This document shows, piece by piece, positions 1-64,000 of a DNA stretch of 64,000 nt. The notes beneath the pieces were generated by a model. That model had not been told where the DNA came from and did no database searches. It was given only the letters and a program-made list of their open reading frames with translations. Made by a program: the position numbers and the translations under genes. The stretch spans positions 3,224,001 through 3,288,000 of the forward strand of contig NZ_JARXYJ010000001.1 in assembly GCF_029894425.1 (NCBI RefSeq). The letters run 5' to 3'. Each line of letters opens with the position of its first letter. Position 1 is the stretch's first letter. This DNA is from Streptomyces sp. SAI-127 (GTDB taxonomy: Bacteria; Actinomycetota; Actinomycetes; Streptomycetales; Streptomycetaceae).

Positions 1-53
1 CTCAGATGTGTGGATGGTCGGTCTCGGACGTGCGCCGCGGCGCACGGATCCGA

Positions 54-374
54 TCATCCGAAGGGGGACGAGGCCGCGATGTTCTGGATGGACGCGCGCT
101 GCTCCTCTTCCGAAGCCGCGTAGGCCTTGGTGCTCTGGTCGATCGCTTCCTTGATGTCGTTCAAGATCTGGTTGATCTTGTTGGCATCCTGGTTCACCTG
201 CGACTGCAGGTTGTTGTACGCGGTGGCCGCCGAGCCCTTCCAGCCGCCCGTGATCGTGTCGATCACGGTCTGCAGGCGGGAGATTTCGCCCTGGATCGAG
301 GAGTTGACCGAGGAGATCTTGCCGCTGAACGCGACCATCTCCTCCTCGGTCATGGTGAACTGCTGTCCAGCCAT
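54..374 (-). CDS. WXG100 (ESAT-6-like) type VII secretion substrate
   Basis: The product is a 106-residue helical-hairpin protein of the WXG100 family, which is exported by type VII (ESX) systems, usually as a dimer. The signature Trp-Lys-Gly lies at residues 45-47 in the turn between two Gln/Asn/Ser-rich helices, and the length is typical. I start at the ATG at 374, which follows a GGGGGA stretch; an in-frame extension to 425 adds 17 residues unlike the family. It lies downstream of eccB on the same strand, about 330 bases away. The partner WXG100 gene and the EccC/EccD/mycosin genes would be to the left of the window. The fold assignment is firm; the ESX role follows from context. Confidence 0.9.
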   Translation of the reverse strand: MAGQQFTMTEEEMVAFSGKISSVNSSIQGEISRLQTVIDTITGGWKGSAATAYNNLQSQVNQDANKINQILNDIKEAIDQSTKAYAASEEEQRASIQNIAASSPFG

Positions 375-470
375 GTTGTGTCCCCCATGAGACGTAGGAG
401 TTCTGAGTAGACCCACACCAGACACACCGCCGCCGAAGGGCGGCAGGCGTAGCCAGTCTGGTCTGGCACC

Positions 471-499
471 ACTCTAGACGCATCCGCCGACAGAACGAA
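471..499 (-). promoter_or_regulatory. Possible promoter of the WXG100 gene
   Basis: On the minus strand a -10-like TAGAGT (471-476) is preceded at 17 bases by TTCGTT (494-499), about 95 bases before the ATG at 374. TAGAGT fits the usual Streptomyces -10; the -35 element is weak. This is a sequence match only. Confidence 0.3.
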
Positions 500-629
500 C
501 ATCCGAAGGGTTCTGTAGCAAGATCGCGATGAACTCAACTCACCTTTTTCACAAGTTGTTTGCTATGCGCGCGCGACGCGCGCGGCCAACAAAGCGGCCA
601 CCGGAGGCGACGGAGGAAGACACCACAAA

Positions 630-665
630 GGCTCTCCCCCAGCCCCAACAGCCTGGAGGAGAGCC
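630..665 (-). terminator. Weak terminator-like hairpin after eccB
   Basis: GGCTCTCC (630-637) and GGAGAGCC (658-665) form an 8-bp stem with a 20-base loop, 36 bases after the eccB stop codon. Confidence 0.4.
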
Positions 666-700
666 CTCGTTCCGGTGCGGACGCGGTACGGACGCCTGCT

Positions 701-2266
701 CTACGACCCCTGCGCCTGCTCCGCGTTCCCGCTGCTGAGCTCCGGCCCCGCCGCCAGCAGATCGGCCCACGCGGCCGGCACCGCGACCGGCTTGATCTTG
801 CCGTAACCGAGCCTGACCTGGGCGGTGTTGGTCTCCTGGGTGTCGGCCTTCTCGCCGCCGGTGACCGAACTGTCGTTGCGTGCGGGGACCGAGTAGCGCA
901 GGCCGGTGTCGGTGACGAGGAAGGTGCTGCCGCCACCGGCGTCGGCACCCGTGAGGCGCTTGAACAGAAGGCCGCTGCCGGGCGAGACGTAGGTCCGGGA
1001 ACCGCTCTGGGAGAGGTCCTTGGGGTAGTCCGAGCCGGTCCACACCGTCATCAGCTGCGAGCCGGTCCTCTGGTTCTCCGCACCGCCGTGCCAGACACTG
1101 CACGAGATCTTGTTGCCGCCCCGCTCCCAGTGCGTGTTGGCCTGGACCACCGGCTCGTCGGGCCACCGCATCTCGTCCATCCACTCGCCGGTATCCGGGT
1201 GGATGTCGTTGAAGCCGACCTCCACCGGCGCGGGGGTCTTGCCCGCGTACACGGAGTTGATGAAAGGACTGCGCATCCACATCTGCGCCGCGAAGTCGGA
1301 CACCGGCTGGACCTTGTCCTTCAGCACGACGTACTTCTGCTGCCCGGCTCCGGAACCGGCCTCGAGGATCATGCCCACCTTGGAGAGGTTGGGAGCGAGC
1401 CCCTCGACATTGGCGTCCGTCCCCGCCTCCTCCGCCATGTTGGGGAACACGAGGTCTCCCGCGGGGTTCAGCGTCTTGAGGAAGTCCGGACTGACGCTCT
1501 GCGGCTGCTTGCCGTCTCCGAACACGGCGCGCTCGATGTCCTGCAGCGAGTTCTTGCTGGCGAACCGCCAGGCCTTGCCGCCGATCAGGTAGGCGCTCCC
1601 GTCCGCGGTGACCATGTACCGCGGACCGTTCCCGCTGACCGAGGTGGGGTCCTTCGGGCCCTCGATGTACAGGACCTGGCGCTGGTTCAACTCGCCCTTC
1701 GTGTGCAGCAGCTTGTTGTAGTCGCTCTTGTCCAGCACGTACGTCGCGCTGACGGGCTGCCCGTCCTGCCCCGGCGACTGGCACAGCGCCCAGGTCTTGA
1801 CCGTCTCCGCGTCCGACGCCGACGGCAGCCGGTCCGGGGCGAAGGGAATGCCGACGGTGGCGCCCATCGGGTACTTGCTGTTGTCGAGCACCGACTCCTT
1901 GATCTTCATGACCTGGGGGTTCTCGCCGTTCAGCAGCAGCTTGGCGGACGCCAGGTTGAGAACCGGGTGCAGGCTGAGCTTGTTCTCGCCCTTGGTCTTC
2001 ACCAGTACATAGCGCGTCGTCGACTCGCTGCCGACGAGGATGTTCTTGCCCTGTGCGTCCCAGCCCTTCGGAGCGGTCGGGCTGAGCATGCCCCAGGCGC
2101 CGAATCCGATGAGCACCAGCGCCGCCACACCGAGACTCGGCAGGACGGTCTTGAGGGGCCGCGGTGCCGCCTCTTCCGAACCGTGCGGTGACGGCTGAAG
2201 AAACGCCGCCACCGTGCGCCTGCGCGCGAAGGAGTAAGCGTTCAGCTCATCCCGACGTGTCGCCAT
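701..2266 (-). CDS. eccB: Type VII secretion protein EccB
   Basis: This 521-residue protein matches the EccB family, a core membrane component of the type VII secretion complex. The N-terminus has the family opening MATRRDELNAYSFARRR, then one transmembrane helix at about residues 41-61, then a long extracytoplasmic domain containing the recurrent AYLIGG-type repeats and two widely spaced cysteines. The ATG at 2266 is chosen because it gives exactly this N-terminus; the frame stays open to 2881 but that part has no family resemblance. It is divergent from eccE, with about 195 bases between them for two promoters. Family recognition is strong. Confidence 0.92.
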   Translation of the reverse strand: MATRRDELNAYSFARRRTVAAFLQPSPHGSEEAAPRPLKTVLPSLGVAALVLIGFGAWGMLSPTAPKGWDAQGKNILVGSESTTRYVLVKTKGENKLSLHPVLNLASAKLLLNGENPQVMKIKESVLDNSKYPMGATVGIPFAPDRLPSASDAETVKTWALCQSPGQDGQPVSATYVLDKSDYNKLLHTKGELNQRQVLYIEGPKDPTSVSGNGPRYMVTADGSAYLIGGKAWRFASKNSLQDIERAVFGDGKQPQSVSPDFLKTLNPAGDLVFPNMAEEAGTDANVEGLAPNLSKVGMILEAGSGAGQQKYVVLKDKVQPVSDFAAQMWMRSPFINSVYAGKTPAPVEVGFNDIHPDTGEWMDEMRWPDEPVVQANTHWERGGNKISCSVWHGGAENQRTGSQLMTVWTGSDYPKDLSQSGSRTYVSPGSGLLFKRLTGADAGGGSTFLVTDTGLRYSVPARNDSSVTGGEKADTQETNTAQVRLGYGKIKPVAVPAAWADLLAAGPELSSGNAEQAQGS

Positions 2267-2468
2267 CGATGGGTCAACTCCCCGTTTTTTCGCTTTGTTG
2301 CCGAATGCGGAACTCCCCAGGGCCGCCCGGTAGTCCGTGGCGTTTGCTCCTGCAGGGGCCTCTACTATGCCGTGTGACGATCGCACCGTACGGTACGGGG
2401 TACGGTGATCCGCCGCCAGCTCAAGTCGCGGCCAGACAATGCAAAGGGGTTGTACCGGGGGATGAGCA

Positions 2469-3788
2469 CTGCGACCAGGTCCCCGGCGCCGTAACGGCAG
2501 CCGTCGTACCCAGGAGAACCAGGGGCCGGGGCCGGAGCCGGCACAGCCGTCCACGCGCCCGAGTGCGGCCTCGCCGTCGCTCGCCAGGCGCCCCGGCAGC
2601 ATCGGCCCCATCCGCGTCCAGCACCTGGTCGGCTTCGAACTGGCCGCCGCGGTCCTGCTGATCGGCTGGCTGCTGCGCCCCATCGGTCTCACCGTCGGCA
2701 TCGTGCTGGCCGTACCGCTGGTCCTGGCCGGACTGCTGCGCCGGCGTGGGCGTCCGCTGCCCGAGTGGTTCAGCACCGCCCGCGCGCTCGGCGACCGCCG
2801 CAAGCGCAACGCCGAACCCGTGCCCCCCGGCACCGACCCCGGCTTCGCCCCGGCCGTCGAGTGCGACCCGGCGCTGCGCACCTACAGCTTCCAGGACCGC
2901 GAGCAGCGTGAGATCGGCATGCTCGGCGACGGCACCTTCCTCACCGCGCTGGTGCAGGTGCAGGCCGCGGACACCCCGCTGCGTCCTTCCTACGGCACCG
3001 GGGACATCCCCCTGGATCTGCTGCAGGGCCTGCTGGAGGTGGACGACATCCGGCTCGCCTCGGTCCAGGTCGTCCAGCACACCCAGCCCGCGCCCGCCCC
3101 GCATCTGCCTCCGCAGGCCATGGCGGTCCGCTCCTACGGGCCGCTGCAGGCCCAGAGCATGACACCGGGGCTGCGCATCACCTGGGTCGCGCTCAAGTTC
3201 GACCCGGAGCTGTGCCCCGAGGCCGTGGAAGCCCGCGGTGGCGGTATGCAGGGGTCCCGTCGGGCGCTGCTGCGCGTCGCCGACCAGCTGGCCAGCCGCC
3301 TCATGGGAGTCGGCATGCAGGCCAAGGTGCTGAGCGAGGCGGACATCTGCGGCGCCATCGCGACCTCCAGCTGTGTCAACCCGATGGCCACGACCGGCGG
3401 TGCCGCGCTCGACGGGAGCCGCTCGGGCCGCCGTACGGCCGAGAGCACCCGGACCTGGCGCTGCGACGACCGGCTGCACACCACGTACTGGATCTCCCGG
3501 TGGCCGCAGTTCGGCGGCGGCGGTCCGGCGTTCCCCCGGCTGGTCGGTGCGCTGACCTCCGCGCCCACGCTGGCCAGCACCTTCTCGCTCACCATCAGCA
3601 GGCGCCGGGGCAAGGTCCTCGCCCTGTCCGGGCACGTGCGCCTGACCGGCCGCGGTGAGAACGAACTGGGCGAGGCGGCCCAGCACTTGGAGCGAGCCGC
3701 GTCCGCGTTCAAGGTCGGTCTCGTCCGGCTCGACCGTGAGCAGCTGCCCGGAGTCCTGGCCACCCTGCCGCTGGGAGGTACCCGCTGA
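2469..3788 (+). CDS. eccE: Type VII secretion protein EccE (start unclear, possible frameshift)
   Basis: The product is an EccE-type membrane protein, a peripheral subunit of the type VII secretion complex. A hydrophobic hairpin is encoded from about 2620 to 2740, followed by a soluble domain. The first ATG/GTG/TTG in frame is the GTG at 2703, which would cut off most of the membrane hairpin. Coding character clearly continues upstream in the same frame to a stop at 2463, with only CTG 2469 as a possible start. In another frame an ATG at 2462 opens MSTATRSPAP and then stops at 2492. One extra base between about 2480 and 2490 would join the two frames. I give 2469 as the extent of the open frame. 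The gene overlaps the next one at TGATG. Confidence 0.75.
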   Translation: MRPGPRRRNGSRRTQENQGPGPEPAQPSTRPSAASPSLARRPGSIGPIRVQHLVGFELAAAVLLIGWLLRPIGLTVGIVLAVPLVLAGLLRRRGRPLPEWFSTARALGDRRKRNAEPVPPGTDPGFAPAVECDPALRTYSFQDREQREIGMLGDGTFLTALVQVQAADTPLRPSYGTGDIPLDLLQGLLEVDDIRLASVQVVQHTQPAPAPHLPPQAMAVRSYGPLQAQSMTPGLRITWVALKFDPELCPEAVEARGGGMQGSRRALLRVADQLASRLMGVGMQAKVLSEADICGAIATSSCVNPMATTGGAALDGSRSGRRTAESTRTWRCDDRLHTTYWISRWPQFGGGGPAFPRLVGALTSAPTLASTFSLTISRRRGKVLALSGHVRLTGRGENELGEAAQHLERAASAFKVGLVRLDREQLPGVLATLPLGGTR

Positions 3789-4615
3789 TGTCCGCTCCCA
3801 CCGTCCGTCCCTCCGGCCGCTCCGGCTTCGGATCGTCGACCCCGGGCTTCCCCGGACAGCGTCCCGGGCATCTGCCCCGCTCCCCCGAGCCCGCCCGGGT
3901 CGGTCCCGAGCGGCGGCTGCGCGAGGCCTTCGGTCTGCTCGGCCCCCGGCGTGAGCGGCACCTCGTCGACGCCGACGTACTGGCGCAGCTGACGCTGCCC
4001 GTCGGCGACGACGGTCTGATCCTCGGCATCGACCCCGACAACCAGCCCGCGGTGCTGGGACTGTGCCGCCCCACCCGCCTGGACATGGTGCTGGTCGGCG
4101 GTACCTGGCTGGCCCAGGTCATCGCCCTGCGCGCGGCGGCGATCGGCGCGCGGGTGGCCGTGGAGACGGCACGTCCGCAGCTGTGGGCGCCGATGGCGCA
4201 GGCGGCCGGCGGCGGCCAGCAGTGCGTGACGGTGCACCAGGTGGGGCGGATCGCCCCGCAGGGCCCGTCCCCGGCCAGCCCGGTGCTCATCATCCGCGAC
4301 CTGGGCATCCGTCCGCCGCGCAGCCGTCTCACCACGGCGCCCTGGCAGTCGGTGCTGACCCTGCTCCCCTACCTCGGCCCGACCGCCCCGCGGCTGCTGG
4401 CCAACGCGGACGTCGTCGGCGTACAGCGGATCTCGCCGCAGGAGTCCGAAGTGGTCGGCAAGTCCATGCGGTTGCCCCAGGGTGATGCCGCGTCCCTGCC
4501 GTCCCTCTCCGACAACGTCGCCCTGTGGTGCACACAGAAGCACCGGCAGTACGTGATGACCCAGCCCACCGACGCGGAGACCGGTCTCCTCGGGGCGCCC
4601 CGCCGGATGGACTGA
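3788..4615 (+). CDS. Conserved type VII secretion-associated protein, function unknown
   Basis: This 275-residue protein overlaps the eccE stop codon by one base (TGATG), so the two are translationally coupled. The sequence is soluble, with a disordered Pro/Arg-rich first 40 residues and then an alpha/beta-looking core rich in short hydrophobic strands. It ends in a Thr/Gly/Arg tail. I see no enzymatic motif, signal peptide or membrane segment. I recall similar proteins in the same place in other Streptomyces type VII loci, which is the only basis for the name. Confidence 0.75.
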   Translation: MSAPTVRPSGRSGFGSSTPGFPGQRPGHLPRSPEPARVGPERRLREAFGLLGPRRERHLVDADVLAQLTLPVGDDGLILGIDPDNQPAVLGLCRPTRLDMVLVGGTWLAQVIALRAAAIGARVAVETARPQLWAPMAQAAGGGQQCVTVHQVGRIAPQGPSPASPVLIIRDLGIRPPRSRLTTAPWQSVLTLLPYLGPTAPRLLANADVVGVQRISPQESEVVGKSMRLPQGDAASLPSLSDNVALWCTQKHRQYVMTQPTDAETGLLGAPRRMD

Positions 4616-4752
4616 CGGGCGGGCTCGTGACACGGCCAAGGTGTCGGCCCCTCACGCGAGTTCGTAACCGAACCGTTGCGCCGTGTGAGAGGGCCCAGGC
4701 CAAGTAGGGTGCTCGTGCACGAGGTTCGCTCATGAGAAAGGGCCCGCCGACC

Positions 4753-5079
4753 ATGACTGACGCGGACGACATCGCCGCAAAGACACCGGACGAGGACGTC
4801 AAGGCGCGAAAGGCGCGGGAACGGGACGAGCTGTACGGCCTGGACATCTCCGGCGTCGAGTGGCACAGCGCGCCCGGCACCGAGGAGCACGAGGAGCGCG
4901 TCGAGATCGCCTACCTCCCCGAGGGCGCGGTGGCCATGCGGTCCTCCCTGGACCCGGACACCGTGCTGCGGTACACGGAGGCGGAGTGGCGGGCCTTCGT
5001 ACTCGGCGCACGCGACGGCGAGTTCGACCTGGAGGCCGCACAGCACCAGGGCGGGCTCACCGCGGAGCAGGCGGAGTAG
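4753..5079 (+). CDS. DUF397 family protein
   Basis: This small acidic protein (108 residues from ATG 4753) matches DUF397: the stretch around LDISGVEWHS, a central valine-rich strand, then PEGAVAMRSSLDPDTVLRYT and the AEWRAFVLGARDGEFD tail. DUF397 proteins are very common in Streptomyces, often beside a helix-turn-helix partner, and some work as antitoxin-like or developmental regulators. No such partner is adjacent here. ATG 4753 is preceded by AAAGGG at 10 bases; an in-frame ATG at 4732, after GAGG, is an alternative that adds seven residues. Confidence 0.8.
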   Translation: MTDADDIAAKTPDEDVKARKARERDELYGLDISGVEWHSAPGTEEHEERVEIAYLPEGAVAMRSSLDPDTVLRYTEAEWRAFVLGARDGEFDLEAAQHQGGLTAEQAE

Positions 5080-5384
5080 GCAGGACGGCCCGGCCTCGGC
5101 CGGGACAGAGCCGACCGCCCCGGGCTTCAAGAGACGGACAACCGTCACAAGGCCGACATCGAGGCAGGCACCGGCCCGTTGGGTGCGAGCCCACAGCGGA
5201 CGGGCCTGCCCCGCCGACGCCGGTGGCGTTTACGCTTGATGCGGGTGCGACGTAAGAACCCACGGCTGGGTTGTTCGCGTCCAGGGGACTTCAGACGGAT
5301 CGAACACCAGGAACGGTCGCCCCCAGCCCGGCACGTGAGTGCCCACACGGCACGAGGGTGCTCGACCCCACACCAGGAGGAATT
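5080..5384. other. Intergenic stretch before the ParA-like gene
   Basis: There is no gene here. It contains a dyad (5173-5206) after the DUF397 gene and, at its right end, a clear AGGAGG ribosome binding site (about 5375-5380) for the GTG at 5385. Confidence 0.6.
5173..5206 (+). terminator. Hairpin downstream of the DUF397 gene
   Basis: GGCCCGT (5173-5179) pairs with ACGGGCC (5200-5206), and an inner TGGG/CCCA pair extends the stem. No T-run follows, as is usual in Streptomyces. Confidence 0.4.
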
Positions 5385-8300
5385 GTGCAGAGCGATCGGG
5401 ACGGGCTGCGCGCGGGCTGGACCACGCCCAGCGACGACCAGTCCGACGCGGAGTCCGCCACCGAGATGACGGGCGAGTTCACCATCGACTACGCCGCGCC
5501 TGCCTGGTACACGCAGAGCGCGGCGCCCGAGGCCGAGGCGGAACCTCCCGCGCCCGCCGCTGCCCCCACCGCGCCTGCACCGCACCCCGGTTACCCCGAT
5601 ACGTCCGGTTCCGCACCGTCGGCTCCCATCCCCGGCCCGCAGTTCGACCCGTCCGCGGGTCCGGCCGGCGCTGCGCCACCGCCCCCGCCGTGGGCGGGGA
5701 ATCCCGGCGCGACCCCCCAGCCCCCGCAGAGCGGCTACGGCTACGGCTACCCCCAGCCGCCCGCGCCCCCGAACCCCCAGAGCGGCTACGGCTACCCCCA
5801 GCCGCCCGCGCCCCCGAACCCGCAGACCGGCTACGGCTACCCGCAGCCCCCCGCGCCCCCGAACCCCCAGAGCGGCTACGGCTATCCGCAGTCGCCCGCT
5901 CCAGTGGCACCGCCCGCGGCGCCGGTCGCTCCCGCACCCCCCGTGGCCCCGGTGGCTGCTGCCGCGACTCCCGTCTCCCCTGTAGCGCCCGCACCTCCCG
6001 CGCCCCCAGTGGCTCCCGGCTCCCCCACCGCAGACGGCGGCGCGGCTTCCGCCGGAGGTGAAGCGGAAGGCCGTATCGACGCGCCCTCCGCCTCCGCCAC
6101 GGCGACGAGCGCCCCCCAGCCCCCCGCCGCCCCGTCGCCGGAGGCGCCCACCGCCCCCACCGCCCCCACCGCCCCCGAGCCTCCGGCCCCCGCCGAAGCC
6201 CCGCAGGGGTCCGCGGAGGCGGACGCCGAGGCACCGGCGGCCCCGTCCCCGAGCGAGGCCGGAGCCGCCTCCGCATCCGCATCCGCATCCGCCGACGAGC
6301 CCGGAACCGACGAGGGCACGGTCGCCACGGCACCGGAAGCACCCGAGGCACCGGAAGCACCGGAAGCCAACACACCCCCGGCCTCCGCCCCGAGCGCTGA
6401 CGCCGAACCGCAGGCAGCCGCGCCCGACGCCCCGACCACGCAGACCGCCGCACCGGACCAGGCCCAGGCACCGCAGGCCGCCGCCGCACCCGAGCAGCCC
6501 CGGCCCGCCCAGAGCCCCACGCCCGAACAGCCCGAAGCCCAGCAGGAAGGCTGGCGCCCGCCGCCGGCTCCCCAGGGCGCCGTCCCGCCCCTCCCGCCTC
6601 AGTTCGCGTCGGCGGCCCCCGGTACGGCACCGACGTCGGCCCCGGAGTGGACGACGGGCGGACAGCCCGGTGCCCCGCTCCCGCCCGCGCAGCCGACGGC
6701 CGCGCCCCAGCCCCAGGCCCCGCAACCGGCGCCCGGGGGCTGGCCGGCCACCCCGCCGCAGCCCGAGGGCCAGCCGGCACAGGGCGGTTACGGCTACCCG
6801 CAGCCCCCCGCCCCGCAGAACCCGCAGAGCGGCTACGGCTTCCCCCAGCCCCCTGCGCCCCAGCCCGGCCAGGGCGGCTACGGCTACCCCCAGCAGCCCG
6901 CGCCCCCCAACCCTCAGAGCGGTTACGGCTTCCCGCAGCCCCCCGCTCCCCCGAACCCTCAGAGCGGTTACGGCTTCCCGCAACCGCCCGCCCCCCAGCC
7001 CGACCAGAGCGGCTACGGCTACCCCCAGCAGCAGGCCCCCGCACAGCCCGGCCAGCCGGGCCAGCCGGGTCAGCCGGGCCAGCCGGGTCAACCCGTGCCG
7101 CCGCCCCCGGCGCAGCCGCAGCCCCAGCCGGGGCAGCCGCAGTTCCCGGGACAGCAGCCGCCGCAGGCACCCCAGCCCGGCCCCTACGCGGGCGCTCCGG
7201 GCCAGCCCGGCGTGGACCCCCGTACCGGTGGAGCCTGGCCCGCGGCCGTCCAGCACGACCAGCGGCAGCAGGTCGCCGGCGCGGGCGCGCCGCTCGGCTA
7301 CAACGCCGCGGTCGAGCTGACCTCGGACCGGCTGGTCAACAGCAAGAAGCAGAAGGCCAAGAGCAGCCGCCCCACTCCCGGTGGCTCGAAGTTCAAGCTC
7401 GGCGGCAAGAAGGAGGAGCAGGAGAGGCAACGCAAGCTCGACCTCATCCGCACCCCGGTGCTGTCCTGCTACCGGATCGCGGTGATCAGCCTCAAGGGCG
7501 GCGTGGGCAAGACGACCACGACCACCGCCCTCGGCTCCACCCTCGCCACCGAACGGCAGGACAAGATCCTCGCCATCGACGCCAACCCGGACGCCGGCAC
7601 CCTCGGCCGCCGGGTGCGGCGCGAGACCGGCGCCACCATCCGTGACCTGGTCCAGGCGATCCCGTACCTCAACTCGTACATGGACATCCGCCGGTTCACG
7701 TCCCAGGCGGCCTCGGGCCTCGAGATCATCGCCAACGACGTCGACCCTGCCGTGTCCACGACGTTCAACGACGAGGACTACCGGCGCGCGATCGACGTGC
7801 TGGGCCGCCAGTACCCGATCATCCTCACGGACTCGGGCACGGGTCTGCTCTACAGCGCCATGCGCGGGGTCCTCGACCTCGCCGACCAGCTGATCATCAT
7901 CTCGACCCCGTCGGTGGACGGCGCGAGCAGCGCCAGTACGACGCTGGACTGGCTGTCGGCGCACGGGTACGCGTCCCTGGTCTCGCGGTCCATCACCGTG
8001 ATCTCGGGTGTCCGCGAGACCGGCAAGATGATCAAGGTGGAGGACATCGTCACCCACTTCGAGCAGCGCTGCCGGGGCGTGATCGTCGTACCGTTCGACG
8101 AGCACCTGGCGGCCGGTGCCGAGGTCGACCTCGACATGATGCGGCCGAAGGTCCGGGAGGCGTACTTCGACCTCGCCGCGATGGTGGCCGAGGACTTCGT
8201 GCGGGCCCAGCAGGAGCAGGGCCTGTGGACGGGGCAGGGCGGCCACCAGCCGCCGACCATGGCTCCTCCGATGCCGGGTCACCAACAGGCCCCGGCCGCG

Positions 8301-8456
8301 CAGCCGCAGCAGCCCCAGCCGCCGTTCCAGGGCTTCCCCGGCGCACAGCCCGGCCAGCCCTGGCAGACCGGCCAGCCGGGTCAGCCGGGCCAGCAGCAGC
8401 CCGGGTTCCCGCAGCCGCCGTACGACCCGAACGCGGGACAGCCGCCGCAGCAGTAA
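5385..8456 (+). CDS. Large Pro/Gln-rich ParA/MinD-like ATPase of the type VII locus (SCO5717-like)
   Basis: This 1023-residue protein has a roughly 640-residue low-complexity N-terminus rich in Pro, Ala, Gln and Gly, then a ParA/MinD-type P-loop ATPase at about residues 685-940, and a Pro/Gln-rich tail. The deviant Walker A KGGVGKT is at about residues 703-709, and a later IILTDSGTG fits the switch/Walker B strand. The start is the GTG at 5385, preceded by AGGAGG at a good distance. ParA-like ATPases in secretion loci often position or recycle machinery at the membrane; that role here is inference. I recall the family as the SCO5717-type protein of Streptomyces ESX loci. The tail is also rich in PGQPGQ repeats. 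It converges on ribF. Confidence 0.85.
5727..5894 (+). repeat. Tandem coding repeats, [12 protein letters not shown] type, cluster 1
   Basis: About four copies of a 14-15 residue unit read [15 protein letters not shown] with small changes, inside the Pro-rich half of the ATPase gene. The DNA copies are nearly identical, which suggests recent slippage or unequal exchange. Confidence 0.8.
6784..7032 (+). repeat. Tandem coding repeats, GYG(Y/F)PQPPAP type, cluster 2
   Basis: About six further copies of the same unit, alternating Tyr and Phe after GYG, are followed by a short run of GQP triplets (about 7045-7090). The two clusters are separated by about 890 bases of Ala/Pro-rich sequence. Confidence 0.8.
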
Positions 8457-8475
8457 ACGAAAGCGGTAGACGAAA

Positions 8476-8506
8476 GAGGGCCGGCACCACAAAGGTGCCG
8501 GCCCTC
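8476..8506. terminator. Bidirectional terminator between the ATPase gene and ribF
   Basis: GAGGGCCGGCACC (8476-8488) and GGTGCCGGCCCTC (8494-8506) form a perfect 13-bp stem with a 5-base loop between two convergent genes. Confidence 0.85.
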
Positions 8507-8526
8507 GTTCTTCGTCTCTACGCGCT

Positions 8527-9477
8527 TCAGGCCTCCGCGGCCTCGATCAGCTCACTGCACCGCTTCACGTCCTCGGCCATCGCCTTCAGCAGCGCGTCCA
8601 GCGACTCGAACTTCTGCTGTCCGCGCACATAGGCGAGGAAGTCCACCGCCACGTGCAGCCCGTACAGGTCGAGCCCGACGCGGTCGATCGCGTACGCCTC
8701 CACCGTGCGCTCGGTGCCGTCGAACTGCGGGTTGGTGCCGACGGAGATCGCCGCCGGCATCGCCTCGCCCTGGGCGTGCAGCCAGCCGGCGTAGACGCCG
8801 TCGGCGGGGATGGCGGTGTGCGGGAGGGTCTCGACGTTGGCGGTCGGGAAACCGAGCTCGCGCCCTCGCTGGGCTCCGCGGACGACCACACCCTCCACCC
8901 GGTGCGGGCGGCCCAGGATCTCCAGGGCGCCCTCCACGTCACCTGCGGCGACCAGGCGCCGGGTCAGGGTGGAGGAGAAGGGCTCGCCGCCGCCTGCCGT
9001 GCCCGACACGTACAGGTCGACGATCTCGACCTCGAAGTCGTACGTCTTGCCCTGCTCGACGAGGAAGTCGACGTTGCCCGCGGCCTTGTGGCCGAAACGG
9101 AAGTTGGGGCCCTCGACGGCCGCCTTGGCGTGCAGCTTGTCGACCAGGACCTTGACGACGAAGTCGGCGGGCGAGAGCTTCGAGAACTCCGTGGTGAAGG
9201 GGAGGATCAGGAGCGCGTCCACGCCCAGCTCGGCCATGAGCTCGGCGCGGCGGTGGTGCGGGGCCAGCAGCGGCGGGTGACTGCCGGGGCGGACGACCTC
9301 GCTGGGGTGCGGGTCGAAGGTGACGACGACCGAGGGGACGCCCAGCTCGCGTGCCCGGTCCACGGCATGCCGGATGATCAGCTGGTGCCCGCGGTGGACC
9401 CCGTCGTAGGAACCGATGGTGACGACGCTGCGCCCCCAGTCCTCGGGGATGTCCTCCAAGCCACGCCAGCGCTGCAC
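8527..9477 (-). CDS. ribF: Bifunctional riboflavin kinase / FAD synthetase
   Basis: This 316-residue enzyme phosphorylates riboflavin to FMN and adenylylates FMN to FAD. The N-terminal nucleotidyltransferase domain carries GSYDGVHRGH (about residues 22-31) and VTFDPHP. The C-terminal flavokinase domain carries the GRELGFPTAN motif near residue 206 and NPQFDG later. The GTG at 9477 is preferred, since GAGGAG sits about 8 bases before it and it gives the usual MQRWRGLEDIP opening; an upstream in-frame start at 9546 lacks support. It lies 124 bases beyond the gene upstream on the same strand. Confidence 0.95.
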   Translation of the reverse strand: MQRWRGLEDIPEDWGRSVVTIGSYDGVHRGHQLIIRHAVDRARELGVPSVVVTFDPHPSEVVRPGSHPPLLAPHHRRAELMAELGVDALLILPFTTEFSKLSPADFVVKVLVDKLHAKAAVEGPNFRFGHKAAGNVDFLVEQGKTYDFEVEIVDLYVSGTAGGGEPFSSTLTRRLVAAGDVEGALEILGRPHRVEGVVVRGAQRGRELGFPTANVETLPHTAIPADGVYAGWLHAQGEAMPAAISVGTNPQFDGTERTVEAYAIDRVGLDLYGLHVAVDFLAYVRGQQKFESLDALLKAMAEDVKRCSELIEAAEA

Positions 9478-9601
9478 TGTGACCGCTCCTCGTCGAACCC
9501 GTGTCCGTATTGACTCTTGCGACTTACGCAGGTCTAAGGGTGCCATGCCGCGTGCCCGTCGCTCGCATCGGCATGGGGGCTGTGACTCGACGCACGCGGA
9601 G

Positions 9602-12600
9602 TCAGGCCGGAACCCGTACCCCCGCCAGGTTCTCGATCATCCGCCGGGCGCTGGGGCCGACCACTCCCGCCCACTCCTGCGGGGCGTCGGCGAGCCAGCC
9701 GGCCACCAGCACGGCGAACCCGGGTACGTGCCGCCCGAGGTCGACGAGAGCGCGGTCGAAGCGGGTCGCGCCCAGCGGGGTGCGGACGAGGAGGAGGCCC
9801 GTGCGCCGGACGAGGTCGCGGATGCCGTCCCCGCCGTGTGCGGCGGCCGCGGGCAGCAGGGCGACCAGGACCGCCGGCTCCCGTTCGTGGTCCAGGAGGA
9901 ATGCGAGGAGTTCCCGGCGCAGCGGGCCGGAGGCGGGGGTGCCCGGGCCGACGAGCACGGCCGCCAGCGCGGCCCGCACCCGTTCCGAGGCGCCGTCGAG
10001 CAGCCCGGTGACCAGCGGGAGGAGCACGGCCCGGGCGGCGGGGCCCTGGTCGAGGCGCCGGTCGACGTACGCGGCGACGTCCCCGGCGGTCTCCGGGCGC
10101 CGCTGGACCGTCTCCCGCACCAGCACGGCCACCCGGCGGGCCAGGGAGGGCGTGGTGACGTCGGCGAGCGTGCGCAGCGCCTCCCCGGCGCCCGGTCCGC
10201 GCAGCCGCGCCCGGAAGGCCTCCAGGACCGGATCGGGGTCGGTGGCGAGCGCGGGGATCAGCGCGCCGGGCGGGAACTGCGGATCGCCGGCCGCGAAGTG
10301 CCCGAGCGCCTGCGGGAGATGACGGGCACGCGTGCGCGGGTCGCGCACGAGCAGGGCGAGCGCACCGCCGTGCAGGGTGCAGTCCTCGGGGCGGGCGAGC
10401 AGCGCGAGGGCGGCGTAGCGCAGGAGTTCGCGGTCGGCCCCGGTGCGTACGTGCGGGGCGGTCCGCAGTCCGTACGCCACCGCCGCCACCCGCCTCGCCG
10501 GCCGCTCGTCGTGCGCCCACCGGTCCACGGCCCGGCACACCGCCGACGGCTCGTCCTCGGCCAGCACGGCGAGCAGTTCGTCGGCCCGCCGGTGCGCACA
10601 GCCGACGAGGATCTCGGTGAGGTCGTCCAGGGCCCGGGTCCGGTGCGTGTGCAGCAGCGCCTGAGCGGCCTTCGCCACGGTCGCGTGCGGGGTCGCGGGC
10701 AGCGGCCGCTCGTCGTCGAACCACCGGGCGAGATGCGGCTGTACGGCGGTGGGGTTCGTGGCCAGCAGTTCTGCCACGGCGTCCAGGAACCGGGGGCCGG
10801 GCTCGTGCGGGGGCCCGTCGGCGAGGACGAGGCGGCGCAGCAGGTCGAAGCGGGCGGCGGGCGGGAGCGCAAGGGCGGTCCAGAAGGCGGGCCCGAACGC
10901 GGGTGGGACTGGTTCCTCCTGGCGGCGCCGGGCCACCAGGCGGTCGGTGAGCCGCCGCAGGACATCGGTGTACGGCGTCGCGTCGGGCACGCGGAGCAGG
11001 GTCTCGGTGAGTAGGCGGGCAGCCCACCAGGAGTGCGGGTCGGCGTCGAGGGCGTGGAGCAACTCCTCCAGCCGGTACGCCAGTTGCGGTGCGCCGTGCT
11101 GGCGGGCGACGAGGAGCAGGGCCTGGACGACGGGGCCGATGCGGTGGTGCGGCACGGGGAGGGGGTGCTCTCGGCCGGTGCGGCGGCGGTGGACCAGGGC
11201 GCGCAGGGCCTCGTCCAGGTCGAGGTGGGTGCCCTGGAGCCAGTCGGCGAGTTCTTCGTGGGCGAAGCGGTAGCCGCTGCCGGCGGGGACGAGGAGGCCC
11301 TCGGTGAGGACGGCGGAGGCCCAGCCGGTGCCGCCGAGCCGCTTCGGCGCCTGGCCCCAGGGGAACACCGCCTCGAACGACTCCCGGTCCAGCTCCCCCT
11401 GCCCGGGACCGAGGCTGCGGCGGGCGGCCTCGTGCACCTGGCCGGAGACCTTCGCGGCGAGCCGGCGGACGGCGGCGCCGCGCAGGCCGCTCGCCGTGGC
11501 CAGCCGTACCGCGACGCGCAGGCACATCAGGTCGAGGTACGCCGAGAAGACCTCGTCCCGGTCCACGGGGGCGTGCGGGGCGTCCGGGAGAGCCGCGCGA
11601 ACCTCGGAGAGGAGCCGGAGGGTGAGGGGGTGCCGGTCGTCGGGGGCGGTGAGGATGCCTTCGGGGAGGGTGTGGCGGGCCCGGGCGCGGCGGGCCTCCT
11701 CGTCGGTGAGGTCGGCGAGGCGTACGCAGGGCGGAAGGTGCCCCTCCGGCTTGCCGTACAGCAGCTCCTCCGGGAAGCCCGCGCCCTCCCAGTACTCCTC
11801 CCGGCACGCCACCACCAGCCGCGCCCCCGTCTCCGCGAGCCACTTCGCCGTGCCCTCCGTCCATTCGGCGAGGCGGTGGGCCAGGACCGGGGGCATCTCC
11901 TCGGGACTGTCGAGGAGAAGGAACAGGGGGCGGCCTGCGGTGCGGGACAGCCGGGCCAGCCGCTCGGGGGTGGTGTCGCCCAGGTCGACGGGGACGGTGT
12001 CCGTGGAGGTGGCCACGATCCGGGCGGCCCTGGTGAGCGCTCGGCTCGCCGCGTCGGCCACCGAGGCGTCGGTGTCCTCGAGGTCGGCGCCGCGCAGCCA
12101 GAGAGTGGGGGCCGGGGCGGGCCCGCGGTGGCGGCGGGCGGCGAGGGCCGCGAGTTGTGTCGTACGGCCGCTGCCGGGCGGTCCGACGAGGCCGAGGATG
12201 CCGGCCGGGCCCTCGGTGAAAGCGGCGAACTCCCTTGTCACCGCGGCCCGTTCGACCGGCTCGGTCGGGTCTCCCCGGCCGACGTGTCCGGCGAGCGCGC
12301 CCGGCGGGCCGTCCTGGCCCACCGAGGTGGCCGTCAGTTCCAGCACGCCGGCGAGGTTGAGGTCGGCGCCGTACGCCGGGACCGTCGCCGCGTTCTCCGC
12401 GAGCAGGTCGGCGAGGGGGCCGGTCCGGGCGGAGCGGAGCGGGACCGCGTATCCGCTGTCGCGGTGGCCGCACTGCAGGGCGGTGCCGAGGACGGCGACC
12501 ACCGCGCCGGTCCCGGCGTCGAGCACGGGGCCCCCGGCGGCCCCGCCGCCCAGCCGCAGGGCGTCCCGTCCCGCGGTGCCGATCGCCAACTCCAGGACGT

Positions 12601-13111
12601 CTTCGAGGAGATGGAAGCGGGCGGTGGCGGTGTACGTCACGGAGGCCGCGCCGAGCACACGGGCCTCGCGCCAGCAGCCGGCGGGGAGCCGGACGTAGGT
12701 GCCGGTCTCGACGGTGTCGCGCACGGACACCGGCAACGGGTCCACGCCGAGTCCTTCGGCACGGACGAGCGCCAGGTCCAGCTCGGGCAGCGCGGTCACG
12801 GCATCGGCGGACACCACGCAACTGCGGTCACCACCGGCGTGCAGCACGAGCCGGGCCAGTCCGTCGACGGCCTCATGGCTGGTGACGACGGTGCCACGGT
12901 GATCGGCCACGAACCCGATCCCGCGGGGCCGACCGGCCAGATCAAGAATCCGCACGAGATCCGCGTCCCGCCCGGCACGGGGAACCTGCCCCCCGGCCCC
13001 CGCAGACCGACCCGTCTCCCCCACGACTCCTTCCCGCCGCCCCGGCACCTCCGCACCGGCGCCGGAGGCGAGAGGCACCGTTTCGTCGGCGGAGTCACCT
13101 TCTGCCGCCAT
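9602..13111 (-). CDS. Large fusion: inactive trypsin-like domain plus P-loop ATPase (STAND/NACHT-like)
   Basis: This 1169-residue protein begins (after about 50 disordered residues) with a chymotrypsin-fold domain. The His region TSHEAVDG (His79) and the Asp region LDLALVR (Asp112) are kept, but the serine motif GxSGGP reads GAAGGP (residues 190-195), so the nucleophile is Ala192. An ATPase domain follows, with Walker A GPPGSGRT (310-317) and a Walker B-like strand FLLLDS ending at Asp401-Ser402. The remaining roughly 700 residues are Leu/Ala/Arg-rich and helical, like a repeat sensor region. This layout resembles STAND/NACHT proteins with protease effectors. No membrane segment is seen. ATG 13111 follows GGGGAGG. 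The role is unknown; I recall a large ATP-binding protein at this position in other Streptomyces. Confidence 0.8.
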   Translation of the reverse strand: MAAEGDSADETVPLASGAGAEVPGRREGVVGETGRSAGAGGQVPRAGRDADLVRILDLAGRPRGIGFVADHRGTVVTSHEAVDGLARLVLHAGGDRSCVVSADAVTALPELDLALVRAEGLGVDPLPVSVRDTVETGTYVRLPAGCWREARVLGAASVTYTATARFHLLEDVLELAIGTAGRDALRLGGGAAGGPVLDAGTGAVVAVLGTALQCGHRDSGYAVPLRSARTGPLADLLAENAATVPAYGADLNLAGVLELTATSVGQDGPPGALAGHVGRGDPTEPVERAAVTREFAAFTEGPAGILGLVGPPGSGRTTQLAALAARRHRGPAPAPTLWLRGADLEDTDASVADAASRALTRAARIVATSTDTVPVDLGDTTPERLARLSRTAGRPLFLLLDSPEEMPPVLAHRLAEWTEGTAKWLAETGARLVVACREEYWEGAGFPEELLYGKPEGHLPPCVRLADLTDEEARRARARHTLPEGILTAPDDRHPLTLRLLSEVRAALPDAPHAPVDRDEVFSAYLDLMCLRVAVRLATASGLRGAAVRRLAAKVSGQVHEAARRSLGPGQGELDRESFEAVFPWGQAPKRLGGTGWASAVLTEGLLVPAGSGYRFAHEELADWLQGTHLDLDEALRALVHRRRTGREHPLPVPHHRIGPVVQALLLVARQHGAPQLAYRLEELLHALDADPHSWWAARLLTETLLRVPDATPYTDVLRRLTDRLVARRRQEEPVPPAFGPAFWTALALPPAARFDLLRRLVLADGPPHEPGPRFLDAVAELLATNPTAVQPHLARWFDDERPLPATPHATVAKAAQALLHTHRTRALDDLTEILVGCAHRRADELLAVLAEDEPSAVCRAVDRWAHDERPARRVAAVAYGLRTAPHVRTGADRELLRYAALALLARPEDCTLHGGALALLVRDPRTRARHLPQALGHFAAGDPQFPPGALIPALATDPDPVLEAFRARLRGPGAGEALRTLADVTTPSLARRVAVLVRETVQRRPETAGDVAAYVDRRLDQGPAARAVLLPLVTGLLDGASERVRAALAAVLVGPGTPASGPLRRELLAFLLDHEREPAVLVALLPAAAAHGGDGIRDLVRRTGLLLVRTPLGATRFDRALVDLGRHVPGFAVLVAGWLADAPQEWAGVVGPSARRMIENLAGVRVPA

Positions 13112-13296
13112 GGCCGTACCTCCCCGCCGTACGCACGTTCCTGTTTTCGACGGTAGGCGTGCGGTGATCGGCGGCACAGATCGTGTGGTGAACGCGCCCC
13201 CTTCCACTCCCCCGGTTCACTCCGAGCGCCTGCCCACGCGGGTGAATGGATGGGGACGGGCGGATACACCCTAGGGGTGGGGGAACCGAGGGGGGA

Positions 13297-13337
13297 CCGT
13301 GGAGCGGCGGCACAACCCCGTGATCGCCGCTCCACGG
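13297..13337 (-). terminator. Terminator after truB
   Basis: CCGTGGAGCGGCG (13297-13309) and CGCCGCTCCACGG (13325-13337) form a perfect 13-bp stem, 18 bases past the truB stop codon. Confidence 0.8.
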
Positions 13338-13354
13338 GCAAACAGCCTCGGTAC

Positions 13355-14260
13355 CTAGCCGAAGACGGCCAGGCTCTTCGCCTTGCCCTTCTGTTCCTCG
13401 ACCAGCGCCAGGAAGCGGCCCTCGGGGTCGAAGACGGCCACCGTACCGGCGCCCGTGTACTCGTCGGGCATGTCGAGCCGTACGCCGTTGGTGAGCAGCT
13501 TGGCCCGGCGGTCGTCGACGTCCCAGCGGGGGAACGCGGCTGTCGCGGCCTCGGCGATCGGCATCACCGTCAGCTCCTGCTGGAGCTGGTCGAGGGTCCT
13601 GGCCGAGTCCAGCTTGTACGGGCCCACGCGCGTGCGGCGCAGAGCCGTCAGATGGCCTCCGACGCCCAGGTCCGCGCCCAGGTCGCGGGCGAGGGCCCGG
13701 ATGTAGGTGCCGGACGAGCAGACCACCGACACGACCAGATCCAAAACGGCCGTGCCGTCCTCGGCGACCGCGTCCCGGACGTCGTGGACCGCGAACGAAG
13801 AGATGGTGACCGGGCGGGCGGGAATCTCGAACTCCTCGCCCTCACGCGCCCGTTTGTAGGAGCGCACGCCGTCGATCTTGATGGCGCTGACCTTGGACGG
13901 CACCTGCATGATGTCGCCGCTCAGCTTGGCGATCCCGGCGTCGACGGCCTCTCGGGTGACCTTCGAGGCGTCCGCCGACCCCGTGATCTCGCCCTCCGCG
14001 TCGTCGGTCAGCGTCGTCTGGCCGAGCCGGATCGTGCCCAGGTACTCCTTCTCGGTCAGCGCGAGGTGCCCGAGGAGCTTGGTGGCCTTCTCGACACCGA
14101 GGACCAGCACGCCCGTCGCCATGGGGTCGAGGGTGCCGGCGTGTCCGACGCGGCGGGTCCTGGCGATCCCGCGCATCTTGGCGACCACGTCGTGCGAAGT
14201 GAAGCCCGACGGCTTGTCGACGATGACAAGGCCGTCGGGCGGCGGGTTCTTCTGGGTCAT
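13355..14260 (-). CDS. truB: tRNA pseudouridine(55) synthase
   Basis: This 301-residue enzyme makes pseudouridine 55 in the T-loop of tRNAs. The catalytic motif [14 protein letters not shown] places the nucleophile at Asp45, and the family opening [15 protein letters not shown] is present. A C-terminal segment after about residue 230 fits the TruB RNA-binding tail. The ATG at 14260 overlaps the rbfA stop by four bases (ATGA), so it is the last gene of the nusA-infB-rbfA-truB cluster and is followed by a strong hairpin. Confidence 0.96.
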
Positions 14261-14709
14261 TCGGCGGCGTCGTCCGTCTCGTCCTCGTCGCCCGGCTTCC
14301 GGTACGGGTCGGCGTCGCCGGCGTACTTGGCGCCGGCCGAGACCTCACGCACCTTCTCGTCGGACTGGCGTGCCTTGTCGAGGAGGTCGTCGATGGTCTT
14401 GGCGGTGTCGGGCAGCGCATCGGCCACGAAGGTCAGCGTCGGGGTGAACTTCACGCCCGCCGCCGCGCCGACCGCGGAGCGGAGCACGCCCTTGGCGCTC
14501 TCCAGTCCGGCGGCCGCGGCCGCCCGCTCCTCGTCGCCGCCGTACACCGTGTAGAAGACGGTCGCCTCCCGCAGGTCACCCGTGACCCGGGTGTCCGTGA
14601 TGGTGACGTGTGAGCCGAGCCGCGGGTCCTTGATCCCGCGCAGCAGCTTCTGGGCCACCACCTCTCGGATGAGGTCCGCCAGCCTCTTGGCGCGCGCGTT
14701 GTCGGCCAC
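14257..14709 (-). CDS. rbfA: 30S ribosome-binding factor A
   Basis: This 150-residue KH-like protein assists late 30S maturation and cold-shock translation. The family features are the N-terminal [15 protein letters not shown] helix, the DPRLG segment, [18 protein letters not shown] and the helix with [10 protein letters not shown]. An acidic Asp/Glu tail follows. The GTG at 14709 is preceded by AAGGAG at 8 bases. It overlaps truB by four bases. Confidence 0.95.
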
Positions 14710-14745
14710 TGGTCCGTCTCCTTAGTAACTGTCTTGCTGCTTGCT

Positions 14746-15039
14746 TCAGTCTTCGTCGCTGTGGAGTCTGCGTCGAACCGAGAGCAGTTCCACCTCGGGC
14801 CGCCCGGCGACCAGCCGCTCGCAGCGGTCCAGCACGTCGGTGAGGTGTCCCGTGTCCCCGGAGACCACCGCGAGCCCGATCTCGGCCCTGCGGTGGAGGT
14901 TCTGATTGCCCGTCTCCGCCGCGCTCACCGCGTACTTGCGCTGGAGCTCGGCCACGATCGGACGGACGAGAGAGCGTTTCTCCTTCAGCGAGTGGACGTC
15001 ACCGAGGAGCAGGTCGAAGGACAGAGTCCCCACATACAT
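14746..15039 (-). CDS. DUF503 (YlxP-like) protein
   Basis: This 97-residue protein begins MYVGTLSFDLLLGDVHSLKEKR, the signature opening of DUF503. The family regularly sits between infB and rbfA, as here, and is thought to have a ribosome-related role, though the mechanism is not settled. The ATG at 15039 has only a weak upstream purine stretch. The infB hairpin lies about 80 bases upstream, so expression may depend on read-through. Confidence 0.9.
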   Translation of the reverse strand: MYVGTLSFDLLLGDVHSLKEKRSLVRPIVAELQRKYAVSAAETGNQNLHRRAEIGLAVVSGDTGHLTDVLDRCERLVAGRPEVELLSVRRRLHSDED

Positions 15040-15120
15040 GTGTGTATCCGGATGTCCCGCCGGTTCGGGGTACGGGCGCCGCGCTTGGACGCCGGTACGG
15101 GGAACCGTACACGCAACGGC

Positions 15121-15161
15121 CGGGGCCGATCGACGGATATTACGTCCGCCGACCGGCCCCG
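15121..15161 (-). terminator. Hairpin after infB
   Basis: CGGGGCCG (15121-15128) pairs with CGGCCCCG (15154-15161), and an inner CGGA/TCCG pair (15134-15137, 15145-15148) extends the structure. It begins 17 bases after the infB stop codon. Confidence 0.6.
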
Positions 15162-15178
15162 ATCGCGTGCTACGACGG

Positions 15179-18325
<3,147 letters not shown>

Positions 18326-18487
18326 TTCGCTCCTTTTAGGTCCGGGTGCGTCCGGACCGTCGCTACTTCATGGGCGTACTCATCGCGTGCTCATCGAGTG
18401 CTCATCGCAATCTCGACCTACTTCCAACTCGCGGGGTACCAGGGCCGCACGGGGGTTCCGCGCGACGCTTCTTACGGTGTTGCCTGC

Positions 18488-18769
18488 TCAGCAACTGTCT
18501 GTCTGCTCGACGTACTGGCGCAACGCCTTTATGTCGAGCGCTCCCGGGGCGCGCAACGCCCTCGTGAACGCCCGGCGGCGTACCGCCTGGTCGAGACAGA
18601 CCAGGGCGGGGTGTACATACGCACCCCGGCCGGGCAGCGTACCGCGAGGATCGGGAACGCATGCGTCCTCGATCGCCACGATGCGCAGCAGATCGGTCTT
18701 GGCCGCTCGCTGCCTGCAACCCACACAGGTGCGTTCAGGGCATGCTCGGGCGGGCGTCCGGCCAGACAC
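18488..18769 (-). CDS. ylxR: YlxR (DUF448) RNA-binding protein
   Basis: This 93-residue basic protein carries the family motif RTCVGCRQR near the start and the GRGAYVHP segment. YlxR proteins sit between nusA and infB and bind RNA; in Firmicutes the protein has been linked to RNase P. The GTG at 18769 has GGGAGG about 11 bases upstream. Gaps of about 130-160 bases separate it from both neighbours, longer than usual for this operon. Confidence 0.9.
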   Translation of the reverse strand: MSGRTPARACPERTCVGCRQRAAKTDLLRIVAIEDACVPDPRGTLPGRGAYVHPALVCLDQAVRRRAFTRALRAPGALDIKALRQYVEQTDSC

Positions 18770-18898
18770 TCTTAAGTCTACCTCCCCGTACCGACCTCAC
18801 CCCTTGGGGGCAGCGATCGAACGGTTGTTGTCGTGATCTAAGCCACCTGCGGCTTGGATCTATTCCCCGGCGCCCGTCACCGGCGCCATCCGCCGGCG

Positions 18899-19885
18899 CT
18901 ACTCGCCGGCCTGCTCGGTGTCCGGCCGGATGTCGATCCGCCAGCCGGTGAGCCGGGCCGCGAGCCGGGCGTTCTGCCCCTCCTTGCCGATGGCGAGGGA
19001 GAGCTGGTAGTCGGGGACCGTCACCCGCGCGGAGCGGGCGGCCATGTCCACGACCTCGACCTTGGACACCCGGGCCGGCGACAGCGCGTTGGCGACCATC
19101 TCGGCCGGGTCGTCCGACCAGTCGACGATGTCGATCTTCTCACCGTTCAGCTCACCCATGACATTGCGCACACGTCCGCCCATGGGGCCGATGCAGGCGC
19201 CCTTGGCGTTCAGGCCCGAACGGGTGGACCGGACGGCGATCTTGGTGCGGTGACCGGCCTCGCGGGCGATCGCGGCGATCTCGACGGACCCGTCGGCGAT
19301 CTCCGGCACCTCCAGGGCGAAGAGCTTCTTCACCAGATTGGGGTGCGTGCGGGACAGGGTGACGGACGGACCACGCACACCCCTCGCCACGCGTACGACG
19401 TACGACCGCAGCCGCATCCCGTGCGGATACGTCTCGCCGGGGACCTGCTCCTGCACCGGCAGGATGGCCTCCAGCTTGCCGATGTCGACGAGCACGTTCT
19501 TCGGGTCGCGGCCCTGCTGGACCACGCCCATGACGATGTCGCCCTCGCGCCCCGCGTACTCACCGAGCGTCGCGTCGTCCTCGGCGTCGCGCAGCCGCTG
19601 CAGGATGACCTGCTTGGCGGTGGTGGCGGCGATACGGCCGAAGCCGGACGGGGTGTCGTCGAACTCGCGGGCCTCCTGCCCCTCCTCCAGGTCCTCGGGG
19701 TCCTCCTTCGCCCACACGGTCACATGGCCGCTCTCGCGGTTGAGCTCCACGCGCGCGTGACGGCGGCTTCCCTCGGTGCGGTGGTAGGCGATGAGGAGGG
19801 CCGACTCGATCGCCTCGACCAACAGGTCGAAGGAGATCTCCTTCTCCCGTACCAAGCCCCGCAGGGCACTCATGTCGATGTCCAC
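18899..19885 (-). CDS. nusA: Transcription termination/antitermination factor NusA
   Basis: This 328-residue NusA has an N-terminal RNA polymerase-binding domain (about 1-110), an S1 domain with [13 protein letters not shown], and two KH domains ending in [21 protein letters not shown]. It lacks the acidic C-terminal repeats of E. coli NusA, as expected for actinobacteria. GTG 19885 is preceded by AGAGGAGG at 7 bases and lies 2 bases after the rimP stop codon, so the two are coupled. Confidence 0.96.
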
Positions 19886-19887
19886 GG

Positions 19888-20400
19888 CTACGCCTCCTCT
19901 TCCTGCTCGTTTTCGTTCTTGCTGTCCTTGCGGCTGAACTCGACCTGCACGCGCGCCTTGTCGAAGTCGGAGAAGGCGAGTCTGCGGGCGGTGGCCTTGC
20001 GGCCCTTCACGCCGGGCACTTCGACGTCGAGGCCTTCGTCGTCGACCTGCAGGATCCTGGCGACCAGTTCGCCGCCCTCGGTCAACTGGAACTTCACCAG
20101 CCGGTCCACGGCCCGCAGATAGTGACGGTGCTCCTTGAGGAGGCGCTCCGCGCCCGGGGTACCGACCTCGAGGGTGTACTCCCCCGCGCCCATCGCGTCG
20201 CTCTCGTCGAGCTTCGCCGAGAGCGCGCGGCTCACATCGGCGATCTGGTCCAGGTCGGCACCGGTGTCCGAGTCGACGACGACGCGCAGCACTCGCTTTC
20301 GTCCTACGGAGTCCACTGCGATCTCTTCGAGATCCAGGCCCTGGGAGGTGACGAGCGGTTCCAGGAGCTCTCGCAGCCTCTCGCTCTGGGTCGTGCTCAT
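19888..20400 (-). CDS. rimP: Ribosome maturation factor RimP
   Basis: This 170-residue protein assists 30S assembly. It shows the RimP two-domain pattern: [23 protein letters not shown] in the first domain, [14 protein letters not shown] in its end, and a C-terminal Sm-like barrel. The tail is Lys/Glu/Asn-rich. It starts the rimP-nusA-ylxR-infB cluster and is divergent from the lipoprotein gene at 20575, leaving about 170 bases for two promoters. Confidence 0.95.
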
Positions 20401-20574
20401 CCGGGTGACTCCTCGGCCGCGTGTGCTGTTGTGGGTAGGTCGCGTGTCTGGTCAAAGGGTATCCGGTCGCGGGGGGTGTTGCCGTCCAGGTGACCTCGGA
20501 TGCGCGGGTACCGTGATCGCCAGCGGGCTGACCTCCGCCCATGTGTTCGTACGAGCTTCCTGAGGACGTCTGTC

Positions 20575-21096
20575 GTGCCGTACCCCCCTCCGCCGCACGT
20601 CCCCTCGGGGCCGCGCAGAAGATCCCTGCTCGCCTCGGTCGCCGGGGGCGCCCTGCTGGCCGGCTGCTCCGACGGGACCGGGAGCACCGAGGAGGGCACC
20701 GCCGGAAGTCCGTCCGTCGTCGAGCGGGCACGCGTGCGTGCGGCTCAGGACAGCCGGGGGATCGTCGAGCGGTACGACGCCGTCCTCGCCGCCCATCCGG
20801 CGCTGGCGGAGCGGCTGGGGCCGTTGCGGGCGGAAGCGGTGCGGCATGTGGAGGCGTTCGGGGAGAGGGTCGCCAAGTCCTCGCCCGTCGCGTCGCAGGC
20901 CTCGCCCTCACCGTCGGTCACGGCGCCCACGACCGAGAAGGACGCCCTCGCCCAGCTCGCCGCCGCCGAACGGGCACTCGCGGACCGGCGGGCCAAGGCG
21001 CTGCTGGACGTACCGGGCGAGCTGGCCCGGCTGCTGGCCTCCGTGGCGGCGGCCGGTGCGGGGCACGCCTATCTGCTGATGGAGGGGATCCGGTGA
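20575..21096 (+). CDS. Lipoprotein of unknown function
   Basis: This 173-residue protein has a basic n-region (GPRRRS), a hydrophobic stretch and the lipobox LLAGC, so it should be a membrane-anchored extracytoplasmic lipoprotein. The rest is Ala/Arg/Glu-rich helix with a Pro/Ser linker in the middle. The GTG at 20575, preceded by GAGGA, is chosen because the signal peptide then starts in the right place. It overlaps the next gene by four bases (GTGA), so the pair is coupled and likely works together. Confidence 0.8.
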
Positions 21097-21578
21097 GCGA
21101 CGACAACGACAAGGAGCTGGAGGCCTTTCAGAAGGCGCTGGCCGCCGAGCACGCGGCCGTGTACGGCTACGGCGTCGTCGGCGGCCGGATCGGTGAGGTC
21201 CGGCGAGCCGAGGCCCGGGCCGCCTATGACGCCCACCGGGCCCGGCGGGACGGGCTGGTGCGCCAGGTGCGGCACATGGGCGGAAAGCCGGTGGCCGCGG
21301 CCGCGGCGTACGCGCTGCCCTTCCCGGTGCCGGACTCGGCCGCGGCGGTACGGCTCGCCGCCGACCTGGAGGAGCGGGTGGCCGGGGTGTACTCCGATCT
21401 GGTGCGGGCAACAGAGGGCGGGCGGCGGAGCACGGCCGCCGAGGCGCTGCGGGAGGCCGCGGTGCGGGCGGTGCGCTGGCGCGGCGGGAGCGTAGCCTTC
21501 CCTGGGCTCGCCGAGCGGGCGGTCACGGTGACGTCCTCGGCCCATGGTCCGGCTTCCTCGTCGGCTCCCACGGCGTAA
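21093..21578 (+). CDS. Ferritin-like domain protein (DUF4439)
   Basis: This 161-residue helical protein starts LEAFQKALAAEHAAVYGYGVVGG, typical of the DUF4439 ferritin-like family, with an EH pair in helix 1 and AYDAHRARRD in helix 2. The central stretch AAAAAYALPFPVPDSAAAVRLAADLEERV fits the family. No signal peptide is seen, while its coupled neighbour is a lipoprotein. The metal-ligand set looks incomplete, so ferroxidase activity should not be assumed. Confidence 0.82.
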   Translation: MSDDNDKELEAFQKALAAEHAAVYGYGVVGGRIGEVRRAEARAAYDAHRARRDGLVRQVRHMGGKPVAAAAAYALPFPVPDSAAAVRLAADLEERVAGVYSDLVRATEGGRRSTAAEALREAAVRAVRWRGGSVAFPGLAERAVTVTSSAHGPASSSAPTA

Positions 21579-21606
21579 CGCGGTACAGGAAGGAAACGAC
21601 TCGCGC

Positions 21607-22497
21607 ATGGCTTTCGAACCACCGCAGCGGCTGGTGCGGGCGCTCGGCGAGAGCGCGCCGGACGGCGACGACTGGGTGGAGAGGCTGCCCGAGACCGCCG
21701 AACAGGCCGTCGCGCTGCGCGAGTTGACCGTGGAGCGGGTTCAGGTGCCCGGGGGACGCAGCAGCCTCGTGGTGCTCGTGCGGCGTGCTGACGGGACGCC
21801 GGCCGTGCTCAAGCTGGCCCCGGCCCGGGCCCGGCCGGAGAGCGAGCGGGCGGCGCTCGCGCACTGGGACGGGCGGGGGGCCGTACAGCTGCTGGAGCCC
21901 TTTGTCGCCGAGGGAGTGCTACTGCTGGAGCGGCTGCATCCGGATGTGTCCGTGCGGTCCCTGCCGGAGGCGAAAGCGCTGCTCGAGGCTGCCGGGGCGC
22001 TGCGGCGGCTGTGGGTGGAGCCGCCCGGTGACCATGTCTTCGAGACGGTGGCCGAGCGGACCGGGCGGCAGGCCGCGGTCATGCGGGGTGCTTCCGCGGA
22101 GGTGGCGGGGCTGGTGAGCGCGGCTCTCGATGCGCGGGAGTCGTTGCTGGCCGCGCCGCCGGAGGAGCGGTTGCTGCACGGGACGTTCCGGCAGAGCAAG
22201 GTGCTTTCCGGTGTCCGGTCACCCTGGCTCGCTGTCGGGCCTGATCCTGTCGTCGGGGAGTGCGCGTTCGATCTCGCCCGGCTGGTGCGGGACCGGGTGG
22301 AGGACCTGATCGCCTCGCCGTCGGGGGCGGCGACGACCCGCCGGCGGATCAAGCGGCTCGCGGAGTCGCTGGAGGTGGATCAGGAGCGGTTGCGGGGATG
22401 GACGCTGTTCCGGGCCGTGGAGTCCGGGGTCCGGGCGCTGCGGGTGGGGCGGCCGAAGGATGCCGAGTTGCTGCTGGAGTTCGCCGGGTGGCTTTGA
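21607..22497 (+). CDS. Aminoglycoside phosphotransferase-fold protein, probably catalytically inactive
   Basis: This 296-residue protein has the layout of the aminoglycoside/hydroxyurea phosphotransferase family: AVLKLAP for the ATP-lysine strand, LLLERLHP at the hinge, LLHGTFRQSKVLSG for the catalytic loop and WLAVGPDPVVGECAFDLARLVRD for the metal-binding loop. In active members the two loops read HGD and a DP pair preceded by Asp. Here they are Thr193 and Gly211, so both key acidic residues are lost. A pseudokinase or a changed function is likely. ATG 21607 has GGAAGGA about 13 bases upstream. It converges on proS. Confidence 0.8.
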   Translation: MAFEPPQRLVRALGESAPDGDDWVERLPETAEQAVALRELTVERVQVPGGRSSLVVLVRRADGTPAVLKLAPARARPESERAALAHWDGRGAVQLLEPFVAEGVLLLERLHPDVSVRSLPEAKALLEAAGALRRLWVEPPGDHVFETVAERTGRQAAVMRGASAEVAGLVSAALDARESLLAAPPEERLLHGTFRQSKVLSGVRSPWLAVGPDPVVGECAFDLARLVRDRVEDLIASPSGAATTRRRIKRLAESLEVDQERLRGWTLFRAVESGVRALRVGRPKDAELLLEFAGWL

Positions 22498-22500
22498 GAC

Positions 22501-22538
22501 CGTACGGCGGCGGCCGCCGGTGCGACCGCCGCCGTACG
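22501..22538. terminator. Bidirectional terminator before proS
   Basis: CGTACGGCGGCGG (22501-22513) and CCGCCGCCGTACG (22526-22538) form a perfect 13-bp stem between two convergent stop codons. Confidence 0.85.
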
Positions 22539-22545
22539 CGCTTTC

Positions 22546-24249
22546 TCAGGCGGTCAGGCGGGCGATCGCCTCGTCCACCGTCAGCTCCTCGCGCTCACCG
22601 CTGCGGCGGTCCTTGAGCTCCAGGACACCCTCGGCGGAGCGGCGGCCCGCGACCAGGATCTTCGGTACGCCGATGAGCTCGGAGTCGGTGAACTTCACAC
22701 CCGGGGAGACCCCGGCGCGGTCGTCGACGAGGACCCTGAGGCCCGCCTCCCGCAGCTTCTCGGAGACGTCGAGGGCCAGTTCGATCTGGAGGGCCTTGCC
22801 GGCGGCGACGACATGCACGTCGGCCGGGGCGACCTCGGCGGGCCAGCACAGGCCCTTGTCGTCGGCGGACTGCTCGGCGAGGGCGGCGACCGCGCGGGAG
22901 ACGCCGATGCCGTAGGAGCCCATGGTCACGCGGACCGGCTTGCCGTTCTGGCCGAGGACATCGAGCTTGAGGGCGTCGGCGTACTTGCGGCCGAGCTGGA
23001 AGATGTGGCCGATCTCGATGGCGCGGTCCAGCTTGAGGCCGGTGCCGCACTTCGGGCACGGGTCGCCCTCCTGGACGACCACGACGTCGACGTACTCGTC
23101 GACCTCGAAGTCACGGCCCGCGACGACGTTCTTCGCGTGCGTGTGCTCCTTGTTGGCGCCGGTGATCCAGGCGGTGCCGGGGGCCACCCGCGGGTCGGCG
23201 ATGTACTTCACCTTCTCGCCCAGGCCCTGCGGACCGACGTAACCGCGGACGAGGTCGGGACGGCCGACGAAGTCCTCGGCGCCCACCAGCTCCACGGCGG
23301 CGGGCGCGAAGTGCGCCTCGACCTTGCCCATGTCGACCTCGCGGTCGCCGGGAACGCCGACGGCCACGATCTCGCCGTCGACCTTCACGAGGAGGTTCTT
23401 GAGGGTGTCGGAGGCCTCGACGCCGAGGTGGGCGGCGAGGGTCTCGATGGTCGGGGTGTCGGGGGTGGGGATCTCCTCGAGGGCGGCGACGCCGTCCGCG
23501 TCCACCGGCTTCAACTCGTAGCTGATCGCCTCGGTGTTGGCCGCGAAATCGCAGTTCGGGCAGTCCGCGAAGGTGTCCTCGCCGGCCTCGGCGGGGGCGA
23601 GGAACTCCTCCGACTTGGAGCCGCCCATCGCGCCGGCGGTGGCGGCGCAGATGCGGTAGTCGAGGCCCAGGCGCTCGAAGACCTTCTGGTAGGCCTGGCG
23701 GTGCAGGGCGTAGGACTGCGCCAGTCCCTCGTCCTCGGTGTCGAAGGAGTACGAGTCCTTCATCAGGAACTCACGGCCGCGCAGGACGCCGGCCCGCGGG
23801 CGGGCCTCGTCCCGGTACTTGTTCTGGATCTGGTAGAGGATGACCGGCAGGTCCTTGTAGGAGGACGCCTGATCCTTCACCAGCAGGGTGAAGATCTCCT
23901 CGTGGGTCGGGCCGAGAAGGTAGTCGCCGCCCTTGCGGTCCTGGAGGCGGAACAGCTCGGGGCCGTACTCCTGCCAGCGGCCGGTCGCCTCGTACGGCTC
24001 GCGCGGCAGGATGGCGGGGAGCAGCACCTCCTGGGCGCCGATCGCGTCCATCTCCTCGCGGACGATCCGCTCGACGTTGGCCAGCACCTTCTTGCCGAGC
24101 GGCAGCCAGCTCCAGATGCCGGCCGCGGTCCGGCGGACGTACCCGGCGCGGACGAGCAGCTTGTGACTGAGGACCTCGGCGTCCGCCGGGTCGTCGCGCA
24201 GCGTCTTCGCCATCAACTGGGACATGCGCTGGACCGGTGCGTTCGCCAT
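22546..24249 (-). CDS. proS: Prolyl-tRNA synthetase
   Basis: This 567-residue class II enzyme charges tRNA-Pro. Motif 2 is seen around [21 protein letters not shown], the TxE motif is in LGPTHEE, and motif 3 lies in [12 protein letters not shown]. An editing (INS) domain sits between motifs 2 and 3, as in the bacterial-type (E. coli-like) ProS. The C-terminal anticodon-binding domain follows. ATG 24249 is preceded by AGGAG. Confidence 0.97.
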
Positions 24250-24322
24250 GGTTCTCGTACTCCTGCTGCGTCTAGGTGATGCCAGGAGGGTAGCCGGGCG
24301 GGCTGTGCCGGTGGAAATTGGT

Positions 24323-24853
24323 TCAGCGGCGGCGCAGGGGCAGCGGTGCGCCCATCACGGCGTACGGCTTCGGGGCGCTCGGGAAGAGGACCTGGCGGGC
24401 GAGGTCCTGGTAGCCGAGGGAGTGGTACAGGCCGCGGGCCGGGCTGTCGGTGTCGATCGCGGAGAGGATCGAGCGGGGCTCGGCGGCGCTGTCGGTGATC
24501 GTGGTGATCAGGGTGCGGCCGATGCCGCGGTTCTGGTGGTGGGGGTGGACATGGAGCTCGGTGATCACGAACGAGTTGTCGAGCCAGTTGTCGTTGTGCT
24601 GCGCGCGGAGGTAGGGCTCCACGACGGTGGACCACCAGTGGGTGCGGTTGTTGGGCATGCCGTACACGAATCCGACGAGGTGCCCTCCGACGGTCGCGCC
24701 GAGGGCTCTCGCACCGGGATAGGTCATGTGGCGGAGCACGATCTGGCGGCGGACCGCTACCTCGTCGGCGCCGAGGCCGAATGCGATGGCCTGTACTGCC
24801 AGGGCCTCGTCCACGTGGGCGGACAGGTCCAGGGGGCCGATGACGAGGTCCAT
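24323..24853 (-). CDS. GNAT family N-acetyltransferase
   Basis: This 176-residue protein has the GNAT core: beta4 [18 protein letters not shown] gives the acetyl-CoA pyrophosphate loop (QNRGIG), and YHSLGYQ is the C-terminal motif. The substrate is unknown. It is separated by 73 bases from proS, on the same strand, and may be transcribed ahead of it. Confidence 0.85.
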
Positions 24854-24902
24854 GCGGGCAGGGTACAGGGGGGTTTCCGTGGTGTGCCGGGCGCGGGTCG
24901 GC

Positions 24903-25751
24903 TCAGAAGAGGATGCTCATGAAGGCGCCGATCTCCCGGAAGCCCACCCTTGCGTACGTCCGCCTCGCCGGGGTGTTGAAGTCGTTGACGTACAGGCTCA
25001 CCACCGGGGCCACGTCCTCCAGGGCGTACCGCAGTACCGCCGCCATCCCCGGGGCCGCCACTCCCCTGCCCCGGTACTCGGGGGCCACCCACACGCCCTG
25101 GATCTGGCAGGCCCGGTCCGTCGCGGCGCCGATCTCCGCCTTGAAGACGACCTTGCCGTGTTCGTCGAGGCGGGCGAACGAGCGGCCGGAACCGACCAGT
25201 TCGGCGACGCGGGCCTGGTAGAGGAGGCCACCGTCGCCGGCCAGCGGGGAGACGCCGACCTCTTCCGTGAACATCGCCACGCACGCCGGCATGATCGTTT
25301 CCATCTCGTCCTTGCGGATGCGGCGGACGTACGGATCCGGGGCGATGTCGGTGGGCATGCGGTCGGTGACCATGAGGGGCTGCTGGGCACGGACCTCCCG
25401 CGCCGGGCCCCAGCTGGGTTCCAGCAGGCGCCAGAGCTGGGCGGTGGGTTCGGCGGGGCCGACGATGGAGGAGCAGCGGCGGCCGGAACGCCGGGCGCGG
25501 TCGGCGAAGGCGCGGACGGCCCGGGGGGTCGCGCAGATCGGGACCAGGTTGGCGCCGGCGTAGCAGAGGGACGTGAGCATGCCGTCCTCGTACCAGCCCC
25601 ACATCTCGCCGCCGAGCCGCCACGGGTCGAGGCCGGCGACCTGGACCCTCGACGTCACGAAGGCGTTCGCGACCGGATCGCGGTCGAGCACGGCGAGCGC
25701 GGCGTCCAGGTCGCTCGGTTCGAGGACCCGGGAGGTCGTCTGGGTCAACAC
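24903..25751 (-). CDS. DUF4081 / GNAT two-domain acetyltransferase
   Basis: This 282-residue protein has an N-terminal DUF4081-like domain (about residues 1-130, with ANAFVTSRVQVAGLDPWRLGG) fused to a GNAT domain whose acetyl-CoA loop is APEYRGRGVAAPGM (about residue 225). GTG 25751 has GAGG at about 9 bases. The substrate is unknown. It is divergent from the next GNAT-like gene at 25877, with about 125 bases between. Confidence 0.85.
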   Translation of the reverse strand: MLTQTTSRVLEPSDLDAALAVLDRDPVANAFVTSRVQVAGLDPWRLGGEMWGWYEDGMLTSLCYAGANLVPICATPRAVRAFADRARRSGRRCSSIVGPAEPTAQLWRLLEPSWGPAREVRAQQPLMVTDRMPTDIAPDPYVRRIRKDEMETIMPACVAMFTEEVGVSPLAGDGGLLYQARVAELVGSGRSFARLDEHGKVVFKAEIGAATDRACQIQGVWVAPEYRGRGVAAPGMAAVLRYALEDVAPVVSLYVNDFNTPARRTYARVGFREIGAFMSILF

Positions 25752-25876
25752 GGGCGGGGCCTCACACTGGGGTCTGCTGATCTCCGCACTGTACCTGCGG
25801 AAGCTGAGCCGTGCCGCCCCCAGTTCAGGGGCCGTTCGTTGCTGACACAGCCGACCCGCGCTGATAGGAACGTCGG

Positions 25877-26614
25877 ATGATCTCGACGCCTGTGCGATCC
25901 GACGCCCGGAAATGGCCCGACGAGCAGCTCGCGGAGTTGTTCGGCGAGGGCTTCCCCCCGTTCGTCACCGCCGATCGGCTGGTGAAAGAGTGCATCGGCC
26001 GGGTACGGGAGTTCTTCGCGGGGCTGGATCTGATGCTGGTGGACGCGGACGGGGTCCCCGTCGCCGCCGGGTGGGGCGTGCCGCTGCGGTGGGACGGCCG
26101 GGCCGACGCGCTGCCCTCGGGATACACGGACGCGCTGGTGCGGGCCGTCGAGGTTCATGAGCAGGGCGTCGAACCCGACACCCTGGTGATCTGCGGGGCG
26201 ATCGTCACCCCGTCGCTCAAGGGGCAGGGGCTCGCCGGGCGCATGCTCACCGCCTTGCGGGAGGCCGGACAGGACGCGGGGCTGGCTCGGGTCGTCGCGC
26301 CCGTGCGGCCCACGACCAAGGCCCGCTATCCGCTGACGCCCATCGAGTCGTTCATGCACTGGCGGCGACAGGACGGGACCGCCCTCGATCCCTGGATCCG
26401 GACCCACGAACGGCTCGGCGCCCGGATCCTCGCCCCGGCCCCCGTCTCACAGACGATGACCGGCACGGTCGCCGAGTGGGAGGGCTGGACGAACCTCGCC
26501 CTCCCCGAGTCCGGCGACTACGTCATCCCGGACGGGCTGAGTGTGCTGCGGGTCGACCGGGACGCCGACGTCGGCCTCTATCGGGAGCCGAACGTCTGGA
26601 TGCGGCACCGGTGA
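25877..26614 (+). CDS. GNAT-like acetyltransferase
   Basis: This 245-residue protein shows a GNAT-type core: CGAIVTPSLKGQGLAGRMLTAL holds the acetyl-CoA loop GQGLAG, preceded by a mixed strand-helix N-terminus. It lacks the usual Q/R-x-x-G-x-G/A in full and has a long C-terminal part with many Trp residues (WIRTHERLG, WEGWTNL). The substrate is unknown. ATG 25877 is preceded by AGGAACG. It converges on ispG. Confidence 0.75.
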   Translation: MISTPVRSDARKWPDEQLAELFGEGFPPFVTADRLVKECIGRVREFFAGLDLMLVDADGVPVAAGWGVPLRWDGRADALPSGYTDALVRAVEVHEQGVEPDTLVICGAIVTPSLKGQGLAGRMLTALREAGQDAGLARVVAPVRPTTKARYPLTPIESFMHWRRQDGTALDPWIRTHERLGARILAPAPVSQTMTGTVAEWEGWTNLALPESGDYVIPDGLSVLRVDRDADVGLYREPNVWMRHR

Positions 26615-26624
26615 GCCACGGACG

Positions 26625-27782
26625 TCAGCCCGCGACCGACACCGACGGCTCGCCGGAGGCGATGCCGTCCGCCTCCATCTGTTCGGCGATCTTCATCGCC
26701 TCTTCGATGAGGGTCTCCACGATCTTCGACTCGGGGACGGTCTTGATGACCTCGCCCTTGACGAAGATCTGGCCCTTGCCGTTGCCGGAGGCGACGCCGA
26801 GGTCCGCCTCGCGGGCCTCGCCGGGGCCGTTCACCACGCAGCCCATGACCGCGACGCGGAGCGGGACCTCCATGCCGGTCAGGCCCGCGGTGACCTCTTC
26901 GGCCAGCTTGTAGACGTCGACCTGGGCGCGGCCGCAGGACGGGCAGGAGACGATCTCCAGGCCCCGCTGCTTGAGGTTCAGGGACTCCAGGATCTGGTTG
27001 CCGACCTTGACCTCCTCGACCGGCGGGGCGCTCAGCGACACCCGGATGGTGTCGCCGATGCCCTGGGAGAGCAGCGCGCCGAAGGCCACGGCCGACTTGA
27101 TCGTGCCCTGGAAGGCGGGGCCCGCCTCGGTCACGCCGAGGTGCAGCGGGTAGTCGCACTGGGCGGCGAGCTGGCGGTACGCCTCGACCATCACGACCGG
27201 GTCGTTGTGCTTGACCGAGATCTTGATGTCCCGGAAGTCGTGCTCCTCGAAGAGCGAGGCCTCCCACAGGGCGGACTCTGCCAGCGCCTCGGGGGTCGCC
27301 TTGCCGTACTTCTGGAGCAGCCGGCGGTCCAGCGAACCCGCGTTGACGCCGATCCGGATCGGCGTGCCGTGGTCCTTCGCGGCCCGCGCGATCTCCTTCA
27401 CCTTGTCGTCGAACTGCTTGATGTTGCCGGGATTGACGCGTACGGCCGCGCAGCCGGCCTCGATCGCGGCGAACACGTACTTGGGCTGGAAGTGGATGTC
27501 CGCGATCACCGGGATCTGCGACTTGCGCGCGATGGTCGCGAGGGCGTCGGCGTCGTCCTGGGTCGGGCAGGCCACGCGCACGATCTGGCAGCCGGACGCC
27601 GTGAGCTCGGCGATCTGCTGCAGGGTGGCGCCGATGTCGGACGTACGGGTCGTCGTCATGGACTGGACCGACACCGGGGCGTCGCCGCCCACCGCGACCG
27701 TGCCGACCTGGATCTGCCGGCTCTTCCGGCGCTCGGCGAGCCTGGTCGGAACGGACGGCATGCCGAGAGAAATCGCAGTCAT
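26625..27782 (-). CDS. ispG: 4-hydroxy-3-methylbut-2-enyl diphosphate synthase
   Basis: This 385-residue [4Fe-4S] enzyme catalyses the penultimate step of the MEP isoprenoid pathway. The TIM-barrel part contains VSVQSMTTT and ADIHF, and the cluster cysteines lie in SCPSCGR and [10 protein letters not shown]. It lies near dxr, another MEP gene, and the two would be almost adjacent but for the M50 gene and the recombinase. Confidence 0.96.
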
Positions 27783-27907
27783 CTGCTGTGCAACCCCAAG
27801 TCGTGGATCAAGGTCCAGGTCCCGTCAGCGCCGGGCTCCGGACTTCGAGATTACGGCAAGAGCCCGGGCACGAGCACATCCCGGCCCTCAAACCCACTCA
27901 ATGGAGA

Positions 27908-27936
27908 GCGGCCCGGCACACACCGTGCCGGGCCGC
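27908..27936 (-). terminator. Terminator between the recombinase and ispG
   Basis: GCGGCCCGGCAC (27908-27919) and GTGCCGGGCCGC (27925-27936) form a perfect 12-bp stem with a 5-base loop, 17 bases past the recombinase stop codon. Before the insertion it probably ended the M50 protease transcript. Confidence 0.85.
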
Positions 27937-27952
27937 CTCGAACGCCGTATGA

Positions 27953-29908
27953 CTAGGAGATTCTCACCGGGTTAACCACGCGGGCACCGAGCGAGATACC
28001 GGGCTGTGACTCAGCGACGCACCCCGAACTGATGGACAGTGCCGGAGCGGTTCCGTGGCTCTGCACAGGAGTGCCCTCTCCCTCCTCGCTGAGGATTTCC
28101 ACGATCTCCGCCCACACGCCGTCGGCCAACCAGGTTCGCTGTCGGAGCCGGACTTTCCCAGGGTCGCCGAAACGCTCGGGAAGATCACGCCACAGGATGC
28201 CCGTGCGCAGACGATGAAGCATCCCCGTGAGGGCAGCCCGTAGATCGAGCGGCGAACGGAAATGGTGCGGCCGGTACCTGGTGCGGAGCAACTCGTCGAT
28301 GCGGACCCACAGGCTGTCCGTGGGATCGGGAGGAACAGGCGTCCCCGTGCGCTCGTGCCACTGGATCGTCAAGCACTTCGTCCCCTCGCGGTACCGAAAC
28401 TCCGCGTCCACGATGTCGACTCGCACCTTGAGCTGCTCGATCAGGCATCGCTGTTCCGAAGGCAACAGAGCCTCGCTGTCAGGTACGGCTGACCCTAGGA
28501 CAGCTGTGAGCCGGGCATCCTTGCGAACTCGGGCCTCAAGCTCCGCCAGCCAGTCCCGTGCATGAGCGAGGACGCGCTCCAACGCCCCCTTGTCAGCTTC
28601 AAGCTGCCGCAGCGCAGCTGCAACGACACGACTGTGCTGGGCCTGGCACCGCAATCCGTCCAGCTCCTCCGCACACTGCGCGACCAGCCGCTCCAGAGAC
28701 CTCACTCGCTCAGCATGCAGGATCAGCCGCGTCTGCGATTCGGAGGAGGCCGACAGCATCGGCCGAGCATGGGGTGGCATGGATGCCAGCAGGGCATTGA
28801 CGTGTCGCGCCACCTTTTCCTCGACGTGATCAGCACGCAGGAAGAAGCAACCGCAGGGGACCTTTTCCTGCCATCCGGAGCAGCGGTACGTCCGCACCCC
28901 GTCGTTGCTGCGGAAGCACCCGACGTAGGGCCGTTTGCACGGACCATGAATTCGCCCGGTGAGCGGATACTCCCCCAAGGGAATCCTGCGCGGCCGGGCC
29001 AGTTCCGCCAGCGCTTGCTGAAAGGCACGGCTCCGGTCCGCGGCGAGGATCGGAGGCAGAGGGATCACCACGCTCTCGCCGTACAGGGGTCGTCCGGAGC
29101 CATCAAGCTTGGTGCAATGGCCACCCCATTGCTGATCAGAGCGGCGAAAGACGGCTTCTCCGAGAAACGCCGCGCTCTTCAGCCGTCGGTGGAGGTTGGC
29201 CCTTGTCCAACGCCTGCCGCTGCGCGTGAGAATGCCCCGCCTGTTCAGTTCCTCGGCAAGATCCGTGAGGGTCCGGCCACCTTCGATCACAAGGTCTGCC
29301 AGAAGCCTCACCACCGCGGCCTCAGTCGGATCGATCTCAAGAGTCGATCCGAAGACGCCTTTCCCACTGATCCTGTAACCGTAGGGAGCCGGGCCGCCCG
29401 GCCAACCGCCGCCGACTGCCTTGAGCTGCCGACCTGACTGGGTTCGGGTGAGGATACGGCAGTAGTCCGCCTCTACTGCCTGTGCCAGCCGGTCGATGGT
29501 TAGCCACCTGTCGAGTCCCGGTTTCCCCAATGTCTGGTCGCAGCACTCAAGTACAGCCCCGGCATCCTCGATCTGCCAGAGACAGCACCAGATGGCTGCT
29601 TCGGTCCGCCCCAAACGATCAAGGCTTGACACGAGTACGACGTCGAACCGGCCCCTGGCGATTTCCGCGAGCAGCTCATTCAGTGCAGGCCTCGAAGTCG
29701 TCGAGCCTGATTCGCCGAGCTCTTCCCAATATCCCGCGATTCGCCACGGCGAGCGCTTCTCCACGAACGTTCGAGTGGCGTCGGCCTGAGCCGGAATTCC
29801 GTACCTTCTCTTCTGCTCCGCTGTCGAGACCCGCATGTACGCGGCGACGGCGAGCGCCTCGGAACCTTTGCCCTTGTCTTCTGCGCACGGCGCAGTACCT
29901 TGCTGCAT
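27953..29908 (-). CDS. Large serine recombinase with a DUF4096-like C-terminal segment
   Basis: This 651-residue integrase-type recombinase has the resolvase domain with MRVST (nucleophile Ser28) and SLDRLGR (95-101), a recombinase domain, and a Cys-rich zinc ribbon (about residues 350-390). A coiled-coil region with many Arg/Glu/Leu follows (about 400-470). The last about 110 residues are unusual. Residues about 546-608, RPHHFRSPLDLRAALTGML onward, with WRDLPERFGD and DGVWAE, look like the N-terminal DUF4096 part of IS5-type transposases. The protein ends in VVNPVRIS, the same tail as the M50 protease. ATG 29908 follows GAAGGGA; an in-frame ATG at 29968 is less well placed. Site-specific integration is expected from the family; the transposase-like tail has no known role. 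Confidence 0.85.
   Translation of the reverse strand: MQQGTAPCAEDKGKGSEALAVAAYMRVSTAEQKRRYGIPAQADATRTFVEKRSPWRIAGYWEELGESGSTTSRPALNELLAEIARGRFDVVLVSSLDRLGRTEAAIWCCLWQIEDAGAVLECCDQTLGKPGLDRWLTIDRLAQAVEADYCRILTRTQSGRQLKAVGGGWPGGPAPYGYRISGKGVFGSTLEIDPTEAAVVRLLADLVIEGGRTLTDLAEELNRRGILTRSGRRWTRANLHRRLKSAAFLGEAVFRRSDQQWGGHCTKLDGSGRPLYGESVVIPLPPILAADRSRAFQQALAELARPRRIPLGEYPLTGRIHGPCKRPYVGCFRSNDGVRTYRCSGWQEKVPCGCFFLRADHVEEKVARHVNALLASMPPHARPMLSASSESQTRLILHAERVRSLERLVAQCAEELDGLRCQAQHSRVVAAALRQLEADKGALERVLAHARDWLAELEARVRKDARLTAVLGSAVPDSEALLPSEQRCLIEQLKVRVDIVDAEFRYREGTKCLTIQWHERTGTPVPPDPTDSLWVRIDELLRTRYRPHHFRSPLDLRAALTGMLHRLRTGILWRDLPERFGDPGKVRLRQRTWLADGVWAEIVEILSEEGEGTPVQSHGTAPALSISSGCVAESQPGISLGARVVNPVRIS
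27959..27979. other. Candidate attachment site, left end
   Basis: GATTCTCACCGGGTTAACCAC overlaps the last codons of the recombinase gene and matches the site at 30098-30118 at 17 of 21 positions. It may be the original 3' end of the protease gene. Confidence 0.45.
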
Positions 29909-30013
29909 GTCAGTCCCTTCGAGACTGGCCAGACCCCAGGGTGTTGGCGCACCGCTGGGGTCACCCATGAACAGCAAGAACGTACGAAGTCCGCACCTGC
30001 TCCGTACGAATAA

Positions 30014-30058
30014 GCCTCGCCTTTCACCCGTGTGAGCTACACGAGCGAAAGGCGAGGC
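30014..30058 (-). terminator. Long dyad after the M50 protease gene
   Basis: GCCTCGCCTTTC (30014-30025) and GAAAGGCGAGGC (30047-30058) form a perfect 12-bp stem. An inner CGTGT/ACACG pair (30029-30033, 30039-30043) continues it. On the minus strand it is followed by TTATTCG. It lies between the M50 stop and the recombinase start and could both end the protease transcript and insulate the recombinase. Confidence 0.65.
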
Positions 30059-30091
30059 GCTATCACCATCGCGATAGAAAATGACCGATTC

Positions 30092-31396
30092 TCAGCTGAT
30101 TTTGACCGGATTAACTACATCCGCGATCAAAACGAGGACCGTAAAGCAGATGAAGATTCCCGCCACCACATAAGCCACCGGCATCAGCTTCGCCACGTCG
30201 AACGGGCCCGGGTCCGGACGCTTGAGGACCTTCGCCAGGTTGCGGCGCAGGGACTCCCACAGGGCGCCCGCGATGTGGCCGCCGTCCAGGGGCAGCAGCG
30301 GCAGCATGTTGAAGAGGAACAGGGAGAGGTTGAAGCCCGCGACCAGCATCAGCGCCATGGCGAGCTGCTGGGTCGGGGGAATGTCGAGCGTGAAGATCTC
30401 GCCGCCCACCCTCGCCGCGCCGACCACGCCCATCGGGGAGTCCGGCTCGCGCGGGGCGTCGTCGAAGGCCGCGTTCCACAGGGCCGGGATCTTGCCGGGC
30501 AGGGCGGCGAGGGAGTCGACGGCGTCGCCGACGCGCTCGCCCATCCAGACCACGGAGTCGCCGAAGTCCTGCTTGACGATGCCGGTGGCGGCGCTGAAGC
30601 CGAGGAAGCCGGCGGTGACGTACTCGCCGGGGACGTACTGGCCGCTGGAGTCCTTCTTGGCGACCTGGTTGGAGGCGATCTTCGCGGTGAGGGTGACGTC
30701 CTTGCCGTCGCGCTCGACGACGATCGGGACCGTCTTGTCGGGGTTGGCGCGGATGAGGTCGGAGAGCTTGTTCCAGTCGTCCGTCCGTACCCCGTTGAAC
30801 GCCAGGATCTTGTCGCCCGCCTTGAGGCCGGCCGCCGCGGCCGGGGACGCGGGGTCGGAGGCCTTGCAGGTCTGGCGGTTCTGGCTCTGCGAGATCACGC
30901 ACTTGGAGACGGAGCTGACCGTGTTGGTCTGCTGGGAGATGCCGAAGCCCATGAGGACCGTGAGGAACAGCGCCACCGCGAGGATGAGGTTCGCGAAGGG
31001 GCCCGCGAACATCACGATGACGCGTTTCCAGGGCTTACGGGTGTAGAAGAGGCGTTTCTCGTCGCCGGGCTGGAGCTCCTCGAAGGCGGCCGAGCGGGCG
31101 TCCTCGATCATGCCGCGCCAGGGGGAGGTGGAGCGGGCGCTGATACGGCCGTCGTCGCCGGGCGGGAACATGCCGATCATGCGGATGTAGCCGCCGAAGG
31201 GGATGGCCTTGATGCCGTACTCCGTCTCGCCCTTCTTGCGCGAGAACACGGTCGGCCCGAAGCCGACCATGTACTGCGGCACGCGGATGCCGAAGAGCTT
31301 GGCGAAGGACAGGTGCCCCAGCTCGTGCCACGCGATCGACACCAGAAGGCCGAAGGCGAAGAGCCCTATGCCGAGGATGAACATCAGGGTCGTCAT
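30092..31396 (-). CDS. M50 family zinc metalloprotease (RseP/site-2 type)
   Basis: This 434-residue intramembrane protease has HELGH (His24-Glu25-His28) in the first membrane helix, a PDZ domain (about residues 170-260) with [14 protein letters not shown], and the [12 protein letters not shown] motif in a later helix. Such proteases cleave anti-sigma factors or signal-peptide remnants in the membrane; the local target is unknown. The start codon overlaps the dxr stop (ATGA), so it is coupled to dxr. The last eight residues VVNPVKIS are almost identical to the tail of the adjacent recombinase. Confidence 0.93.
30098..30118. other. Candidate attachment site, right end
   Basis: GATTTTGACCGGATTAACTAC lies within the last codons of the M50 protease gene and matches the left site at 17 of 21 positions, with differences mostly at third codon positions. 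Confidence 0.45.
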
Positions 31397-32850
31397 GCAC
31401 GGGCCTCCGCCGTCTGTGCCGTCAGTTCCCGGGCCCGGGTCCGCGCCCAGGTCTCCGCTTCGAGGACGTCCGCGACGGTGAGCGAGGTTCCCCCGCGCGG
31501 GGTGCCGTGCTCGTCCACCACCCGGGTCACGGTCTCCATGATCCCGTTGAACGGCAGCGCGCCGGCCCGGAAGGCCTCCACGCACTCCTCGTTGGCGGCA
31601 TTGAACACCGCCGGGGCCGTGCCCGCGAGCTGTCCCACGTGTCTCGCAAGGTTGACCGAAGGAAACGCGTCGTTGTCGAGAGGGAAGAACTCCCAGGTCG
31701 ACGCCTTGCTCCAGTCGAAGGCGGGCGCCGCGTCGGGGACGCGCTCGGGCCAGCCCAGGCCGATGGCGATCGGCCCGCGCATGTCGGGGGGCGTCGCCTG
31801 CGCGATCGTGGATCCGTCCGTGAACTCAACCATCGAGTGGACATACGACTGGGGATGCACGACCACCTCAATGCGGTCGAAGGGAATGTCGTAGAGGAGG
31901 TGCGCCTCGATGACCTCCAGCCCCTTGTTGACGAGGGTCGCGGAGTTGATCGTGATGACCGGGCCCATGGCCCAGGTGGGGTGGGCGAGGGCGTCCTCGA
32001 CGGTCACCTGAGCGAGGTCGGCTTTCGTACGGCCTCGGAAGGGGCCGCCGGACGCGGTGACGACGAGCTTGCGGACGTCGGCCCTCGTCCCGGAGGCCAG
32101 GGCCTGGAAGAGGGCCGCGTGCTCGGAGTCGACCGGGATGATCTGCCCGGGCTTGGCGAGGGCCTTCACCAGCGGGCCGCCCACGATGAGCGACTCCTTG
32201 TTGGCGAGCGCGAGGGTGCGGCCCGCTTCCAGGGCGGCGAGGGTCGGGGCGAGGCCGATGGAGCCGGTGATGCCGTTGAGGACGGTGTGCGCGTCGGAGG
32301 CGGCGACCTGCGTGGCCGCGTCCGGGCCGGCGAGGATCTCGGGGAGCGGCTCGCCCGTGCCGTAGAGACCGCGGAGCGCCTCGCGCAGCTGCGGTACGAC
32401 GTCCTCGCGGGCGACCGCGACGGTCCGCGCCTTCAGCCGGTGCGCCTGCTCGGCGAGGAGCGCGACCCGGCCGCCGTTGGCGGAGAGCCCGGTCACCCGG
32501 AACCGGTCGGGGTTGCGCAGCACGAGGTCGATGGCCTGGGTGCCGATGGATCCCGTGGAGCCGAGGATCACCACGTCCTTGGGACCGTCGCCCGCGAGGG
32601 GGTCGTAGACCAGGTGCGGGTCGGCGAGGGCGGGGGCCGGAAGCCCCGTCGTCCGCCCGGAGGGCGGGCCCTGCGCCCGCTGCGGAGCGGCAGATGTGGC
32701 CAGCAGGTGCGTGCTCTCGCCGTGCCGGGCGTCGGCCCTCGTACTGGATGTACTTGGGTCGGCGCCCGGTGCGGCGAGAGTGCGTGCGTGGCGTCGCGGG
32801 GCAGACGGGGCTTCCGGCCCGTGCCCTCGGGGGGCTGGACTGTCGCTCAT
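31393..32850 (-). CDS. dxr: 1-deoxy-D-xylulose 5-phosphate reductoisomerase, with an unusual N-terminal extension
   Basis: This 485-residue enzyme makes MEP in the non-mevalonate isoprenoid pathway. The NADPH-binding motif [14 protein letters not shown] starts near residue 93, and the metal and substrate regions [15 protein letters not shown] and TASGGPFRG are all seen. The family normally starts about 15-25 residues before ILGSTGSIG. Here ATG 32850 gives about 60 extra low-complexity residues (Pro/Ala/Arg/Ser) between MSDSPAP and [10 protein letters not shown]. The DNA of this segment is a long imperfect palindrome (32706-32788). GGAGG lies unusually close to ATG 32850. Confidence 0.92.
32706..32788. 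repeat. Imperfect palindrome inside the dxr N-terminal extension
   Basis: The arms GTGCGTGCTCTCGCCG and its partner around 32770-32787, together with CCGGGCGTCGG and its partner CCGGCGCCGAC-like sequence, pair across the centre near 32747 over about 83 bases. About three quarters of positions pair. I recall similar elements scattered in Streptomyces, but could not search for other copies. Confidence 0.5.
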
Positions 32851-32891
32851 GCCTCCATTGTTGCCGTAAGGACGGTGTGTGGGGACAGCGC

Positions 32892-32920
32892 GTCCCCCTC
32901 CCGGGGTGCGGGAGGGGGAC
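32892..32920 (-). terminator. Terminator after the acyl-CoA dehydrogenase gene
   Basis: GTCCCCCTCCCG (32892-32903) and CGGGAGGGGGAC (32909-32920) form a perfect 12-bp stem 7 bases from the stop codon. An outer GACAG/CTGTC pair may extend it. Confidence 0.85.
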
Positions 32921-32927
32921 CGCCCTG

Positions 32928-34859
32928 TCACCGGATGGGCCGGTGCACGTTCTCCTTCTCCGAAGGGCCGGGGGTCGCGTCCGCGATCCAGACGCCCTCG
33001 CCGGAGGGGTCGACGATGCCGTCCTCCAGCCAGGCGTAGGTGCCGGACATGACTCCCTTGACGACCTTGCGGTCCTGGTCGTCGGTGTTGTTCCACAGCC
33101 GGCCGAAGAGCTCCTCGACGCGCAGGCGGGACTGGTGGCAGAAGGCGTCGGCGAGTTGGTAGGCCTCACGGCCGTGGGGTTCGGTGGTGTAGAGGAGTTC
33201 GGCGCGTACGCAGGCCGCGCTCATGGCGAAGAGTTCGGCGCCGATGTCGACGATCCGGCCGAGGAAGCCCTGCTTGCTCTCCATCCGGCCCTGCCAGCGG
33301 GACATGGCGTAGAAGGTGGAGCGGGCGAGTTTGCGGGCCGTTCGTTCGACGTAGCGCAGGTGTACCGACAGGTCTACTTCGCGCTTGAACTCGGCGTATG
33401 AGGTGGGGAGTTGGCCCGGTCCGGCCACCAGCTTCGGGAGCCACTTGGCGTAGAAGACGCCCGCGTTCGCGCCCGCCTTCGCCTTGTCGCCGAGGGACTT
33501 CTCCGGGTCGATGAGGTCGCCCGCGACCGAGAGGTGGGCGTCGACGGCCTCGCGGGCGATCAGCAGGTGCATGATCTCCGTGGAGCCCTCGAAGATGCGG
33601 TTGATGCGCAGGTCGCGCAGGACCTGTTCGGCGGGGACCGCCTTCTCGCCGCGGGCCCTGAGGGATTCGGCGGTCTCGAAGCCCCGGCCGCCGCGGATCT
33701 GGACCAGTTCGTCGGCGACGAGCCAGGCCATCTCGGAGGCGTAGAGCTTGGCGAGGGCGCCCTCGATGCGGATGTCGTTGCGGTTCTCGTCGGCCATCTG
33801 ACTCGAGAGATCGAGTACGGCCTCCAGGGCGAAGGTCGTCGCCGCGATGAAGGAGATCTTGGAGCCGACGGCCTCGTGGTGGGCGATCGGCTTGCCCCAC
33901 TGTTCGCGGGCCGCGGACCACTCGCGGGCGATCTTCAGACACCACTTGCCGGCGGCCACGCAGGAGGCGGGCAGCGAGAGGCGCCCGGTGTTCAGGGTGG
34001 TCAGGGCGATCTTCAGGCCGGTGCCCTCGGGGCCGATGCGGTTGGCCGCGGGCACCCGGACCTGGTGGAAGCGGGTGACGCCGTTCTCGATGCCGCGCAG
34101 GCCCATGAAGGCGTTGCGGTTCTCGACGGTGACGCCGGGTGAGTCGGTCTCCACGACGAAGGCGGTGATGCCGCCCTTGTGGCCCTCGGACTTCGGGACG
34201 CGGGCCATCACGACGAGCAGGTCGGCGACCACGCCGTTGGTGGTCCACAGTTTCACTCCGTCGAGGATGTAGTCGTCCCCGTCGGGTACCGCGGTGGTCG
34301 CGAGGCGTGCCGGGTCGGAGCCGACGTCCGGTTCGGTGAGGAGGAAGGCGCTGATGTCGGTGCGGGCGCACCGGGGCAGGAACCGCTCCTTCTGCTCCTG
34401 CGTGCCGAAGAGCTTCAGCGGCTGGGGCACGCCGATCGACTGGTGGGCCGACAGCAGCACGCCGATCGCGGGGCTCGCGGAGCCCACGAGGGCCAGCGCC
34501 TTGTTGTAGTACACCTGGGTGAGGCCGAGGCCGCCGTACTTGGTGTCGATCTTCATGCCGAAGGCGCCGAGTTTTTTGAGCCCGTCCACGACGTCGTCGG
34601 GGATCCGGGCCTCGCGTTCGATGAGGGCGCCGTCCACCTTGGTCTCGCAGAAGTCGCGGAGCTTGGCCAGGAAGTCCTCGCCGCGCTGGGCGTCCTCGTC
34701 GGGGGGCATCGGGTGGGGGTGGATGAGGTCGAGCCGGAAACGCCCGAGGAACAGTTCCTTGGCGAAGCTGGGCTTGCGCCAGTCCTGCTCCCGGGCGGCC
34801 TCCGCCACCTCGCGGGCCTCGCGCTCGGTGACGACGGGCTTGGTGGACGGTGCGGACAT
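32928..34859 (-). CDS. Acyl-CoA dehydrogenase, long form
   Basis: This 643-residue protein has an N-terminal extension of about 60 residues, then the acyl-CoA dehydrogenase fold: FLLTEPDVGSDPARL (FAD/substrate binding) and WTTNGVVADLLVV in the first half. IFEGSTEIMHLLIAREAVD carries the catalytic-base region in the C-terminal domain, followed by about 180 extra residues. Long members of this kind resemble very-long-chain acyl-CoA dehydrogenases. ATG 34859 follows GAGGTGA at about 7 bases. The enzyme oxidises acyl-CoA to enoyl-CoA; chain-length preference cannot be read here. Confidence 0.9.
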   Translation of the reverse strand: MSAPSTKPVVTEREAREVAEAAREQDWRKPSFAKELFLGRFRLDLIHPHPMPPDEDAQRGEDFLAKLRDFCETKVDGALIEREARIPDDVVDGLKKLGAFGMKIDTKYGGLGLTQVYYNKALALVGSASPAIGVLLSAHQSIGVPQPLKLFGTQEQKERFLPRCARTDISAFLLTEPDVGSDPARLATTAVPDGDDYILDGVKLWTTNGVVADLLVVMARVPKSEGHKGGITAFVVETDSPGVTVENRNAFMGLRGIENGVTRFHQVRVPAANRIGPEGTGLKIALTTLNTGRLSLPASCVAAGKWCLKIAREWSAAREQWGKPIAHHEAVGSKISFIAATTFALEAVLDLSSQMADENRNDIRIEGALAKLYASEMAWLVADELVQIRGGRGFETAESLRARGEKAVPAEQVLRDLRINRIFEGSTEIMHLLIAREAVDAHLSVAGDLIDPEKSLGDKAKAGANAGVFYAKWLPKLVAGPGQLPTSYAEFKREVDLSVHLRYVERTARKLARSTFYAMSRWQGRMESKQGFLGRIVDIGAELFAMSAACVRAELLYTTEPHGREAYQLADAFCHQSRLRVEELFGRLWNNTDDQDRKVVKGVMSGTYAWLEDGIVDPSGEGVWIADATPGPSEKENVHRPIR

Positions 34860-36045
34860 CAGGCTCACCTCGTCGTGAATCGGGATCTTGGGGGCCGTAT
34901 GGTTACCGACGGGTGCTACCCGATCGTATGTACCCGATCCGGGGCGAGGCCACCACCCTTCGTGCGGCCGTTCGGCCGATGTCGACGGAAAACGACTGAG
35001 TGTCCAGTCGGCCGGTGCCCTTGAAGACCTCGTCGCCGGTCTCTTCCGCCGGACGAGTGACTGGGTGAAGCCGTCGGGGTCAAGGACGGCCCTTCGGCGG
35101 AGACCGCAGGGACCCTGGGGGTCCGGGCAGGCCTGGAAGGCCCAGGCGGGCCCAGAGACGGTCGCCGCGCAGGACGTGCGGGCTGCGGGGGTGGGTGAGG
35201 AACTGGACGTCGACCCGGCTCACTGTCGACGACCTCAGGGCCCCTGGGGGTCCGAGGGTCCGGGCGAGCCCCGGTGGCCCAGGCGGCCCCGCAGGTGCAC
35301 GGGTCCGAGGGTCCGGACGGCCCTGAGGCGATCGCCGCGCGGGGCGTGCAGGCCGCGGGAGTGTGGAACCGGACGTCGCCCGGCTCACTGTCGACGGCCT
35401 CAGGGGCCTCCGGGCGGGCCCGGGAGGCCCAAGCGGGCCCGGAGACGGTCGCCGCGCGGGGCGTGCAGGCTGCGGGGGTCGGTGAGGAGCTGGACGTCTG
35501 ACAGCGCACCGTCGACGGCATCAGGAGCTCTGAAGGAAGGTCCGGCGCGCCTCGGCGGTCCGGGTGGCCTACGACTGCAAGGGCCCGTGGGTCCGGACGG
35601 CCCTGCGGTGCGCAGGGGGCCGGGAGTCTGGACAGCGCCGAGAACCCGCACGGCCCCGCCGCCGCAGGGGGTCCGGAGCTCCGGGTAGGCCCGGACGGCA
35701 CAGGTACCCCCAGGCGCTCGGGGCGGCGGCCTCCGCCTCCTCGTCGCAGTGGACGGCCCGGTCCCGCCGTGCGTCGGGGTGACGTCGGACGGCTCGAGGT
35801 CGGGCGGACCAGTGCTGCCCGCACGGCAGCACCCCCACCCACGCAGGCCCTCCGCCCCACGTGCACCGCCCCTCCCTCCTCGGCCGCCGGTTCGCCGGGC
35901 AGGTTCTCGCGTCCCCGTTCCATGGCCCCCCGCCGCCGGTCGTGGTAGGCAGGAAGCCGCACCCCGTCGAGGCCGTGAACGGGCAGGCCGGAGTGGGTTC
36001 GCCGGGGGCGGGGCCCTCTTCGTGCGCCGCCCGTCCAAGAGTCCC
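34860..36045. other. Gene-poor, very GC-rich region with degenerate repeats
   Basis: I find no convincing gene in this 1.2-kb stretch. Open frames exist on both strands, but their Pro/Arg/Gly-rich translations look like composition artefacts. It holds three diverged repeat units (35155-35525) and, to the right, more CG-rich sequence up to the LacI operator at 36046. On the minus strand parts of the repeats would encode short collagen-like GLPGPPG pieces, but the frame changes between units. Confidence 0.6.
35155..35525. repeat. Three diverged repeat units of about 80-85 bases
   Basis: Units at 35155-35239, 35325-35404 and 35442-35525 share a GAGACGGTCGCCGCGC-like start, GCGTGCAGGCTGCGGG in the middle and a GTCGACG...TCAGG end. 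The spacing is about 170 and 117 bases. The units differ by small indels that shift the reading frame between copies. Confidence 0.6.
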
Positions 36046-36063
36046 TGTCGAAGCGCTTCGACA
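36046..36063. promoter_or_regulatory. LacI-type operator O1 upstream of the LacI gene
   Basis: TGTCGAAGCGCTTCGACA is a perfect 18-bp palindrome with the central CG typical of LacI/GalR operators. It lies 105 bases before the LacI start codon. The same core occurs at three other places in the locus. Confidence 0.85.
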
Positions 36064-36134
36064 ACCTATGGACACCCACTCCCGGGGGAGCTACTGTCGA
36101 ACCACCCTCACCCGCACCTGTTCGCACTGCGCAC

Positions 36135-36152
36135 TGTCGAAGCGCTTCACAA
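36135..36152. promoter_or_regulatory. LacI-type operator O2 overlapping the LacI leader
   Basis: TGTCGAAGCGCTTCACAA shares TCGAAGCGCTTC with O1 and lies only 16 bases before the ATG at 36168, 89 bases from O1. The spacing suits autorepression by a dimer or by a looping tetramer. Confidence 0.8.
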
Positions 36153-36167
36153 AGCTTGGAGAGCTGG

Positions 36168-37181
36168 ATGGTCACCCTCGCCGAGGTCGCCCAGCACGCC
36201 GGAGTCTCGGCGAGCACGGTGAGCTATGTCCTCAGTGGCAAGCGGTCCATCTCGACGACCACCCGGCAGCGAGTCGAGGAGAGCATCCGCGAGCTCGGCT
36301 ACCACCCGAACGCCGGCGCCCGCGCCCTCGCCAGCAGCAGGTCGAACATCATCGCGCTGATGATCCCGCTCCGCACCGACATGTACGTGCCGGTGATGAT
36401 GGAGATCGCCATCGCGGTGGCCACCACCGCACGGACGCACGGTTACGACGTCCTGCTGCTCACCGGCGAGGAGGGCCCCGACGCCGTACGACGCGTCACC
36501 GGCAGCGGGCTCGCCGACGCGATGATCCTGATGGACGTCGAACTCGACGACGAGCGGCTGCCGTTCCTGCGCGGCACCGACCAGCCCTCCGTACTCATCG
36601 GCCTCCCCGCCGACACGTCCGGGCTCACCTGCGTCGACCTCGACTTCCGGGCCACCGGCGCGCTGTGCGTCGAGCACCTCGCGAAGCTCGGCCACCGCGA
36701 CATCGCTGTCATCGGCGAGGCCCCCGCCGTCTACGAACGGCACACCGGTTTCGCCGAGCGCACTCTGGACGGACTCCGGTCGCGGGCCCAGGAGTTGGGC
36801 GTACGACTGCTGCACCGGCCGTGCGACGGCGGGTACGACGCGATGGCCGTGACGCTCGCCCGCGTCCTCGACGAGCGTCCGTCCACCACAGGCTTCGTCG
36901 TGCAGAACGAGCAGGCGGTCGAACCGCTGCTCGCGCTGCTGCGCCAGCAGGGCCGGGCCATTCCCGAGGACGTCTCGGTGGTCGCGATCTGCCCCGAACA
37001 GGTCGCCGTCCAGGCCTCGGTGCGGCTGACGTCGGTCGCCATTCCCGCCCAGGAGATGGGCCGGCACGCCCTGGAGCGGCTCGTCGCCAAGCTGGAGGGC
37101 CGCGGTGAGGACGAAGTCGTCCTGATCGAACCCGAGTTGACGGTCCGGGCGAGCACCGGCCCGGCGCCTTCGGCGTCCTGA
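36168..37181 (+). CDS. LacI-family regulator of the xyloglucan locus
   Basis: This 337-residue protein has the LacI helix-turn-helix and hinge (VTLAEVAQHAGVSASTVSYVLSGKRSIS, residues 2-30) and a periplasmic-binding-protein-like effector domain with typical GLTCVDLDFRATG and HRDIAVIGE stretches. ATG 36168 is preceded by GGAG. Two copies of a LacI-type palindrome lie just upstream, and further copies sit at the promoters of the transporter operon and of the GH3 gene, so it should control itself and the whole locus. The inducer is probably a xyloglucan-derived sugar (inferred from neighbours). GH31 follows 82 bases later on the same strand. Confidence 0.9.
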   Translation: MVTLAEVAQHAGVSASTVSYVLSGKRSISTTTRQRVEESIRELGYHPNAGARALASSRSNIIALMIPLRTDMYVPVMMEIAIAVATTARTHGYDVLLLTGEEGPDAVRRVTGSGLADAMILMDVELDDERLPFLRGTDQPSVLIGLPADTSGLTCVDLDFRATGALCVEHLAKLGHRDIAVIGEAPAVYERHTGFAERTLDGLRSRAQELGVRLLHRPCDGGYDAMAVTLARVLDERPSTTGFVVQNEQAVEPLLALLRQQGRAIPEDVSVVAICPEQVAVQASVRLTSVAIPAQEMGRHALERLVAKLEGRGEDEVVLIEPELTVRASTGPAPSAS

Positions 37182-37263
37182 CACCTCACCCACCAGACCC
37201 CACACCACGCATCCCGTGCCTGTGCGGCACGCCCCTGTCTGCATTCCTTCAGGAGCACTCCTC

Positions 37264-39303
37264 GTGAATCAGCCTGCCGAAATCCAGCCCAAGGTCACTC
37301 TCGCGCAGTCGTCCCCCACCGTCGGCACGTTCCGTGAGCGGGACGGCGCGCTGGAGTGGAGCGGGCGCCAGGAGACCGTCCGTGTCGAGCCCTGGGGCCC
37401 GGACGCGGTCCGGGTGCGTGCCCGGCTCGGCGGGCCGATCCTCGAGGGGCTGCCGGGCGCCCTGCTGGACGAGCCGCCGGCCACCGAGAGCATGGTCAAG
37501 ATCGGGGACGGGGAAGGCCAGTTGACGGTGGGCGCGCTGACCGTCCACGTCGACGCCGAGGGACAGATCCGCTTTCTGCGCACCGCGGACTCCGCCGAAC
37601 TCCTCGCGGAGGCCCGCGCCCACTTCTGGTGGCCCGGCTCGCGTCTGTACACGGCGGTCGGCAACGGCCACCACCGTCTCGAGCAGCGCTTCGCCGCCTA
37701 CGCCGACGAGAAGCTGTACGGCCTCGGCCAGCACCAGCACGGCAAGCTGGATCAGAAGGGCCTGGTCCTCGACCTGATCCAGCGCAACGCCGAGGTGGGC
37801 ATCCCGGTTCTGGCCTCCAGCCGCGGCTACACCCTCCTCTGGAACAACCCGGCGATCGGCCGCGTGGAACTCGCCCGCAACGGCACGCGCTGGGTGGCCG
37901 ACTCGGCCCGCCAGATCGACTACTGGATCACCGCGGGCACCCCGGCCGACGGACAGCGCCGCTACAGCGGGGTCACCGGCCGGACGCCGATGCTGCCGGA
38001 GTGGGCGGCGGGCTTCTGGCAGTGCAAGCTGCGCTACCGCACCCAGGACGAACTCCTGTCCGTGGCACGGGAGTACAAGCGGCGCGGGCTTCCCATCTCG
38101 GCGATCGTCTGCGACTTCTTCCACTGGACGCACCTCGGCGAGTGGAAGTTCGACCCGGCCGAATGGCCCGACCCGGCGGCGATGGTCCGTGAACTGGAGG
38201 AGCTGGGCATCAAGTTGGTGGTCAGCGTCTGGCCGTCGGTGTCGCCGCTCAGCGAGAACCACCCGGTCATGGAGCAGCGCGGCTACTTCATCGGCACCCA
38301 GTACGGCCCGATGGCGCACGCCGACTGGCCCGACAAGGGAGTCGCCTCCACCGTCCAGGTCGCCTTCTACGACGCCACGAACCCGGAGGCCCGGGAGTTC
38401 ATGTGGTCGAAGGTCCGCGACAACTACCTTGCGCCGTACGGCATCACGGCCTTCTGGCTGGACGCCTGCGAGCCGGAGCTCAAGCCCGGCTTCCAGGAGA
38501 ACCTGCGCTACTGGGCGGGGCCCGGCCTCGAGGTCGGCAACATGTACCCGGCCGAGAACTCCCGCACCTTCCACGAGGGCCTGACGGCCGCCGGCGAGGA
38601 GGTCATCACCCTCAACCGCTCGGCCTGGGCGGGCAGCCAGCGCTACGGCGCCGCCCTGTGGTCCGGTGACATCGGCACCGACTTCCCGACCCTGCGCGAG
38701 CAGATCGCGGCGGGTCTCAACACCGCGATGTCCGGCATCCCGTGGTGGAACACGGACATCGGCGGCTTCCACGGCGGTGACCCGGACGACCCGGCGTACC
38801 GCGAGGTCATGATCCGCTGGTTCCAGTTCGGCGCCCTGTCCCCGCTCATGCGCCTGCACGGCTTCCGCGACCCGGGCATGCCGCTGGGACCGGAGATGAC
38901 CGGCGGCCCCAACGAGGTGTGGTCGTACGGCGAGGAGGCCGGCGCGATCATGGAGAAGTACCTGCGGCTGCGCGAGCGGCTGAAGCCGTACGTCCTGAAG
39001 GTCATGCGCGAGGCCCATGAGGAGGGCCTGACGCCGATGCGCCCGCTGTTCCTGGAGTTCCCGGACGACCAGGCGACGTGGACGGTCGACGACGCGTATC
39101 TCTTCGGCGCGGATCTTCTGGTCGCCCCGGTGCTCACGGCGGGCGCGACGGCCCGTACGACCTATCTCCCGGCAGGCGCGGCCTGGACGGACGCGTGGAC
39201 CGGTGAGACGTACGAGGGCGGCAGGACGGTGACCGTCGACGCCCCGCTGGACCGCATCCCGCTGTTCCTGCGGGACGGGGCGCGGCTTCCGGTGGCGGAG
39301 TAG
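37264..39303 (+). CDS. GH31 alpha-xylosidase (YicI-like), predicted cytoplasmic
   Basis: This 679-residue protein is a family 31 glycoside hydrolase. The nucleophile motif FWLDACEPE gives Asp400, and the acid/base is Asp469 in WSGDIGTDF. There is an N-terminal beta-sandwich and a C-terminal domain, without a signal peptide. The YicI-like subgroup removes alpha-1,6-xylose from xyloglucan oligosaccharides; alpha-glucosidase is the alternative. The GTG at 37264 follows AGGAG. It lies directly behind the LacI gene, so it shares its operators. Substrate is inferred from the GH74/GH12/GH42/GH95/GH3 neighbours. Confidence 0.88.
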   Translation: MNQPAEIQPKVTLAQSSPTVGTFRERDGALEWSGRQETVRVEPWGPDAVRVRARLGGPILEGLPGALLDEPPATESMVKIGDGEGQLTVGALTVHVDAEGQIRFLRTADSAELLAEARAHFWWPGSRLYTAVGNGHHRLEQRFAAYADEKLYGLGQHQHGKLDQKGLVLDLIQRNAEVGIPVLASSRGYTLLWNNPAIGRVELARNGTRWVADSARQIDYWITAGTPADGQRRYSGVTGRTPMLPEWAAGFWQCKLRYRTQDELLSVAREYKRRGLPISAIVCDFFHWTHLGEWKFDPAEWPDPAAMVRELEELGIKLVVSVWPSVSPLSENHPVMEQRGYFIGTQYGPMAHADWPDKGVASTVQVAFYDATNPEAREFMWSKVRDNYLAPYGITAFWLDACEPELKPGFQENLRYWAGPGLEVGNMYPAENSRTFHEGLTAAGEEVITLNRSAWAGSQRYGAALWSGDIGTDFPTLREQIAAGLNTAMSGIPWWNTDIGGFHGGDPDDPAYREVMIRWFQFGALSPLMRLHGFRDPGMPLGPEMTGGPNEVWSYGEEAGAIMEKYLRLRERLKPYVLKVMREAHEEGLTPMRPLFLEFPDDQATWTVDDAYLFGADLLVAPVLTAGATARTTYLPAGAAWTDAWTGETYEGGRTVTVDAPLDRIPLFLRDGARLPVAE

Positions 39304-39310
39304 CCGTACC

Positions 39311-39347
39311 GAAGCGGCCGGTCCCACGGGGGTGGGCCGGCCGCTTC
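39311..39347. terminator. Bidirectional terminator between GH31 and the long operon
   Basis: A 16-17 bp stem with one bulge pairs GAAGCGGCCGGTCCCAC (39311-39327) with GTGGGCCGGCCGCTTC (39332-39347). It separates two convergent transcripts. Confidence 0.85.
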
Positions 39348-39360
39348 GTCGTGTGGGGGG

Positions 39361-39981
39361 TCAGCTTCCGCAGAGGGAGCGCAGGGCGCGGGCCAGGGCC
39401 CTGGTGTGCAGGGCGTCGAGGTGGTCCTCGTGATGGACCTGGAGGGCGGCGAGAATGAGTTCGGGACGGCAGGTGACCGCGCCGCGGTCGTCGGCGGTGG
39501 CGGCGAGGGCCTCGACCAGCGCGCTGGTCACTCGGTTGATCTCCTGCCGTACGACGCTCAGGTCCGGCTTGGTCGTCGGCGCCTCGTCGGGGTGGTCGGT
39601 CCACCGCTGGAACAGTCCGCGCTGGACGATCTTGTTCGCCTCGATCTGGTCGCGGAAGATCACCCGGATCTCGTCCGGGTCGGCGCCGAGCTGCTGGGCC
39701 TGGGCGGCGACGTTGTCGAGGACCTGCTGTTCGCGGGCGGGGTCGTCGATGGGGCTGTCGGTGCCCCACTTGGCGGCGGCGACCAGGTCGGCGGTGGCCA
39801 GGCGTTCGGCGGCGAGTTCGACGACGGGATGCAGGGCGGAGAGGGAGCGGGCGGTGGCGTGGGGTGCCGCGGCCGTCCCGGGGACGGGAACCGCGACCGC
39901 GGAACCCGTCGCGGTGAGAACGACGGCCGCGGTCGCGGTCACGGTGATCAGGGCACGTCGGAGGGGGGTGGTGGTACGCAT
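39361..39981 (-). CDS. Secreted chorismate mutase (AroQ gamma type)
   Basis: This 206-residue protein has a cleavable signal peptide (about residues 1-31). The mature part looks like the exported all-helical AroQ-gamma chorismate mutases, with RLATADLVAAAKWGTDSPID and DQIEANKIVQRGLFQRW. It would convert chorismate to prephenate outside the cell, where no substrate is expected, so its role is unclear. It is the last gene of the long minus-strand operon, 35 bases after the GH12 gene. Its place in a carbohydrate locus may be accidental. Confidence 0.78.
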   Translation of the reverse strand: MRTTTPLRRALITVTATAAVVLTATGSAVAVPVPGTAAAPHATARSLSALHPVVELAAERLATADLVAAAKWGTDSPIDDPAREQQVLDNVAAQAQQLGADPDEIRVIFRDQIEANKIVQRGLFQRWTDHPDEAPTTKPDLSVVRQEINRVTSALVEALAATADDRGAVTCRPELILAALQVHHEDHLDALHTRALARALRSLCGS

Positions 39982-40016
39982 GTCCCCATCAAACCCGACC
40001 GTGCCCCACGATCAGG

Positions 40017-40727
40017 TCAACTGCTGCTTACGGTCAGGTTGTTGGTGGTGAAGTTGAGACCACCGGACGAGCTGGTGATCTCGAAGCCGAACTGCACGTC
40101 ACCGATGGTCTCGTTGCCGAACCAGCCCTTGGTGTCCTTGATCCACTTCAGGATCGGGAGGATGTTGACCGTGCCGGAGCTGGAGTTGGAGGTGCGGACG
40201 AAGGAGAAGACCTCGTTCGCGCCGTTGGTGCCCTTGTAGACGGTCCAGGTGTGGCCGCCGAGCGTCACGTTGCCCTGCGAGCTGCCGAGCGGACCGACGG
40301 CTCCGGTCTTGTTGACCCAGAGCATGATCTCGTAGTCGTAGTCGGTGTCCCAGATGTCGTACGACGTGTTGTAGGCGCCGGACGACGGGACCGAGACGTT
40401 GTAGCTGCTGGAGAGCGAACCCAGCGAGGTGATCGACTTGTTGATCACCTTCTTGGAGTTGGGGTAGGACTTGATGCCGCCGGTGTTGGGGTGGTTGGCG
40501 TTGACGCCCCAGTTAGTGCCGGAGTTGGCCCAGATGCACTGGCTGCCGGCGCCGGAGCCCCAGATGTTGTTGTAGAGCGTGTAGCCGTTCAGGCTCGTGT
40601 TGGCCCACTGGTCGCAGGAGCTCCAGACGGCGGCGGAGGCCGGGGCCGAGGCGAGTCCGACGGTGGCGCCGATGGCCATCGCCGGGGCCAGCACCGCCAT
40701 GGTGATCTTGCGCAGAGTGCTTGCCAT
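40017..40727 (-). CDS. Secreted GH12 endoglucanase/xyloglucanase
   Basis: This 236-residue protein has a signal peptide (cleavage near residues 31-33, ASA-A) and a single jelly-roll GH12 domain. The nucleophile region DYEIMLW and the acid/base region VQFGFEIT carry the expected glutamates. There is no carbohydrate-binding module. GH12 enzymes cut beta-1,4-glucan, and several prefer xyloglucan; the neighbours make that likely here. ATG 40727 follows AAAGGGA. It lies 39 bases after the GH95 gene, on the same strand. Confidence 0.88.
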   Translation of the reverse strand: MASTLRKITMAVLAPAMAIGATVGLASAPASAAVWSSCDQWANTSLNGYTLYNNIWGSGAGSQCIWANSGTNWGVNANHPNTGGIKSYPNSKKVINKSITSLGSLSSSYNVSVPSSGAYNTSYDIWDTDYDYEIMLWVNKTGAVGPLGSSQGNVTLGGHTWTVYKGTNGANEVFSFVRTSNSSSGTVNILPILKWIKDTKGWFGNETIGDVQFGFEITSSSGGLNFTTNNLTVSSS

Positions 40728-40766
40728 GGTGTCCCTTTCCATGGGTGGGGGGAAATGCGGGGGGAG

Positions 40767-42974
40767 TTACCACGCCTCCAGACGGAGGACGTGGTCTTCT
40801 CCGGCGACGAGGCAGAGCGGCTCGGTGCCGGAGGAAGTCCGGAGTTCGACGCGGTGGGTGCGGGTGGGGCGCAGCACCGCGGTCGCTTCGGTGGGGCTCC
40901 AGGTGAGGTCGAGGGCGGCCCCGAACCTGGTGCGGATGCCCCGTAGTTCACCTCGGGGGCAGGTGCTGGGAACCGCCGGGAGCAGCACCAGCCGGTCCGG
41001 TGTCGACTGCACGAGCATCTCGACGAGGACGGCGGGCAGGGTGTGGGCGGCGTCCGCGTTGTAGACGTTCCGGTTCGGGTAGTGCGCGCTCATCAGCGAG
41101 GCGTGGAAGAAGTCGCCCTTGAGGACCTGGCCGAGGGCGTGCGCGACCCGTTCGCCGTCGCGCAGCCGGGCCGCGACGAGGGCGTGGTGGAGATGGCCGT
41201 GTGCGGAGTCGTTCTCGGAGCCACGGAGTTCGAGGGCGCGGTGGGCGGCCGCGGCGAGGTCGGGGGTGTCGTAGGGGGTGATCTCGTCGAGTGGCCAGAC
41301 GCCGTAGAGGTGGCTGAGGTGGCGGTGGTCGTAGGTGTCGTCGAGGCCGGGCCAGGCCCATTCGGCGAGGGCGCCGTCGGCGTTGATCCGGTGGGGAGGG
41401 AGCCGGTCGGCGAGGGCGCGCCAGGCTTGTGCCCTCTCGGGGTGGTAGGCGGCGGCCGTTCGCAGGGCGTGCCGGGCGGCCGAGAGGTCCATCGCCGCGT
41501 TGATCGCGCCCCAACTGCCGTTCGCGGGGCGGTTCTCGGGCGAGTAGGAGGGGACGACGACGAGATGGCCGTCGGCGTCGGTGCGGGTGAGGAAGTCCTC
41601 GTAGAAGAGGGCGACTTCGGCGAGCGCACGGGCGGTGCGCGGGTCCTGTTCGCCGCGGGTCTCGTCGTGGTCGACGAGGGGCTTGAGCAGCCAGTCGGCG
41701 CCCGCGGTCCACAGGTGCAGCGGGTACTCACGGTTGAAGTGGTACGTCAGCCCGGACTCGCCGTCGGAGTGCGGCGGGGCCACGACACCGCGCGTGCCGA
41801 AGATCTCGCGGGCGTTGTCCTGCCAGTCGGGCAACTGACGCTGGATCAGGGAGGCGAGAGCTTCGGTGACTTCGGGAAGGGCGGCGCACGCGGCTGAAGC
41901 GGTCTGGAGGTTGACGTTGGCGTCGTTGGTGAACGCTCCCGACCATGCCGTGGCCCAGTCGCCGGTCCACAGGCCGGTCAGGCGGGGCGGGAAGAGGCCG
42001 CTGGAGGAGAGCAGGTGGTAGCGGCCGGCGGCGAAGAGTCGTTCCAGGAGGGCGGGGCTGTCCGGCCGTTCCAGCAACTGCGAGCCCGGCAGGGCGCGTT
42101 CGGCGGGGTCGGCGGCGAGGTCGAGGGTGACGCGTTCGTAGGCGGTGCGGTGGAGGGGGGTGTGCCGGTCGAGGAGTCGGGCGTAGGTGACGGACCCCGG
42201 CTCGGAACCGGATTCGGGGACCAGGTCCCGCAGTGCCTCGATGTGGGGTGCCGTGTCCAGTTCGCCGGTGTGGCGTACGACGCGGGTCAGCAGGAGAACG
42301 GACTCGGCACCGGTGACGTGCGCGCCCGGCGGGATGAGCGCGGTGCGGCCGCCCGTGGGGACGACCAGCGTGATGCCGGTGTAACGGCGGTCGCTGTCGG
42401 GGTAGCGGACGCAGAGGGTGAGCAGGGCCCCGTCGGCGGCGCGGACGACGCTCTGGCCGACCATCAGGGTGTCGGGTGCGCCCGGCAGCCGGTGATCCAG
42501 CGAGACGACCAGGCCCGCCGCCTCGACCTGCTGGACGATGACGTCGTCCGCGCGCGAGACGAAGACCTCGCTGCGCGACCCCTGGGACTCCGTGCGCAGG
42601 ACTCCGGTGGTGAAGTCGACGGACCGACGGTGGTCGGGAGTGGCCGCGCGCGGACGGCGCAGCCGGATCTGGAAGGCGGGGTGGAAGGGCTGCACCCACT
42701 GCAGCGGGCGTCCGTCCGTGAAGCGCTCGGCGGCGTCGCGCTCGCCGGCGAGCAACCGGTCCTGGAGCGCGGGGAGTTCGGCGGCGAGGCGGGGCGGGCG
42801 GGCGTGTTCGGCGCCGTTGGGGTGGACGAGGGTGTGGTGGGTGACGACGACCCGCTCGTCGTCGGGTTCGCCGAAGAGGAGGGCGCCGTGGTGGCCGTTG
42901 CCGCTGAGGAAGCCGTCCTCCCAGCGCGCGGCCGGTTCGGGTTCCCAGGTGCCGTGGACGGGTCCGTCGGTCAT
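40767..42974 (-). CDS. GH95 alpha-L-fucosidase, predicted cytoplasmic
   Basis: This 735-residue protein matches GH95: the N-terminal beta-domain with LSGNGHHGALLFGEP, the (alpha/alpha)6 barrel with FTNDANVNLQTA, and the conserved DHRHLSHLYGVWP. GH95 enzymes hydrolyse alpha-1,2-L-fucose (some act on alpha-L-galactose), which caps galactose in fucosylated xyloglucan. No signal peptide is seen. ATG 42974 overlaps the GH42 stop by four bases, so they are coupled. Confidence 0.88.
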   Translation of the reverse strand: MTDGPVHGTWEPEPAARWEDGFLSGNGHHGALLFGEPDDERVVVTHHTLVHPNGAEHARPPRLAAELPALQDRLLAGERDAAERFTDGRPLQWVQPFHPAFQIRLRRPRAATPDHRRSVDFTTGVLRTESQGSRSEVFVSRADDVIVQQVEAAGLVVSLDHRLPGAPDTLMVGQSVVRAADGALLTLCVRYPDSDRRYTGITLVVPTGGRTALIPPGAHVTGAESVLLLTRVVRHTGELDTAPHIEALRDLVPESGSEPGSVTYARLLDRHTPLHRTAYERVTLDLAADPAERALPGSQLLERPDSPALLERLFAAGRYHLLSSSGLFPPRLTGLWTGDWATAWSGAFTNDANVNLQTASAACAALPEVTEALASLIQRQLPDWQDNAREIFGTRGVVAPPHSDGESGLTYHFNREYPLHLWTAGADWLLKPLVDHDETRGEQDPRTARALAEVALFYEDFLTRTDADGHLVVVPSYSPENRPANGSWGAINAAMDLSAARHALRTAAAYHPERAQAWRALADRLPPHRINADGALAEWAWPGLDDTYDHRHLSHLYGVWPLDEITPYDTPDLAAAAHRALELRGSENDSAHGHLHHALVAARLRDGERVAHALGQVLKGDFFHASLMSAHYPNRNVYNADAAHTLPAVLVEMLVQSTPDRLVLLPAVPSTCPRGELRGIRTRFGAALDLTWSPTEATAVLRPTRTHRVELRTSSGTEPLCLVAGEDHVLRLEAW

Positions 42975-44953
42975 GGCTGGAGCACCGCCACTCCGTAGCG
43001 GCCCAGGGTGACCCGGTCCGTGCGGGACTGCCCCGTCAGCAGGTCCTGGTGGGTGCCGGCCACGTCGACCGTCACGGGCTCGCGGCCGTGGTTGAGCAGG
43101 AAGAGCAGGTCACCGCGGCGGACGGCCTCGACCTGGTCGGGCAGCGCGTCTAGGACCGGTCGCGCGCCCGCACCCGCAGCGATCCCGGCGAGGAGCTCGC
43201 GCAGGGCGCCCGGCTCGGGAAGCGTCGAGAGGTACCAGGCTCGGCCCCTGCGCAGCACGGCGGGCAGCCCGTCGAGCTCACCGCCCTTGTACGAGGCCTC
43301 GGTGGTGGCGTCCTCCGCCTTGTCGATCTCCTCCGACCACAGGGTGCCGCGGAAGTCGTCGCATTCCGCGTACTCCCCTGCGTCCAGCGGCCACCACTCG
43401 TGCAGGGTGCGGATGCCGAACAGTTCGCGCAGCCTGGCGTCCATGCCGCCGGGGCGCACCCGGTCGTCCTCGTCGGCGACGCCGGTGAGGAATCCGGAGA
43501 CGAGGGTGCCGCCCTGGCGGACGTAGGCGAGGAGGTTGTCGATCGCCGCGTCGGTGAGGGCGTACAGCTGGGGGACGACGACCACCTTGTAGGCGGTGAG
43601 GTCGTGTTCCGGGTGGGCGAAGTCGGTGGTGAGGTGGGCTTCCCAGAGCGCGCGGTGCCAGGCCTTGAGGACGTCGGCGTGGTCGACCTCACTGGAGAGG
43701 CGGCCTTCCTGGGAGCCGGCCCACCAGGCATGCCAGTCGTGCACGACGGCGATGTCGTTGGCGGAGTGACGCCCCGTCACCTGAGCGGAGATCGCTGTCA
43801 GTTCCGCTCCCAGCTGCTTGATCTCCTGATAGGTGCGTCCCTCCTCCCCCGCGTGGCTGACCATTCCGGAGTGGAACTTCTCCGCGCCCTGCCGGGACTG
43901 GCGCCACTGGAAGTAGCAGACGGCGTCCGCGCCGCGGGCGACGGCCTGCAGGGACCATAGGCGGTTCAGGCCACGGGGTTTGGGGTGGTTCACGCCCCGC
44001 CAGTTGACCGGTCCGGCGGCCTGCTCCATGAGCATCCACGGCCCACGCGCCTGCGAGCGGGTCATGTCCTGCACGAGAGCGCCCTGTTGGGCCCCGAGGG
44101 GATCGCGCGGGTCGGGATAGAGGTCGACGGAGACGACGTCCTCCTCCTCGGCCCACCGCCAGGCGTCCTGGCCCACCCACAGCGGCATGAAGTTGCTGGT
44201 CACAGGGATGTGCGGGGTGGCCACGCGGACGATGTCCCGCTCGGCGAGGTAGCACTCCAGGAGCATGTCGGAGGTGAACCGCTTGAAGTCCAGCACCTGG
44301 CTGGGGTTCTTCATGTAGTGGGCGTGGCGAGGAGTGTGGATCTCGGCCCAGTCGCCGTAACCCTGGCTCCAGAAGGCGGTTCCCCAGGCGGAGTTGAGGG
44401 CGTCGAGGGAGCCGTAGCGGTCCTGCAGCCAGGTCCGGAAGCGGGCGGCGGCCTGGTCGCTCCAGTCGTACGTGCAGTACTCGTTGTTGATGTGCCACAT
44501 CGTGAGGGCCGGGTGGCCGCCGTAGCGGGCGGCGAGGTCCTCGGTGATGGCGGCGGCGTGACGGCGGTAGGTGGCGCTGGAGTGCGAGAAGTGCTGGCGC
44601 CCGCCCCAGTACTCGGTGCGGCCGTCCTCGGTGACGGGCAGGGTGTCGGGGTGCAGATGGCCCATCCACGGCGGTGGTGAGGAGGTGGGGGTGGCGAGGA
44701 CGACCCCGATGCCGTTGGCGTGCATGAGGTCCATCAGCCGGTCCAGCCAGCCGAAGTCCCGGTCCCCCGGCCGGGGTTCGAGCCTGGCCCAGGAGAAGAC
44801 CCCGAGGGTGACGGAGTTGACGCCGGCGGCCCTCATCAGCCGGACGTCCTCGAGCCAGGTCTCCTCGGGCCACTGCTCGGGGTTGTAGTCGCCGCCGTAG
44901 AGGATGCGGCCGCGGGTGGCGTCGCCCAGGTCCGGCCTCTTCTCCACGGCCAT
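42971..44953 (-). CDS. GH42 beta-galactosidase, predicted cytoplasmic
   Basis: This 660-residue protein has the GH42 TIM barrel with GGDYNPEQW near the start, acid/base Glu158 in NNEYC and nucleophile Glu310 in MLMEQAAGPVNW, then the trimerisation domain. It would remove beta-1,2-galactose from xylosyl side chains once fucose is gone. There is no signal peptide. The start ATG overlaps the GH74 stop by one base (TGATG) and its stop overlaps the GH95 start. The activity on galactosyl xyloglucan is inferred from context. Confidence 0.9.
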   Translation of the reverse strand: MAVEKRPDLGDATRGRILYGGDYNPEQWPEETWLEDVRLMRAAGVNSVTLGVFSWARLEPRPGDRDFGWLDRLMDLMHANGIGVVLATPTSSPPPWMGHLHPDTLPVTEDGRTEYWGGRQHFSHSSATYRRHAAAITEDLAARYGGHPALTMWHINNEYCTYDWSDQAAARFRTWLQDRYGSLDALNSAWGTAFWSQGYGDWAEIHTPRHAHYMKNPSQVLDFKRFTSDMLLECYLAERDIVRVATPHIPVTSNFMPLWVGQDAWRWAEEEDVVSVDLYPDPRDPLGAQQGALVQDMTRSQARGPWMLMEQAAGPVNWRGVNHPKPRGLNRLWSLQAVARGADAVCYFQWRQSRQGAEKFHSGMVSHAGEEGRTYQEIKQLGAELTAISAQVTGRHSANDIAVVHDWHAWWAGSQEGRLSSEVDHADVLKAWHRALWEAHLTTDFAHPEHDLTAYKVVVVPQLYALTDAAIDNLLAYVRQGGTLVSGFLTGVADEDDRVRPGGMDARLRELFGIRTLHEWWPLDAGEYAECDDFRGTLWSEEIDKAEDATTEASYKGGELDGLPAVLRRGRAWYLSTLPEPGALRELLAGIAAGAGARPVLDALPDQVEAVRRGDLLFLLNHGREPVTVDVAGTHQDLLTGQSRTDRVTLGRYGVAVLQP

Positions 44954-47193
44954 CAGACGGGCTCCCCGTACTGGATGCCCCGGCCGTTGGTGGCGATGTA
45001 GACGCGGCCGTACAGCCGCGGGTCGGCGGCGATGGTCGCGCCGATCCAGCCCCACTGGTGCCGGTCGTCGTTGACGCGCACCCAGGTCTTCGCGCCGTCG
45101 TCGGAGCGGTACACGCCGGTGATCGCCTCCGTGGCGCCGACCTGGTAGATCGCCGGGTAATCGGCGCCCTTGGCCGCCTTGCCGAAGGCGAGGGTGTGCG
45201 AGGCCCAGCAGCTGGTGACCTTGGTGAAGGCCGCTCCGCCGTCGGTGGACCGGTACAGGCCGTTCGTCTTGGTGCTCAGCCACAGGTCGCCGGAGCGCCC
45301 CGGGGCCGCGGTCAGCTGGAACTGGCTGTCGCCGGAGGGCAGTCCGCCCGCGCGCCCGGTGAAGGTGAGGCCGCCGTCCGTGCTGGCGAACAGGGTGCCG
45401 GTGTCGGTGTCGTAGGCGTAGAAGCGCGTCGGGTCGGCCGGATCGGCGAGCGGGGTGGCGCCCTTGGGGTAGGTGGGAACCTCGGACCAGGTCGCCCCGT
45501 TGTCCGTGGAGCGCTGGGCGGGGTACTTGGTGCCGTCCCAGTGCACGAAGGTCCACAGCAGCACACTGCCGTCGCTGTTGGTGGCGATCGGACCCGGCGC
45601 GTCCTTGGCGAGGGCGGGCTGGGTCGCGAAGGGTGCCCAGGACTTGCCGCCGTCGTTCGAGTAGGCGCCGTTGCCGTGGTCGCCGAAGCCCGTGCGGACG
45701 ACGTACGCCGGTCGCGCCGCGGCCTGCGCGAGGCCCGTCGCCGACCCGAACACGGGGTTGCTCGCCATGCCCCGCGACGGCGACGCCGTGAGCCGCTCGT
45801 GGTACATCACCCCGATGTCCCCGAGACCGCTGAGCAGGTGCGCCTCCCCGGTCGGGGGCGAGATCAGCTGCCGGACGGAGGTCTCCTCCAGGCCGCGGAT
45901 CTGCGGGGCCCAGTGCTTCAGGTCCCGGGTGCCGTAGAGGGTGGCGCCGGTGCCGTAGACGATGTGCTTCGAGTCGTACGGATCGACGGCGAGGGCCTGG
46001 ATCCACCAGCCGAACTTGGGCTCCTCGGCCCCGAAGGTGAGGAACGGGGTCTCGGACACGTCGAGGACCGCGGACTCCTTGAGGGAGGTCCAGGTGCGGC
46101 CGCCGTTCGTGGTCCGGTACAGGGTGTCGACGGCCGCCCAGCGGTTGTTGGTGGAGACGACGACCGTGCCGGGCCGGCGGGCGTCGACGGCGACTCCGCC
46201 GTATCCGAAGCTGTCGGAGGAGCCTCCCCCACTCTCGGCTTCGCTCGAGCGGGAGGTGCCCCCAGCCGTCGTCCCGCCGGGCTTCACGGGCGTGACGTCG
46301 GTCCACGTGCCGCTCGCCGTGGCCAGCTTGTGCACACTGCCGTCGGACTGTCCGTTGGGGCCGGGCGCGTTGGCGTAGGTCACGTACAGCTCGCGGGTGT
46401 GGCAGTCGTAGGCGGCCCGGATCGGCACCTTGGCGGCGGCACCGGAGGGTTGCGCGGGGACGGCTTCCCAGGTGGTGCCGTCGGCGGTGCGGTACAGGTT
46501 GGCGGCGGTGCCGTCCGAGTCGCCCCAGCCGGCGTAGACGCTGCGGCCCGCGGCGACGAGGAGGGTGATGCCCTGGCCGGTGGCACTCGGGGTGGCCGGG
46601 AAGCTCACGGCCTTCCAGGTCGCGCCCCGGTCCGTCGACTTGAGCAGCCCGTCGTGTCTGCTCCCCAGCCACAGCGTGTCACTGTCCCGCGGATCGACGA
46701 GCAGCCGCTCGCCCGCCCCCCGCCCGTCCTCGTTCCCACCGAGCTTCACGGCGAGATCGGTACGGGCCCAGGTGGCCCCACGGTCCTCGGACCGCAGAAC
46801 CGCCCCGTTGCCGGCCCAGGACTGGGCGTAGGTGCCGAGGGACAGATACACCCGGTTCGGGTGAGCGGGATCGACGGCGATCGCCTCGACCCCGAGGAGA
46901 TTCCAGTCGTCCCAGCCGAGATCGTCGTTGAGCGGAATCCAGCGCCCGCTCCGGTCGTCCCAGCGATAGGCCCCGCCGATGTCGGTACGGGCGTAGGCGA
47001 GCCCCCGCACGGAGGGATGGAAAAGCACACCGGTGACGAACCCGGTGCCACCGATGACGGCGGTGCGCCAGCGGTAGGAGGGGGTGACCGAGGCGGCTTC
47101 CGCACGCCCTTGCAGGGAAGGAACGGTGGTGAGCGCGGCGGCAGCCGCGGTCCCGGCCAGAACAGCACGCCGGCTCAGCCTGGACGTAAGCAT
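44953..47193 (-). CDS. Secreted GH74 xyloglucanase with a repeat-encoded insertion
   Basis: This 746-residue protein starts with a twin-arginine-like signal (LSRRAVLAG). It has the two seven-bladed propellers of GH74, marked by sortilin/BNR-type repeats such as RSEDRGATW and STDRGATW. Catalytic aspartates lie in ARTDIGGAYRW (Asp71) and GLGDIGV. GH74 enzymes cut the glucan backbone of xyloglucan. Residues about 310-324, GGTSRSSEAESGGGS, are encoded by an inserted-looking palindromic repeat (46223-46264) and fall in a loop between blades. The Tat motif suggests export in folded form. No carbohydrate-binding module is attached. Confidence 0.9.
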   Translation of the reverse strand: MLTSRLSRRAVLAGTAAAAALTTVPSLQGRAEAASVTPSYRWRTAVIGGTGFVTGVLFHPSVRGLAYARTDIGGAYRWDDRSGRWIPLNDDLGWDDWNLLGVEAIAVDPAHPNRVYLSLGTYAQSWAGNGAVLRSEDRGATWARTDLAVKLGGNEDGRGAGERLLVDPRDSDTLWLGSRHDGLLKSTDRGATWKAVSFPATPSATGQGITLLVAAGRSVYAGWGDSDGTAANLYRTADGTTWEAVPAQPSGAAAKVPIRAAYDCHTRELYVTYANAPGPNGQSDGSVHKLATASGTWTDVTPVKPGGTTAGGTSRSSEAESGGGSSDSFGYGGVAVDARRPGTVVVSTNNRWAAVDTLYRTTNGGRTWTSLKESAVLDVSETPFLTFGAEEPKFGWWIQALAVDPYDSKHIVYGTGATLYGTRDLKHWAPQIRGLEETSVRQLISPPTGEAHLLSGLGDIGVMYHERLTASPSRGMASNPVFGSATGLAQAAARPAYVVRTGFGDHGNGAYSNDGGKSWAPFATQPALAKDAPGPIATNSDGSVLLWTFVHWDGTKYPAQRSTDNGATWSEVPTYPKGATPLADPADPTRFYAYDTDTGTLFASTDGGLTFTGRAGGLPSGDSQFQLTAAPGRSGDLWLSTKTNGLYRSTDGGAAFTKVTSCWASHTLAFGKAAKGADYPAIYQVGATEAITGVYRSDDGAKTWVRVNDDRHQWGWIGATIAADPRLYGRVYIATNGRGIQYGEPV
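46223..46264. repeat. Palindromic Streptomyces-type repeat inside the GH74 gene
   Basis: CCTCCC (46223-46228) and GGGAGG (46251-46256) enclose a CTCGGCTTCGCTCGAG core, followed by GTGCCCCCA. I recall near-identical elements scattered in Streptomyces genomes. It is in frame here and adds about 14 residues. Confidence 0.6.
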
Positions 47194-47232
47194 GACAAAC
47201 CTCGCTCTGAACTAAGGGGAAGTAAGCCCACT

Positions 47233-47312
47233 CAGGGGCGCGGGACTGTATCGATTTGCGGCTCCGCCGCGGGGCGCGACCGGCCACAACGAACCCGAAG
47301 CCGCCGACGTTC
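47233..47312. repeat. Interspersed Streptomyces intergenic repeat
   Basis: The stretch with AGGGGCGCGGGACTG, TGCGGCTCCGCCGCGGGGCGCGACC and CACAACGAACCCG fits a repeat family I recall from intergenic Streptomyces DNA. It lies in the 146-base gap between the permease gene and GH74. It could act as an attenuating hairpin that sets the ratio of transporter to enzyme. Confidence 0.5.
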
Positions 47313-47339
47313 AGAAGCCCCCGCTCAATAGGCGCCCGG

Positions 47340-48266
47340 TCAGCCCTTCACCGCACCCGTCAACATGCCCTTCTTGAAATGCCGCTGGACGAACGGAGAA
47401 GCAACAGCCACCGGAATCAACGCGAGCACCATCACGGCCATCTGCAACCCCAGCGCCGACAACTGCCCCGTACGCACCGCCTGCTGCAACCCCGTAGGGT
47501 TCGCCGTGTTCTTCTGGACCAGCTGAATGAGCACGTTCTGCAAAGGCATCATGTCCTGGTCGCTGAGATAGATGGACGCGTTGAACCAGGCACTCCAGTA
47601 CCCGACCGCGTAGAACAGCGAGATCACGGCCAGCACGGCCCGCGACAGCGGCATGATGATGGTCAGCAGGATCCGCAGGTCACCGGCCCCGTCGATGCGC
47701 GCGGACTCGGTGAGCTCGGGCGAGATGCCCATGAAGAAGGCCCGCAGCACCAGGATGTTGAAGACGCTGACCGCGCTCGGCAGGATGAGCGACAGATAGG
47801 TGTCGGTCAGTCCCAGCGACTGCACCAGCAGATACGTCGGGATGAGCCCGGCGCCGAAGAACATCGTCGCCATCATGACGACCAGGAAGAGCCGGTGCCC
47901 CAGGCTCCCCGGCCGCGACAGACCGTAGGCCGCCAGCACCGACACCGCCATGGAGAACACCGTGCCGGTGAGCGTGACGCCGACCGAGACCATGATGGCC
48001 CGGCTGACCTGGCCGCCGCTGAGCAGTTCGGTGTAGTTGACGAAGGTGATGCCCTGGGGGATCACGACCAGGCCGCCGACCCGGTCGATCACCGGCTTCG
48101 GGGACAGGCTGGTGACGATCACGATCCACAGCGGGCCGAGCACCCCCAGGCAGCACAGCGCGAGGAAGCCGCTCTTCGCGGTGATGCCGGCCTTGCTGGG
48201 CGGCTCCTCCCACACCGGGCGGGCGGGGGCCTTGAGACTGCGGACGAGCTGCGTGTTGAGGCTCAC
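47340..48266 (-). CDS. ABC transporter permease 2 (carbohydrate type, LplC/YtcP-like)
   Basis: This 308-residue membrane protein has about six transmembrane helices and the binding-protein-dependent loop motif ESARIDGAGDLRILLTIIMP (EAA loop), which contacts the ATPase. The GTG at 48266 overlaps the stop of permease 1 by four bases (GTGA), so the two are made together. It is the second half of a CUT1-type importer for oligosaccharides; no ATPase gene is in the locus. Confidence 0.92.
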   Translation of the reverse strand: MSLNTQLVRSLKAPARPVWEEPPSKAGITAKSGFLALCCLGVLGPLWIVIVTSLSPKPVIDRVGGLVVIPQGITFVNYTELLSGGQVSRAIMVSVGVTLTGTVFSMAVSVLAAYGLSRPGSLGHRLFLVVMMATMFFGAGLIPTYLLVQSLGLTDTYLSLILPSAVSVFNILVLRAFFMGISPELTESARIDGAGDLRILLTIIMPLSRAVLAVISLFYAVGYWSAWFNASIYLSDQDMMPLQNVLIQLVQKNTANPTGLQQAVRTGQLSALGLQMAVMVLALIPVAVASPFVQRHFKKGMLTGAVKG

Positions 48267-49315
48267 TTCTGGTACACCCCCTGCTCGCCGAGCAGGTGCG
48301 CGAACTTGTTCGCACCCAGCACGAGGCAGATTCCTATGACTCCCTTGACGAGGCCGACCGCGGCCGCGTAGCTGAAGTCGCCGTTCTGGATACCCATGTT
48401 CCACACATAGGTGTCGAGGACCTCGCTGGCCCCCACGCCGACCGCGTCCCGCTGGAGCAGGAACTGCTCGAAGCCGACGCTGAGCGCGTCACCCACCCGC
48501 AGCACCAGCAGCAGCGCGATCACCGGGCGCAGTGCGGGCAGCGTGACGTGCCACATGCGCCGCCAGCGCCCGGCGCCGTCCATCGCGGCGGCCTCGTACA
48601 GGTCGGTGCTGACCGCGGCGAGCGCGGCGAGGAAGACGATGATCCCCCAGCCGGCGTCCTTCCACACGGCCTGCGCGGTGACCAGGTACTTGAACAGGTC
48701 CGCGTTGGTCATCAGGTCGAAGCCGCTCCAGCCGTGGTCCTCCAGGGTCTGGGCGATGATGCCCGCGCCGCCGAAGATCTGCTGGAAGACGGTGACGACG
48801 AGGACCCACGAGAAGAAGTGCGGCAGGTACATGATCGCCTGCGCCACGGCCCGGACCCGGGGCCGGATCACGCTGTTGATGAGCAGCGCGAGGGCGATGG
48901 GGATCGGGAAGAACAGCACCAGCTGGAGCACGAAGAGGACGATGGTGTTCTTCGCGGCGTCCCAGAACAGCGGGTCGTCGATCATCCGCGAGAACTGCTC
49001 GACGCCGACCCAGGGGCTGTGGAAGATCGCGGTGACGCCGTTGCTGGAGACGTACGGGTCGTACTCCTGGAAGGCGACGACGTTGCCCAGCAGCGGGACG
49101 TAGTTGAAGAGCAGGAGCAGGAGGATGACGGGCAGCGTCATCAGGATGAGCGCGCGGTCGCGGCGCAGCCGGACCCGGAAGGGGACCTTGCCCGCCTTGC
49201 TCGCCTTTCGCGGCACCCGCACCTTCGCCACCGCCGCGCCGACCGCGGCCGTCGGTTCCTCGACGGCCGCGGGAGGACGAGTCCCGTCGGGCCTGCTCCC
49301 GGCCGTGAGAGACAT
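48263..49315 (-). CDS. ABC transporter permease 1 (carbohydrate type, LplB-like)
   Basis: This 350-residue protein has a disordered N-terminus of about 45 residues, then about six transmembrane helices with the EAA loop YEAAAMDGAGRWRRMWHVTLP. It pairs with the 47340-48266 permease. The ATG at 49315 overlaps the stop of the binding-protein gene by one base (TGATG). Confidence 0.92.
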   Translation of the reverse strand: MSLTAGSRPDGTRPPAAVEEPTAAVGAAVAKVRVPRKASKAGKVPFRVRLRRDRALILMTLPVILLLLLFNYVPLLGNVVAFQEYDPYVSSNGVTAIFHSPWVGVEQFSRMIDDPLFWDAAKNTIVLFVLQLVLFFPIPIALALLINSVIRPRVRAVAQAIMYLPHFFSWVLVVTVFQQIFGGAGIIAQTLEDHGWSGFDLMTNADLFKYLVTAQAVWKDAGWGIIVFLAALAAVSTDLYEAAAMDGAGRWRRMWHVTLPALRPVIALLLVLRVGDALSVGFEQFLLQRDAVGVGASEVLDTYVWNMGIQNGDFSYAAAVGLVKGVIGICLVLGANKFAHLLGEQGVYQK

Positions 49316-50994
49316 CAGTTGGCGCTGCCGTTCTTGTCGATGAGCTGCTTGTACCAGTCGCGCAGCTTGTCGCCGCCGGAGGACTTCCACGTGGAGATGG
49401 CGGCCTGCACGTCGGACAGCTTGCGGTTGCCGCGCACGTAGTCGATCTCCAGCTGCTCGAACTGGCTGGAGAGGTTGGCGTAGCGGGTCGGCTCGACGAT
49501 GTTCATGCCGAAGGTGGACGTCTTCTTCATGAACGCCCCCATCCGCTGCTGCCACTCGACCTGCTTGCGGGCGACCTCGGGGAAGTCGGGGTGGGCGAAG
49601 TAGGCGGCCGGTGCGGCCAGCATGACCCAGGCGTTGAGCACCTCGGAGTTGCCCAGGTCGTTCTTGACCGGGACGCCGTCCTTGACCGTGTAGTGGGTGC
49701 CCTCGACGCCGTAGTCGACGAGCATCCGCTCCTTGGTGCCGTAGGGCGCGGCCGAGAAGTCGGCGGCGGCCAGCGCGTTCTCGATCGTCGCCTTCGAGGC
49801 GCCCTTGCGGATCAGCGACCAGATAGTGGCGGGCGAGGAGGCGTACAGCTTCGGGTTGCCACCGTCCGCACCGAAGAGGTCCATGGCGTCGATGACGAGG
49901 TCCGGGTTGGACGAGGCCTGTTCGGAGACCTTCCCGTACCAGTCGGCGATGTTGGTGTTCCAGACGAGGATCTGTCCGGCCGTGAAGCGCTGGCCCGCGT
50001 CACCCGAGCGCGCCTTGTCGTCGGGGTGGACCACACCCGCGTCGAACAACTTGCGGACCCACTCCAGGGCTTCGAGGTACTCGGGCTGCTCGATGCGGTA
50101 CGTCAGCTTGCCGTCGGACCCGATGTCCCAGCCGATCGGCCCGGAACCACGGACGCCGAAGAAGCTCCACGCGGACCAGGTCATGTCACCGCAGGCCCAC
50201 ACCTTGGCCTTGGAGCTGGTGGCCTCCTTGGCCCAGCTCATGAACTCATCGGCCGACTTGGGTACCGAGTAGCCCTTCTTGTCGAAGACGTCCTTGCGGT
50301 ACAGGGGCGCGATCCAGTTCGCGGTGGCGGCGGGCATCGGGATGCCGCGCAGCGCACCGCCGAAGATGCCCATGCGCCAGGCGTCGGAGGGGATCGCGGC
50401 CAGGTTCGGGTACTTCTTGACCTTGTCGCCCGCCAGGTAGGGGCCGAGGTCCATGAACTTCGCGGTGACGGCGTTCGAGATCTTGCCGACCAGTTCCCAG
50501 CTCGGCACGACCACCATGTCGGGTATGGAGCTGGAGGCGAGGACGGCGCCGAGCTTCTGGCCGTAGGTGTTGCCGTCCTGGTTCTGCCAGGTGACCTTGG
50601 TGCCCGCCGCGGCGTCGAGTGCCGTGTAGTAGGCGCAGCCGGCCTTCGGCGGGGAGCCCCAGAACGGGGACATGATCTTGATGGGGGCGCCGGTGCCGAG
50701 CTTCTCCGGGACCGAGGTCTTGAGGGCGGCGAGGTCGACCTTGCCGGTGTAGCCGGCTGCCGAGCCGTTCTTGGACGGCAGGTCCGGGTTCGCGACCGTG
50801 CTGGCGACGAATGCCGGCAGCAGCTTGTCCGCGGCCTTGCCCGACGTGGTCCCTTCGCGCTCGCCGCTGTCCGAGCCGCCACAGGCGGCAAGCAGCGGCA
50901 TCCCGCCCGCCACCGCTGCGGTGGCGACCGCGGTGGAGGCGAGGAAGCTTCTCCGGCTCGGCCCGGACGAGGCGGAAGCGGCGTTCGGCGTCAT
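49315..50994 (-). CDS. Oligosaccharide-binding lipoprotein of the ABC importer
   Basis: This 559-residue protein begins with a twin-arginine signal (SRRSFLAS) and lipobox LLAAC (Cys38), so it is exported and lipid-anchored. The mature part is a large family 1-type (LplA/YtcQ-like) solute-binding protein, longer than the usual 430 residues, which fits binding of branched oligosaccharides. It is the first gene of the operon (binding protein, two permeases, GH74, GH42, GH95, GH12, chorismate mutase), about 118 bases after the operator at 51112. Confidence 0.9.
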   Translation of the reverse strand: MTPNAASASSGPSRRSFLASTAVATAAVAGGMPLLAACGGSDSGEREGTTSGKAADKLLPAFVASTVANPDLPSKNGSAAGYTGKVDLAALKTSVPEKLGTGAPIKIMSPFWGSPPKAGCAYYTALDAAAGTKVTWQNQDGNTYGQKLGAVLASSSIPDMVVVPSWELVGKISNAVTAKFMDLGPYLAGDKVKKYPNLAAIPSDAWRMGIFGGALRGIPMPAATANWIAPLYRKDVFDKKGYSVPKSADEFMSWAKEATSSKAKVWACGDMTWSAWSFFGVRGSGPIGWDIGSDGKLTYRIEQPEYLEALEWVRKLFDAGVVHPDDKARSGDAGQRFTAGQILVWNTNIADWYGKVSEQASSNPDLVIDAMDLFGADGGNPKLYASSPATIWSLIRKGASKATIENALAAADFSAAPYGTKERMLVDYGVEGTHYTVKDGVPVKNDLGNSEVLNAWVMLAAPAAYFAHPDFPEVARKQVEWQQRMGAFMKKTSTFGMNIVEPTRYANLSSQFEQLEIDYVRGNRKLSDVQAAISTWKSSGGDKLRDWYKQLIDKNGSAN

Positions 50995-51111
50995 TGCGTC
51001 AACCCTTCATGGCGCACCAGGACACCCGGCGGTGGAGCCGTCGGCTGCGGTGTCTTGAGTGGAACTGGCTGAGCTGAAGCGATGTTTCGACCGTTGCGAC
51101 GGAATCCGTAG

Positions 51112-51125
51112 TCGAAGCGCTTCGA
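51112..51125. promoter_or_regulatory. LacI-type operator O3, transporter operon
   Basis: TCGAAGCGCTTCGA is a perfect palindrome placed just downstream of the predicted -10 of the leftward operon promoter (51136-51141), where a bound repressor would block transcription. Confidence 0.85.
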
Positions 51126-51135
51126 TGTTGCTGTG

Positions 51136-51164
51136 AGGTTAAGTGAACACCCAGGGGTGCACAA
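51136..51164 (-). promoter_or_regulatory. Predicted promoter of the xyloglucan transporter operon
   Basis: On the minus strand TTGTGC (51159-51164) and TAACCT (51136-51141) are separated by exactly 17 bases, about 142 bases before the binding-protein start. The operator O3 lies 10 bases downstream of the -10 element. Confidence 0.55.
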
Positions 51165-51271
51165 GGGTCGATCCCAAGATTCCTCCGAGGCATAAGGGGT
51201 GACCTTTTCTTATGCACCGCTTGAAGTGACGGTGTTGATCTCTTGACACCCACCCCGATGTCGAATGAGCA

Positions 51272-51285
51272 TCGAAGCGCTTCGA
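51272..51285. promoter_or_regulatory. LacI-type operator O4, GH3 gene
   Basis: TCGAAGCGCTTCGA lies 36 bases before the GTG at 51322 and 24 bases after a perfect TTGACA (51243-51248). No good -10 is visible at the matching distance. Confidence 0.85.
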
Positions 51286-51321
51286 AAGCATCGAACCGAT
51301 CCATCGCAAGGGGATCCCCAC

Positions 51322-54159
51322 GTGACCGCACACCCGCCGCACACACCACCGTTTCGCGATCCGCACCTGCCGTTCGCGAAGCGCATCGACGATCTGCTGT
51401 CGCGGCTGACCCTCGACGAGAAGACCGGATTCCTGCACCAGTTCGCCCCGGCCGTGGAACGGCTCGGCATCTCCGCGTTCCGCACCGGCCAGGAGGCGCT
51501 GCACGGCGTCGCGTGGATGGGACCCGCGACGGTCTTCCCGCAGGCGGTGGGCCTCGGCGCGACCTGGAACACCGATCTCGTACGCCGGGTCGGCGAGGCG
51601 GTGTCCAAGGAGGTCCGGGCGATGCGCGCCCGCGACGACAGGGTCGGCCTCAACATCTGGGCACCGACGGTCAATCTGCTCCGGCACCCGCTGTGGGGCC
51701 GTAACGAGGAGGGCTACTCGGAGGACCCGAAGCTCACCTCGGCCATCGCCACCGCCTACACCCACGGACTGCGCGGCGACCACCCCACGTACTGGCGCAC
51801 CGCCCCGGTGCTCAAGCACTGGCTCGCCCACAACAACGAGACGGACCGGGCCACGTCGTCGAGCTCGGTGCGTCCGCGCGTGCTGCACGAGTACGACCTG
51901 CGGGCCTTCCGCGAGACGGTCGAGGCGGGCGCGGTGGCCGGAGTGATGCCGGCGTACAACCTGGTCAACGGTCGGCCCAACCACGTCTCGCCGTATCTGC
52001 GCGAGCACCTGCGCGCCTGGACCGACGAGGAGCTGCTGGTCTGCTCGGACGCGGGCGCGCCCTCCAACCTGGTCGACCACGAGCACTACTTCGGCACCCA
52101 CGAGGAGGCCACCGCGGCCTCCCTGCGGGCCGGCGTCGACAGCTTCACCGACCACGGCACGGACAGCGCGCAGATGGTCGGGCGGATCCGGAAGGCCTAC
52201 GAGCAGGGCCTGTTGACCGAGGCCGACATCGACACCGCGGTCCGCCGGCAGCTCTCGGTCCGCTTCCGGCTCGGTGAGTTCGACCCGCACGACGACCCGC
52301 ACGCCGGCGTCAGGGACTTCGACACCCCGGCACACCGCGCGCTCGCCCAGGAGGCCGCCGAGCAGGCGATCGTGCTGCTCAGGAACGACGGCGTGCTCCC
52401 GCTCGCCCCCGGCACCCGGCTCGCCGTGGTCGGCCTGCTCGCCGACGAGTGCAAGCTCGACTGGTACAGCGGCACGCTCATCCACCGCTCCACCCCGCTG
52501 GAGGGGCTGTACGAGCGGTTCGGCGCCGAGCGGGTGGCGTTCGCGGAGGGTGTGGACCGGGTCCGGCTGAAGACCTCCGCCGGGACGTTTCTGCATGTCC
52601 TGGCCTCCGAAGACGGCGAGGACGAGGTGCGCGGCGCCGACGGCGCCCTGGACCCGGCACTGCTCGCGGGCCGCACGGACCTGCCTGCGCTGACGACCGA
52701 CGCGACCGGCACCGAGTTCGCACTGATCGACTGGGACGAGGGCGTCCTCACGCTCCGCGCCCCCGACGGCCGCTATCTCTCCGTCGCCGAGGACGGTTAC
52801 CTGCGCGCCTCCGCCGACCAGCCGGGGGGCTGGGTCGTCCAGGAGACCTTCCGCCTGGAACCGCACGCGAACGGTCACCTCCTCAGGCACATCGGCACGG
52901 GCCGCCACGTCACTGTCGCCGCGGACGGAGTGAAGGTTGCCGACGAGAACGCGGAAACTTTCGAGCTGATCATCGCCGAACGCGGTGAGGACGCAGTGAC
53001 CCGCCTCTCCTCCGAGGCCGACGTGGTCCTGGTCGTCGCGGGCAACGACCCGCACATCAACGGCCGCGAGACCGAGGACCGGGCGTCCCTGCGGCTCCCC
53101 GTCCACCAAGAGCGCCTGCTGCGGGCGGCGCGCGCCGCCAACCCCCGCACGGTCCTGGCCCTGGTCTCGGCCTACCCCTACGCGGTCGACACGTCCGACC
53201 TGGCCGCGGCGCTCTGGACGGCCCACGGCGGCCAGGCGGCCGGCACCGCCCTGGCCCGCGTCCTGGCCGGGGACGTCTCTCCCGCGGGCCGCCTCCCGCA
53301 GACCTGGTACGAGAACGACGCCGACCTCCCCGGCCTCCTCGACTACGACGTCATCGGGAGCCGCCAGACATACCTGTACTTCGAGGGCACGCCCCTGTTC
53401 CCGTTCGGCCACGGGCTGTCGTACACGTCCTTCTCGTACGGCGATCTCACGTCCCGTGTGACGGACGGGACGCTGCATGTCTCGTTCGCGATCACGAACA
53501 CCGGTGACGTGACCGCCGACGAGGTCGCCCAGCTCTACACCCGCGCGGTGGACCCGGCACTCCCCCGCCCGCGCCGCGAACTCGTGGCGCACCGGCGCGT
53601 GACGCTCACCCCGGGCGCGCGGGAGGAGCTGTCCTTCGAAGTCCCCTTGCGTGCCTTCGAGTTCTGGGACGTGGCGCAGGGCCGCTCGCGCCTGGAGGCG
53701 GGCCCGTACGAGCTGCTGGCCGGTGCCTCCAGCGAGGACATCCGGCTGCGGACGACGGTCCTGCTCGACGGCGAGCCCGGCACGCCGCGCCCCGTGCTCC
53801 GACGGGGCCTGGAGGGCGCGGACTTCGACGAGCAGAGCGGTGTCGAGATCGTCGACCGGACGAGGACGGCGGGCGACGCGGTGACGGCGGCCGAGGGCCG
53901 TACCGGCGAACTGGTCTACCGGGACTGCGACTTCGGGGACGGCGTCGCCGAGGTCACCATGACGGTCTCCGGCGAGGGCGCGGTCGAACTGTCGCTGGAC
54001 GGGGGCACGGTGCTCGCCGTGGTGCAGGTGGAGGAATCCGACTCCGGACCGTACGACTACACCACGCTCGGCGCCGGAATCGTCGCCGAGGGCGTGCACG
54101 ACGTGCACCTCAGGCTGCGCGGCCCACTGCGGCTCGCGCATGTCGGCTTCTCCGGCTGA
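51322..54159 (+). CDS. GH3 beta-glucosidase with an inserted beta-trefoil-like domain, predicted cytoplasmic
   Basis: This 945-residue protein has the GH3 N-domain with nucleophile Asp243 in LLVCSDAGAPSNL, the GH3 C-domain, and a fibronectin III-like domain (HVSFAITNTGDVTADEVAQLY). Between residues about 425 and 555 a segment with LRAPDGRYLSVAEDGYL and LLRHIGTGRHVTVAADG looks like a fascin/beta-trefoil fold inserted in the C-domain. The last about 130 residues resemble a CBM6-type sandwich. No signal peptide is seen, so it likely trims glucose from imported oligosaccharides. The GTG at 51322 follows AAGGGG at about 9 bases. Its promoter is divergent from the transporter operon and carries operator O4. 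Confidence 0.88.
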   Translation: MTAHPPHTPPFRDPHLPFAKRIDDLLSRLTLDEKTGFLHQFAPAVERLGISAFRTGQEALHGVAWMGPATVFPQAVGLGATWNTDLVRRVGEAVSKEVRAMRARDDRVGLNIWAPTVNLLRHPLWGRNEEGYSEDPKLTSAIATAYTHGLRGDHPTYWRTAPVLKHWLAHNNETDRATSSSSVRPRVLHEYDLRAFRETVEAGAVAGVMPAYNLVNGRPNHVSPYLREHLRAWTDEELLVCSDAGAPSNLVDHEHYFGTHEEATAASLRAGVDSFTDHGTDSAQMVGRIRKAYEQGLLTEADIDTAVRRQLSVRFRLGEFDPHDDPHAGVRDFDTPAHRALAQEAAEQAIVLLRNDGVLPLAPGTRLAVVGLLADECKLDWYSGTLIHRSTPLEGLYERFGAERVAFAEGVDRVRLKTSAGTFLHVLASEDGEDEVRGADGALDPALLAGRTDLPALTTDATGTEFALIDWDEGVLTLRAPDGRYLSVAEDGYLRASADQPGGWVVQETFRLEPHANGHLLRHIGTGRHVTVAADGVKVADENAETFELIIAERGEDAVTRLSSEADVVLVVAGNDPHINGRETEDRASLRLPVHQERLLRAARAANPRTVLALVSAYPYAVDTSDLAAALWTAHGGQAAGTALARVLAGDVSPAGRLPQTWYENDADLPGLLDYDVIGSRQTYLYFEGTPLFPFGHGLSYTSFSYGDLTSRVTDGTLHVSFAITNTGDVTADEVAQLYTRAVDPALPRPRRELVAHRRVTLTPGAREELSFEVPLRAFEFWDVAQGRSRLEAGPYELLAGASSEDIRLRTTVLLDGEPGTPRPVLRRGLEGADFDEQSGVEIVDRTRTAGDAVTAAEGRTGELVYRDCDFGDGVAEVTMTVSGEGAVELSLDGGTVLAVVQVEESDSGPYDYTTLGAGIVAEGVHDVHLRLRGPLRLAHVGFSG

Positions 54160-54182
54160 GGGTCCGGAGCGGCTGACGACAA

Positions 54183-54224
54183 GAAGAGGCCCGGCACCGG
54201 AAGGCATCGGTGCCGGGCCTCTTC
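54183..54224. terminator. Bidirectional terminator after the GH3 gene
   Basis: GAAGAGGCCCGGCACCG (54183-54199) and CGGTGCCGGGCCTCTTC (54208-54224) form a perfect 17-bp stem with an 8-base loop. It separates GH3 from the convergent aldehyde dehydrogenase gene. Confidence 0.92.
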
Positions 54225-54283
54225 GAGAACCCTATATGGAAATGGTTCCCATTAGCTAGAGGGCTTCCGCCAGAGAGCTTCGG

Positions 54284-55729
54284 CTAGAGGGCGAGCCCCG
54301 TCAGCACCAGCACCCGCTCGTACGTGTAGTCGTCCATCGCGAACTTCACGCCCTCGCGGCCCACACCGGACTGCTTGACGCCGCCGTACGGCATCTGGTC
54401 GGCGCGGTAGGAGGGCACGTCGCCGACGACCACGCCGCCGACCTCGAGCGCGCGGTGGGCGCGGAAGGCAGCCTGCAGGTCGTGGGTGAACACGCCTGCC
54501 TGGAGCCCGTACTTGGAGGCGTTGACGGCGGCGAACGCCGCGGCCTCGCCGTTCACCTTCTGCACGGTGAGAACGGGGCCGAAGACCTCCTCGCAGGAGA
54601 TCGTCGTGTCGGCCGGGACGTCGGCGAGGACGGTCGGCGCGTAGGAGGCGCCGTCGCGGTCGCCGCCGGTGAGCAGCGTGGCGCCCGCCTCGACGGCCTC
54701 CTTCACCCACGCCTCGACGCGTACCGCCGCGTCCTCGCTGACCAGCGGGCCCACGTCGGTCCTGTCGTCGCCCGGGTCGCCGGTGACCTGGGCCTCGACG
54801 GCGGCGACGATCCGCGGGAGCAGCCGGTCGTACACCGACGCGTCGGCGATCACCCGCTGCACCGAGATGCAGGACTGGCCGCCCTGGTAGTTGGAGAAGG
54901 TCGCGATGCGGGTCGCGGCCCAGTCGAGGTCCTCGTCGCTCGCGTAGTCGCCGAGGACGACCGCCGCGCCGTTGCCGCCGAGCTCCAGGGTGCAGTGCTT
55001 GCGCGGCACCGAGTCCATGATCGCGTAACCGACCTTCTCGGAACCGGTGAAGGAGATCACGGGCAGGCGCTCGTCCTGGACGAGGGCGGGCATCCGGTCG
55101 TTCGGGACGGGCAGGATGCTCCACGCGCCGGCGGGCAGCTCGGTCTCGGCGAGGAGGTCGCCGATGATCAGCCCGGAGAGCGGAGTGGCCGGGGCCGGCT
55201 TCAGGATGATCGGGGCACCGGCCGCGATCGCCGGGGCGATCTTGTGGGCGCAGAGGTTGAGCGGGAAGTTGAAGGGCGCGATACCGAGCACGACACCCTT
55301 GGGGAAGCGCCGGGTCAGCGCGAGGCGACCCTGACCACCCAGGTCGGTGTCGAGGCGCTGGGCCTCACCGCCGTTGAACCGCCGGGCCTCCTCCGCGGCG
55401 AACCGGAACACGGAGACGGCACGGCCGACCTCCCCGCGGGCCCACTTGATCGGCTTGCCGTTCTCGGCGGAGATCAGCTGCGCGATCTCCTCGGTGCGTT
55501 CGACGAGCCTGCGGCTGACGTGGTCGAGGGCGGCGGCGCGGACGTGGGCGGGAGTGGCGGCGAACTCGTCCCGTACGGCGTACGCGGCGGCCACGGCCTC
55601 CTCGATCTGCTCGTCGTCCGGCACGGCGACCTTGCCCACGAGCCGGCCGTCCCACGGGGAGGTGACGTCGAAGGTGTCCTCGCCGGTGACCCGGCGGCCG
55701 GCGAGCCAGAAGGCGTGGGTGGAAGTCAT
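54284..55729 (-). CDS. Aldehyde dehydrogenase (succinate-semialdehyde/related type)
   Basis: This 481-residue enzyme has the family cofactor and catalytic motifs: FTGSEKVGYAI, ELGGNGAAVV with the catalytic glutamate, GGQSCISVQR with nucleophile Cys287, and EVFGPVLTVQK. It oxidises an aldehyde to the acid with NAD(P). It lies near gabT and a PucR-type regulator gene, so succinate semialdehyde or an aminoaldehyde is a reasonable substrate, but the type cannot be fixed by reading. ATG 55729 gives MTSTHAFWLAGRR; an earlier in-frame start at 55798 looks less likely. Confidence 0.88.
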   Translation of the reverse strand: MTSTHAFWLAGRRVTGEDTFDVTSPWDGRLVGKVAVPDDEQIEEAVAAAYAVRDEFAATPAHVRAAALDHVSRRLVERTEEIAQLISAENGKPIKWARGEVGRAVSVFRFAAEEARRFNGGEAQRLDTDLGGQGRLALTRRFPKGVVLGIAPFNFPLNLCAHKIAPAIAAGAPIILKPAPATPLSGLIIGDLLAETELPAGAWSILPVPNDRMPALVQDERLPVISFTGSEKVGYAIMDSVPRKHCTLELGGNGAAVVLGDYASDEDLDWAATRIATFSNYQGGQSCISVQRVIADASVYDRLLPRIVAAVEAQVTGDPGDDRTDVGPLVSEDAAVRVEAWVKEAVEAGATLLTGGDRDGASYAPTVLADVPADTTISCEEVFGPVLTVQKVNGEAAAFAAVNASKYGLQAGVFTHDLQAAFRAHRALEVGGVVVGDVPSYRADQMPYGGVKQSGVGREGVKFAMDDYTYERVLVLTGLAL

Positions 55730-55823
55730 GTCCCCACGGTAGGGCCGCGAGGGCGGGATCGAATTTGTCCGGGGTGTAGCAGTGGAGGACCCGGACACTC
55801 CGGTTCGGCGCTACCGGCGGTGT

Positions 55824-57486
55824 CTACTCCGCCGACGTCGTCGCCTTCAACGCCAGCCACAGCTCCATCCGCACATCGGGATCGTCCAGCGACCGGCCGA
55901 GGATCTCCTCGACCCGCCGCATCCGGTACCGCAGGGTGTGCCGGTGAACGCCGAGGTCCGCGGCCGCCGCGTCCCACTGGCCCGTGCCCGGACAGCCAGG
56001 CCCGCAGCGAGGCGACCAGGTCGCCCCGGCCGGTCGCGTCGTGCTCGTACAGCGGCCGCAGCAGCCCGTCCGCGAAGGCCCGTACCGCGTCGTCGGCGAG
56101 CAGCGGCAGCACCGACCCGGAGGCCAGCTGTTCGTGCTCGACGTACACCCGGCCCCGCCGCCGGGCGACCGACAGAGCCTGTTCGGCCTGCTTGTAGGCG
56201 GCCGCGGCGGCGATCGGTCCCACGGGGGCTGACACGCCGACGACCAGTTCGTCCTCGTCCCCGGCGTTCACCTGTTCGCGTGTGCGCGCCGCCTCCAGCG
56301 CCACCGCGTACTCGCCGCACGCGGTGACGGCGGCCCCGCCGTCCGCGGCCAGCACCACCAGCCGCTCCCGCTCGGGGACCACGAGCACGGCCTCGCCGGA
56401 GCGGGCCGCCGCGGACTCCACGATCTCGGTGAGCGCCTCGAGCGGATCGCCGTCCGTGTCGGCGGCCGCGGCGAGCGCGGCGGCGGACGGGACCCGGGTG
56501 GGCGCGTCGGCGGCGATCCGCACGGACGACACGGCGACCGTCTCCGCCACGATCAGCCGGAAGGGCGCGTCCAGGAGCCCGCCGTACAGATCTCCCGCGA
56601 CCGTGCGCCCGTGCTCCGGCTCGCCCGCGAGCAGCATCCGCAGCACCGCCGCCCCGATCCGCTGCTCGGCCGCCTGCAGCGAGCGCGACCGCTCGGTCGT
56701 GAGCGTCAGCAGCGCGATCGCCGAGTGCACGGCGTACCGCTCCGCCGTACCGAGCGCCGCGGCCGTCCCCACCGCCAGCGCGGACCGCGGCCGTCGCCCG
56801 GTGCCCAGGGAGTGCAGTTCCACGCGGTCGTCGTTGTCGGAAGTGCCGGTCCCCCCGACCACGGAAGAGGCGGGCGCGGGCCGTTCCCGCAGCCGCTCCA
56901 CGTCGGCGGTGAGGCGCGCGGCCCGGCGGCCGGCCCACTCCGGCGCGGTGGCGACGACGGCACCCGAGGCGTCGTAGAGCGCCGCCCAGCCGTCCACCTG
57001 GGAGGCGAGCGCGGCGAGCAGCCCTTCCGGGCCGCCGGTCAGAGCCTGCTTGGTCAGTTCGCGCTGGGCGGCGAAGCCCGCGGTGACCGACCGGTACTGA
57101 TCGGCGGCGATCTCCGCGGACACGGCCTTGCTGATCGCGAGGAACGGGGTGCGGCGCGGCACCTCGAGCAGCGGGAGTCCCTCGTCGCGGGCCGCCTCGA
57201 CGAGGGCCCCGGGGATCTCGTCGTAGTTGACCCCGACGGCGAACCCGAGCCCCACCACCCCCGCCCCGGCCAGCCGCTTCACATACCGCCGCATCGCCTC
57301 CGGGTCCTCCGCGTCCAGTTTCAGCGCGGTGATCAGCAGCAGCTCCCCGCCCTCCATGTAGGGGACGGGATCGGCCAGCTCGCTGACGTGCGCCCAGCGG
57401 ACGGGGACGTCCAGCCGGTCCTCGCCCGCGCGCACGGTCAGCTTGAGCGCGGAGTGATGGACGAGCGAGGCGAGCGTGGGTGGCAT
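55824..57486 (-). pseudogene. PucR-family transcriptional regulator, frameshifted at the C-terminus
   Basis: The gene encodes an N-terminal PucR domain (about residues 1-120), a linker with a GGDEF-related fold, and should end in a helix-turn-helix. The open frame continues to 55726 but goes out of register after ASLRAWLSGHG, near 55980-55983. In the next frame the expected tail follows at once: QWDAAAADLGVHRHTLRYRM, then the rest of HTH_30 and a stop at 55824-55826. One extra base in GGCCC at 55979-55983 explains it. Without repair the protein lacks its DNA-binding helix. It precedes the aldehyde dehydrogenase gene on the same strand. Either a sequencing error or a true loss. Confidence 0.8.
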
Positions 57487-57592
57487 GAGGCCCGGGACCT
57501 TCGGAGAGGAGTGCGCAGAGGTGTGATCTTTTGGCCGCCGTGTATGAACGACCTGTGACGATTCTGCCTCACTGTACGGTCCTCAGCTCACG

Positions 57593-59704
57593 TCATCCCC
57601 GCAGATCCACCAGCAGCGGCGGCGCGTGCTCGCCCTGCACCGTGGTCAGTGACAGCACCGCGTGCCCCGGCGGCACCCCGTGCGCGAGCTCGGACGCGGA
57701 CCACCGCTCCCGCTCGACCTGCCGCACGGTCACCGCCCGCGCGGTCGGCGCCTTGCCGGTGATGACCCGGCGCACCGCGTGCAGCACCTTGCCGGCCGGG
57801 GTCTCGGCGATGATCTGCCGGTCGGTGACGTCCCGCGCCTCGATCCACTCCTTGCCCCACACCTCGGCGAAGTCCTGCCCGTCCCACGGGGTGAGCCCGG
57901 ACAGCGCCATCCGGCACCCGGTGGCCCCGAGCAGGGGCCCGCGCAGCGGCCGCGGTACGTCGTCCAGGGTCCGCAGCGTCAGCACCACTCCCGCGTTGCC
58001 GGACCGCAGCCGCTGGACGCCCCGTACGGCTTCGGGGGTCACGACCCCCGTGGCGTCGTCGATGACCAGACAGGCGAACAGCGAACGGTCCTCCCGCACC
58101 GCGACGCTCGCCGTGAACTGTGCGAGCACCAGCCGCGCCAGCATCCGCGAGGCGTCGGCGTGCCCGCGCTGGGGCAGGTCGATCCGGACCCGGACGGGGT
58201 GGTCGAGGGCCTTCAGCGAGAACGGCCGCGACTGTCCGGACGTGTCGAAGAACCCGGCGAATGCGGGCCGGTCGAGCAGCGCGACCCGATCCGCGAGGAT
58301 GCCCCCCACATCCCCCGGATTCCCCATCTGCCGCTCCCGCGCGTCGAGTTCCCGCAGCAGCGACTCCTGCCGGGAGTCCTCGAGCCCCTTGCGCAGCGCG
58401 GCCATCGGCCCCGGCGCCCCGTCGAGCAGCTGACGCAGTTCCGGTACGGAGGGGAAGCGGCCGTGGACCGACCGGAACGGTCCGAGGAGCTGGGCGAGCA
58501 CGGTGGTGGACCGCCGGGTGTCGCCGCCCTGGTGAGGCTCGGCGAGGTCTCCGACGAGCGCCTCGGCGAGCACGGCCGCGGCTTCGTCCGGATCGGCCGT
58601 ACCGCCGTACAGGTCGAGGTCGTACACCGACTCCGGATTCCCGATCTGTACGACGACGTCGTAGGCGTCGGCCGGTCCGAGCCCCGCGCCGGCGGCTCCG
58701 ACCACCACGACGGCGGCGCGCCCGGCGAGGGCGTGCAGACACAACGACTCGGCGAGCGGCCGGATGACGGTCCCGGTCTTCCCGGACCCGGCCGGCCCCA
58801 CGGCGAGCAGCGAGGTACCGAGCAGCTCGGGCCCGAGCCCGAGGCCGGTCCCCCGGTAGGCGTACGGATTACGGGCGTCGTCGGCGGTCGTCCCCAGCCG
58901 CACCTGCCCGGTGAGGAGATCGTGCCGAGCGATGCGAGTGGGCAGATCGCGCTCCCCGGAGGGGTGCAGACAGGCGGCCGCACCGTCCTGGAGCACGGCA
59001 CCGGTGAACGTGGCAAGCCCGAACCGCCCACTGCGCACGCCCTGCCAGGCGCGGGCGATGCGAGCGTGGTCGACGTCGCGCATCTGCCCGGACTGCGCCG
59101 CCGCGGTGAGCCGGTCAGCGGCGTCGTGGGCGCCGGCAGCACGGAGGTCGTTCCACTGCGCGGGGTCCTCCTCCGCTGTCGGCGCGGGCGCCTGCCGGGG
59201 CTCGGGACGCTTCACCAGGGGCACCACGAAGCGCCGCCAGACCTCGCCCCAGCGGCCCAGCTTGCCGACCGTCACCATGATGACCAGGGCGATCAGCAGT
59301 TCGTACCCCTTGTACAGGATGAGGTTGCCGATCTCGCTGCTGCTGTAACGCCAGGAATCCGGGACGAGCAGCTTGAACGGCAGCGCCCACCAGTCACCCA
59401 GATAGCCGTTCTGCAGGAGCGACCACACGAGCCAGCCGACCAGGAACGCGATCAGGGCGCCGCTCAGCAGCTGCCTGGTGGAGATCTCCTCGGGCTCCTC
59501 GGCAGGCCGGGGCCGGTGAGCGAAGCGCCAGATACCAGGGGCCGCCTCCGGCCGGGGTGCGCGCAGCCAGGCCAGGAACGCCGACCCGTCCTGCCGCGGG
59601 GGTACCAGGGGGGCGTCCGTGGGCATCGGCGGCATATCGGACCGTGCCCGTGGCACAGGATTCGCATGTGTACCCCGCGCGTCCCGCGTCCCGTCGCCGT
59701 CCAT
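57593..59704 (-). CDS. Membrane P-loop ATPase (VirD4/FtsK-like), function unknown
   Basis: This 703-residue protein has about two transmembrane helices (about residues 88-108 and 138-158), then a soluble ATPase part with Walker A GPAGSGKT and a Walker B-like LFACLVIDDATG. The arrangement resembles the coupling proteins of type IV secretion and FtsK/TraG pumps, but the C-terminal DNA-recognition domain is not seen. I recall an ATP-binding membrane protein upstream of gabT in other Streptomyces. ATG 59704 has GGGAG at about 9 bases; an ATG at 59740 lacks a ribosome binding site. The protein is divergent from gabT. Confidence 0.8.
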   Translation of the reverse strand: MDGDGTRDARGTHANPVPRARSDMPPMPTDAPLVPPRQDGSAFLAWLRAPRPEAAPGIWRFAHRPRPAEEPEEISTRQLLSGALIAFLVGWLVWSLLQNGYLGDWWALPFKLLVPDSWRYSSSEIGNLILYKGYELLIALVIMVTVGKLGRWGEVWRRFVVPLVKRPEPRQAPAPTAEEDPAQWNDLRAAGAHDAADRLTAAAQSGQMRDVDHARIARAWQGVRSGRFGLATFTGAVLQDGAAACLHPSGERDLPTRIARHDLLTGQVRLGTTADDARNPYAYRGTGLGLGPELLGTSLLAVGPAGSGKTGTVIRPLAESLCLHALAGRAAVVVVGAAGAGLGPADAYDVVVQIGNPESVYDLDLYGGTADPDEAAAVLAEALVGDLAEPHQGGDTRRSTTVLAQLLGPFRSVHGRFPSVPELRQLLDGAPGPMAALRKGLEDSRQESLLRELDARERQMGNPGDVGGILADRVALLDRPAFAGFFDTSGQSRPFSLKALDHPVRVRIDLPQRGHADASRMLARLVLAQFTASVAVREDRSLFACLVIDDATGVVTPEAVRGVQRLRSGNAGVVLTLRTLDDVPRPLRGPLLGATGCRMALSGLTPWDGQDFAEVWGKEWIEARDVTDRQIIAETPAGKVLHAVRRVITGKAPTARAVTVRQVERERWSASELAHGVPPGHAVLSLTTVQGEHAPPLLVDLRG

Positions 59705-59930
59705 CGCCCCTGCTCCCTGACCAGCCGTTCCGTCCACCATCAGCGGTCAATCTAACGCCCCCGCCAAGGGAGTTCACTGCTTACGTGGCCGGGCGTCGCG
59801 GTCGGCGCCATGTCCACCGCGGACAACCCGTTCTCCTGACAACGCCCACATGGAGCATGCCCACCCCCCGGTCCCCGGCCTAGCCTGCGAGAAAAGAACG
59901 TAAGCGTCAGCACCACCCCAGGAGCCCCTC

Positions 59931-61265
59931 ATGACCGCACTTCCGCAGGAGCGCCGCCTCGTCACCGCCATCCCCGGACCCAAGTCGCAGGAGCTGCAGG
60001 CCCGCCGGGTCGCCGCGGTCGCGCAGGGTGTGGGGTCCGTGCTGCCCGTCTTCACGGCGCGCGCGGGCGGCGGGATCATCGAGGACGTCGACGGGAACCG
60101 GCTGATCGACTTCGGTTCGGGCATCGCCGTGACGTCCGTCGGCGCCTCCGCCGAGGCCGTCGTACGCCGGGCCTCCGCCCAGTTGGCCGATTTCACCCAC
60201 ACCTGTTTCATGGTCACCCCCTACGAGGGCTATGTGGAGGTCGCCGAGGCCCTCGCCGAGCTCACCCCGGGTGACCACGCCAAGAAGTCGGCCCTGTTCA
60301 ACAGCGGCGCCGAGGCGGTGGAGAACGCCGTCAAGATCGCCCGCGCCCACACCAAGCGGCAGGCGGTCGTCGTCTTCGACCACGGCTACCACGGCCGCAC
60401 CAACCTCACCATGGCGCTGACCTCGAAGAACATGCCGTACAAGCACGGCTTCGGACCGTTCGCGCCCGAGGTCTACCGCGTCCCCGTCGCCTACGGCTAC
60501 CGCTGGCCCACCGGCCCCGAGAACGCCGGCCCCGAGGCCGCCGCCCAGGCCATCGACCAGATCACCAAGCAGGTCGGCCCGGAGAACGTCGCCGCGATCA
60601 TCATCGAGCCCGTCCTGGGCGAGGGCGGCTTCATCGAGCCCGCCAAGGGTTTCCTGCCGGCGATCAGCCGGTTCGCCACGGACAACGGCATCGTCTTCGT
60701 CGCCGACGAGATCCAGTCCGGCTTCTGCCGCACCGGCCAGTGGTTCGCCTGCGAGGACGAGGGCATCGTCCCGGACCTGATCACCACCGCCAAGGGCATC
60801 GCCGGCGGCCTCCCGCTCGCCGCCGTCACCGGCCGCGCCGAGATCATGGACGCCGCCCACGCCGGCGGCCTCGGCGGCACCTACGGCGGCAACCCGGTGG
60901 CCTGCGCGGGCGCGCTCGGCTCGATCGAGACGATGAAGGAGCTCGACCTCAACGCCAGGGCGAGGAAGATCGAGACGGTCATGAAGGCCCGCCTCACCGC
61001 CATGGCGGACAAGTTCGACGTCATCGGCGACATCCGCGGCCGCGGCGCCATGATCGCCATCGAGCTCGTCAAGGACCGTACGACCAAGGAGCCGAACCCG
61101 GAGGCGACCGCCGCGCTCGCCAAGGCCTGCCACCAGGAGGGCCTGCTGGTCCTGACCTGTGGCACCTACGGCAACGTCCTGCGTTTCCTGCCCCCGCTCG
61201 TCATCGGCGAGGACCTGCTCGACGAGGGCCTCGACATCATCGAGCAGGCCTTCACCCGCATCTGA
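59931..61265 (+). CDS. gabT: 4-aminobutyrate aminotransferase
   Basis: This 444-residue class III aminotransferase carries LIDFGSGIAVTSVG, NSGAEAVENAVKIAR, the DE pair in FVADEIQSGF and the PLP lysine Lys288 in TTAKGIAGGLPLAAV. It transfers the amino group of GABA to 2-oxoglutarate to give succinate semialdehyde, which the nearby dehydrogenase could oxidise. ATG 59931 is preceded by CAGGAG. It has its own promoter region, about 225 bases wide, shared with the divergent ATPase gene. Confidence 0.93.
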   Translation: MTALPQERRLVTAIPGPKSQELQARRVAAVAQGVGSVLPVFTARAGGGIIEDVDGNRLIDFGSGIAVTSVGASAEAVVRRASAQLADFTHTCFMVTPYEGYVEVAEALAELTPGDHAKKSALFNSGAEAVENAVKIARAHTKRQAVVVFDHGYHGRTNLTMALTSKNMPYKHGFGPFAPEVYRVPVAYGYRWPTGPENAGPEAAAQAIDQITKQVGPENVAAIIIEPVLGEGGFIEPAKGFLPAISRFATDNGIVFVADEIQSGFCRTGQWFACEDEGIVPDLITTAKGIAGGLPLAAVTGRAEIMDAAHAGGLGGTYGGNPVACAGALGSIETMKELDLNARARKIETVMKARLTAMADKFDVIGDIRGRGAMIAIELVKDRTTKEPNPEATAALAKACHQEGLLVLTCGTYGNVLRFLPPLVIGEDLLDEGLDIIEQAFTRI

Positions 61266-61451
61266 GGAGAAACACAGCAGGTCGGAAGCGGACTCGCACC
61301 TTCCGACACCAGGCGTCCCAGGCCTGACATCCCCCGGGATTCCGGTGCTGCGGTGGCGAACGGCAGAGCGTGTGAAGAAGGTGTGCGAGGTGGTTGTGAG
61401 GATGCGATTCTGCCTGTCGTACGCCGCCACCCTGACGTAGGTTCTACCCAG

Positions 61452-62276
61452 ATGAGAGATACACCCCGCCCACAGGGGACTGTGGGCGACATCAGGCCGG
61501 GGCCTCCCCAGCTTCGACCTGGTCGTGCCCTCGCGCACACAACTGGAGCCTCCGGCTCCGGATCTCCTCACCGATCGGACAGTCGCCCGCCCCAAACCCC
61601 CCGGGGCGGCCGACCATCCGATCCGATCGGCCGCCCCGGAACCACCCCCCCTGTTCCGGGGCGGCCGGCCTTCCTCATCTTCCTTCTCGGAAGCGCGGTC
61701 CTCCTCTTCGCCCTGATCACCTGGCAGGTCGTCGAGGACGGGCCGCTTCTGCGCGTCGACGAGCGGGTCAGCCGCGCGCTGGTCCACCCGGACCTCGCCT
61801 CGGCGGGCCTCGCGGACCTGGGCAATGTCGAGATCGCGGTTCCGGTCCTGTTCGCGGCCCTTGTCTGGTCGGCGTGGCGGGCCCGTCGCATCGGTACAGA
61901 CCGCTGGTGGCTGCCGTCCACCGCGGCGGCCGTCCTGATGGCACTGGTCCCGGCCCTGGTGGTCCCTCTCAAGGAGCTCACCGACCGCTCGGGCACCCCG
62001 GTCGTCCCGCCCGGTACCGGCTACTACCCCTCGGGGCACACCGCCACGGCCGCCATCGCCTACGGCGCCGCCACCCTGCTCGTCCTCCCCTGGCTCCGCA
62101 CCGTCCGCGCCCGCCGCGCTCTCGTCATCCTCTACGGCCTTGTCGTTCTCGGCGTCTCCTTCGGCCTGGTCCGCCGCGGCTGGCACTGGCCCCTGGACGT
62201 GGTGGGCAGTTGGTGCCTCTGCACGGTCCTGCTGCTCGGGTTCTGGCTTTTCCTGGCACGGCTCGGCCGTCGCTGA
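61452..62276 (+). CDS. PAP2-family phosphatase, membrane protein
   Basis: This 274-residue protein has a disordered Pro/Arg-rich first 70 residues and then about five transmembrane helices with the PAP2 motifs: KELTDRSG, the YPSGHT signature, and RGWHWPLDVVG with the catalytic histidine. It dephosphorylates lipid phosphates such as phosphatidate or undecaprenyl diphosphate. ATG 61452 has no ribosome binding site; a TAGGTT at 61438-61443 lies about 8 bases before it and suggests leaderless expression. Other starts upstream are possible. Confidence 0.8.
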   Translation: MRDTPRPQGTVGDIRPGPPQLRPGRALAHTTGASGSGSPHRSDSRPPQTPRGGRPSDPIGRPGTTPPVPGRPAFLIFLLGSAVLLFALITWQVVEDGPLLRVDERVSRALVHPDLASAGLADLGNVEIAVPVLFAALVWSAWRARRIGTDRWWLPSTAAAVLMALVPALVVPLKELTDRSGTPVVPPGTGYYPSGHTATAAIAYGAATLLVLPWLRTVRARRALVILYGLVVLGVSFGLVRRGWHWPLDVVGSWCLCTVLLLGFWLFLARLGRR

Positions 62277-62404
62277 ACTCCTGGGCACACTGGGCGTTGC
62301 CGCTGCCGGCGGGGGACGCCCGCAGCGCCGAACTCCCACTGTGCACAGGACTCCCTCCACGCCGGCCGCACGGGCGGCCGACGACGGCGCGGTGGTGCGT
62401 CGGT

Positions 62405-62860
62405 TCAGCCGTCGCCCTCCGTCGCCAGGCCCGCCGCCGCCTCGTGCATCGCCAGTTCGAGCAGCGCCGGATCGACGAGAATGCCCGAGCCGTCCGGCGG
62501 GACCAGCCAGCGCACCCCTCCCCCGGCCACCCGCCCCGGGTACGGCACGACGATCCAGGTGCCGGCACCGGCCGTACGGATACCGGTGCCGAGCCAGCGG
62601 GCCGCGGTGCCCGGCGGCACGAAGAAGCCCATCCGGGCGTCGCCGAAGTCGACGAGCACCGGGCCGAGCCGGTCGAGGATACGGGTGAGGACGTCGAGCG
62701 TCGGGTAGCCGAGTTCGCCCGGCAGAATCAGTACGTCCCAGGCCTTGCCGGCCGGAAGCAGCGCGACCCCGAGGGGGTTGCGCTCCCACTCCCAGCGGCA
62801 GGCCTCGGGATCCGGTGCGACGGATGCCAGCCACTCGACCGCCGTCTTCGCCCCAGTCAT
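62405..62860 (-). CDS. Small conserved protein, possibly primase/polymerase-like
   Basis: This 151-residue protein is acidic and Trp/Pro/Gly-rich, with GVALLPAGKAWDVLILPGELG and a late PPDGSGILVDPALLELAMHE. It reminds me of short Streptomyces proteins annotated as bifunctional DNA primase/polymerase, but the acidic catalytic pair is not clear, so function is unproved. ATG 62860 has GGGAGG at 7-8 bases; an in-frame ATG at 62896 is less likely. Confidence 0.7.
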   Translation of the reverse strand: MTGAKTAVEWLASVAPDPEACRWEWERNPLGVALLPAGKAWDVLILPGELGYPTLDVLTRILDRLGPVLVDFGDARMGFFVPPGTAARWLGTGIRTAGAGTWIVVPYPGRVAGGGVRWLVPPDGSGILVDPALLELAMHEAAAGLATEGDG

Positions 62861-62980
62861 GACAGGACCTCCCTTTCTCTCATCGACGTTGATCACGCCA
62901 CGAGAGAGAGGAAGGTCTCCTGCCGAGCATTACGCGGGTTCTGACCACCCGTTGGAGTGAATCAGATCACATACGACCGT

Positions 62981-64000
62981 TCAGCTGTCGAATCCCAGAC
63001 CGAGCTTGTCCATGGTCCGCAGCCACAGGTTGCGCCGCCCGCCGTGCGCGTCGGCACGGGCCAGCGACCACTTGGTGAGGGCGATACCCGTCCAGGCGAA
63101 GGGCTCCGGCGGGAAGGGCAGCGGCTTCTTGCGGACCATCTCCAGCGAGGTCCGCTCGGTGGTCTGTCCGGCGAGCAGGTCCAGCATCACGTCCGCCCCG
63201 AACCGGGTCGCACCGACACCGAGACCCGTGTAGCCGGCCGCGTACGCCACCCTGCCCTGGTGCGCGGTGCCGTAGAACGCGGAGAACCGTGAGCAGGTGT
63301 CGATCGCGCCGCCCCACGCGTGCGTGAAGCGGACGCCCTCCAGCTGCGGGAAGCAGGTGAAGAAGTGCCCGGCGAGCTTGGCGTACGTCTCCGGCCGGTC
63401 GTCGTACTCGGCGCGCACCCGGCCGCCGTACTGGTAGACCGCGTCGTAACCACCCCACAGGATGCGGTTGTCGGCGGAGAGCCGGAAGTAGTGGAACTGG
63501 TTGGCGCTGTCGCCCAGGCCCTGCCGGTTCTTCCAGCCGATCGCCTCGATCTGCTCGTCGCTCAGCGGCTCGGTCATCAGCGCGTAGTCGTAGACCGGCA
63601 CGGTGTACGCCCGCACCCGCTTGACCAGGCTCGGGAAGATGTTCGTGCCGAGTGCGACCTTCCGGGCCCGGACCGAACCGTACGGCGTGCGTACGGCCAT
63701 GCCGGCGCCGTACGACGTCAGGTCCAGTGCGGGCGTGTTCTCGTGGATCCGGACACCGAGTCGCAGACACGCCCGCTTCAGGCCCCAGACGAGCTTGGCC
63801 GGATTGAGCATGGCCACGCCACGGCGGTCCCACAGCCCCGCCTCGAAGGTCGGCGAGTCCACCTGCTCCCGCACCGCGTCGGCGTCCAGGAACTCGACAC
63901 CGTCGGCGAGGCCCTTCGCCTGGAGCTCCTCGTACCAGTCGCGGAGTTCCCGGGCCTGGTAGGTCTCGGTCGCCACGTCGATCTCGCCGGTGCGCTCGAA
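62981..64000 (-). CDS. FAD-dependent oxidoreductase (DAO family), 5' part beyond the window
   Basis: The frame is open to the right edge (64000), so the N-terminus, with the FAD-binding GxGxxG, is missing. The visible part has LGVRIHENTPALDL and the VRARKVALGTNIFPSLVK segment, and a C-terminal GGAIDTCSRFSAFYG and YTGLGVGATRFGAD, typical of D-amino-acid oxidase/gamma-glutamylputrescine oxidase proteins. With gabT and an aldehyde dehydrogenase in the same region, a role in amine or putrescine breakdown is plausible. The amine substrate is not determined. Confidence 0.82.
   Translation of the reverse strand, partial: FERTGEIDVATETYQARELRDWYEELQAKGLADGVEFLDADAVREQVDSPTFEAGLWDRRGVAMLNPAKLVWGLKRACLRLGVRIHENTPALDLTSYGAGMAVRTPYGSVRARKVALGTNIFPSLVKRVRAYTVPVYDYALMTEPLSDEQIEAIGWKNRQGLGDSANQFHYFRLSADNRILWGGYDAVYQYGGRVRAEYDDRPETYAKLAGHFFTCFPQLEGVRFTHAWGGAIDTCSRFSAFYGTAHQGRVAYAAGYTGLGVGATRFGADVMLDLLAGQTTERTSLEMVRKKPLPFPPEPFAWTGIALTKWSLARADAHGGRRNLWLRTMDKLGLGFDS

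Follow-up and report, generated by a model that had tools for sequence, protein, structure and literature searches.

A conserved LacI-linked Streptomyces locus, probably for xyloglucan oligosaccharides, with an importer that appears to be exchanged between two types

A Gram-positive xyloglucan system is known from Ruminiclostridium cellulolyticum, in which large xyloglucan oligosaccharides enter through an ABC importer of two membrane proteins and a solute-binding protein (SBP), and Gal42A, Xyl31A, and Glu3A are cytosolic (PMC4780118). This source describes a two-component system in the cluster and assigns backbone cutting to the cellulosomal Cel9X, Cel9U, Cel44O, and Xgh74A, which the portions available do not place in the cluster (PMC4780118). 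In Anaerocellum bescii, Athe_2052-2054 likewise encode an SBP and two permeases with the ATPase elsewhere and a GH31 gene nearby, and the xyloglucan-binding Athe_2052 belongs to the AlgQ/FusA 'cluster G' group; the sections available place GH74 (CelF) and GH42 in other gene regions and a putative fucosidase 'not far' (PMC12710961). The xyloglucan utilization locus (XyGUL) of Xanthomonas has GH74, GH31, and GH95 together with a β-galactosidase in one locus, as found here, but has TonB-dependent transporters, GH35 rather than GH42, and an acetylesterase, and the sections available mention no ABC importer (PMC8245568). Additionally, the cellulose regulons of actinobacterial CelR/CebR, as described in the parts available, share with our locus a LacI regulator, an ABC importer, a cytosolic glycosidase, and a palindromic operator (PMC3377646).

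In the window, which is the whole stretch of 64,000 nucleotides of Streptomyces sp. SAI-127 DNA analyzed in this study, the coding content of positions 36168-54159 includes lacI, GH31, GH12, GH95, GH42, GH74, two permease genes, a lipoprotein gene, and GH3 (Table 1). It represents a variant form of the Gram-positive Ruminiclostridium system, with a linked LacI gene. Importer genes are linked to GH42, GH31, and GH3 genes, as families and not as activities, and the three enzymes lack signal peptides, in line with the cytosolic enzymes of R. cellulolyticum. The proteins scanned in 36168-54159 contained a single regulator, LacI, and no two-component system or AraC-like regulator; the locus was therefore classified as a variant rather than as the clostridial form. 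Unlike the R. cellulolyticum cluster, the Streptomyces locus itself holds secreted GH74 and GH12 as well as GH95, and the phylum differs. No SusC/SusD or TonB-dependent transporter domain was found in the proteins scanned, which contained ABC permeases instead. The earlier note had known of no characterized actinobacterial locus with this layout; our search of the open-licence literature gave, among the best matches, no xyloglucan locus from a streptomycete. The genus nevertheless carries this locus commonly, and similar systems have been described in clostridia, so that the claim of novelty holds only in part. A biochemical paper on GH74 enzymes of S. avermitilis reportedly exists.

We propose, with a probability of about 0.8, that LacI represses this locus, that its substrates are xyloglucan oligosaccharides, and that its importer can be exchanged. 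GH74 and GH12, both secreted, would cleave xyloglucan into oligosaccharides with a four-glucose backbone, the lipoprotein and two permeases would import them with power from an ATPase encoded elsewhere, and cytosolic GH95, GH42, GH31, and GH3 would strip fucose, galactose, xylose, and glucose, working from the outermost sugar inward. When substrate is lacking, LacI would occupy TCGAAGCGCTTCGA in the lacI promoter and in the two divergent promoters of the lipoprotein gene and GH3. Homologous recombination, either between strains or with a second copy, would replace the stretch that encodes the lipoprotein and permeases; conserved DNA of the promoter and signal peptide would form the upstream recombination edge, so that strains would retain their enzymes and change the importer.

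Table 1. Features of the locus and neighboring elements in the window.
Feature	Position	Strand	Basis or remark
Operator 1, perfect palindrome TCGAAGCGCTTCGA, upstream of lacI	36048..36061	.	exact copy in lacI promoter in 49/49 complete loci
Variant operator TCGAAGCGCTTCAC, just 5' of lacI	36137..36150	.	2 mismatches
LacI-family regulator	36168..37181	+	PF00356 64.3 bits, PF13377 99.9 bits
GH31 α-xylosidase, no signal peptide	37264..39303	+	PF01055; best PDB match MeXyl31
Secreted chorismate mutase gene	39361-39981	-	within interval, not a locus member; present in 14/62 full-context loci
GH12 endo-glucanase/xyloglucanase, secreted	40017..40727 (ORF open from 40742)	-	PF01670 84.6 bits
GH95 putative α-L-fucosidase, no signal peptide	40767..42974	-	PF22124 213.1 bits
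GH42 β-galactosidase-type, no signal peptide	42971..44953	-	PF02449 493.1 bits
GH74 endo-xyloglucanase, secreted (Tat-type), no CBM hit	44953..47193	-	PDB matches
Permease PermB (type A cassette)	47340..48266	-	PF00528 (BPD_transp_1) 26.0 bits vs cut-off 26.4
Permease PermA (type A cassette)	48263..49315	-	PF00528 (BPD_transp_1) 57.9 bits
SBP, solute-binding lipoprotein (type A cassette), cluster G-like fold	49315..50994	-	
5' end of SBP gene, codons 1-42, signal peptide and lipobox	50869..50994	-	common to both types, upstream exchange edge
Operator 2	51112..51125	.	~10 bases downstream of putative SBP -10
Putative SBP -10 TAACCT	51136-51141	-	reading of conserved sequence
Putative GH3 promoter, TTGACA, 17 bases, TGAGCA	51243-51248 (TTGACA)		reading of conserved sequence
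Operator 3	51272..51285	.	directly 3' of putative GH3 promoter
GH3 with Fn3-like and CBM6, no signal peptide	51322..54159	+	PF00933, PF01915, PF14310, PF03422

All genes named in the earlier note were found where it had placed them, by domain profile hits or, for GH74, by PDB matches. Its division into secreted proteins and enzymes without signal peptides was also supported by N-terminal hydropathy, a crude call that is not SignalP and by which the cytosolic LacI itself scores 1.27: GH74 (with SRR), GH12, and the SBP (SRR and LAAC) have a hydrophobic stretch at 1.82-2.14 and look exported, and GH95, GH42, GH31, and GH3 score 0.32-0.42 and have no signal peptide. These results support a xyloglucan locus with oligosaccharide import and cytosolic outside-in trimming, the overall interpretation being partly supported. 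The word 'complete' was too strong, since neither a transporter ATPase nor a monosaccharide-catabolism enzyme was found among the proteins scanned in 36168-54159 and the genome had no match to PF02952 (L-fucose isomerase). The layout was also corrected, as GH31 lies on the plus strand downstream of lacI, outside the GH12-SBP operon. The likely start codons are GTG at 37264 (GH31) and GTG at 51322 (GH3), the latter because the longest GH3 ORF would open upstream of the operator.

The identity of GH74, a BNR-repeat protein in the profile search, rests on matches to 18 distinct PDB sequences; the 13 best scored 424-497 bits, and several are named xyloglucanases. The Asp residues of ARTDIGGAYRW and GLGDIG, conserved as Asp in 81 of 81 rows, align with those of Xgh74A (2cn2) and others; we take D70 and D480 to be the catalytic Asp residues of Xgh74A. 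Processive GH74 enzymes have a Trp pair at +3/+5, which is W347 and W348 in PoXEG74 (PMC10317168). When this pair was equated through alignment to 6p2n and our own numbering, the first Trp was kept in all 81 rows, and the next residue was Ala (64), Ser (16), or Thr (1), and never Trp. With the second Trp replaced, GH74 is predicted to be endo-dissociative rather than of the processive type. The best PDB match of GH12 was NopAA (6sdu, 150.3 bits).

Among the putative trimming enzymes, GH31 matched the α-xylosidase MeXyl31 at 666.2 bits (next chain, 342.7), followed by 7kmp, with 2xvg and BoGH31A in the top five. This PDB comparison places it nearer to characterized α-xylosidases than to α-glucosidases; its score against the NCBIfam α-xylosidase model PRK10658 was 242.5 bits, under the cut-off of 606. 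The best PDB match of GH95 was 7kmq (194.6 bits), presumably XacAfc95 of the Xanthomonas XyGUL. In a gapped stretch of the alignment, read by eye, LAEW corresponds to LQEW and the Asp of NAD to QIDGN, residues that we take to be the catalytic Glu and Asp. A role of GH95 as a fucosidase on XXFG is putative, and the candidate residue is described as not deciding between L-fucose and L-galactose specificity in this family (PMC8245568). For GH42, which matched 9ta3 at 564.6 bits, the cleavage of xyloglucan galactose is putative. GH3, with a best PDB match of 250.3 bits, is the putative β-glucosidase of the pathway.

The structure of the SBP was predicted with 22 more diverse sequences (pLDDT 88.6), since a prediction with 17 close sequences was poor (49.5) and was not used. 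The model best matched chondroitin/glycosaminoglycan SBPs, AlgQ1, AlgQ2, and FusA, indicating for this large SBP a predicted cluster G fold of the AlgQ1/AlgQ2/FusA type. The A. bescii structure 9PMY was not among the matches listed. The predicted fold, together with the MeXyl31 and GH74 relatives, supports the predicted import of xyloglucan oligosaccharides.

The gene set is a genuine locus that is conserved in many Streptomyces. Of 62 full-context loci, 49 had all ten genes in the same order and orientation, and GH74 with at least 70% identity was found in 38 of 121 sampled Streptomyces genomes, with the SBP within ~5 kb in 38 of 38 (both counted by eye). In 15 regions from other genera, GH74 stood beside GH42 and GH95 in only 4.

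Exact operators were present at all three places in every one of the 49 complete loci, including two exact TCGAAGCGCTTCGA copies in the divergent GH3-SBP gap of these other Streptomyces. The 62 loci contained 174 exact operators versus 1 match for the reversed pattern, and palindromes with shuffled halves (n = 199) gave a mean of 0.01 matches in the same loci. A pair of GAAGCGCTTC cores spaced 88-91 bp is usual in relatives, and the GH74-PermB gap had no operator at up to 3 mismatches. These conserved palindromes support putative control of the locus by LacI. The promoter hexamers in Table 1 are only a reading of conserved sequence because a strict sigma-70 scan found 0 promoters (mean of 0.5 in shuffles); the terminator scan was at chance level (5 versus 4.8 in shuffles). 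An arrangement of the operator spacings (148, 157.5, 166, 169, 182.5, 193.5, and 206) as a DNA-looping ladder was rejected, as random sets equaled it in 387 of 5000 draws.

The importer (SBP and both permeases) exists in two types, A and B, which appear to have been repeatedly exchanged between strains in an otherwise constant locus. We compared 80 loci from one GH74 scan (the best 80 of 138) and the window; 67 of these 81 rows had an SBP stretch with >85% coverage and >50% identity, 61 of the 67 also had GH74, GH42, and GH3 (14 A, 47 B), and 57 had both permeases as well. L029, with a cut SBP match, was excluded. Identity between A and B was 63.7% for the SBP and 82.4% for GH74. Columns with disjoint residues numbered 44 of 572 in the SBP, 29 of 392 in PermA, and 28 of 311 in PermB (101 in total, 24 involving gaps), and 0 of 4,700 in GH74, GH42, GH3, GH95, GH12, GH31, and LacI together, as counted in 16 A and 51 B rows, or fewer where a gene was absent from a locus. 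The SBP columns are circular because the types were defined on SBP identity, whereas the permease columns are not.

Type A formed one clade in the importer tree but needed 4 changes on the GH74+GH42+GH3 tree, 4 of them forced by starred branches. In the DNA, A-B identity equaled B-B identity up to SBP base +126 and then dropped below it, so that the exchange begins directly after the common promoter and signal peptide. L056 and L066 shared 92.7% of the flank and 69.2% of importer residues. Within type B, L009 and L010 had 95.5% flank and 74.1% importer identity, and L018 and L054 had 84.1% and 96.6%, respectively. Importer identity tracked flank identity within type A (rho 0.75, 91 A-A pairs) and not within type B (rho -0.05, 903 B-B pairs), although the pairs are not independent. 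In type B, GH74 also correlated weakly with GH42 (0.18) and GH3 (0.31), and therefore part of the discordance may reflect locus-wide recombination.

The two types might instead derive from old paralogy, with an ancestor that had both importers and lineages that lost one or the other without any exchange. Both types do occur in one genome (G247, A at C1:698978 and B at C1:7786259), and S. lanatus holds L065 (A) and L068 (B). However, at a flank identity of 0.80-0.84, mean importer identity was 0.90-0.91 for A-A and 0.81-0.82 for B-B pairs, so the A cassettes found in separate flank lineages look younger than their flanks. Together with the promoter and signal-peptide DNA that both types share at the same place, and the exchange inside type B (L009/L010 and L018/L054), this makes loss without exchange an unlikely account.

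The earlier note had placed the locus under one LacI regulator, which agrees with the exact operator in the promoter of lacI itself in all complete loci, as autoregulation predicts, and with the presence of the LacI gene in 52 of 62 full-context loci. Nevertheless, two unlinked sites in the genome also carry the same or a near-identical palindrome, and one of these sites adjoins a paralogous LacI that is 52% identical (L006, near-identical palindrome TGTCGAAGCGCTTCGACG), and the reader of the palindrome is thus not certain. That the operator is read mainly by this paralogue or another LacI, with the local LacI otherwise engaged, seems quite improbable in view of the autoregulatory position. 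With regard to substrate, GH12 and GH3 also include enzymes for cellulose, mixed-linkage glucan, and xylan-derived sugars, and all NCBIfam matches of the GH3 were below cut-off, the best being a xylosidase model. This might be expected if the locus served a related pathway for β-glucan or cello-oligosaccharides and xyloglucan were a secondary substrate. We regard such a role as very improbable, since GH74, an α-xylosidase-like GH31, GH95, and GH42 jointly fit the side chains of xyloglucan. Moreover, the operator differs from the palindrome TGGGAGCGCTCCCA, which we take to be the CelR operator and which had 0 matches at up to 2 mismatches in the window.

Dicot walls contain xyloglucan as a main hemicellulose, and soil and roots are rich in Streptomyces. 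Under the LacI-repressed xyloglucan reading, the enzymes and the LacI switch would be fixed, as would the promoter, the operator, and the signal peptide, the segment from about SBP codon 43 to the end of the second permease would be replaceable, and the two types might admit different xyloglucans; we offer this only tentatively, as a possibility with the odds somewhat against it. If so, a change of importer type would let strains adapt quickly to the host plant, importer donors would be other strains or a second GH74-importer copy, and the chemistries of A and B may differ (e.g., fucogalacto- versus arabino-xyloglucan). With three operators, one regulator gene, and one importer, the locus is a ready genetic system, and importer exchange opens the question of how soil bacteria are tuned to plant wall chemistry to a swap experiment. 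The locus may also be relevant to work on tomato that, in the parts available, links by mapping Streptomyces variants in a GH74 xyloglucanase, an α-xylosidase, an α-galactosidase, and a binding protein to QTL of tomato chromosomes 6 and 11 (PMC9203511).

Elsewhere in the genome, a second GH74 (C1:2209258) is 47% identical to that of the locus, and its 5.3 kb region contained neither the palindrome core nor a GGAGCGCTCC palindrome. An unlinked GH36/GH43 pair (L005), whose GH36 is nearest to β-L-arabinopyranosidase, lies behind the same operator and would, if the types do admit different xyloglucans, extend the regulon to arabinosylated xyloglucan. None of the other 27 matched loci (L133-L159) had the operator core, the last few of them being distant GH36 proteins; the GH36/GH43 pair was therefore rejected as a sure regulon member and kept as a lead. 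The two closest relatives (L131 and L132; also L173 and L174) retain the operator pair of L005, and in the longer regions for L133 and L134 (L175 and L176) the palindrome has a GH74 relative on one side and a GH3 on the other.

Within an otherwise constant xyloglucan utilization locus of Streptomyces, the putative oligosaccharide importer, consisting of a solute-binding lipoprotein (SBP) and two permeases (PermA and PermB), has been exchanged. In strain SAI-127 (10.7-Mb genome in three contigs; window C1:3224001-3288000), one- to four-base overlaps were found at GH95/GH42, GH42/GH74, PermB/PermA, and PermA/SBP, together with a gap of 146 bases between GH74 and PermB. Because neighboring genes overlap in this way, the genes from GH12 to SBP are likely transcribed from the SBP end, in either one unit or two. 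A crude sequence test predicted the export of locus proteins.

Coordinates of the locus genes (window positions) and of the two unlinked palindrome regions (positions within each region)
Feature	Coordinates	Strand	Remarks
lacI	36168-37181	+	
GH31	37264-39303	+	
Secreted chorismate mutase	39361-39981	-	gamma-subclass; signal-peptide-like start; NF006741 and TIGR01806 above cut-off
GH12	40017-40727	-	
GH95	40767-42974	-	
GH42	42971-44953	-	
GH74	44953-47193	-	
Permease PermB	47340-48266	-	
Permease PermA	48263-49315	-	
Binding lipoprotein (SBP)	49315-50994	-	
GH3 with CBM6	51322-54159	+	
L006 (C1:6355121 region)	723-7136		unlinked palindrome; LacI 52% identical to locus LacI, GH31, solute-binding protein, permeases; paralogous locus
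L005 (C1:1143810 region)	6811-10705		unlinked palindrome upstream of GH36 and GH43; variant copy 120 bases on

The perfect palindrome TCGAAGCGCTTCGA, the proposed operator, occurred in exactly five copies in the genome, one upstream of lacI, two between SBP and GH3, and two unlinked. Related loci were obtained by scanning named genomes with GH74 and comprise the 80 best of 138; 62 of these 80 spanned at least 22 kb. Gene content, layout, and palindrome were conserved among them: 49 of the 62 had all ten genes in a single order and orientation, and every one of these 49 carried an exact operator upstream of lacI and two more in the GH3-SBP gap. The palindrome was found 174 times over the 62 loci, compared with one copy of the reversed control and a mean of 0.01 for 199 shuffled-half palindromes. 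These data suggest that LacI represses the locus through the palindrome. One or more of the ten genes were lacking in 13 of the 62 loci; four of these 13 (L039, L057, L059, and L067) each had GH74 with at least one exact operator, the other nine genes being undetected at the thresholds used. The chorismate mutase gene, located between GH31 and GH12, was detected in 14 of the 62 full-context relatives. At the unlinked region L005, the nearest model for GH36 was a beta-L-arabinopyranosidase (550 bits, below the cut-off of 1100), a GH29 gene lay farther upstream, and no LacI match was present within the 14-kb region.

The SBPs were at least 78% (type A, as in the window) or approximately 60-71% (type B) identical to that of SAI-127, regardless of the identity of the neighboring enzymes. 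Mean A-B identities were 63.7% for SBP, 70.6% for PermA, and 76.2% for PermB, and those of GH74, GH42, and GH3 (82.4, 82.8, and 82.5%) were the same as within type B (82.4, 82.4, and 82.7%). In the importer tree, type A formed one side of a branch with a support of 100, while in the GH74+GH42+GH3 tree (a quick IQ-TREE run with SH-aLRT support only) the types needed four changes, each of them imposed by starred branches. Residue columns disjoint between the types numbered 44 of 572 in SBP, 29 of 392 in PermA, and 28 of 311 in PermB (24 of these 101 involve gaps), and 0 of 4,700 in GH74, GH42, GH3, GH95, GH12, GH31, and LacI together; the permease columns are an independent test, since the types were defined on SBP. 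Type B importers were also reshuffled among themselves: the pair L009/L010 shared 95.5% of flank vs 74.1% of importer residues, and the pair L018/L054 84.1% vs 96.6%. Counted by eye, 8 of 121 Streptomyces genomes carried an SBP at least 79% identical, and 18 of 121 carried only SBPs of 46-59%, assigned to neither type. A locus of S. flavidovirens (L083) had GH3, GH74, GH42, GH95, and both operators, but no match to the importer between GH3 and GH74.

The edges of the exchanged segment were visible in the DNA. Compared with type B loci, the window showed a drop in identity at ~50.9-50.5 kb and a recovery at ~47.0-47.25 kb, and this pattern was reversed for distant type A loci. Over the stretch that begins 170 bases upstream of SBP and ends at its codon 42, A-B identity equaled B-B identity, and beyond codon 42 A-B identity was the lower of the two (0.720 vs 0.780 and then 0.718 vs 0.818); therefore, the promoter, operator, and signal peptide, common to both types, mark the upstream edge. 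Some genomes had an additional GH74 that carried the operator and stood either by itself or beside the remains of an importer (L067 and L072) or beside a type A importer (L065), and in genome G247 the main locus was type B and a type A importer adjoined a second GH74. Such second copies could have served as donors.

Based on family knowledge, GH74 and GH12 would cut the xyloglucan backbone and GH31 would act as an alpha-xylosidase. Fucose, galactose, and glucose would be removed in further, putative steps. The best solved relative of GH31 was the alpha-xylosidase MeXyl31 (666.2 bits), followed in order by the PDB chains 7kmp (alpha-xylosidase, 342.7 bits), 6dru, 2xvg (alpha-xylosidase), and BoGH31A. 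GH74 matched 13 PDB sequences at 424-497 bits, and both catalytic Asp positions were conserved in all 81 rows (80 related loci and the window). Processivity of the P. odorifer GH74 is reported to depend on the tryptophan pair W347/W348 (PMC10317168). The aligned position reads WW in the 6p2n chain vs WA in the window, and its second residue was Ala in 64 rows, Ser in 16, Thr in one, and Trp in none; therefore, the enzyme is predicted to be endo-dissociative. The closest PDB match of GH12 was NopAA (150.3 bits), a xyloglucan hydrolase according to a paper's title, and the nearest solved relative of GH42 was a beta-galactosidase. GH95 was divergent, with catalytic residues that aligned with a solved relative and no match to NCBIfam models. 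The activity of GH3 is the weakest link in the pathway, because its matches are moderate (250 bits for the best PDB match). L-fucose isomerase was not found in a genome search with PF02952.

The proposed mode of action matches that of R. cellulolyticum (PMC4780118) and A. bescii (PMC12710961). Unlike in R. cellulolyticum, a LacI gene replaces the two-component system, and GH74, GH12, and GH95 lie inside the locus. Thus, the Streptomyces locus would be a LacI-linked variant of an already known mode of action; our literature searches found no report of a streptomycete xyloglucan locus. A study of tomato (PMC9203511) reports that Streptomyces variants affecting a GH74 xyloglucanase, an alpha-xylosidase, an alpha-galactosidase, and a binding protein were linked to tomato QTL, and a xyloglucan fucosyltransferase is one of the plant genes that it names for the QTL regions; a connection to the present locus is no more than a lead.

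The locus is common in the genus, more than a peculiarity of SAI-127. Across 121 evenly sampled genomes, SBP was detected in 56 (E <= 1e-90) and GH74 in 44 (E <= 1e-170). Counted by eye, 38 genomes had a near full-length GH74 at least 70% identical, with SBP within ~5 kb in all 38, and 66 had a LacI at least 70% identical. The comparison with other genera of the family covered 15 regions, each of 20 kb (L112-L126); ten of them (L112-L115, L117-L121, and L124) contained the exact palindrome in one or two copies. The full layout is best conserved inside the genus, since GH74 occurred together with GH42, GH95, and GH12 in only four of the 15 (L112, L113, L114, and L124; GH74 identity 63-72%). GH42 and GH95, with or without the importer but with no match to GH74, were found with the palindrome in L115, L117, and L121, and without it, together with a LacI of 64-65%, in L116, L122, and L123. 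GH42, GH95, and the palindrome occurred in L119, only GH95 and the palindrome in L118 and L120, and a distant GH95 in L125 and L126.

A further, related region (L172, 1-19000; G160:C34) encoded a distant LacI (66%), permeases (52-58%), SBP (34%), GH3 (58%), GH42 (46%), and GH36. A single palindrome core lay close to GH3, and the region may be a sister system that serves a different oligosaccharide. Adjoining the locus in the window, 54284-61265 encodes an aldehyde dehydrogenase, a PucR-type regulator, a class III aminotransferase, and a 715-aa ORF that matched no Pfam model, and has the look of a cluster for nitrogen catabolism. Ordinary core genes occupy 22546-33096, among them genes of the isoprenoid pathway (dxr and gcpE types) and genes for an M50 peptidase and a protein of the prolyl-tRNA synthetase type.
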